Of a stretch of DNA of 26,953 nt, positions 1 to 26,953 are shown one piece after another. This stretch comes from a virus, in the IMG/VR virus record IMGVR_UViG_3300017613_001362, positions 1 to 26,953 of that record, one strand, 5' to 3'. Made by a program: the position numbers and the translations under genes. Positions within the stretch are counted from its first letter, which is position 1, and every line of letters starts with the position of its first letter. Below the pieces are notes generated by a model, which was not told the DNA's origin, did no database searches, and was given only the letters and a program-made list of their open reading frames with translations.

Positions 1-39
1 ACAGACGTTTTGCGAAAATTGGCAGGGAGAATAGAATGA
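1..39 (+). CDS. 3' end of an upstream gene (partial)
   Basis: Frame 1 is open from the window edge and ends in TGA at 37-39, giving the tail TDVLRKLAGRIE. Its stop overlaps the ATG at 36 in the ATGA arrangement used at many junctions in this window, which is the main reason to believe it. Nothing can be said about its function from 12 residues. Confidence 0.4.
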   Translation, partial: TDVLRKLAGRIE

Positions 40-341
40 CACAAGAATACGCAGTAAAGATTACGCCAGACGGTGCGGTGTTCTTCATGTATTCAGACGA
101 CCATGATCTGTTCACTATGGAAGAGCTGGAGACGATTGAAGTGCACCGTGCCAGCGATGTTCGGTTTGATAATGAAATTTCACGGTGGGTTATTTACGCC
201 AAACAGCCTGATGGCTCTGAGAAGAGACTGGAAGGCACGTACCATAAGAGGGCTGATGCGATTAGGGCAGAGATTGATTTTCTGGAGCAAAGACTGGGAG
301 ATCCTGAATATGTTGAATCGTTCTTCGCCCCAAAAAAGTGA
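36..341 (+). CDS. small phage protein of unknown function, 101 aa
   Basis: Starts at ATG 36 behind a GGGAGA ribosome site at 25-30. The protein is soluble and charged, with an early part that looks like beta strands and a helical end (ADAIRAEIDFLEQRL, about residues 72-86). There are no cysteines, membrane segments or recognisable catalytic motifs. It is the last gene before the 397-bp non-coding stretch. I do not recognise the family. Alternative frames over this region have no ribosome sites and look like shadows. Confidence 0.75.
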   Translation: MTQEYAVKITPDGAVFFMYSDDHDLFTMEELETIEVHRASDVRFDNEISRWVIYAKQPDGSEKRLEGTYHKRADAIRAEIDFLEQRLGDPEYVESFFAPKK

Positions 342-460
342 CCGGAGCCAAGGTGAGAGAGTCCTGACTCCGGTCCGTACAAAGGGAGAAATCAAAAAGG
401 CAGAATATCGCCGTTTGATTAGTAAGTTAGCAGAAATTGGCTCCCTTGTCAAGCAAATAG

Positions 461-474
461 TGCAAGCGATTGCA
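461..474 (+). repeat. dispersed 14-bp palindrome, copy 1
   Basis: TGCAAGCGATTGCA, in the non-coding stretch, 33 bp before the 11-bp repeats that open the phased array. The same half-sequence GCTTGCA recurs twice at 509-515 and 520-526. Confidence 0.85.
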
Positions 475-506
475 TGTGTTTTATTTTCACCACTTTGTGG
501 TACATG

Positions 507-665
507 CTGCTTGCAAACTGCTTGCAGACCTCAAGACACCAGTGGCGTAACCTTACGCCATGCATGTCCTGACCTTACGCCACCCATGTCCTAACCTCCA
601 GACACCAGTGGCCTAACTAATAGAGTAAGTTAGGGTTAGTTAAAGAGTAAGTAAGAAGTAACTAA
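507..665. repeat. 22-bp-phased repeat array (iteron-like)
   Basis: Two 11-bp repeats begin at 507 and 518. Four 22-bp units follow at 529, 551, 573 and 595. Units at 529 and 595 share GACACCAGTGGC-TAA; units at 551 and 573 share CCTTACGCCA then CATGTCCT. TGGCGTAA (543-550) and TTACGCCA (553-560) form an inverted repeat with a 2-bp gap. After a 5-bp offset two further 22-bp units begin at 622 and 644, sharing AGAGTAAGT and ending in CTAA or GTTAA. A 22-bp step is about two helical turns, so a bound protein would sit on one face. Binding by the product of the gene at 739 is inferred. Confidence 0.75.
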
Positions 666-685
666 GCGACCAAAAAATCGGTCGC
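666..685. other. small hairpin before the initiator-like gene
   Basis: GCGACC (666-671) pairs with GGTCGC (680-685) around the loop AAAAAATC. A T-run follows only 15 bp later (TTATTTTTTC at 696-705), so it is a weak candidate for a factor-independent terminator. It may instead be part of the origin structure. Confidence 0.35.
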
Positions 686-738
686 GGAATTTAGCCTTAT
701 TTTTTCTCAACTTTAAGAGAGATCAGGGAGGGCAGAAT

Positions 739-1689
739 ATGGGAGAATTAATAGACTTGCGGAAAAATGCTTTCGTGCAGGTCAACACTTTTTTGCGTGA
801 CATGAAGTTTTGTTTCGTGGCCCGCCATTCCGAAGAGATCGTGTTTGACTTTTTGCTCGACAAGACGTTAAGATATCATAAGCTCTCAGCTTGGATTCGG
901 TGCGACGAGTGGAGAGAAACGAGGAGGGCTAGCGGTGGTCAGGCTGTCCCGCCGTTGCAGAAAATGAGCGAAAGACAGTTGGTCAGGGTTCGAAAGAGTT
1001 TGCGCGATAAGGGCTTGATCGACTGTCAGCATGGGAAGGGAAATTACCGGAGTGAGTACTTCATTAATATCAGAGGGTTACGTGACGTTCTCGCCAGAAT
1101 GTATGAAGGCGTGGAGGACGCCAGACTTGCCAAACCTTATATAATGGGCATGCTTGATCAGCTTGCCGAAGAGTCAGAATGCAAGCGCTTGCAATCCGTA
1201 GTGTTGACGGAGGAAGGTATGGAATTAGAAGACAGTTTGAAGAAGCAGGCAGAAGAACAACCGAAGATCACGAAGGCGGTGCATGACAACAGGAAGAAGA
1301 AGGCACTGACCGACAATGGAGTGTTCATATACATCAGGGATATCTGCTATGAGCTTGAGGTTCCGTTCAAGACGACCCACACCCAGAAGGAGAAGCGACA
1401 GGCTCGTATGTGGCTGAAAGAGTGTGAGGCAGCAGCGGTTGACCCGAGGCAGCGGATACGCAGCGTTTGCGATAACTGGAGTTTGATGCGCAGCTTGCTG
1501 AAGAACGAGCATGGGTATCCATTGCAGTTGGGCAACAGGATGAGCTTCCAGCAGTACTACAAGTTCAGGGGTTACGTGGACGGCTGGTTAGCAGGAAGAG
1601 CTGATGATGGACGAGAGACTGAGGAGGTTGAATACATTGACGTTGACAAGTATCTTAAAGAGGGCGTGATGGAGGTAAAACAGAAATGA
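739..1689 (+). CDS. replication initiator-like winged-helix protein
   Basis: 316 aa, starting at ATG 739 behind GGGAGG. The first 120 residues look like a winged-helix DNA-binding domain: the segment MSERQLVRVRKSLRDKGLID is a helix-turn-helix with a typical 'respond and bind' recognition helix, followed by basic wing residues (QHGKGNYRSEYF). This resembles the N-terminal domain of phage O-type replication proteins. The C-terminal half (about residues 185-300) is rich in Trp and basic residues and is not recognised. It lies directly after a phased repeat array and before helicase and primase genes, which fits an origin-binding initiator. An alternative is a transcription regulator. The palindrome copy at 1180-1193 lies inside the gene. 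Confidence 0.65.
   Translation: MGELIDLRKNAFVQVNTFLRDMKFCFVARHSEEIVFDFLLDKTLRYHKLSAWIRCDEWRETRRASGGQAVPPLQKMSERQLVRVRKSLRDKGLIDCQHGKGNYRSEYFINIRGLRDVLARMYEGVEDARLAKPYIMGMLDQLAEESECKRLQSVVLTEEGMELEDSLKKQAEEQPKITKAVHDNRKKKALTDNGVFIYIRDICYELEVPFKTTHTQKEKRQARMWLKECEAAAVDPRQRIRSVCDNWSLMRSLLKNEHGYPLQLGNRMSFQQYYKFRGYVDGWLAGRADDGRETEEVEYIDVDKYLKEGVMEVKQK
1180..1193 (+). repeat. dispersed 14-bp palindrome, copy 2
   Basis: TGCAAGCGCTTGCA, a perfect palindrome inside the initiator-like gene. It is read as Cys-Lys-Arg-Leu-Gln, with the first codon starting on the first base of the motif. Confidence 0.85.
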
Positions 1690-2468
1690 CAGACAAGCCA
1701 GACTATCCGCCGGACACAAAGGAGGAGTTTGTCAATCTTGATGTGGCAGACAGTAGCGGTTTGCGAGATGTCTATCCTTGGGATACTGCCAGGTTTGGCG
1801 GAAGCAGGGAGAAGTTGAGACAGGTGATGATGGATATTCACACCGCAGGTTATCATGTCAGTAGGATTCGAAAGAAGCCAGACGAGAAAGTAATTAAAGC
1901 ATTGGGCTTGGTTCGGGCGATGCTTTACGAGTTGATGATGAAAGCAAAGGCGAGCGACCAGATGCCGTGGCTGGTTCTGAAGTGTAACAACCCGAAGATG
2001 ATGCAAGCGATTGCACTGTATTTTCCAGCAACTTTTGTGTTGTCGGTTAGGAATAAGAAGCCGATGAATTGTTACAGTTGTAGTACGCAGTACTTGAAGG
2101 ACTTGTTTCATCAGAATATTGAGGTGGACTCTTTTGATGCCAACCCGAATCAGGCTCACATACAGAGAATGCGTGGAGCTGGTCTACTGGTTTGGGAGAA
2201 TGTTGTTGATCAGGTGTCTAACGTGATCAAGGACACTGGACGGTATTGCGACATTCTGAGGTATCGGATGAAGAGCCAGTTGCCGACTTTGATTTTGGCA
2301 CCATTTGAAGGGAAGTACGTGAAGGATGCCACAGAAGAAGCGATTTACAACAAGGTGGCAAGCTGTCTTGGAGAGCAGTTTAGACAGTTGTTGGAACTTG
2401 AAGCTGACGAACTATTGTTGATGGTTAAGAAAGATTCTGAATCTAAGGGTAGAGCAGCAGAGGTATGA
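1686..2468 (+). CDS. unknown protein between initiator and helicase; possible helicase loader
   Basis: 260 aa, with an ATGA overlap with the gene before. No Walker A motif is visible. Around residues 155-205 there is a stretch (GAGLLVWENV, then DILRYRMKSQLPTLILAPF) that resembles the Walker B and sensor 1 region of DnaC/IstB-type ATPases, with hydrophobic strand, acidic residue, and a later hydrophobic strand. A helicase loader commonly sits just before DnaB in phage replication modules, so position supports the guess, but the missing nucleotide-binding loop argues against an active ATPase. The palindrome copy at 2002-2015 is inside the gene. Function should be treated as unknown. Confidence 0.6.
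   Translation: MTDKPDYPPDTKEEFVNLDVADSSGLRDVYPWDTARFGGSREKLRQVMMDIHTAGYHVSRIRKKPDEKVIKALGLVRAMLYELMMKAKASDQMPWLVLKCNNPKMMQAIALYFPATFVLSVRNKKPMNCYSCSTQYLKDLFHQNIEVDSFDANPNQAHIQRMRGAGLLVWENVVDQVSNVIKDTGRYCDILRYRMKSQLPTLILAPFEGKYVKDATEEAIYNKVASCLGEQFRQLLELEADELLLMVKKDSESKGRAAEV
2002..2015 (+). repeat. dispersed 14-bp palindrome, copy 3
   Basis: TGCAAGCGATTGCA inside the possible loader gene, read as Met-Gln-Ala-Ile-Ala, a different codon phase from copy 2. Confidence 0.85.
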
Positions 2469-2469
2469 T

Positions 2470-3705
2470 ATGTCAGTTGGCTTAGCGTTCATGAGAAGAT
2501 TATTGTCAGGAGATCAGCAGGTCTCGTTTCTGGCAGATCATAGCATAGATGAGAACTTATTTGAGGATGATGAGAAGGATGCGTTCGAATTCATCAAGAC
2601 GCACATAAACCATTATGGGCAGTTTCCGACAGTGGAGACTGTCCAGGTTGAGACTGGCGTGGAGATCAGAGAGTTTCCAGATGAACCTATTGGGTATTGG
2701 GTTGATCAGGTCAAGAAGCGGAGCCAGAGTGCGCTTATCGCAAAGGCCGTAGATAAAATAAGGGACTCGGTAGTAGACGGGGACATTAGGGATGCCCGAA
2801 GAATAGCAAGGGACATGGTCTTTGACTTGGAGCAACAAGATCCAGTGGACAGGGTAGTAGGTCTGCCGGAGACAGCCGATTTGGTAGTAGAGGCGCATGA
2901 CAGACGGCAAAGGTCAGATGGCTTGTCCGGCGTGCCTTTTGGCATTTCGTATCTTGACAGGGTGTCCGACGGAGCGCAGGGAGGAGACACAGTTGCCGTC
3001 GTCGGACGTCCGTCGGCAGGGAAATCGTATTTGTTGATCCATATGGCGAAAGAAGCTCATGAACATGGCGAGATTCCGCTGATAGTCTCGATGGAGATGC
3101 CAGCAACTCAGGTGGTCAGGAGACTGGTGGCTTTGCGAACAGGCGTTTCTGCAACGAATATCAGGCTTGGACGTCTAAGCTGGTGGACAAGGCAGAGGGT
3201 AGCAGAGGACATCATTTCGCTGGAATCGGAGAGAGGTGGTGGTAGAACTTTCCACATTTTGCAAGGGTCGCTTTACAGCACAGTGCAGGATATTATCTTG
3301 AGGGTCAGGGAACTGATGCCGACAGTGCTTTACGTAGATGGCGCATATTTGTTGAAGTTAGGCAAGGGCGCACCGAAGGCGAGATGGGAGCAGGTGACAG
3401 AGACCGCAGAATTTTTGAAATCGCTTGCAATGGAACTGAACATTCCAGTCATTGCGTCATACCAGTTTAACCGAAAAGGTGCAGGAAGCTTGGCGAATAT
3501 TGGAGGATCGGATGCCATTGGACAGTTGGCAAGTATAGCAATTTCGATAAGAGATGAACCAATGACGAAGGAAGAGGAAAGGGAGAATATTGACAATCCA
3601 GTCAGGTTCAAGATTTTGGAGTTGATGAAGGGAAGAGAGGGAGAGAAGGGTCAGATCAGAATGGTGTTCAATATGGATCGGATGGTTATAGAGGAGGTCA
3701 CATGA
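2470..3705 (+). CDS. replicative DNA helicase, DnaB type
   Basis: 411 aa. Unwinds DNA at the fork as a hexamer, driven by ATP. The N-terminal helical region (about 1-110) fits the DnaB N-terminal domain; the RecA-like core follows with Walker A GRPSAGKS (179-186), the conserved VSMEMP segment, Walker B-like strand VLYVDG, and the IASYQFNRKG motif that matches the Q(L)(N)R sensor of DnaB-family helicases. The length is a little short of E. coli DnaB, as is usual in phages. It starts one base after the preceding stop and overlaps the primase by ATGA, so helicase and primase are probably translated together. Confidence 0.93.
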   Translation: MSVGLAFMRRLLSGDQQVSFLADHSIDENLFEDDEKDAFEFIKTHINHYGQFPTVETVQVETGVEIREFPDEPIGYWVDQVKKRSQSALIAKAVDKIRDSVVDGDIRDARRIARDMVFDLEQQDPVDRVVGLPETADLVVEAHDRRQRSDGLSGVPFGISYLDRVSDGAQGGDTVAVVGRPSAGKSYLLIHMAKEAHEHGEIPLIVSMEMPATQVVRRLVALRTGVSATNIRLGRLSWWTRQRVAEDIISLESERGGGRTFHILQGSLYSTVQDIILRVRELMPTVLYVDGAYLLKLGKGAPKARWEQVTETAEFLKSLAMELNIPVIASYQFNRKGAGSLANIGGSDAIGQLASIAISIRDEPMTKEEERENIDNPVRFKILELMKGREGEKGQIRMVFNMDRMVIEEVT

Positions 3706-4724
3706 GAGATGATGCCGTGGCCCATTTCCTGCTGGCGCTGGGCGTTGAAGAGAGTACAATACGTGAAGGGAACCGTGGTTGGATTAACAGCCCTTGTCCG
3801 CTGGGTCCGTATCTTCACGAGTCAGGAGCCGACACAAGGCCAAGCTTTGGAATTTGGGCAAACGAAGACCACAGGTCCTCATATTTCTGTTTCGGATGTT
3901 CGCCGAAGCCCAAGCACATAGGCTGGCTCCTCCATAATATGTGGGTTTTGACAGGAGAGTATCCGACAGAAGCGGCAGAGATTTACTCGAAGTATGAGAA
4001 TCACGAACTTGGAGAAGAGAAGACGCTCGAACCATTTGATGCGTTTAAGGACTGGCAGCCAAAGGCGGCGTTAGAGCCATTGGAGTTGTCTGTATTGCGT
4101 GGGTTTCCGATTTTGCAGGGAGCTAAGGGATTTGAAGCAAGGCGGGTGTCAGAGTATTTGGAGATAGAGCGTGGCATTCCAGAGAGAATCCAGAATATGT
4201 GTCGATTGAGATACAATGACCACAAGAGCACGATAGTCTTCCCGATGACCAACAAGGAAGGTGATGTGTTTTTGCTTAGGGAGCGGAGCCGGAAGGCAAA
4301 GAGAATTTGGACAGTGTCGCCGGAGGTAGCCGGATGTCCAGAAAAGACGTTCCCGAAGCTGAGGGATGTAGGTGCGTGGTTCGGCATGCATTTGGCGGTG
4401 TGGACAGAACCAGTGATGCTGGTTGAGGGAGAGTTGGATGCGATGAGATTGATGTCGTTGGGCTACATGAATGCGATATCGTCTGCCACTACTTCAGTGA
4501 CAGATGCGCAGTTGGACACGCTGGTAGCACCGACTTTGATTCTCGGATTCGATGCTGACAAGGCTGGAACCAATGCGTGCAAGAGAGTGGCATCTTATAT
4601 CGGAGGTAAGGCAGTTATGTACAGAGCAGACTGGAGCATTGTAGACTGCAAAGATCCTGGCGATTTGCAGGGAAAGGAGGAGTTGAGAACAGTTTTGTCG
4701 AATTTAGTGCGAATTAAAACTTGA
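3702..4724 (+). CDS. DNA primase, DnaG type with zinc finger and Toprim domain
   Basis: 340 aa. Synthesises RNA primers for the helicase-led fork. The N-terminus carries a CHC2-like zinc finger: C32, H39, C63 and C66. The Toprim core has the acidic residue E242 in LVEGELDAMRL and the DxD pair D284/D286 in LGFDADKAG, the metal-binding residues of the family. It is shorter than bacterial DnaG and lacks an obvious separate helicase-binding domain, as is common in phages. The stop codon TGA is embedded in the -35 box of the promoter for the SSB gene, so a new transcript starts exactly where this gene ends. Confidence 0.92.
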   Translation: MRDDAVAHFLLALGVEESTIREGNRGWINSPCPLGPYLHESGADTRPSFGIWANEDHRSSYFCFGCSPKPKHIGWLLHNMWVLTGEYPTEAAEIYSKYENHELGEEKTLEPFDAFKDWQPKAALEPLELSVLRGFPILQGAKGFEARRVSEYLEIERGIPERIQNMCRLRYNDHKSTIVFPMTNKEGDVFLLRERSRKAKRIWTVSPEVAGCPEKTFPKLRDVGAWFGMHLAVWTEPVMLVEGELDAMRLMSLGYMNAISSATTSVTDAQLDTLVAPTLILGFDADKAGTNACKRVASYIGGKAVMYRADWSIVDCKDPGDLQGKEELRTVLSNLVRIKT

Positions 4725-4749
4725 CAAAAGATAATATATCATGTAGGGT
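4721..4749 (+). promoter_or_regulatory. sigma70-type promoter before the SSB gene
   Basis: TTGACA at 4721-4726, 17-bp spacer, TAGGGT at 4744-4749, with an ATG just before the -10. The -35 is perfect and the -10 is weak. It shares TTGACAAAA and the downstream pattern with the promoters at 10795, 14093 and 24773. The expected start is near 4756, so palindrome copy 4 (4774-4787) would lie in the untranslated leader. Confidence 0.65.
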
Positions 4750-4773
4750 AGAAGAAAGAGTCAAAATTTACCG

Positions 4774-4787
4774 TGCAAGCGATTGCA
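4774..4787 (+). repeat. dispersed 14-bp palindrome, copy 4 (leader of SSB gene)
   Basis: TGCAAGCGATTGCA, between the promoter and the ribosome site of the SSB gene. A bound protein here could block transcription, so this copy may act as an operator. The 20 bases from here, ending CACCAGAA, are identical to those at copy 8 (14065). Confidence 0.85.
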
Positions 4788-4804
4788 CCAGAAAGGAGTT
4801 CACT

Positions 4805-5560
4805 ATGGCAGGAGAGAGTTGGTTTCAGAAAGGCAAGGACGGATGGGAGAGATCGAAGGACGAAGACGCCGCTGCTAAGAAGAGGAGAGAGGAGCAGGGC
4901 ATATGGAGGTTCCGGCTGAAAAGTGATTCCAGCGCAAAGATCACGTTTCTTGACAGTCCGGCCTTCTTTTTTTATGAGCATACGCTTCAGGTGAGAGGGC
5001 GTTGGACTCAAGTCACCTGTATTAAGGAAATGGACACTTGCCCGATTTGCGAGCGCGATGGCAAACCGCCCAGTTACGTAGTCGCGGGAACCATTATAAA
5101 CCATGCGGAGTACAAGACACGCAAGGGCGAGAAGATCAAGAACCAGAAGCAGTTGTTCGTTGCCAAAGGTCGCGCCCGTCAGGGATTGATGCGACAGATC
5201 GAAAGGCGAGACGACGACCTGAAATTCTGTGCCTATGAGATGGCACGTGGCGGTGGCGATACCGAATGCTCGACAGGAGAGGACTATGAGTTCCTGAAGA
5301 GACTCACGGCAAAACAGATCAAGGGCTTTGTACCGAAGGATGAAGATGCCAAGAAGTGGCTGGCCCCGTTCGACTATTCGAAGCTGTTTGAGCCACAGTC
5401 GGCAGAGGAGCTGGCACGGATGATCGGAGCTGCAACTCCAGTAGGCGGAGCTGACGACTCTTATGAACCGCCAGACGATGATGATGGTAAGGCGGATGAA
5501 GGCGATGATGCTGGAGCCGATGAAGAAGAAGGTGCGACCAGCATTGATGATTTGCTTTAA
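4805..5560 (+). CDS. single-stranded DNA-binding protein
   Basis: 251 aa. ATG 4805 is chosen because of AAGGAG at 4793-4798; an upstream TTG in frame lies inside the promoter. The N-terminus is basic with aromatic residues and the central part is beta-rich (ITFLDSPAFFFYEHTLQV), with cysteines C72, C79 and C82 (CPIC) that may hold zinc, as in gp32-type proteins. The last 40 residues are almost all acidic and end in TSIDDLL, the kind of tail by which SSB proteins recruit partners. It protects single strands and organises replication and recombination. Its own promoter allows high expression. Family assignment is by overall architecture. Confidence 0.8.
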   Translation: MAGESWFQKGKDGWERSKDEDAAAKKRREEQGIWRFRLKSDSSAKITFLDSPAFFFYEHTLQVRGRWTQVTCIKEMDTCPICERDGKPPSYVVAGTIINHAEYKTRKGEKIKNQKQLFVAKGRARQGLMRQIERRDDDLKFCAYEMARGGGDTECSTGEDYEFLKRLTAKQIKGFVPKDEDAKKWLAPFDYSKLFEPQSAEELARMIGAATPVGGADDSYEPPDDDDGKADEGDDAGADEEEGATSIDDLL

Positions 5561-5569
5561 GGAGATCGC

Positions 5570-6937
5570 ATGTACAGCAAGGCGATATTGAGCACCCATT
5601 GTTTCGTGCCTATAAAAGAGATCACCTTGGAAGGGATGCGTAGCCTTCTCACCATTAAGAGTAAGTACAGCGAAGACACCGAGGTGAAGCTGTACCAGGA
5701 GGAAGGCGACTGGTTTGGACTGCCGATGTATCACCGGAGAGGACTCAGGTTTGAAGTCTTAAGGGTAGATGATTAGCGGACAGTTGGAGAGCCTGTTAAG
5801 TTCAGATTCAAGTCTGGATACAGGGTAGGCCAGGAAGAGATCATTACGCAATTCGCAGACAGGTTAGAGTACGGATACACCGGAGTGATTTTCGAGGCCC
5901 CGCCAGGATTTGGAAAGACAGTGGTTTTGATCAAGATGATAGAGATGCTTGGCAGAACTACACTGGTGGTGGTCCCGAGATCGAATCTGGTGAAGCAGTG
6001 GGTGGAGCGACTCAAGGAGCATTCCAGCTTAACGGATGCTGATATTGGTGTCGCTCTTGACGGCAAGTGTAAGTGGAAGGGCAAGAAGATAGTTGTTGGG
6101 CTTGTTCATACGCTGACGCTTGACCGTTTTGGAAATGGCTTTCGGGATCATTTTGGTACGGTGGTCTTTGATGAAGTAGACAGAAGCGTGCCTCCGGCAA
6201 CGTTTTCGACGGCAGTCACAATGTTTCCGTCGAAGTACAGGATCGGAGCAAGCGCTACGCTCAAGCGTACAGATGGAATGGATGTGGTGTTTGAAAAGCA
6301 CATTGGCGAGACAAGGATTACTGCGGAAGATGCAAACCGTATGTCGCCGACTGTGATACTCCATTCATTTGACGATAACATGGGCGACGTCTGGGAAGGC
6401 AGCCCGACGCTGAACCGACGTGGGATGCTTCTGTCCATGCTGTCAAAGGACCCGAAACGGAATATGCTGATAGCCTATTACATTGGCTTGATACACAAGT
6501 CAGGTAGAAGGTGTGTGGTTTTATCGGATCGAACGTTACAGTTGTACAGATTGAGAGAGCTGGTAGTTGGTTGCAAAGGTATACCGAGAGATGAGACAGG
6601 TTTCTATGTACGGCAGCTTGATACAGGAAACAGAAAGAAGAGATCCATTACAGAAGCAGAACGGAGACGTGTTGCAAGCGATTGCAATGTGATTTTCGCC
6701 ACGTATGGTATGATGGCTTTAGGAACTGATATTCCAGAGTTAAGCGCTTTGATTTATGCGACACCACAGTCGCAGGTAGAACAATCAAAAGGGAGAATTG
6801 AGAGAGTGTGTGATGGCAAGAAACAGCCAGTCGTCGTGGACATAGTGGATACCGCATACCCAGATGCTAAGAGATGGGCGTTTGCAAGGCAGAGACAATA
6901 CAGAGCAGAGAACTTGAAGATCAAACGCTACAAGTGA
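5570..6937 (+). CDS. superfamily 2 DNA helicase (UvsW/A18-like) interrupted by an in-frame TAG
   Basis: 455 codon positions with TAG as codon 69 (5774-5776). ATG 5570 has AAGGAG. The first 68 residues (VKLYQEEGDWFGLPMY) match the N-terminal substrate domain of phage A18/UvsW-like helicases; after the TAG, in the same frame, come FKSGYRVGQEEII (Q-like motif), Walker A APPGFGKT (110-117), Walker B DEVD (201-204), SAT motif (228-230) and a C-terminal helicase domain ending in QSKGRIERV. No ATG, GTG or TTG lies between the TAG and GTG 5885, which has no ribosome site and would remove the Q-like motif. So one protein is expected, needing TAG to be read as an amino acid. The alternative is a nonsense mutation or a sequencing error. 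Confidence 0.85.
5774..5776 (+). other. in-frame TAG inside the helicase gene
   Basis: Context GAT GAT TAG CGG ACA. Both sides are in one frame and belong to one known protein architecture. See the helicase entry and findings. Confidence 0.75.
6673..6686 (+). repeat. dispersed 14-bp palindrome, copy 5
   Basis: TGCAAGCGATTGCA inside the helicase gene, read as part of Val-Ala-Ser-Asp-Cys-Asn, the third codon phase used by this motif. Confidence 0.85.
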
Positions 6938-6946
6938 GGAGGTTAC

Positions 6947-7387
6947 ATGGCTTGGGATTATAATGAGTGGTACAGACGAAAAGGCAAAAGAGTGCTGTCA
7001 GAGCGCAGAAAGAAGAGGTATCAAAATTCTCCTGCATACCGTGAGACTCAGAGAAAGCGTGCCAGAGAGTATTATCAACGGACTCGCAGTGCCACAGACG
7101 TAAAGGACAGGACGACCGTGATAGCACGCTCCGGCGAACGGTATCATACCATTGGGAGGGTGTCCAAAATGATCAATCGGAATCCGCAACAGATCAGGGA
7201 CTACCATGCCAGCGGTATGCTCCCAGATCCGCTGTTCACGGACACACGTGGCTGGAGATTGTACACCGCAGAGCAGATAATGCTGATGCGGAGAATCTTC
7301 AAGCAGTTGGACCTAAACAAGCTGACACCCACAGAAGCCTCTCGCATGATCCATGATGAATGGAAGGAGAGACTAAATGCCGCGTAA
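6947..7387 (+). CDS. MerR-like helix-turn-helix protein with basic N-terminus
   Basis: 146 aa, ATG 6947 with GAGGAGG just before. Residues 1-55 are very basic and rich in Arg and Tyr (YRETQRKRAREYYQRTR), probably DNA- or RNA-contacting. Residues 66-125 form a MerR-type winged helix: YHTIGRVSKMINRNPQQIRDYHASGMLPDP, then a wing (TRGWRLYTAEQI) and a helix. The usual MerR dimer coil and effector domain are missing, so it may be a small DNA-binding factor, excisionase-like protein or transcription regulator. It sits between the helicase and the recombinase. It is not identifiable beyond the fold. Confidence 0.75.
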   Translation: MAWDYNEWYRRKGKRVLSERRKKRYQNSPAYRETQRKRAREYYQRTRSATDVKDRTTVIARSGERYHTIGRVSKMINRNPQQIRDYHASGMLPDPLFTDTRGWRLYTAEQIMLMRRIFKQLDLNKLTPTEASRMIHDEWKERLNAA

Positions 7388-7706
7388 GATAAGTGAGAAA
7401 GAGGGAATGGTAGAGGTGACGAAGACCACTATGAAGGCTGGAGAGAAGCTTGGTGGTAAGGAGAAAAAAGCAAAGATTAAGATACGTCCGTTCGTGACAG
7501 AAACGGCAAATGTTTCCGTTAAGTATGGCTACACGCTCCCGATGGGAGATTATGCCAGCGCTCGGATGGACGTGATGATCTCAATGCCCTGTTACGTTGA
7601 AGAGGTTCCAGATATGTATGACAAGCTCAGGAAGATGGTAGATGATCTTGTTTCAAGCGAAATGGACAAAGTGACAGGAGGCGCTGATGGCAAAAAGAAA
7701 GGATGA
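7377..7706 (+). CDS. conserved-looking small protein next to the recombinase, 109 aa
   Basis: Overlaps the MerR-like gene by 11 bp and the recombinase gene by 20 bp, so the three are translated as one unit. The first 35 residues are lysine-rich; the middle (ANVSVKYGYTLPMGDYASARMDVMISMPCYVEE) looks like a compact beta fold that I associate with small proteins found beside RecA-like genes in other phages; the end is helical and lysine-rich. Function is unknown. A role in recombination or as a partner of the recombinase is suggested only by position. Confidence 0.75.
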   Translation: MPRKISEKEGMVEVTKTTMKAGEKLGGKEKKAKIKIRPFVTETANVSVKYGYTLPMGDYASARMDVMISMPCYVEEVPDMYDKLRKMVDDLVSSEMDKVTGGADGKKKG

Positions 7707-8814
7707 GACGTTCACGCTGAATGGTGTGATGGAGAACCAGAACAAAGCGTGTGGCGAAGGCACAGTAGGTCTTGGCTCAAGACTCAAGCGCGACCCACCA
7801 AGGCTGCCGACTGGAGTTTTCGCCGTGGATTATGCCACAGGTGGCGGCCTGCCGATTTATGGCTCCACCTGCTTTTGGGGAAAGGAATCAGGCGGAAAGA
7901 CGTCACTGGCATTGAACACAGTCTCGATGGCCCAGAAGATTTGCTGGAGTTGCTTCAGGATACTGGAATTTTGCGAATGTTCGACCCCAGCGGTTTCGAT
8001 GAAAGTTTATTGGGCAGATGTCGAAGGAACACTTGACAGGGACTGGGCAGAAATGTTAGGCGTGAGTTCCGAAGAATATTACGTTGGATTAGCGGACTAC
8101 GGAGAGCAACATGTCAACATAGCAGACGCAGCGTTGAAGGCGGACGACTGCGGTCTGGTTGTCGTAGATTCGCTGGCAGCGATGGTTCCCGAAGTTGAGA
8201 TGGACGCAGCGTCAGAGCAGCAGTTCATTGGCAAACAACCAGCAATGATAGGGCGCATGGTAAGAAAGCTCAAACAGCGGTTGATCAGAGAACGAAAGAA
8301 TGGGCATCCCTGCACTCTCTTATTCACAAATCAGTTGCGAATTAAGATAGGGCAGATGTTCGGAGATCCAGAATCAATGCCTGGAGGCAAGGGCATGATG
8401 CATGAATTCTCACTTCTGTTGCGCTGCGTTCAGAAGGCGTTAGCCCGAGATGGAGCTGACAAGAAGTTTGCAGACGACAGAAAGAAGAAGAAGGATTTTG
8501 GTCAACGTCATTCAATTTCGGTAAAGAAGGCGAAGGTGTTGACTTTGGCAGGGGTAGGCGAATTTGTGAGATGTACGCATGATTTGCCAGATTACGGACT
8601 ACGTGCCGGACAAGTCGATGATTACAATGTCGCGTTGAATTACGCAAAAGAGTATGGGATTGTGAGGAAAGATGGGAAGGGATGGCGGTATTTCGACTAT
8701 AAGGCGCGGACGCTTGAGGACATCAAGAGTGTCTGGGCGAAGAGTCCTAACCAGCACTTGCGAACTAAGCAAGAGATTATCGAACGTGCTAAAGAGAGGC
8801 TTAGAGGAGATTAG
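7687..8814 (+). CDS. RecA/UvsX-like recombinase
   Basis: 375 aa. Catalyses ATP-dependent strand pairing and exchange. Walker A is GKESGGKT (65-72), Walker B is in LVVVDSLAAMVP, followed by the loop and helix with QPAMIGRMVRKLKQRL, and the LLFTNQLR strand with the Q/N residue that senses ATP in RecA proteins; GGKG marks the DNA-binding loop 2 region. A cysteine cluster, C86, C89, C96 and C98, interrupts the fold after the Walker A helix and may bind a metal. ATG 7687 lies after GACAGGAGG. It ends in TAG at 8812-8814, here probably a true stop because the next gene starts at 8816 with its own ribosome site. Confidence 0.9.
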   Translation: MAKRKDETFTLNGVMENQNKACGEGTVGLGSRLKRDPPRLPTGVFAVDYATGGGLPIYGSTCFWGKESGGKTSLALNTVSMAQKICWSCFRILEFCECSTPAVSMKVYWADVEGTLDRDWAEMLGVSSEEYYVGLADYGEQHVNIADAALKADDCGLVVVDSLAAMVPEVEMDAASEQQFIGKQPAMIGRMVRKLKQRLIRERKNGHPCTLLFTNQLRIKIGQMFGDPESMPGGKGMMHEFSLLLRCVQKALARDGADKKFADDRKKKKDFGQRHSISVKKAKVLTLAGVGEFVRCTHDLPDYGLRAGQVDDYNVALNYAKEYGIVRKDGKGWRYFDYKARTLEDIKSVWAKSPNQHLRTKQEIIERAKERLRGD

Positions 8815-8815
8815 G

Positions 8816-9364
8816 ATGCCAAGCAAACGTTGCGATGCGTGCAATCGCTTGCACAGAATTTCTACCAGTGAGTACCGATATCTGGACACGTCAGGTGGAG
8901 ACTATTGCTGTTCGGTCGACTGCGTTCTTGACTGGATCAGGAAGTTCGACACGTCATGGTGCTGGAAGAGCATTGATGGAGTTTATGAAGTCAGGGATTC
9001 GATGCAGCCGGAGCAGTACTACTCCAGAGTGCTGAACATGAATTTCAGATCCAAGTACGAAGGCGATGTGGCAACGACATTTGCCCACAGGAAGTTGCCG
9101 TTCAGGTATGAGCCGTACCTGTTTCAGATCACAGACACGAAGTATTACACCCCAGATTTTTTCATGCCAACCAATGGATGTTTTGTGGAGGTCAAAGGCA
9201 AGTGGGGCATAGGGCAGCAGTCGAAGCTGGAACTATTCAGAGAGAAATTTCCATTGATCCCATTACTGGTTGTACCTTGGGTGCTAAATGAAGAGTTTTG
9301 CGGAGAGAGTGATAAAGTTGCAGCGCTCCCGAATGGAGCCGCCGAGCGATACAGACATCCCTGA
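8816..9364 (+). CDS. zinc-finger nuclease of the T7 endonuclease I kind (Holliday junction resolvase)
   Basis: 182 aa, ATG 8816 with GAGGAG before it. The N-terminus holds a zinc-finger-like set C6, C9, C31/C32 and C36. The nuclease part, about 75-150, shows the PD-(D/E)XK pattern: E82 in YEGDVA, D114 in TPDFFMP, then E125 and K127 in FVEVKGKW. T7 endonuclease I has the same TPDF...E-x-KG-x-W spacing to within one residue. Expected role: cutting branched DNA in recombination and before packaging. It overlaps the following nuclease gene. The palindrome copy at 8840-8853 lies near the start of the gene. Confidence 0.78.
   Translation: MPSKRCDACNRLHRISTSEYRYLDTSGGDYCCSVDCVLDWIRKFDTSWCWKSIDGVYEVRDSMQPEQYYSRVLNMNFRSKYEGDVATTFAHRKLPFRYEPYLFQITDTKYYTPDFFMPTNGCFVEVKGKWGIGQQSKLELFREKFPLIPLLVVPWVLNEEFCGESDKVAALPNGAAERYRHP
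8840..8853 (-). repeat. dispersed 14-bp palindrome, copy 6
   Basis: TGCAATCGCTTGCA, 24 bp inside the nuclease gene, read as Cys-Asn-Arg-Leu-His. The asymmetric centre is in the reverse direction compared with copies 1, 3, 4, 5 and 8. Confidence 0.85.
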
Positions 9365-10208
9365 TTTACCGGAAGGGCTATCCCCACAGGCTGCGGCAGC
9401 AGAATTTTTGGAGCTGTCAACAGATGTAGAACGCCATGTGGTAGGCTGGCCCAGAGCATCGTCTTTATACAAGGCTTGTATGAGGCTGCATGTTTTGGGA
9501 ACCAGGAGTGCTTCCGAAAAGAAGGCGTATGTGGATTTCAAGTCGAAGATGATATACGGTCTCGGCAACGCTTGGCATTACTGGATTCAGAACTCGCCTG
9601 AAATGTTTGGTGACAGACGCCAGGGATGGTGGAAGTGCTCAGCATGCGGGCGAGTTTTGTATTTTGGAGGACCACCAAGAAAGAACTGCACGAACTGCGG
9701 AGCCAGGAAAGAGGCCATTGTCTACAGAGAGCATACGTTGAAGTCGAAGAAGTTGATGGTAACTGGACACCCAGACCTGTTTTTGCTTAGATACCCAGGA
9801 ACGCCTTTGCGTGTAGTTGAGCTGAAGTCGTTGTCCGGTGACTTGTACCCGAAATTGATAGCGCCGGACATAGAGCATCAGTGGCAAATTGAAACCTACA
9901 TGATGGCATGCTCAGTGGACAAGAATCTGCCAGTGGAGACAGACAGAGAAATAGGATACATTGGGTATTTTTCGAAGAAGCCGATTGCAAACGATCTCGG
10001 TGTGAAGTTCTTTACGCACAAGACGTCGCGTCCGCTGGTGAACAGGATCAAGGCAAAGTTAAAAACGTTCCGTGACGGGCTGAAGAACTATCCAGAAGAT
10101 CTGCCTCAGCCTGTATCGGCGTGCTCGAACAGCAACTTTACCTCATACCACGCAAAGATGTGTCCGTGCAAGCAAGAGTGCCTTACGTTGCTGAAGGAGG
10201 GGAAATAA
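9288..10208 (+). CDS. PD-(D/E)XK nuclease, RecB/Cas4-like, with zinc ribbon and cysteine cluster
   Basis: 306 aa from ATG 9288; ATG 9333 or GTG 9309 are other possible starts because none has a clear ribosome site. A zinc ribbon is formed by C117, C120, C134 and C137. The nuclease motif follows: GHPDLFLL (D163), then VVELKS (E178, K180) and the QIETYMM segment with the family's conserved Q. The C-terminus has CPCKQEC plus an earlier cysteine, suggesting an iron-sulphur cluster as in Cas4 and AddB. Likely a 5' or 3' exonuclease that makes single strands for the recombinase. It overlaps both neighbours. Confidence 0.82.
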   Translation: MKSFAERVIKLQRSRMEPPSDTDIPDLPEGLSPQAAAAEFLELSTDVERHVVGWPRASSLYKACMRLHVLGTRSASEKKAYVDFKSKMIYGLGNAWHYWIQNSPEMFGDRRQGWWKCSACGRVLYFGGPPRKNCTNCGARKEAIVYREHTLKSKKLMVTGHPDLFLLRYPGTPLRVVELKSLSGDLYPKLIAPDIEHQWQIETYMMACSVDKNLPVETDREIGYIGYFSKKPIANDLGVKFFTHKTSRPLVNRIKAKLKTFRDGLKNYPEDLPQPVSACSNSNFTSYHAKMCPCKQECLTLLKEGK

Positions 10209-10771
10209 TGTCGGTAATTGGGTTAGATCTGAGTCTAAGTGGAACTGGTGTATGCGTTCAGCCGCTTAATGGCGGGAAGGCATCGACTTGCAATATTGGC
10301 ACAAAGCCAAAGGATGGGACACGGCTGGCCCGATGCGCCACCATTGCCAAGGAGCTGGCTGACATTGCAAGGCAAGGGGATTTCGTTTTCATAGAGGACT
10401 ATGCTTGGGGAGCCAAGGGCAGCCTTGTAACGCTTGCCGAACTTGGAGGCATAGTCAAGTTGATGATGTGGAGGCGTACAGGGCATCAGCCGTTTCCGGT
10501 ATCGCAAACGCTTTTGAAGAAATGGTTTTGTGGAGGCAGCACCTGCAAGAAAGAGATGATTCCAGTGAACGTGAACAAGAAGTATGATAGGCACTTCAAG
10601 ACCCATGATGAGTATGTGGCTTACGCCGTTGCTGATCTTGGTCTCCATTTATTGAAGAAGGGCAGCAGAGAATTGTTTGAGTATGAATCCAAGATTATTA
10701 AGAGCCTGATTGAGAAAGACAAGGAGAAGATACTGATGCCGTTGCAAGCGCTTGCAGAAATATTGACTTAG
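10208..10771 (+). CDS. RuvC-like Holliday junction resolvase
   Basis: 187 aa; ATG 10208 shares its A with the preceding TAA and follows GGAGG. The RNase H-like fold of RuvC is visible: D7 in IGLDLSLSGTG, E63 in FIEDYAWG, and D134 and D143 in the HDEYVAYAVADLG helix. It resolves four-way junctions with two metal ions. This is the second resolvase-type enzyme within 2 kb. The gene ends in TAG (10769-10771) just after palindrome copy 7, and a strong promoter begins 24 bp later, so this TAG is probably a true stop; reading through would add 20 residues. Confidence 0.82.
   Translation: MSVIGLDLSLSGTGVCVQPLNGGKASTCNIGTKPKDGTRLARCATIAKELADIARQGDFVFIEDYAWGAKGSLVTLAELGGIVKLMMWRRTGHQPFPVSQTLLKKWFCGGSTCKKEMIPVNVNKKYDRHFKTHDEYVAYAVADLGLHLLKKGSRELFEYESKIIKSLIEKDKEKILMPLQALAEILT
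10743..10756 (+). repeat. dispersed 14-bp palindrome, copy 7
   Basis: TGCAAGCGCTTGCA, a perfect palindrome near the end of the RuvC-like gene (Leu-Gln-Ala-Leu-Ala), 38 bp before the -35 box at 10795. Confidence 0.85.
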
Positions 10772-10794
10772 GTTCCGAAACAGCGGCAAACCTC

Positions 10795-10823
10795 TTGACA
10801 AAAAAGTTTAACTATGTTATGAT
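10795..10823 (+). promoter_or_regulatory. strong sigma70-type promoter before the AAA+ gene
   Basis: TTGACA at 10795-10800, 17-bp spacer, TATGAT at 10818-10823, with TG one base before the -10 (extended -10). This is the best promoter in the window. The leader of about 85 bases holds two ribosome-like sites, AAAGGAGGAT (10850-10859) and GGAGGGA (10901-10907); only the second serves the AAA+ gene. I found no convincing leader peptide behind the first. Confidence 0.85.
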
Positions 10824-10913
10824 AGCAGTATGAAAATAAAGTAGTATAGAAAGGAGGATAGCGAGAGAGATTGGCAAGAGAGAACTTAACTTTAACTTTG
10901 GAGGGAGAAACAA

Positions 10914-12476
10914 ATGGCAGAACCCACGATTAAGGATTACATTCGTGCGGGCTATCCGTGTTTGTTCATGCGGACGGTTGAGCCAGAAGTTGCCGAACGT
11001 GCATTGAGAGAAGCACTGGAGGAGCTGGGCATGGGCCAGATTGATTTTGGCGTGTGGAAAGCGACTACAGGCTTGCAGGTAGGCAAGGCTGACACGTCAA
11101 TGACAAGCGTGACGGAGAGAGCACAGGATTTGCTGGATGCCTTAGCTGTTGTCGAGACTTCGGAACAGCCGATGGTGGTAGTTTTCCATAATGTTAGGCA
11201 GTTTGTGGCGAACTATCAGATCATTCAGCAGATGCTCGACACCGCAGCCGCTTCACGGCTGAAAGGATCGCATATCGTTTTGGTTGGACCGCACATTGAT
11301 CTGCCCGTAGAGATGAAGACGGTTGTCACCTTCATTGACTGCCCCCTACCCACCCAGAAAGAAATCAGAGAAGAATACAGGAAGATTGTCACGGCCTATG
11401 AAGACGAGATCGAACTTCCATCTAAGGGAGACGAACTTGAAGGACTTCTGAAAGACGCAGCGACTGCCGCTGTTGGCCTTGACATGATGGGAGCCGAGAA
11501 TGCGATTGCATTGTCACTGGCTACCAGCGAGAAGGTAGATCTTCACGTGATCCAGTCGCAGAAGGAGCAGGAGGTCAGGAAGTCAGATGTTCTGGAATTC
11601 TTCCCGACTGCGGAATCTCTGAACACGGTAGGTGGTATGTCGGAATTGAAGCTTTGGCTGCACAAGCGCCGAAGGGTCTTCACAGAAGAGGCCAGAGAGT
11701 ATGGACTTCCGTATCCTAAAGGGATGTTGATTGTAGGCCCCGCCGGAACCGGAAAAAGCTTGACGGCGAAGGCGGTTTCAACGTTTTTGAAGCTGCCGCT
11801 TCTCAGACTTGATATGGGCAAGGTCTTCCGGTCATTGGTTGGGGAATCCGAATCAGCGATCAGGCAAGCATTGAAGGTGACTGAAGCTGTTTCGCCAGTT
11901 GTACTTTGGCTGGACGAAATAGACAAGGGACTGGCTGGTATGAAAGGATCAGGCGAACTCGACTCTGGCGTGACCGCAAGGGTAGTGTCAACCATTCTTA
12001 CGTGGCGACAAGAGACCACGTATCCGGTCATGCTGGTGGCTACGGCCAATGAAGTTGTCACCCTGCCAGCGATGATTTACAGAAAAGGAAGATTGGATGA
12101 AGTATGGGCGACCGACCTACCGCATGAGGATGAAAGAGAAGAAATTTTCAGAATCCACATAGAGAAGAGAGGAAGGGAAGTCAAGAAGTTCAATCTCAGT
12201 CTGCTGGCACAGACGTCGCCTGATTTCACAGGATCAGAAATTGAGGGCTGTATAGAAGACGCGATGTTCTCTGCTTTTGATGACAACAAAGAGGTAAGCT
12301 CAACGTATATCATGAAGGCGTTGAAAGAGACGATTCCGCAAGCGACAAGGGACAGAGAAGAGTTGACGTCTATTCGTGAGTGGGTTAAAACAAGGGCACG
12401 CCTTGCATCTGGCCCCGCCAAGGAAGGAAAGAAGGCTAAGGGTTCGAAGGTAAGGCAGATCAGGAAAAACACTTAA
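10914..12476 (+). CDS. Ycf46-like AAA+ ATPase
   Basis: 520 aa. The N-terminal domain (1-230, starting DYIRAGYPCLFMRTVEPEVAE) and the AAA core match the Ycf46 layout: LWLHKRRRVFTEEAREYGLP, Walker A GPAGTGKS (275-282), LLRLDMGKVFRSLVGESE, Walker B VLWLDEID (D334, E335), and the second region of homology with MIYRKGRLDEVWATDLP. Ycf46 proteins are conserved in cyanobacteria, plastids and some bacteria. Here it could remodel a DNA-protein complex; the target is unknown. The gene has its own strong promoter at 10795 and is followed by a DNA-associated acidic-tail protein, so it may start a separate operon. Last residues are basic (KKAKGSKVRQIRKNT). Confidence 0.87.
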   Translation: MAEPTIKDYIRAGYPCLFMRTVEPEVAERALREALEELGMGQIDFGVWKATTGLQVGKADTSMTSVTERAQDLLDALAVVETSEQPMVVVFHNVRQFVANYQIIQQMLDTAAASRLKGSHIVLVGPHIDLPVEMKTVVTFIDCPLPTQKEIREEYRKIVTAYEDEIELPSKGDELEGLLKDAATAAVGLDMMGAENAIALSLATSEKVDLHVIQSQKEQEVRKSDVLEFFPTAESLNTVGGMSELKLWLHKRRRVFTEEAREYGLPYPKGMLIVGPAGTGKSLTAKAVSTFLKLPLLRLDMGKVFRSLVGESESAIRQALKVTEAVSPVVLWLDEIDKGLAGMKGSGELDSGVTARVVSTILTWRQETTYPVMLVATANEVVTLPAMIYRKGRLDEVWATDLPHEDEREEIFRIHIEKRGREVKKFNLSLLAQTSPDFTGSEIEGCIEDAMFSAFDDNKEVSSTYIMKALKETIPQATRDREELTSIREWVKTRARLASGPAKEGKKAKGSKVRQIRKNT

Positions 12477-12491
12477 AGGAGGTTTTCAGAC

Positions 12492-13358
12492 ATGGCAAAA
12501 CAGAAGAGCAAGACCAAGTCTTCCAAATCAGGAAGCGCAACAGGGGCGGCAGCGAAGTCGAAGATCAAGCAAGTACGTCATGAAGTAGTGCATGAAGAGA
12601 TTGCGGTGGCGGAACGTGCGATTGAGGAAAATTACGTGGAACTGGCGAAGCTGCTGTATGAGGCATATCACCAAGATCATTATGTGAAATGGGGATACGA
12701 TGATTTCAAAGACTACTGCGATGCAGAACTTTCGACGAACTACCGGAAGGCGATGTACCTGATAGACATCTGGGACAAGATCAAAAGGTTGAAGTTGTCT
12801 CCGGCAAGAGTCGCCAAAATCGGTTGGACGAAGATGAAGGACATTGCCTCAGTCATTGATGAGAAGAACGCAAAAGAGTGGCTGGACAAGGCTGGGAAGA
12901 TGTCAACAAGGGAAGTGACCGATGCCGTTAAGACCGTAAGGAAGGACAGCAGCGGCAGCCCCGAAGTTCCGACAACTACCACCTTAAAGATTGTCATGGG
13001 CGAGACCGAGGCCGCCGTTGTGCTGGAAGCGATTGAGGAAGCCAAGGCATTGACGGAGTCTGACAGCACGGCACTGGCACTGGAGATGATCGCCAGCGAC
13101 TGGATGGAAGAAAAAGGTGGACTGCCCACAAAGACCCCGATTGAGAGTCACGTAGCCTATCTCGAAAAGGCGTACGGAGTCAAGATCACAGTCAAAAAGG
13201 GAAAGAAGAAGTCCAAGGCCAAGGCGGACGCCGACAAAGTTGAGAAGGCAGCAGAGAAGAAAGCGGCTGACCGCAAGGCTGACGATAAGGACATTGAGCC
13301 TACCGATGATACAACGGATGAAGGCGAAGCCGACATCAATGATCTTTTAGGGTTGTAG
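12492..13358 (+). CDS. lysine-rich helical protein with acidic DLL tail, 288 aa
   Basis: ATG 12492 with AAAGGAGG before it. Residues 1-35 are a Lys/Ser/Ala-rich flexible arm. Residues 36-150 are helical (AERAIEENYVELAKLLYEAYHQ; WGYDDFKDYCDAELSTNYRKAMYLIDIW), resembling small phage and plasmid proteins that bind DNA with a helix-turn-helix. Residues 240-275 are Lys/Ala/Asp-rich and the end, DEGEADINDLLGL, resembles the SSB tail. The stop is TAG (13356-13358); reading it through adds one residue and reaches TGA at 13362, giving an ATGA overlap with the next gene. Function unknown; likely works with the neighbouring ATPase or DNA. Confidence 0.75.
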   Translation: MAKQKSKTKSSKSGSATGAAAKSKIKQVRHEVVHEEIAVAERAIEENYVELAKLLYEAYHQDHYVKWGYDDFKDYCDAELSTNYRKAMYLIDIWDKIKRLKLSPARVAKIGWTKMKDIASVIDEKNAKEWLDKAGKMSTREVTDAVKTVRKDSSGSPEVPTTTTLKIVMGETEAAVVLEAIEEAKALTESDSTALALEMIASDWMEEKGGLPTKTPIESHVAYLEKAYGVKITVKKGKKKSKAKADADKVEKAAEKKAADRKADDKDIEPTDDTTDEGEADINDLLGL

Positions 13359-13360
13359 TC

Positions 13361-13534
13361 ATGAAGACCTGGAAGATAAGTTGTACTTGGGAAATGTATG
13401 GAACGGTGCTTGTAGAGGCAGACACTCTCGAAGAGGCGATTAAGCTTGCCGACGAGGGTGGCCTGCCTCCTGGCAGTTATGTTGACGGAAGTTTTGAAAC
13501 TGACGAAGAGATGTCCGAACTTTTGAACAGGTGA
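13361..13534 (+). CDS. small DpnD/PcfM-like protein, 57 aa
   Basis: MKTWKISCTWEMYGTVLVEA, then DTLEEAIKLADEGGLPPGSYVDGSFETDEEMSELLNR. Alternating strand-helix pattern, with EAxxxEEAI and SYVxxSFE segments like the short DpnD/PcfM-family proteins often seen in phages and plasmids. It lacks a good ribosome site and starts 2 bp after the preceding TAG, so it may be translated by coupling, which fits better if that TAG is read through to the TGA at 13362. Function of the family is not established. Confidence 0.6.
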   Translation: MKTWKISCTWEMYGTVLVEADTLEEAIKLADEGGLPPGSYVDGSFETDEEMSELLNR

Positions 13535-13537
13535 TCT

Positions 13538-13858
13538 ATGCCTCCGAAATGGAAGTGGCCCGAAATATCGTCTGACGCAAGACGTGAGAAGGTTGCGAGA
13601 AGAGGGAAGAGAGGAAAGAACAAAGGAACGAACGCTCTTACCGGAACCAAGTGGCCCGACGAGAGAAAGAAAAGGTATCGAGAAACTATGATCAGGATGT
13701 ACGCCAGTCGCCGGATAGACAAAACGCAGTTGATCAAAGATGTGAAGGAGCTGCGAGAGGAGGGAGGATTTACGCAGAGACAGACGTGCGAGATCCTCGG
13801 ACTTGACAAGAGCTGGATGTACAGAATAATGAAAAGAGAAAACATCGAAAAATGGTAA
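13538..13858 (+). CDS. basic protein with C-terminal helix-turn-helix, 106 aa
   Basis: Residues 1-60 are rich in Arg, Lys and Gly (RREKVARRGKRGKNKGTNAL) with a WPDERKKRYRETM segment. Residues 68-104 form a helix-turn-helix: KELREEGGFTQRQTCEILGLDKSWMYRIMKRE, in the style of small regulators that recognise one operator half-site. It starts 3 bp after the preceding stop with only a weak ribosome site. Could be a transcription regulator or a homing-nuclease-associated DNA-binding fragment. I favour regulator. It may be a candidate binder of the dispersed palindrome, without direct support. Confidence 0.68.
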   Translation: MPPKWKWPEISSDARREKVARRGKRGKNKGTNALTGTKWPDERKKRYRETMIRMYASRRIDKTQLIKDVKELREEGGFTQRQTCEILGLDKSWMYRIMKRENIEKW

Positions 13859-13869
13859 AGGAGAAGAAA

Positions 13870-14061
13870 ATGGCTAAGAAACCGACCACGAAAGCACCGA
13901 AGAAATTGACGAAGCTGGAGATGAAGGGCGAACTGAAGAAAGTGAAGAGACGGGTAGTGGTAGTGAAGGGTATGCTCACCAAAGGCAATACAGAATCTGC
14001 ACAGCGAGCGTTGCATAGATTGGCACTGCTGATGAATGATCTGATAGACAGAGCGGTGTAG
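13870..14061 (+). CDS. very basic small protein, 63 aa
   Basis: ATG 13870 is chosen over ATG 13852 because AAGGAG lies at 13858-13863. Residues 1-30 are Lys/Thr/Pro-rich, then a hydrophobic and basic helical part (VKRRVVVVKGMLTKGNTESAQRALHRLALLMNDLIDRAV). It may be a nucleic-acid-binding or scaffolding protein. It ends in TAG (14059-14061). The next gene is in the same frame with no TAA or TGA between, but a palindrome copy and a promoter lie in the gap, so the TAG is probably a true stop here. Family not recognised. Confidence 0.65.
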   Translation: MAKKPTTKAPKKLTKLEMKGELKKVKRRVVVVKGMLTKGNTESAQRALHRLALLMNDLIDRAV

Positions 14062-14064
14062 ATT

Positions 14065-14078
14065 TGCAAGCGATTGCA
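14065..14078 (+). repeat. dispersed 14-bp palindrome, copy 8 (next to a promoter)
   Basis: TGCAAGCGATTGCA between two genes, 14 bp before the -35 box at 14093. The placement fits an operator or activator site. Confidence 0.85.
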
Positions 14079-14092
14079 CCAGAATTTTCCAC

Positions 14093-14121
14093 TTGACAAA
14101 AAATTTTACTTATGGTATGGG
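14093..14121 (+). promoter_or_regulatory. sigma70-type promoter, possibly making a leaderless transcript
   Basis: TTGACA at 14093-14098, 17-bp spacer, TATGGG at 14116-14121, with TG one base before the -10. The start expected about 7 bp after the -10 falls on or next to the ATG at 14128, so the message would have little or no leader. No ribosome site is visible before that ATG. Confidence 0.65.
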
Positions 14122-14127
14122 TATGCT

Positions 14128-15111
14128 ATGAACTCAGATGATTTCACCTATGGTTGTAAGTCGGCAATTCAAAAAGCGATCCGGCGTGGAGATCTTGATT
14201 TGGCGAAGACGTCTTTTGACGCACTTTGGGCAGAGAAAGAGCACCGGAATTGGTTGAAGTGGAGAAGCACAGTTTTGGTGATGGAAGAGGCTCCATATTA
14301 TATGGGCGAATTCACCAACTTCATAAAAGAGAAGCCGACGGAGGAAGTGGAGTGGCGTAAGCTGATCTACAGGCTCACGGTCATGACCAAGCAGAAAGAT
14401 GCGTGCATATGGGATTTGGCAGAGCGCTCAGGCGATGATCCTCGGTTCATGGAAATTCCTGAATACCAATTAATGCGAGAGTGGCAAAAGCAGGTAGTAG
14501 ACAACAATCCGGCGTCGATAGCTGATCCCATGTGTGAATCACTTAGCTATGGGATGGAGCCGTATGAAAAAGAGGCGCTGGAGGTGTTGAGGGTGAGAGC
14601 CAAGGGCGGCGGCATGCTGGATGACAGATTTTGGTGTTTAGCCGCTATGGTTCTCATTAAGATGAGAGGGATAGACCAGGAAGCAATCAAAGAGGATTTG
14701 GTGGAAGGGCTGAAGAAGTGGCAGAAGAGGACTGGCAGAAAAAAGCCACGGACAGTGAATTTGCCTTGGTATGTTTTTGACATGCATACTCAAGCCGGAG
14801 GCTACGCCACCAATATTTTCATGAAGAATAAGGCAGCGAAGTATGAGGGATTGGACAGGAAGAAATTCAAGGACGTCTGGTTCAGTTTTGAAAGTGGCAA
14901 GATAGCCAACTACCTAATAAACTGGACGGCGTTGAAAGAAGATCCTGGCATGATGGAGACGATGTGGGCGCTGGAGGATATTCGGCAGCGAGTCGCATTC
15001 GGCAAAAACAATCCCAAGCAGGCTAAGTTCCAGTGGGACAATCAGATAAGGGCAGAAATCAAGGGTGCCGTAAGATGGGTGTTGGAGAAGAGAGATAGCG
15101 AAGAGGAGTAG
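14128..15111 (+). CDS. protein resembling the C-terminal domain of MgsA/RarA clamp-loader-like ATPases
   Basis: 327 aa from ATG 14128. The opening (SAIQKAIRRGDLDLAKTSFDALW, then LKWRSTVLVMEEAPYYMGEF) resembles the helical oligomerisation domain of MgsA/RarA ATPases, where S-A-I-x-K-x-I-R is followed by an EE-containing helix, but no nucleotide-binding domain is present. The rest is helical and Trp-rich (TVNLPWYVFDMHTQAG). It may be a clamp-loader-like accessory subunit. It has its own promoter with a palindrome upstream. The gene ends in TAG (15109-15111); reading through would add 39 residues overlapping the next gene, so it is probably a true stop. Confidence 0.72.
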   Translation: MNSDDFTYGCKSAIQKAIRRGDLDLAKTSFDALWAEKEHRNWLKWRSTVLVMEEAPYYMGEFTNFIKEKPTEEVEWRKLIYRLTVMTKQKDACIWDLAERSGDDPRFMEIPEYQLMREWQKQVVDNNPASIADPMCESLSYGMEPYEKEALEVLRVRAKGGGMLDDRFWCLAAMVLIKMRGIDQEAIKEDLVEGLKKWQKRTGRKKPRTVNLPWYVFDMHTQAGGYATNIFMKNKAAKYEGLDRKKFKDVWFSFESGKIANYLINWTALKEDPGMMETMWALEDIRQRVAFGKNNPKQAKFQWDNQIRAEIKGAVRWVLEKRDSEEE

Positions 15112-15148
15112 TATCTAACTTATAGCATTTTTGAAGAGGAGGGCTGGC

Positions 15149-16225
15149 ATGGCTCTTTTACTGGTTGGCGGAGCAAGACCCAACTTCATGAAGCTGGCGT
15201 CTTTGTATCAAGCTGGAATGTACAATTTTGACATCAAGATTTTGCACACAGGCCAGCATTATGATTATGAGATGTCTCAGGTTTTCTTTGACACGCTGGG
15301 TCTGCCAGAGCCTGACTGGTTTCTTGGAGTAGGTGGAGGCTCACACGCAAATCAAACGGCACGAATAATGGACGGAGTGGAGGCAGTGTTGAATGACATC
15401 AAGCCGGAGATGATGGTAGTGGTAGGAGACGTCAACTCCACTCTGGCTGCAACGATAACTGCCAAGAAGATGAATATTCCCGTAGCTCATGTTGAGGCTG
15501 GCCTGCGGAGCGGAGACAAGCGAATGCCTGAAGAGATTAACAGGATAGCGGTTGATTCGATAAGCGATATGCTTTTTTGCTCAGAGCCTGCTGGCTATAA
15601 GACTTTGGAGTCGGTAGAACCGTGGCAGCGTACAATGCTGGTTGGCGACACGATGATTGATACGCTGATCCGGTTTTTGGACGATGGAGACGAGCACGAT
15701 GTGGCGGACGCACTGCTAAAGAGGCACACAGGCGATTATGCATACCTCACCCTTCACCGCCCGTCTAATGTGGATGTACAGACGGAGCTTGAACAAATTA
15801 TGGCGACCGTAGCGGCTATTTCAGAGCAGATGCCTATTATATTCCCAGTGCATCCAAGAACAAGGAAGAGACTGGCCCAGTGGCAGGTACACATAGGAGT
15901 TAATGTGTATCCTACTGACCCAGTGCCGTATAAGGATTCGCTGGAGCTGATGCGCAATGCCGCATTGATCCTGACGGACAGCGGAGGTATCCAGAACGAG
16001 GCGATGTACTTTCGTGTGCCGTGTGTAACTATAAGGGAGAATACAGAGAGGCCGATAACTGTTGATTGTGGATGTAATGAAGTAGTTGGCACAAGGCCGG
16101 AAGATATTCTTGCAGGAGCCGAGAGAGCCTTCAAGAAATCAGGCCAGCTTGACTACCCCATGCCGTGGTTCTTAGATGGCGAAGCCGGAGTAAGAATCAT
16201 GCGATTAATTGAGGAGGAGATATGA
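15149..16225 (+). CDS. wecB: UDP-N-acetylglucosamine 2-epimerase (non-hydrolysing)
   Basis: 358 aa. Interconverts UDP-GlcNAc and UDP-ManNAc. ATG 15149 has GAGGAGGG. Family hallmarks run in order: GARPNFMK at the N-terminus, TGQHYD, VVGDVNST, HVEAGLRSGD, PEEINR, LTLHRPSNVD, PVHPRTRK, LTDSGGIQNEA with the substrate-binding SGG, and RENTERPIT. The two Rossmann-like halves are complete and the length is normal, so it should be active. It is the first gene of a five-gene sugar cassette and overlaps the next gene by ATGA. The product may feed decoration of the virion, host surface or DNA. Confidence 0.93.
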   Translation: MALLLVGGARPNFMKLASLYQAGMYNFDIKILHTGQHYDYEMSQVFFDTLGLPEPDWFLGVGGGSHANQTARIMDGVEAVLNDIKPEMMVVVGDVNSTLAATITAKKMNIPVAHVEAGLRSGDKRMPEEINRIAVDSISDMLFCSEPAGYKTLESVEPWQRTMLVGDTMIDTLIRFLDDGDEHDVADALLKRHTGDYAYLTLHRPSNVDVQTELEQIMATVAAISEQMPIIFPVHPRTRKRLAQWQVHIGVNVYPTDPVPYKDSLELMRNAALILTDSGGIQNEAMYFRVPCVTIRENTERPITVDCGCNEVVGTRPEDILAGAERAFKKSGQLDYPMPWFLDGEAGVRIMRLIEEEI

Positions 16226-17175
16226 AAGCACTGGTCACAGGCGGTTTAGGTTTCATTGGCGGTGCGGTGGCTCGGCACCTGCTGCGAGAAGGGTATGACG
16301 TTTGGCTTCTGGACAATATGTATGATCCGACCATGACGATCCAGAGTGGAATGCCAAATAGTATGGTGAATCTGCACACGATTGATGTTGCAGATTTATC
16401 AGGGCTGAAGGAGCTGAGTGGAGACATTGACACGGTCTTCCATTTCGCAGGGCATTACGCCAACGTACGTTCGCTGGAAGAGCCGATGGAAAGTATCAAG
16501 ACGAACATGCTCGGCACGATGGCGATTCTCGAATTCTGTAGAGAAAGGGAAATCAAGAAATTGATGTACGCTTCAAGCAGTGGCGTTTATGGCGCGAAGG
16601 AGGTCGTGGCATACTCGGAAAGTTCTCCACCGAAGCCGTCTACTCCGTACGAAGTTGGGAAGTATTCAGGCGAGCTGCTGTGCAGTGGGTTCTGCGAGAT
16701 ATTTGATATCAACCTGATAGCGCCCAGGTTCTTTAACGTTTATGGCCCCGGAGATGTTCCCGGCAAGTACAGAGCAGTGATCCCGAAGTTCTTCCAGACA
16801 GCGTTGAAGGGAGATCCGTTGGTGGTGACTGGCAAGATGGTATCCAGAGACTTCACGTATATAGATGATGTGGTTGCTGGCATCATGGCTGGCATGCGTC
16901 GGATGGATGAAGCGCCGGACAGGATAGAGCTGGTCTACAATATAGGCACAGGCACAGAAGTTTTCATCACGGAGTTGGCGGAGACAATCAAGAAAGTAAC
17001 CAAAAGTGAATCAGAGGTTTTGGTGGAGGAGCTGCGATTTTGGGATAATGCCCCAAGAAGGGTAGCAGACACCCACAAATACAGAGCACTCTTCCCGAAG
17101 CAGGAGGACGCAATGCGCAGCGTCGAAAAAGGATTGGAGGATGCTGCCGATTGGTACATGGAGGTATGTAACTGA
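16222..17175 (+). CDS. NAD-dependent nucleotide-sugar epimerase/dehydratase
   Basis: 317 aa, extended short-chain dehydrogenase fold. The NAD-binding glycines are in VTGGLGFIGG (G7, G10, G13); the catalytic set is SSS around 118-120 with Y143 and K147 (YEVGK). The segments VFHFAGHYANVRSLEEP, NVYGPGD and RDFTYIDDVV are typical of GalE/WbpP-like sugar-nucleotide epimerases. The exact substrate cannot be read from sequence, but the gene directly follows a UDP-GlcNAc 2-epimerase, so a UDP-N-acetylhexosamine is likely. It overlaps both neighbours, indicating one co-translated cassette. Confidence 0.9.
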   Translation: MKALVTGGLGFIGGAVARHLLREGYDVWLLDNMYDPTMTIQSGMPNSMVNLHTIDVADLSGLKELSGDIDTVFHFAGHYANVRSLEEPMESIKTNMLGTMAILEFCREREIKKLMYASSSGVYGAKEVVAYSESSPPKPSTPYEVGKYSGELLCSGFCEIFDINLIAPRFFNVYGPGDVPGKYRAVIPKFFQTALKGDPLVVTGKMVSRDFTYIDDVVAGIMAGMRRMDEAPDRIELVYNIGTGTEVFITELAETIKKVTKSESEVLVEELRFWDNAPRRVADTHKYRALFPKQEDAMRSVEKGLEDAADWYMEVCN

Positions 17176-17849
17176 TGCCGTTCAAAAATGTGTTAGATTG
17201 GTACGACAACCGGATAGATAAGGGAGAGCTGTCGACGTCCGGCTGGTCAAGGGCTTATTCACAGAAGCTGCGGTTCAGGAAGAACGTTCAGATTTACCGG
17301 AGCTTTGTAAAGGAAGGGATGTTTGGCATGCAGAAGGTGGTAGACTTTGGATGCGGCACTGCTGACTTCCTGAAGTTTTTGACAAAGGGAGGCTATCTCA
17401 GCGTTGAAGAGTACGTAGGGATAGAGATAAGAAGCGAGGCGAGAAGGGAAGCTGAAATTGCTTTGTATGATGAGAAGAAGACGAATGGGCATATAACTTC
17501 GGAGATCCCCGATGGGTGGCACATGGAGATGGATCTGGTGGTAGCGAATGCAGCTTATGGCTTTGATAATCAGAATCCTGTAAGGGACATCACGAAGCTG
17601 GTGTCTGTGTTCAAGCCGAAGGTAATCATTGTCGACTTCTTCTCAGAGATGAGACCATATGAGCCAAATATGGATGGGTATAGGGCATTTGATCCGTTTG
17701 ATCTGACAAGGCTTCTGTGCAATCGCTTGCACTCCACAAGATTCATACTCGATCATGAGGCCATGCCGCACGCATTTACCATTGGAGTAGGGTTTGATCC
17801 TACACCTTGGCAAGAAGAGGAGGGTACGCATGCAGATAGGAGCAGATGA
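17175..17849 (+). CDS. class I SAM-dependent methyltransferase
   Basis: 224 aa; ATG overlaps the preceding TGA. Motif I is VVDFGCGTADF (56-66), with YVGIEI as the acidic end of strand 2 and MDLVVANAAYGFDN as the motif IV region. No DPPY/NPPY signature of DNA amino-methyltransferases is seen, which points to a small molecule, sugar or protein target. Its position inside a sugar cassette suggests a methyl sugar. Palindrome copy 9 (17718-17731) lies inside. The 3' end overlaps the following gene by 20 bp. Confidence 0.83.
   Translation: MPFKNVLDWYDNRIDKGELSTSGWSRAYSQKLRFRKNVQIYRSFVKEGMFGMQKVVDFGCGTADFLKFLTKGGYLSVEEYVGIEIRSEARREAEIALYDEKKTNGHITSEIPDGWHMEMDLVVANAAYGFDNQNPVRDITKLVSVFKPKVIIVDFFSEMRPYEPNMDGYRAFDPFDLTRLLCNRLHSTRFILDHEAMPHAFTIGVGFDPTPWQEEEGTHADRSR
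17718..17731 (-). repeat. dispersed 14-bp palindrome, copy 9
   Basis: TGCAATCGCTTGCA inside the methyltransferase gene, read as Cys-Asn-Arg-Leu-His. The residues are the same as in copy 6 although the two proteins are unrelated. Confidence 0.85.
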
Positions 17850-18462
17850 GAGGATATTATTTGTCGGCGCTCATGCCGATGATGTTGAGCTGTTCGCTGG
17901 AGGAACAATGGCAAGATTCGCATCCCAGTCCAGCGTGATCTGTTTTTCAAGGCACAGAGGCATTTATGAGTCTCCAGAAGAGGAGTTTACCGCAAGCTTG
18001 ACCAGCTTAGGGATCTTACCTGTAGCGTCGATCCTGAGCGATCTGGAGGCGTGTGGTGATAGAGAAAACTCGTTCTCGGCGCACAGACAGTTCATTTTTG
18101 ACCTCCTGAGATGCACAGATGGCGTAAGTCTGGTGGTGACACACCAGTCTACGGATACGAATCAGGACCATATAGCCCTACGTGATGAGGTTCTCAGGGT
18201 GTTTAAGGGACGAGTCCCAGTGATTGGAGGCTCGTTTTATGCGAATGACTACCCGTTGGCAGCCAGAACGCTCCTTGTTTCCCTTGCCGTTGAGCATGTT
18301 GAGCGGAAGATTGAAGCACTTAGATGCTACAAATCGCAGCAGAAAGAGCACAGAGGGTACTTTGATCCCGATAGAATATGGGCGGAGGCACGGTACTGGG
18401 GAGGATTCGTCCAAGATGCCGAATTTGCTGAAGCTTTTGAGTCAGAGAGGTTGTGGATATGA
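17830..18462 (+). CDS. PIG-L/LmbE-type N-acetylsugar deacetylase
   Basis: 210 aa, ATG 17830 with GAGGAGGG. Zinc-binding signatures of the family are present: AHADDVE (H15, D17/D18, E20) and HQSTDTNQDH (H105 to H114). These enzymes remove acetyl groups from GlcNAc-containing conjugates such as GlcNAc-phosphatidylinositol, bacillithiol and mycothiol precursors. In this cassette the target is probably an N-acetylhexosamine made or transferred by the neighbours. The length is normal for the family. The stop overlaps the next gene's ATG. Confidence 0.88.
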   Translation: MQIGADERILFVGAHADDVELFAGGTMARFASQSSVICFSRHRGIYESPEEEFTASLTSLGILPVASILSDLEACGDRENSFSAHRQFIFDLLRCTDGVSLVVTHQSTDTNQDHIALRDEVLRVFKGRVPVIGGSFYANDYPLAARTLLVSLAVEHVERKIEALRCYKSQQKEHRGYFDPDRIWAEARYWGGFVQDAEFAEAFESERLWI

Positions 18463-19952
18463 AGAAATTTATCTTTGATCCAGTGTATACGTCAAGGGAT
18501 ACACGCAAATGTATCACCCATTTTGCCTTGGATGAGTGCGCAAGGCACGTATTGAACACGTACGATGATGCTTTTGTGTACTATTTGCGCCCAGCAGAGC
18601 ACAACCACATATTCGAAGAGGAGCTGGCTGAGCTGTTTCCAGGGCGTGTGAAGTATTTTGATGGCAAGTACAGACCCAACAACCGTGTGTATGAGTTCCT
18701 GTGGCGTCCTGATTGGCTCACAGACATCCTGGCACCGACTGGCTTTGCTTGGGATTGGGATGTGTTGGTATCGACCAGAGGACCCGCTCACGGCTATCTC
18801 AGGTGGCTTAACAGTGCGAAGGCGCATTCGGCTAAGAAGGTTGTGATCCATGACCATTTCCCGATATTCAAGTTTAAGTCAGGTGCCCAGTCCATCTTTG
18901 GCGTTTTCCCTGAAATGGAGTTGACTACGTTGACGTCTTACCTGCTTGCAGACTATGTGGTGCCGGAAGCGAAGTACGAAATAAAGGGCATAATGAAGGC
19001 AGCACGTAAATGGTTATCGCCGTCCGCGCAACGTCTCCTAAAAGACAAATTGATAGCGCGATTCCCGATTCCGAGGGATCTGGATACTCGATACGTTTTG
19101 AAGAAGGAGGCGAAGAAGAAGGGTGAAAAGGTTGTAGGCATATTCACGCAGCGGATTGGCATGTCAGGTAGGCATCCAAATGATGTGCTGGAGTCGTTCT
19201 TCTATCCGTTTGTCAAGACCAAGAAAGGGCAAGTGGAGTTCCAGTTGTCGACCAATTCCCTGATGGATCTGCCAGAAGACGCGAACAAGAGGTACTCCTT
19301 TGTGACGTTCAACAAGTCGTTGCGCTCGGAGTTTTATGAGAGGCTACGGCAGTCAGATTTCTGTATAAGCTTCAGCACCACCGAAGGAATGCCAACGTCG
19401 ATTTTGGAGGCGATCATCTGGGGATGCATTCCTATCCTGGTAGATGCGAAATGGTCGAGAGATATGGTAGGCCCAGACTGGCCTTTCTGCTTCAAGGGAT
19501 TCCCGCAAGCAGTGGCAATGGTGAAGAAGATAGCACTCAATCATGCTGAAGCGCACAAGGTATATCAGGATTGGTATAGAGAGTGGTTCATTCCGTATCT
19601 CGACGAAGTTGGAAACCTTCAGGAGATCATGGATAGAGCATGGGCGGATAACGAGAAGAGCCTTGCTGTAGTGCATGATAGTGACGCAAACGAGATCGTG
19701 GAGACGGTCATAGATTACGCAACAAAGAAAGGGTTGGAGAAGTTCACGATTTCTGATATATTTGGTGTGCTGTATAAACAGAAACTCATAAGGACGAATC
19801 CGGCTACGATGAAAGTAGGACAGGCAACCCAGTATGAAATGGGCAAGTGCATTCCTGTCATGCACCCGAAGTACTACCAGCATCTTCATGGCGTTCTAAG
19901 ACACAGTGGATGGAAGCGTGGCTTGGAGCCAGGAGAGGTGATCCCAATTTGA
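18459..19952 (+). CDS. GT-B glycosyltransferase with extra C-terminal domain
   Basis: 497 aa; ATG 18459 overlaps the preceding TGA. The C-terminal Rossmann half carries the EX7E motif, E309 and E317, in STTEGMPTSILEAIIWG, followed by IPILVDAKWSRDMV, typical of GT4-like glycosyltransferases. The N-terminal acceptor half is divergent (YYLRPAEHNHIFEEELAELF). Residues about 400-497 are extra: a helical segment then TMKVGQATQYEMGKCIPVMHPKYY and a basic end (RHSGWKRG), resembling a small winged DNA-binding module. That domain is unusual on a sugar transferase. It closes the sugar cassette. Confidence 0.83.
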   Translation: MKKFIFDPVYTSRDTRKCITHFALDECARHVLNTYDDAFVYYLRPAEHNHIFEEELAELFPGRVKYFDGKYRPNNRVYEFLWRPDWLTDILAPTGFAWDWDVLVSTRGPAHGYLRWLNSAKAHSAKKVVIHDHFPIFKFKSGAQSIFGVFPEMELTTLTSYLLADYVVPEAKYEIKGIMKAARKWLSPSAQRLLKDKLIARFPIPRDLDTRYVLKKEAKKKGEKVVGIFTQRIGMSGRHPNDVLESFFYPFVKTKKGQVEFQLSTNSLMDLPEDANKRYSFVTFNKSLRSEFYERLRQSDFCISFSTTEGMPTSILEAIIWGCIPILVDAKWSRDMVGPDWPFCFKGFPQAVAMVKKIALNHAEAHKVYQDWYREWFIPYLDEVGNLQEIMDRAWADNEKSLAVVHDSDANEIVETVIDYATKKGLEKFTISDIFGVLYKQKLIRTNPATMKVGQATQYEMGKCIPVMHPKYYQHLHGVLRHSGWKRGLEPGEVIPI

Positions 19953-19953
19953 T

Positions 19954-19967
19954 TGCAATCGCTTGCA
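19954..19967 (-). repeat. dispersed 14-bp palindrome, copy 10 (before the ParB-like gene)
   Basis: TGCAATCGCTTGCA in the 27-bp gap between the glycosyltransferase stop and the ParB-like start; the ribosome site GGAGGT (19970-19975) begins 3 bp later. A bound protein would cover the ribosome site region. Confidence 0.85.
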
Positions 19968-19979
19968 ATGGAGGTGGTT

Positions 19980-20885
19980 ATGAAACAGAAAACGAAGCAA
20001 AAGAAAGAAGGTAAGGCAGAGGTAGGAAAGGTGGTAAAGAAGCCGGAGCATGGCGATGTGCTGGTTGTGCCGTTGAAGGATGTTGAGTACAATCCGTGGA
20101 ATCCGAATGAGATGAGCGCGGATGAGTTCAATCTGCTGTCTGAGAATATAGAAGACGTGGACAACCTTCAGCCAGTGCTTGTGGTCCCGCTGGAAAATGT
20201 AGATGGCGTCCAGAAGTACCGATGCATTGATGGAGAGCACAGGCTTGAAGTTGAACGGCTAAGAGACACCGAAATGGTGAAAGTGGTTTATGCCGACCCG
20301 AAGCTGTTTGATGAGACAATGCAGAAAAAACAGACAGTTAGGATGAATAAGATCAAGGGTTCGTTGAACCAGAAAAAGTTCAACATGCTCGTCAAGGATC
20401 TGATCGACACTGGAGGATTTTCGTACGACGACCTTGGCAGAGAGCTTGGCTTTGCTGATGAGGACGAATTCCAGCATTTACTGGATCATGCAAGAGATGG
20501 ATTGAATCCAGAGATGCAGTCTGAGTTCGATGCCGCAAGAGAAGAGATCAAGACCGTTGATGATCTGAGCATGGTGTTGAACAGGCTGTTCACGAAGTAT
20601 GGCGATACACTGCCTGCCAACTTTATGATTCTTGATTTTGGAGGCAAGTCGCATATATGGGTGAAGATGAGACATGCATCGTTCAGAACGATAGCGGATC
20701 AGGCAAGAGAGGCGATGGCCTCCGGCAAGACGTTCGATTCTCTGATAGAGCACGTGATGACTACCCTGCCAGTCCAGAGGTACATAGAGAAGTTTGCCGA
20801 TAATCTTGCTGACGTGACTGAAGAAACTGGCACTCACATGGAAGTAGTTGGTGAGGGCGCTACAGAACTTGAGGATCTGTTATGA
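19980..20885 (+). CDS. ParB/Srx-domain protein
   Basis: 301 aa. ATG 19980 is chosen because GGAGGT lies at 19970-19975. Residues 20-115 form the ParB N-terminal (Srx-like) domain: VPLKDVEYNPWNPNEM, then a ParB-type binding strand and DGEHRLEVERL (G85, E86, H87, R88), the segment which in ParB binds CTP. A helical middle part (SYDDLGRELGFADEDEFQHLL) could be the DNA-reading helix-turn-helix. The C-terminus is acidic and ends in TELEDLL. Such proteins in phages can partition plasmid-like prophages, or serve packaging. One palindrome lies just before the gene. A direct link is a hypothesis. Confidence 0.82.
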   Translation: MKQKTKQKKEGKAEVGKVVKKPEHGDVLVVPLKDVEYNPWNPNEMSADEFNLLSENIEDVDNLQPVLVVPLENVDGVQKYRCIDGEHRLEVERLRDTEMVKVVYADPKLFDETMQKKQTVRMNKIKGSLNQKKFNMLVKDLIDTGGFSYDDLGRELGFADEDEFQHLLDHARDGLNPEMQSEFDAAREEIKTVDDLSMVLNRLFTKYGDTLPANFMILDFGGKSHIWVKMRHASFRTIADQAREAMASGKTFDSLIEHVMTTLPVQRYIEKFADNLADVTEETGTHMEVVGEGATELEDLL

Positions 20886-21631
20886 GCAGTGGTCAAAGAC
20901 AACTGACTGAGGAGGTTCAGCTAACCGGACAGTCAATCATAAACAAGCTGAGGGAAGCTGCCGCTCCGCCTGGAAAGAAAGGCTCCTGGCTAAAGCTGTT
21001 GAGCGATAAGCAACTCGCAGAAGTTTTCCACAGATTGAAGCTGGGGCAGACCTCCCTGTATATTGCGAAGATGGCACAGAGAGAGTGGAATGTTAAACCG
21101 TCTTCACAGCCAAAGTCGCTTGCAAGATCGGTAAGATCTTTTCGTGACAAGATAGTTGGAGAGTTAAGAAAGACTGATGCCAAGAAAGAAGGGCAGAAGG
21201 AAGTCCTTCAAGATATGATGAAACGTGGCAAGCGGATTGTTGACAAGCTGGATGGCCTTGGTAGGTTACGCTGGCTGATAGAGGAGCAGACTGATAGAAT
21301 TCAGGTGCTCCGTGAAAGAGAGAAGTCGTCCATTCCGTTTGAGATAACAGAGAAGGCAGTCCGCAATGCGAAGGAGCTGCTGGAAGTTTACCTGAAATTC
21401 CAGATAGAGCTTGGACTACTGGACAGCAAGCCGAGTGAGCACAATATAGAAATCATGCACAGGTTCGATGGTTTGATGGCGAACACGTTCACAGATGATG
21501 GTGCAAGGCTGATCAATGCTGGAACGAAGTTTCTGGAATTGGCAGAGAAGAGATCCTTGACCCTTGAGAGAAAACCGGACGGCTCGTTTGCGTTGGAAGG
21601 AGGAATAGATGAAAGTGATTCCGCTGAATGA
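20882..21631 (+). CDS. helical protein before the large terminase; candidate small terminase
   Basis: 249 aa, ATGA overlap with the ParB-like gene. The first 85 residues look like a helix-turn-helix domain (LLSDKQLAEVFHRLKLGQTSLYIAKMAQREW), followed by a long amphipathic helical region (125-190), probably a coiled coil for oligomerisation, and a Ser/Asp end. DNA-binding N-terminus plus oligomerisation region directly before the large terminase is the usual layout of a small terminase (TerS), but sequence similarity is not clear enough to be sure. It overlaps the terminase gene by 23 bp. Confidence 0.6.
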   Translation: MSSGQRQLTEEVQLTGQSIINKLREAAAPPGKKGSWLKLLSDKQLAEVFHRLKLGQTSLYIAKMAQREWNVKPSSQPKSLARSVRSFRDKIVGELRKTDAKKEGQKEVLQDMMKRGKRIVDKLDGLGRLRWLIEEQTDRIQVLREREKSSIPFEITEKAVRNAKELLEVYLKFQIELGLLDSKPSEHNIEIMHRFDGLMANTFTDDGARLINAGTKFLELAEKRSLTLERKPDGSFALEGGIDESDSAE

Positions 21632-23624
21632 TGCGGTCGAACTTACCATCGAGGCCGCTCAGGGTTTAGGCATGTCGCCGGACTATGAGGAAGCATGGCG
21701 TCTCTTGATATCATCAGTCCAGCCGATTATCGTAGACGACAAGGAGTTCTATAGAACGGCAGACTTGCAAGGAGTGATCAAGAATATGCTAAGGGCCTGC
21801 CAGTCCAAGGACTCGTCGTACATTGTCCAGAAGAGAGGATTGCGTGTTGACAGGGTAGTAGACATTCAGGAATTTTGCGAGAGCGCAGAGTTCATGAACC
21901 AGAAGGGATAGGTCAGACCGAAGATCATGTATGAGCTGCAAAGATTGTTCAAGAGTGAAAACTATATCGAAGCCGTATTGACAGGAGCGATAGGTATAGG
22001 AAAGAACTATTTTGCAGACATGGCGATGGCATACATGCTGTATCACCTGTCCTGTCTCCACTCACCGCAGTTGGAATACGATCTTGCCCCAGGATCATCT
22101 ATCATTTTCATTCAGCAGTCCATGACCGCTACGCTGGCTAAGAAGGTTGTGTTTGAGCAGTTTGCTGAAAGACTGAGACTCAGTCCGTGGTTCAAGGAGC
22201 ACTTCCCGTTTGATCCGAATTTGAAGTCGGAGCTAAGATTCCCCAAGAATATTTACGTCCTCCCAGTAGGTGGCGCAGACACAAGCGCAATCGGCATGAA
22301 CGTTTATGGAGGAGTCATTGATGAGCTGAACTTCATGGCAAGGGTCAAGGGAAGCGTGCACACAAAGTATCAGAAAGATGATGAGTACGATCAAGCGGAG
22401 AGAGTCTACTCAGCTTTGATTCGAAGGATGAAATCTCGTTTCATGCAGAAAGGCAAGATTCCTGGTAAGCTGTTGCTGGTATCGTCTGTCAACTATCCAG
22501 GCGACTTCACAGACAGAAAGGTGAGTGAGGCCAAAGTAGATGAAACGATTTTTGTCATGAACTACAGCCAATGGGAAGTGCTTCCGGCTGATAGATTTTC
22601 AGGCCAGACGTTTCTTGTAGAGATTGGAAACGAAGTGAAGCAGTCAAGAATCCTGAGAGATATGAGCGAAGCCCTTGATGAGGAAGATGTGATCAAGGTG
22701 CCTACAGAATACAAGCCAGAGTTTGAGCGTGATCTTGAAGCTGCGCTGAGAGACCTTGGAGGTGTGGCGACTGGCACGAGGCATCCGTTCATCCCGTACC
22801 GTGAGCTGATTATTCAGGCACAAGAGACACACGCCTTGCAGTACGAAAACAGGCAGCTTTTCTTGAGAGAGGAGGTTGTCATTGATGAGGTGGTGGATGA
22901 GGAAGTGCAAGACTGGGAGAACTTGATTAATGTGGATTATCTGTCAGAGCATGTGATTGATCCGAATATGGCATTTGCGATGCATATAGATGTTGGTATC
23001 ACAGGAGATGCAGCAGGTGTAGCGGTTGGCAGAATTACAGGCTACAAGCTTTTGCCGACAACAAAGTATTTCAATGAGCGCCTAAAGGACTTTGTGGAAG
23101 TCACAGACATCAGGGTTCCCATCTATACGATTGACGGAGCGTTGAGGGTAACAGCGCCCCCTAACGGCGAAGTGGATCTGGAGATGCTGAGAGATATGGC
23201 ATTGTGGCTTAGAGGGAAGATCAACCTGAAATGGGGAACGATGGATTCGTACCAGTCGACTATGTTGATCCAGTCGTTCAGGAAGTCAAGGATCAGGTCA
23301 GGAGTACTGTCAGTTGATACGTCACTGGCACCGTATTCAGAGGTGAAGCTGGCAATCAAAGATGAGCGCCTGCTGATTCCACCGCATTTGCATTTGGCAA
23401 AGGAATTGCGCGAGCTGGAAAAAGATGAGAAGAAAGTGGACCACCCGCCGGGAGGATCAAAGGATGTTTCGGATGCAGTGGCTGGTGTGGTGTACATGCT
23501 GCAAAAGAAGGAAGCGTCTTATGGCACAGCGACTGGCGCGAGAAGACGAAGTGGATCAGGAGCAAGGGTGAAGAGAAAGCTCAACGATCCTGGCGTCAGA
23601 AAAATCAGAACGAGAACAAGATAA
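21609..23624 (+). CDS. large terminase (TerL) interrupted by an in-frame TAG
   Basis: 671 codon positions with TAG as codon 101 (21909-21911). ATG 21609 has GGAGGA. The part before the TAG ends VVDIQEFCESAEFMNQKG, and after it VRPKIMYELQRLF then YIEAVLTGAIGIGKN (Walker A-like, 126-133) and MLYHLSCL; this continuous run is the usual N-terminal region of one group of phage terminases. Walker B is GVIDE (D238, E239). The nuclease half follows with HIDVGITGDAAGV, GTMDSYQS and KDVSDAVAGVVYML. ATG 21927 after the TAG has no ribosome site. So the TAG appears to be read. Walker A ends in Asn in place of Ser/Thr. The protein packages DNA into capsids. Confidence 0.86.
21909..21911 (+). other. in-frame TAG inside the large terminase gene
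   Basis: Context AAG GGA TAG GTC AGA. The frame is open on both sides and both sides belong to one terminase architecture. Confidence 0.75.
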
Positions 23625-23633
23625 GGAGAGGAT

Positions 23634-23957
23634 ATGGAGACACCGACCAAGAACCATCCAGTGATCAGGCACACCACCACAGCGAAGGACGTACAGAAAC
23701 TTGAGAGAGTGCTCAGGATGTTCATGAAAGAGATGTCCGGCAAGTCGAAGAAATTCAGCTCAGACCTGCTAAAGGATTGGGACAAGGGAGTCGACGGAGA
23801 GAACCTCCTGAAGTACCGTAAGTTATTGGTTGAGTCGGTCAAAGAGGGAATGCTGAAGCGTAAGGATATGGAGATAGAGATAGCGGCTACGGCAGCAATC
23901 GTCTGGTTCAATCGCTTAGATGTTGCACGGAGAGAGGCGATCTTGAACGAGTGGTAG
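23634..23957 (+). CDS. small helical protein of unknown function, 107 aa
   Basis: ATG 23634 with AAGGAGAGG before it. Charged and mostly helical: AKDVQKLERVLRMFMKEMSG, then LLKDWDKGVDGENLLKYRKLL and EIEIAATAAIVWFNRLDVARREAIL. No motif recognised. It directly follows the terminase. It ends in TAG (23955-23957); reading through would add 12 residues over the next gene's start, so the TAG is probably a true stop here. Confidence 0.7.
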   Translation: METPTKNHPVIRHTTTAKDVQKLERVLRMFMKEMSGKSKKFSSDLLKDWDKGVDGENLLKYRKLLVESVKEGMLKRKDMEIEIAATAAIVWFNRLDVARREAILNEW

Positions 23958-23967
23958 GGAGAAGAGC

Positions 23968-24417
23968 ATGGCGTCGTTAGGTTTGGCAGATTTTGAGAGA
24001 GCTGCCCCGATTATTTTTAGACAGGAGATACGTAACAGATTGTTTAACATGGGATTCCATCGAGAAGTTGTCCATGTGGAGTGCTATAGAGAGCTTATGT
24101 CACGTAGGGTTTGTGTAGAAGTCCGTGTGAATAGACCGGATGACTCAGGACTTCTCAAAGCAAGAGCTTGCGTGCCTGAAGAGATGATGGCGGATGTCGA
24201 TGTGGAACAGCTTTACAGGATTCTGATTGATGGGATCTTTGAAAGATTGGTGCAGTTGATTGAAGAGGATGGAGAGAATAGGATTCAGGTAAAAGGCAAG
24301 GCTCAGCGAAGAACGCTTGCCCTGCCGGATGCAGATAGAAATGCCAAAGTTTGGACTTTTGCGAAGGCAGATCCGAGAAGAAATGGGATAAGAAAGATAC
24401 GCTTCAGGGAGAAGTGA
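23968..24417 (+). CDS. unknown protein with C-terminal RKIRFR tail, 149 aa
   Basis: ATG 23968 follows GGGAGAAGA. The N-terminal 100 residues mix helices and strands (REVVHVECYRELMSRRVCVEVRVNRP; VDVEQLYRILIDGIFERLVQLIEED), perhaps a small alpha-beta fold. The C-terminus is basic and ends NGIRKIRFREK. The next protein ends almost the same way, and the terminase ends VRKIRTRTR. Function unknown; may belong to the packaging or head group by position. Confidence 0.7.
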   Translation: MASLGLADFERAAPIIFRQEIRNRLFNMGFHREVVHVECYRELMSRRVCVEVRVNRPDDSGLLKARACVPEEMMADVDVEQLYRILIDGIFERLVQLIEEDGENRIQVKGKAQRRTLALPDADRNAKVWTFAKADPRRNGIRKIRFREK

Positions 24418-24776
24418 TGAGCAAGAAGCAGCAGAAGAAAAAGAAGAGAAAGAGTCCGCTTGCTTTTATAAAGAGGTTGGTCAGCAGACAGAGCGAAAGC
24501 GAGTTCAGTCGTGTGCTGCGTAGCTTTGATCCAGCTACACCGGAAGAGGCTGATAGCCTTTTTGATGACAGTAGGTTTGATGCGGCGTTCGCCCGTATGG
24601 GCAGGTCAGGAATAGATGCAGCAGAAGTAGGGATCAGACTTAGTGATGCAATGCAGAAGTTGGTACAGGCGACAGATGAAGAGCTGACGTCTACAGTAGA
24701 TTGGGGTTCGACCCCTGAGCCTGAAGAAGTTGTGCAGCCTACGATCAGGAAGATCAGGTTCAGAAATAAACCTTGA
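24417..24776 (+). CDS. unknown protein with basic start and RKIRFR tail, 119 aa
   Basis: ATG 24417 overlaps the preceding TGA. It opens with a lysine run (SKKQQKKKKRKSPLAFIKRLV), then an acidic Ser/Asp/Glu-rich middle with a DAMQKLVQATDEELTS helix, and ends PTIRKIRFRNKP. Probably partly disordered. Its stop TGA lies inside the -35 box of the next promoter, repeating the primase/SSB arrangement. Function unknown. Confidence 0.68.
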   Translation: MSKKQQKKKKRKSPLAFIKRLVSRQSESEFSRVLRSFDPATPEEADSLFDDSRFDAAFARMGRSGIDAAEVGIRLSDAMQKLVQATDEELTSTVDWGSTPEPEEVVQPTIRKIRFRNKP

Positions 24777-24801
24777 CAAAAGCGCAAACCTATGATAGGT
24801 A
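24773..24801 (+). promoter_or_regulatory. sigma70-type promoter before the histone-like gene
   Basis: TTGACA at 24773-24778, 17-bp spacer, TAGGTA at 24796-24801, with TATGA just before the -10. A TATGAT also sits at 12-bp spacing (24791-24796), which is too close for a normal sigma70 promoter. It shares TTGACAAAA and the TATGnTA pattern with the promoters at 10795 and 14093. Confidence 0.6.
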
Positions 24802-24835
24802 AAGAGTTGAAACTAAATTGAAAAAGGAGAAGCAC

Positions 24836-25039
24836 ATGGGCGTGAAATCCAAAATTGAAGAGATCATTGGCGTGTTCGAGGGAAAGCTGGAAGCAATGAA
24901 AGATGATGCAGTCAAGTTTGATGCTGGCAATGGAGCTGCCGGAACCCGTCTCAGGAAAGCGTTTATGGATTTAAGGAACGATGCGCAGAGAGTGCGGCAG
25001 GGCATTCAGAAGATCAAGACTGACCGAAAAAACGCCTAA
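24836..25039 (+). CDS. histone H1/Hc1-like small DNA-binding protein, 67 aa
   Basis: ATG 24836 behind AAAAAGGAG. The core NGAAGTRLRKAFMDLRNDAQRVRQGIQKIKTDRK matches the bacterial histone-H1/Hc1 family pattern GNxAAGTRxRKA-x-L-x-A-x-R-x-IQ-x-K, seen in Chlamydia and Bacteroidetes proteins that compact DNA. The N-terminus is a short acidic-basic helix. It has a dedicated promoter, suggesting high expression, and could compact phage or host DNA. The family call rests on a short pattern. Confidence 0.62.
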   Translation: MGVKSKIEEIIGVFEGKLEAMKDDAVKFDAGNGAAGTRLRKAFMDLRNDAQRVRQGIQKIKTDRKNA

Positions 25040-25054
25040 AGGTATTCAGATGAT

Positions 25055-25327
25055 ATGGAGGACAGCGATTCCAGGGAGAGGCTCAGAGGAATTCGTGAGA
25101 TGCGTGAGAGAGCAAGCGAGTTTGATGCCATACTTGCGAAGCGTACGAAGAGAGCCAGAGAATACCGAAAAGAGCTGTACTCAGCATTGAGAATAGCAAA
25201 TGGGAGAGTTGGAGGAAAAGAACACTTTCTCAAGACAGAGGCGAGAATAAAAGCAGGGTCTAAGCTAAGTTTGATGGAATTTGTCTCAACCCTTATAGAG
25301 AGGAATGGTGATGGCACAGAACGATAA
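25055..25327 (+). CDS. charged helical protein of unknown function, 90 aa
   Basis: ATG 25055 with TAAAGG upstream. Arg/Glu-rich, mainly helical (RERLRGIREMRERASEFDAILAKRTKRAREYRKEL), probably a coiled coil, with a globular end. It overlaps the zinc ribbon gene by 17 bp. No family recognised. Confidence 0.65.
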   Translation: MEDSDSRERLRGIREMRERASEFDAILAKRTKRAREYRKELYSALRIANGRVGGKEHFLKTEARIKAGSKLSLMEFVSTLIERNGDGTER

Positions 25328-25610
25328 GGCTGAGTTTTTGCAAGCGCTTGCAAAAGCGCCAATTCATGTGTGTAAAGCATGTGGGAGTAGATACTTCACG
25401 AGGCTGTTCATGATAAAGCATGTCAAGAAAGAGGGAAAGCCTGATCAGATAGTGCAGGTGCCTCATGGAATGATATGTGCCTCGTGTAAGATAACGTTCT
25501 CCCCCGATTTCCCTGTGTTACCAAACACAGAAGGAGCAGCACGGATGGGTTTTAAGGATATGGCAGAGGCAGAAGTGAAGAAACCCACAACCGAGGAGGA
25601 GAAGAAATGA
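25311..25610 (+). CDS. zinc ribbon protein, 99 aa
   Basis: ATG 25311 is preferred over 25305 because GAGAGG lies 7 bp before it. Four cysteines in two CxxC pairs (CKACGSRYFTRL and CASCKITF) make a zinc ribbon. Such small ribbons often bind nucleic acid or a protein partner. Palindrome copy 11 lies 28 bp into the gene. The stop overlaps the next gene by ATGA. Function beyond metal binding unknown. Confidence 0.75.
   Translation: MAQNDKAEFLQALAKAPIHVCKACGSRYFTRLFMIKHVKKEGKPDQIVQVPHGMICASCKITFSPDFPVLPNTEGAARMGFKDMAEAEVKKPTTEEEKK
25339..25352 (+). repeat. dispersed 14-bp palindrome, copy 11
   Basis: TGCAAGCGCTTGCA, a perfect palindrome, flanked by T on the left and A on the right, making a 16-bp perfect palindrome. 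Read as Leu-Gln-Ala-Leu-Ala, the same residues as copy 7 in an unrelated protein. Confidence 0.85.
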
Positions 25611-26044
25611 AGAGATTATTGATTTTGACAGCAGCATTGCTTGCGTGGATTGCAGTTGCGTCGATTGCGAATGCCGCAACCGTTTCATGGGTCGCCGGAG
25701 CTTATACTGACGGCACGAAGTTTTATTACTCAGAGGTAGGAGGCAGTTCGAATTCGATCCTCTGTCCGAACGGAACGTCGACGGTAGTGCAGAAGGAAGA
25801 TCCAGCCAACCCCGGCACCATGATTGATTTTCAGGAGTGGACGACCGATAGTTGGAATCTGATTCCTGGCATTTCGTATAACATCTCGGCTGTTGGCTAC
25901 AACCCAAGAGGCGAGAGTGCGGCGACCGCACCTGTCACTTGGAATGAGCCAGCATATGTTCCAACTGATGATCCTGCGCCACCTATTATCAATCTGCCAG
26001 GAGCGCCGCAGACGACGATCATCATCAACGTGAATCCTCAGTGA
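25607..26044 (+). CDS. secreted protein with fibronectin-III-like fold, 145 aa
   Basis: A Sec signal peptide is clear: basic MKR, hydrophobic stretch, and a likely cleavage after ANA (residue 23). The mature part is beta-rich (TVSWVAGAYTDGTKFYY; GISYNISAVGYNPRGESAATAP), matching the fibronectin type III pattern with YNISAVGYN near the end of the domain. The end is Pro-rich. Secreted Fn3 proteins in phages may be virion- or surface-associated. The role is not known. It overlaps the previous gene by ATGA. Confidence 0.75.
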   Translation: MKRLLILTAALLAWIAVASIANAATVSWVAGAYTDGTKFYYSEVGGSSNSILCPNGTSTVVQKEDPANPGTMIDFQEWTTDSWNLIPGISYNISAVGYNPRGESAATAPVTWNEPAYVPTDDPAPPIINLPGAPQTTIIINVNPQ

Positions 26045-26211
26045 TGAGGAAGATTGCCATATGGACAGCGCTGCTGTCATGTAACCCAGCAGTAGTGCTG
26101 GCGGTAGGAGGGCCAGGAGTCGTGGCGAAGCCGCTTCCTGGTATGCCGTGGTTCTTAGAGATTCAGGCGAACTTTATTGAGCTGCTGTCAAGAGCGCAGT
26201 TATTCGCATAA
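26044..26211 (+). CDS. small secreted or membrane peptide, 55 aa
   Basis: ATG 26044 overlaps the preceding TGA. It opens MRKIAIWTALLSCNPAVVLA, a signal-like stretch with possible cleavage after residue 20, then a Gly/Pro-rich part and an amphipathic end. It may be a secreted peptide in the group of export-related genes here. No family recognised. Confidence 0.6.
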   Translation: MRKIAIWTALLSCNPAVVLAVGGPGVVAKPLPGMPWFLEIQANFIELLSRAQLFA

Positions 26212-26221
26212 GGAGGATGCC

Positions 26222-26302
26222 ATGCGTGAGGAAGAGTTTGTACCGTATCACCCCTCACATAAGTAGCCGTGGTGGGTCGCGCATACCACAGCCCTGAAAT
26301 AA
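26222..26302 (+). CDS. tiny ORF with internal TAG (14 or 26 aa)
   Basis: ATG 26222 has an excellent AGGAGG at 26211-26216. It encodes MREEEFVPYHPSHK and then TAG (26264-26266). Reading through gives PWWVAHTTALK and TAA (26300-26302). The Trp pair and length suit a small phage peptide. Because the strong ribosome site demands a product, this may be a third read-through case, but the evidence is weak, and the second part overlaps a predicted RNA structure. Confidence 0.35.
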
Positions 26303-26370
26303 CGCGACCTGTTTGTCCCCGAGAGCGTTGGGTGGAGAGAAGCCGCCACTCTGCCCAGCGCTCAACCCTT
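26267..26370 (+). ncRNA. structured RNA leader: predicted pseudoknot plus 15-bp hairpin
   Basis: GTGGT (26269-26273) pairs with ACCAC (26285-26289), and GGTCGCG (26275-26281) pairs with CGCGACC (26303-26309); the two stems interlock as an H-type pseudoknot. Next, 26323-26337 pairs with 26349-26363 as a 15-bp stem including three G-T pairs, with an 11-base loop. No T-run follows. The ribosome site AAAGGAGG (26372-26379) of the lipoprotein gene lies about 10 bases after the hairpin. It could be a regulatory leader, a terminator or a decoy. No known riboswitch class was recognised. Confidence 0.5.
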
Positions 26371-26385
26371 TAAAGGAGGAACGAA

Positions 26386-26823
26386 ATGAGAAAATTCAAT
26401 ATATTGTTGATTGTGCTAATGATAATGGGATGCACCGCTTTTCAGCCGCAGCAAGAGCAGATTGTTGAGACCACGATTTACATCGCCGGAAAGCATTTGG
26501 CGATAGAAGGTCTGAAGAAGGTTGAGGTGAGCGCGACACAGAAGGACGTCATGATAGAGACGGCAGACATATTGATTGAAGCCCTTGAAGGAGGTGGAGA
26601 TCCTGCCGGAACTCTGGACTTGGCAAGAATGTACCTGATGGATATCTGCAAGGATCCGATCTTGAAAGACGACCTGAAAGATTTGTTCGATCTGATGGAA
26701 GCGTCGCTTGACCCAGACTACAGATTCATTCCAGACGATCCGCAGATACAGACATTTATCTCCAGATTCAATCAGGCCCTGCTCGGATTCAAGAGAGGGC
26801 TTGAGTTGTCTAAGGTGATGTGA
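26386..26823 (+). CDS. lipoprotein, 145 aa
   Basis: A lipoprotein signal peptide, MRKFNILLIVLMIMGC, with C16 as the likely lipidated cysteine. The mature part is helical and acidic (KDVMIETADILIEALEGGG; LDLARMYLMDICKD; IQTFISRFNQALLGFKRGLEL). Phage lipoproteins can act in lysis (spanin-like) or superinfection exclusion; neither is shown here. ATG 26386 has AAAGGAGG. Expression may depend on the RNA structure just before it. Confidence 0.78.
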   Translation: MRKFNILLIVLMIMGCTAFQPQQEQIVETTIYIAGKHLAIEGLKKVEVSATQKDVMIETADILIEALEGGGDPAGTLDLARMYLMDICKDPILKDDLKDLFDLMEASLDPDYRFIPDDPQIQTFISRFNQALLGFKRGLELSKVM

Positions 26824-26953
26824 TGCAGATAACGTTGATCCTGAAGCTCGTCTCGATACTGATTCGTCATGTCCTGAACAGGGAGCTTATCCGTAAGTTT
26901 GCGGACAGTATTTTGGATTTCTGCGAGGATCATGTTCTTGGCACAAAGAGTGA
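26823..26953 (+). CDS. start of a small protein, cut by the window edge
   Basis: ATG 26823 overlaps the preceding TGA. The 43 visible residues begin MQITLILKLVSILIRHVLNR and continue as amphipathic helix (LIRKFADSILDFCEDHVLG). The frame is open to the window end. Position after a lipoprotein suggests a linked role. Not identified. Confidence 0.6.
   Translation, partial: MQITLILKLVSILIRHVLNRELIRKFADSILDFCEDHVLGTKS

Follow-up and report, generated by a model that had tools for sequence, protein, structure and literature searches.

Dispersed 14-16 bp palindromes are familiar as the chromosome sites of ParB, Noc and RacA, the last of these itself a protein that binds dispersed sites. On plasmid RK2, KorB, a member of the ParB family, uses palindromic OB operators that are likewise dispersed over the plasmid, the proximal ones lying 4-10 bp 5' of the promoter (PMC11790492). 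Temperate cluster A mycobacteriophages such as L5 carry more than 20 short stoperators, at promoters and elsewhere in the genome, with specificities that diversify among relatives; each such site lacks symmetry, points the way transcription runs and is bound by a monomer (PMC9283540). A preliminary description of the viral DNA analysed here, a stretch of 26,953 nucleotides (the window), likened a palindrome repeated along it to stoperators and to parS, an analogy that we judge apt.

The palindrome TGCAAGCGMTTGCA is present in 11 exact copies in the 27 kb of the window, all at the coordinates first reported, where chance would supply approximately none. With up to two mismatches allowed, 24 strand-matches are observed, compared with a mean of 0.63 in 100 dinucleotide-preserving shuffles, none of which reaches 24. 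The sole near-miss in the window, at 3416-3429, differs by one mismatch, and the set of sites is thus sharply bimodal. Seven of the copies lie within genes, in all three codon phases, and encode CKRL, QALA or QAIA, and ASDC (the peptides already described, with QAIA occurring beside QALA); the remaining four (461, 4774, 14065 and 19954) are intergenic, and the earlier proposal that selection acts at the level of the DNA is supported. The window carries the following features.

461-474, plus strand: site TGCAAGCGATTGCA, intergenic
1180-1193, no strand assigned: site TGCAAGCGCTTGCA, a perfect palindrome, inside ORF 739-1689
2002-2015, plus strand: site TGCAAGCGATTGCA, inside ORF 1686-2468
3416-3429, minus strand: near-site TGCAAGCGATTTCA, one mismatch, possibly degenerate, within a DnaB-like gene
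4774-4787, plus strand: site TGCAAGCGATTGCA, just 5' of an SSB-like gene (ATG at 4796)
6673-6686, plus strand: site TGCAAGCGATTGCA, within a helicase gene
8840-8853, minus strand: site TGCAATCGCTTGCA, at the start of gene f, with an equivalent site in five other relatives
10743-10756, no strand assigned: site TGCAAGCGCTTGCA, at the end of a RuvC-like gene, 5' of the AAA-g operon promoter and kept in 13 of 13 relatives
10795-10823, plus strand: sigma70-type promoter-like sequence TTGACA-17-TATGAT of the AAA-g operon
10914-12476, plus strand: AAA+ ATPase (phrog_8638, PF00004), opening the operon that also contains g
12492-13358, plus strand: protein g (phrog_17202, 288 aa), candidate palindrome-binding protein
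14065-14078, plus strand: site TGCAAGCGATTGCA, 5' of gene i, with a TTGACA box 14 bp further on
17718-17731, minus strand: site TGCAATCGCTTGCA, within a methyltransferase-like gene
19954-19967, minus strand: site TGCAATCGCTTGCA, abutting the ATG of the ParB_N-domain gene
19968-20885, plus strand: ParB_N-domain protein adjoining the terminase genes, an unsupported candidate reader
25339-25352, no strand assigned: site TGCAAGCGCTTGCA, inside ORF 25305-25610

The array is not confined to the window; it is common to a family of large bacterial viruses. The window has no DNA similarity to isolated phages, and a related-locus search with the ParB-like protein returned no loci; palindromes built on a common template, usually TGCAA-N4-TTGCA, are nevertheless dispersed over the DNA of relatives found through the terminase and of phages isolated on Rhizobium, Stenotrophomonas, Aeromonas, Rhodobacter and Pseudomonas, the exact sequence being specific to the phage (e.g. 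TGCAAACGTTTGCA in 17 copies, TGCAATAAATTGCA in 20 and TGAAATCAATTTCA in 31). Among relatives the motif reads TGCAA[G/T]CG[A/C]TTGCA, with TGCAA-N4-TTGCA as its constant part. Genomes hold up to 38 sites, spaced more evenly than random placement would give (coefficient of variation, CV, 0.35-0.6 in most genomes versus approximately 0.9), and some 70% of sites lie within genes, far from evident promoters, which counts against reading them as operators. Searching IMG/VR for single 14-mer matches gave mostly contigs with one site, as chance would produce. We found no described array of this kind for these phages in the open-access literature, which does not disprove that one exists, and the arrays point to a layer of control that lacks annotation in the genomes examined.

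The position of certain sites is conserved, as is the array as a whole; lack of conservation between related phages was one outcome that the preliminary description had named as refuting it, and its claim survived this check. A site is found 5' of the AAA-g operon in all 13 family members, which between them use seven motif sequences (random maximum about 4 per 250 bp), and 72-138 bp 5' of g itself in DLP5, HJ05 and Rhizobium p7, in which the AAA protein is not adjacent to g, as well as in G058, L338C, RcZahn and SM1; the arrangement resembles the autoregulated operon of KorB. Moreover, 27 sites precede TTGACA/-10 promoters where about 2 would be expected, with a peak 7-9 bp before the -35 box, so that the promoter-linked sites are mostly placed like KorB operators on RK2, and distal sites occur in addition, as they do for KorB. 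The system differs from that of RK2 in that the sites, up to several dozen, are on a phage genome, in that the motif varies from phage to phage, and in that no KorA counterpart was identified in these phages.

Comparison of motif distance with protein distance, the mean of the other proteins being removed (partial Mantel test), identified g alone of 16 shared proteins as tracking motif change once overall relatedness was accounted for (r=0.54, p=0.001 for 18 phages; 0.62-0.66, p<=0.001 within the family), a procedure that reduces the influence of shared ancestry without removing it. None of the 15 other shared proteins was significant, and the ratio of within- to between-class identity was 1.37 for g against 1.05-1.19 for other proteins; class-diagnostic columns in the alignments, of which there were 0-2 per protein, gave no information, making distance-based tests necessary. 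As the palindrome changes in step with g, g is probably the protein that reads it, and the earlier suggestion of one protein for all copies is supported as probable. When further isolates were chosen for carrying g, four of five proved to have arrays. Counting against the assignment, no array is detectable in Vibrio phage VHS1 despite its g homolog, and that of PJ32 is weak only. A distant g-like protein (E 1.3e-5, with a low-complexity tail) accompanies the same motif in the contig G012, which otherwise has next to nothing in common with the family; this protein is a member of DUF3102 (PF11300), which the g homolog of RHph_TM16 matches weakly, whereas g of the window does not score as DUF3102. 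The approximately 18 phages with differing sites and a matching series of proteins constitute a natural experiment on how a protein and dozens of dispersed sites may shift specificity together.

Gene g had not been singled out in the preliminary description, which had raised the ParB-like protein, encoded beside the terminase, and a resemblance to LacI-family operators. The ParB-like protein is absent from G056 and G059 despite their arrays and does not change in step with the motif (partial r about 0.05), and PF00356 has no match in nine motif-carrying contigs; we therefore rejected both the ParB_N-domain protein and a phage-encoded LacI-family protein as readers.

Relatives of the phrog_17202 protein occur in at least 61 phage records (Vibrio, Pseudomonas, Rhizobium, Rhodobacter, Stenotrophomonas, Aeromonas and Agrobacterium), and the profile matches the window protein with E 8.4e-23, that of Rhizobium p7 with 2.8e-46 and that of SM1 with 2e-20. 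Residues 24-154 of g are predicted to form an all-helical, ParB/Spo0J-like DNA-binding domain, for which Spo0J-parS and ParB are the foremost plausible PDB matches (prob 0.84-0.97, TM 0.5-0.58, E 0.5-2), although the Foldseek E values (0.3-2) are not significant. No sequence profile connects g with ParB or KorB, Pfam gave nothing credible, searching PDB sequences with a profile of g returned a spurious match only, and none of 13 g proteins matches PF02195 (ParB_N, the CTPase domain). As with KorB, and with ParB, Noc and RacA, the palindromes are dispersed, and a ParB-like fold is predicted for g, but g lacks a recognisable CTPase domain; the array further differs from the ParB, Noc and RacA sites in lying on a phage genome and in the share of sites at a fixed distance from -35 boxes.

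We consider it probable that the palindromes are operators of g in a KorB-like dispersed system of plasmid-living phages, through which g autoregulates and also silences or organises the genome; this offers a concrete role for a protein family previously of unknown function. Protein g, a probably dimeric phage product with a putative N-terminal helix-turn-helix fold of ParB/KorB type, would bind the site 5' of its own operon to autoregulate, and the sites 7-9 bp before -35 boxes elsewhere to control initiation in the manner of KorB on proximal OB. On the many genic sites, at steps of 2.5-5 kb, it may stall or silence transcription, and it may also, or instead, organise and retain the DNA of a prophage that lives as a plasmid. 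We infer that g probably binds the palindrome, that it would repress rather than activate, and that it may have a partition or genome-organising role.

Such a role would be relevant to the persistence of large phages in plasmid form, a mode of life established for at least two relatives (PMC5834331, PMC7326821; record NZ_CP071625.1): the related prophage DLP5 is an extrachromosomal plasmid (PMC5834331), as is R. bangladeshense p7, the Rhizobium record. The window phage yielded neither an integrase nor a known repressor. The sites may alternatively form a distributed, parS-like centromere, with g the centromere-binding protein of a plasmid prophage; control of its own promoter would then be secondary, a situation common among plasmid partition operons. 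The ParB-like predicted fold, plasmid prophages among relatives, the over-even spacing and the majority of sites within genes are all consistent with this proposal. However, no ParA-type ATPase was recognised beside g (the operon neighbour, AAA PF00004, is not of ParA type and is non-adjacent in DLP5, HJ05 and p7), the parS sites known from phages form clusters of repeats, as do parS-L/R of RedRock (PMC7157519), and the promoter geometry is needless for a centromere; on balance we regard this proposal as doubtful.

Stoperator-type immunity, in which g would be a prophage repressor and genic sites would stop elongating RNA polymerase, is a tentative alternative that we think rather unlikely. 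It would accommodate dozens of sites genome-wide, and in cluster A mycobacteriophages site specificity is known to drift with the repressor (PMC6550527, PMC9283540). Nevertheless, cluster A sites follow the direction of transcription (PMC9283540), whereas those described here are palindromic or nearly so, lie mostly within genes rather than in short intergenic gaps, and occur in both orientations when asymmetric (in a tally of four phages about 27 oppose and 15 follow transcription, a bias too weak for an orientation rule); the predicted fold of g also differs. More speculatively, and with little probability in our estimation, a ParB-fold protein without a CTP clamp might offset that lack through evenly spaced genome-wide sites, one small protein both repressing promoters and coating or segregating the phage-plasmid, possibly as a split ParB with the separate ParB_N-domain protein.

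TGCAANCGNTTGCA matches the LacI-family operator pattern, which would suit recognition of the sites by a LacI/PurR-like regulator or a nucleoid protein of the host, or titration of such a protein by them. This is very improbable given that centres such as TAAA, TCAA and CCAG have no CG step, that the motif differs by phage and follows a phage gene, and that the nine motif-carrying contigs above have no LacI gene. It is equally improbable that a MerR-like protein (6947-7387), conserved in the family and bearing a MerR helix-turn-helix, reads them in the manner of the 14-bp-site binder RacA, as its divergence does not track motif change (partial r=0.08, p=0.30) and no site is systematically 5' of its gene.

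The density of the motif in host DNA, raised in the preliminary description, could be gauged for the Rhizobium case, in which the phage-plasmid has 22 sites in 50 kb and the sibling host plasmid 0 in 50 kb, a further argument against a host reader. Finally, eight window ORFs as called, including the terminase fragment, end in TAG, and general recoding of TAG as the explanation for the terminase stop was therefore rejected.

The dispersed palindrome array is a trait of the phage family represented here. The 11 exact copies listed in the preliminary description were all recovered in the window, where a further copy with one mismatch lies at 3416, and allowing up to two mismatches gave 24 strand-matches against 0.63 in shuffles of the window; the sites do, as had been claimed, fall in all three codon phases, and the peptides they encode are unrelated. 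Relatives were gathered by a terminase scan of IMG/VR (18 loci), the genomes compared being mostly metagenomic fragments, and those without any copy of the window motif carry palindromes of their own. Five further isolates (L338C, SM1, ValSw4, RcZahn and VHS1) were picked by close synteny or by a homolog of g, the candidate palindrome-binding protein (phrog_17202, 288 aa), and then scanned for arrays.

Palindrome arrays in IMG/VR relatives (G handles), isolated phages and a plasmid
G001, G004, G010, G032, G033, G037: window's own motif, 3-18 copies
G052: TGCAAACGTTTGCA, x17 in 98 kb
G054: TGCAATAAATTGCA, x20 (29 with centre variants) in 95 kb
G058: TGAAATCAATTTCA, x31 in 92 kb
G059: TGCACACGTGTGCA, x10 in 77 kb
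G053: TGCAATCAATTGCA, x4
G056: TTTCA-N6-TGAAA, x7
G057: TGCAAT-N3-ATTGCA, one base longer, x4
G067: TGAACACGAGTTCA-type, x5
Stenotrophomonas DLP_5 (DLP5): TGCAA-N4-TTGCA, 31 sites in 96.5 kb, 26 with centre TCAA
Aeromonas HJ05: TGCAA-N4-TTGCA, 16
Rhizobium RHph_TM16: TGCAA-N4-TTGCA, 16
Rhizobium bangladeshense plasmid p7 (NZ_CP071625.1): 38 sites in 100 kb read
L338C: 24 in 50 kb
Pseudomonas SM1: 14
Vibrio ValSw4: GCAAT-N2-ATTGC, 13
RcZahn: 4

Plasmid p7 encodes phage capsid, tail and replication genes, and 50 kb of its sibling plasmid p6 contained no sites. None were present in Vibrio VHS1 or T4, and the PJ32 array was weak; in all, two Vibrio phages having g showed no clear array. Arrays were likewise absent from G060, G062 and G064, which are partial contigs without the g region. 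Of 21 other IMG/VR stretches retrieved because they held one copy, only L098, a piece of family member G055, had a comparable array.

When the genes of 13 family members were used as anchors for position, every member (13/13) had a site in the short gap that separates the RuvC-like gene from the operon formed by an AAA+ ATPase gene and g. This gap holds 14 sites in total, with about seven different sequences among them, where random placement would put at most about 4 in any 250 bp. The start of gene f is a second kept place (6/13 members). Where g has no preceding AAA gene the site goes with g, 72-138 bp upstream (DLP5, HJ05, p7, L338C, RcZahn, SM1), and in G058 it lies between AAA and g. The window features concerned are:
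10795-10823, predicted promoter of the AAA-g operon, TTGACA-17-TATGAT
10914-12476, AAA+ ATPase gene
12492-13358, g

Sites with TT[GT]ACA and a good -10 box no more than 46 bp downstream number 27 across the genomes searched, where about 2 were expected. Most often 7-9 bp separate such a site from its -35 box; the window's own operon promoter has a longer spacing of 38 bp. By our ORF calls, which make the figures approximate, intergenic sites are over-represented (86/285 against 22.8 expected), about 70% of sites lying within genes. Most genomes space their sites more evenly than random placement would (for example, coefficient of variation 0.35 in G010 and G032, 0.48 in DLP5; p<0.001).

Since the hosts span Alpha- and Gammaproteobacteria and the motif varies from phage to phage, the protein reading the sites is likely to be phage-encoded. 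Sixteen proteins common to the family were compared as candidates. The ratio of mean identity within the GCGM motif class to that between classes was 1.37 for g and 1.05-1.19 for the others. In partial Mantel tests of motif against protein distance, which removed the average distance of the remaining proteins and used motif halves set by the analyst from the discovered arrays, g gave r=0.54 (p=0.001, 18 phages), and two subsets restricted to the family gave r=0.62 (p=0.0005) and r=0.66 (p=0.001); none of the other shared proteins reached p<0.05. Neither a MerR-like protein nor the ParB-like protein to which the preliminary description had pointed, which has a ParB_N domain, was supported as reader (partial r ≤0.08). 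An otherwise unrelated contig, G012, carries the same palindrome in a longer form, TTGCAAKCGMTTGCAA, and encodes a distant g-like protein of DUF3102, possibly a broader family of proteins that bind dispersed sites. This contig (IMGVR_UViG_3300010163_003566; L151, L138) has at least three TTGCAA[G/T]CG[A/C]TTGCAA sites and almost no genes in common with the family.

AlphaFold places residues 24-154 of g in a confident all-helical domain (mean pLDDT 92), whose top PDB matches are Spo0J-parS and ParB (probability 0.84-0.97, TM 0.5-0.58, no significant E-value), the better of these having an rmsd of about 3 Å over 100 residues. The RuBisCO accumulation factor Raf1 ranks just below, likewise with a non-significant E-value, and no ParB or KorB profile matched the g sequence. 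Judged by eye, the order of an HTH, 'GWTKMKEIA' and 'MSxRELxEAVK' appears to parallel the ParB DNA-binding domain.

KorB is the ParB-family global repressor of plasmid RK2, whose operators (OB) lie either at a distance from promoters or 4-10 bp upstream of them (PMC11790492), and its operon is self-regulated (PMC3502259). The phage sites copy this operator arrangement, and the array would work like KorB/OB and like mycobacteriophage stoperators; however, a KorB-type CTPase domain was sought in g and none was recognisable, and the oriented asymmetric sites of stoperators were not found, so the array was assigned to neither system. The DLP5 prophage replicates as a plasmid (PMC5834331), DLP3 is thought to do so when a prophage (PMC7326821), and p7 was sequenced as a plasmid; long-term silencing and stable inheritance are therefore real needs of this group. 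Given these needs and the KorB-like arrangement, we propose that g, a predicted binder, would be an autoregulated silencer acting from dispersed sites and probably also organises or keeps the plasmid prophage, which provides phrog_17202 with a function hypothesis. Repression or activation at promoters may both be compatible with the data, as may silencing and partition.

Besides replication genes (DnaB-like helicase, primase, SSB-like, helicase, RecA-like), the window, a virus record of 26,953 bases, holds a sugar-nucleotide cassette and a terminase region:
13538-13858, small HTH protein (HTH_31-like), immediately downstream of g; no homolog in the relatives examined
15131-19952, sugar-nucleotide cassette, between replication and packaging genes
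21609-23624 (+), terminase large subunit frame, with one in-frame TAG at 21909-21911

The cassette genes, named by eye, are UDP-GlcNAc 2-epimerase-like, NAD-dependent epimerase, methyltransferase-like, PIG-L deacetylase-like and glycosyltransferase-like, and DLP5 and RHph_TM16 have annotated cassettes of like kind in the same place. The terminase frame is uninterrupted in G001 and G004, and a suppressor tRNA-CTA is annotated in DLP5; general TAG recoding was rejected because eight window ORFs as called, the terminase fragment included, end in TAG. RecA, AAA, primase and terminase of G010 (IMGVR_UViG_3300005613_004609; L141, L142) contain intein-like insertions bearing HNH or LAGLIDADG parts, and this phage also has a second repeated word, the 14-mer GTTGAACTGGTTGA (about 10 copies). 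G027 (IMGVR_UViG_3300025674_000176; L152, L153), a contig unrelated to the family, carries another palindrome family, ATTACT[C/G]AGTAATA (about 9 copies), and GATTTAAATC is likewise repeated there.

Follow-up and report, generated by a model that had tools for sequence, protein, structure and literature searches.

The DNA under study, a stretch of 26,953 nucleotides hereafter called the window, contains a large terminase (TerL) gene and a helicase gene that are each interrupted by a single in-frame TAG codon (Table 1). The TerL frame holds no other internal stop and terminates with TAA, in agreement with the initial annotation, which had described this gene as split by the TAG at 21909. The flanking sequences also read as written there, with the N-terminal piece before the TAG ending QEFCESAEFMNQKG and the piece after it starting VRPKIMYELQRLF. 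A spacing of four bases separates the GGAGGA element from the ATG at 21609, which confirms the site claimed for this start, and the ATG at 21927 was likewise confirmed to have no good ribosome site.

Table 1. Coordinates of the TAG-bearing genes and associated features in the window
Feature	Position	Strand	Evidence
SF2 (ResIII/DEAD type) helicase frame with one internal TAG	5570-6937	+	
In-frame TAG of helicase; K, E, R, T, L, H or N in relatives	5774-5776	+	
TAG as true stop of UvsX-like recombinase gene 7687-8814	8812-8814	+	Stop position shared by homologs
TAG as terminal stop of gene 12492-13358	13356-13358	+	
GGAGGA ribosome-binding site serving ATG 21609	21599-21604	+	Sequence
TerL frame, 671 codons, with one internal TAG	21609-23624	+	phrog_2; model matches to HK97 TerL and T4 gp17
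In-frame TAG of TerL; Y, H, S, F, A or I in relatives	21909-21911	+	
Candidate restart ATG, 15 nt 3' of the TAG, lacking a good ribosome site	21927-21929	+	
Walker A segment GAIGIGKN of TerL	21984-22007	+	Invariant in alignment

The part of TerL that follows the TAG matched the TerL family phrog_2 (PHROG) and, by tblastn, 276 phage records with matches annotated as terminase, the best identity being approximately 39%, to Vibrio phages. The protein shows an ATPase with Walker A and B followed by a nuclease domain and resembles known TerL proteins; the Terminase_6N Pfam model gave no match within the window, and a sequence-profile search of the PDB gave none. The read-through protein was modeled with AlphaFold2 (mean pLDDT of 76), and the model matched the HK97 TerL, T4 gp17, and G20c nuclease structures and other terminases; its low pTM of 0.48 makes the domain arrangement unreliable. 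The TAG position corresponds to TerL residue 101, which the model places in a loop between two helices, directly before the helix leading to Walker A. The Walker A segment carries an asparagine at the place usually taken by serine or threonine and does not vary among the five aligned relatives.

Relatives were identified by scanning viral contigs with TerL, helicase, and AAA ATPase queries, and they represent a phage family with similar gene order. Both sides of the TerL TAG aligned to one unbroken gene, with 46 to 66% identity across the TAG and no stop in the subject, and continuous TerL open reading frames in 15 other contigs support TAG 21909 as an interruption. Alignment with TerL proteins, which had been suggested as a check, showed exactly one residue in place of the TAG, mostly tyrosine (TAT/TAC), in an unbroken gene in every relative covering the site. 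The contrary arrangement named in the initial annotation, a small protein followed by a TerL starting at the MYELQ site, was absent; among the relatives covering the site, no separate small gene ends at the TAG and there is one TerL gene. Neither TAG 21909 nor TAG 5774 occurs in any relative. A DNA-pattern scan of viral contigs, a set that may omit the closest records, found no other TerL with a TAG at this position and no near-identical copy of the window.

Another gene of the window had been said to be split likewise, and this proved to be the helicase. It is unbroken in thirteen relatives, with one residue opposite TAG 5774, and intact relatives from seven contigs support the TAG as an interruption. 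No ATG, GTG, or TTG occurs for 108 nt after this TAG, so a restarted helicase would lose the conserved R..GQ segment preceding Walker A. A third TAG-split gene, at 14059, was rejected because the start of the relatives' genes falls after that TAG.

Several features of protein architecture were also observed in this family. One relative (L021) carries inteins at Walker A of TerL (HNH type, L021:17554-20514) and of the helicase (LAGLIDADG/Hint type, L021:776-3061), the very genes that are interrupted by TAG in the window; L031 and L032 show similar gaps at the TerL site. A basic tail, (V/I)R(K/Q)IR(F/T)R, ends the AAA ATPase, TerL, and two small downstream proteins of the window (C termini at 12476, 23624, 24417, and 24776) and is shared by the TerL of several relatives. 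An acidic tail with (I/L)(D/E/N)DLL ends an SSB-like protein, the protein encoded at 12492-13358, and a ParB-like protein (C termini at 5560, 13358, and 20885). Relatives also have this tail, which is possibly a common partner-binding tail. The SSB Pfam model had no match within the window.

The frequency of interrupted genes was estimated by comparing the intact open reading frames of 17 contigs against all 17, covering approximately 537 kb of homologous coding sequence. TAG 21909 and TAG 5774 were the only in-frame stops backed by several intact relatives, and all remaining candidates could be assigned to shadow frames or to gene borders. Across a wider set, comprising 89 records with 1.18 Mb covered, one further real stop appeared: in L179, a distant relative, the major capsid protein gene holds a lone TAA (L179:10391), where the neighboring L177 has Gln. 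All other in-frame stops in 80 capsid-bearing loci were rejected as antisense shadow frames of the capsid gene. The background is approximately one event per 1.16 Mb, and our own arithmetic puts the odds of two events within 22 kb at approximately 2 in 10,000, a figure to be read with the varying quality of the contigs and the choice of the window for its oddness in mind. Random single-base nonsense changes in these genes give TAG in 50 to 53% of cases, so the occurrence of two TAGs, with odds of approximately 0.27 by chance, is weak evidence. Column entropy placed the two TAG sites at the 75th and 88th percentiles within their proteins, that is, at variable positions.

Private changes of the window at otherwise invariant columns were mostly conservative and within the range of its near relatives (13 of 570, 2.3%). 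Radical private changes at well-conserved columns were the lowest of all compared (4 of 1028), in window-anchored alignments that bias this count downward. Change counts 3' of both TAGs were normal, and no frameshifts were seen in the conserved genes of the window. These sequence comparisons do not point to a contig that is decayed or rich in errors, and the conservation tests are compatible with a recent mutation or a consensus error rate near 0.2%.

Recoding is unsupported, and this tailed phage in all likelihood uses the standard code. A code-15 genome would carry in-frame TAGs in many genes and at the Gln positions of relatives, whereas the window has two in approximately 8,400 codons and approximately 32 genes; the homologous residues differ between the two sites, and Gln is found at neither. 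Code 15 would also avoid TAG as a terminal stop, whereas at least five of the approximately 32 genes end in TAG, namely the two listed in Table 1 and those with a terminal TAG at 10771, 15111, and 23957. No tRNA gene was found in the window, which is part of a genome most of which is missing (long relatives measure approximately 77 to 100 kb); no CTA-anticodon tRNA was found in 1.9 Mb of relatives, and no suppressor tRNA in the 80 capsid-bearing loci. Programmed readthrough would be marked by a stop conserved in relatives and a stimulating 3' context. Here the stop is present in no relative, and no stimulating RNA structure was detected 3' of the TAGs (fold z-scores of +0.69 and -0.78). The interpretation in the initial annotation was supported in part, for a single TerL gene with one residue opposite the TAG. 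Against a reading of the TAG as sense stand the terminal TAGs, the lack of a suppressor tRNA among these sequences, and the difference between the two sites in homologous residues; the same data would fit a consensus error or a mutant genome. The argument of the initial annotation that a nonsense mutation would be lethal presupposes that the sequenced genome replicates.

Two relatives encode a tRNA-Tyr(GTA) (L018:9949-10035, genome G002, and G009:19066-19152). A single anticodon change would turn such a tRNA into an amber suppressor, and most relatives have tyrosine opposite the TerL TAG; no anticodon-changed copy was seen. A host and prophage search of bacterial and archaeal genome contigs identified no relative of the window.

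As a tentative first choice, we propose that these are sporadic amber codons of a standard-code tailed phage, decoded by suppression or leaky readthrough. TerL and the helicase would each have gained one amber codon at a variable position, and the UAGs would be decoded at a useful rate during infection, giving enough full-length protein. The decoder may be an amber-suppressor tRNA, supplied by the host or encoded by the phage outside the sequenced fragment, or decoding may occur by leaky readthrough. That the codons are decoded at all, and by what, is our inference; it would account for the intact frames, for the placement of both ambers at variable sites, and for the otherwise undamaged genes. 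In both genes the frames flanking the TAG are intact with one residue replaced, TerL residue 101 falls in a predicted loop, the density of events is far above the background, and the helicase offers no restart codon close to its TAG. Against this proposal stand the failure to find a suppressor tRNA in the relatives or in the sequenced part of this genome, the absence of either TAG from relatives, the terminal use of TAG, the lack of a stimulating RNA structure, and the chance that two random stops would both be TAG.

Close behind, and nearly as likely, the TAGs may be fortuitous, being either nonsense mutations of a defective genome that happened to be assembled or errors in the consensus of a contig with thin coverage; nothing would then decode them. 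Both TAGs are private to this contig, TAG is the commonest result of a random nonsense change here, and the relatives' codons lie one base from TAG (TAT/TAC; GAG, AAG, TTG). The lone capsid-gene TAA in the distant relative indicates that such cases exist in this collection, and the window was selected for its oddness. However, two nonsense changes imply approximately 45 random substitutions (4 to 5% being nonsense), yet neither an excess of radical or private changes nor a frameshift in conserved genes was seen, which sets a weak bound, and two events in 22 kb far exceed the background.

It is unlikely that this environmental phage, with its standard code, retains single ambers in the packaging motor and helicase because UAG is decoded by its host, through a natural suppressor or pyrrolysine; the two genes would then work only in such hosts or conditions. 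Also unlikely is termination at the TerL TAG to give a 100-residue N-terminal piece, with restart at ATG 21927 and a TerL made of two polypeptides. This ATG is in frame and close to the TAG, but it lacks a good ribosome site, its product would lack the conserved RPxI residues, and a split TerL is found in no relative. Restart might serve TerL but not the helicase, where no start codon is near and the R..GQ segment would be lost. Use of code 15 (TAG = Gln), as in some gut phages, is highly implausible: a TerL with an in-frame TAG is also present in phAss-1, but 41 open reading frames are broken there against two in-frame TAGs here (PMC10607447), and the terminal TAGs, the absence of Gln at both sites in all relatives, and the failure of both the window and 1.9 Mb of relatives to yield a suppressor tRNA all argue against it.

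Should the TAGs be decoded, the window would represent a natural phage that relies on amber suppression while keeping its code, an intermediate assumed by models of stop-codon reassignment. Otherwise, it warns against taking in-frame stops as recoding, without further signs, when they occur in the core genes of phage contigs from metagenomes.

Homologous TerL proteins occur in Vibrio phages (V-YDF132 and kin) and Stenotrophomonas phage DLP_5, with approximately 35 to 39% identity over 93 to 94% of the post-TAG part, and unlike that of the window they are annotated as one uninterrupted gene. A TAG-broken but otherwise intact TerL frame is shared with the code-15 phages, that is, phAss-1 (PMC10607447) and the crAss-like phages, for which recoding has proteomic proof (PMC9523058). 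In phAss-1, the TerL TAGs lie at Gln positions of relatives and three suppressor tRNAs are present (PMC10607447); the window differs in the number of broken frames and in the Gln positions, and no suppressor tRNA was seen. Code-15 phages have dozens of TAG-containing open reading frames, conserved Gln sites, and CTA tRNA genes, whereas the window has two affected genes, with the TAGs at variable positions where Gln is found in no relative; it also retains TAG as a stop and yielded no CTA tRNA. Laboratory amber mutants of phages grow on suppressor hosts. The window differs from them in being an environmental contig with no known suppressor host, and it resembles them in carrying isolated ambers in core genes that would be functional only where UAG is decoded. 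For such amber mutants, T7 on recoded hosts provides the comparison (PMC8923235).
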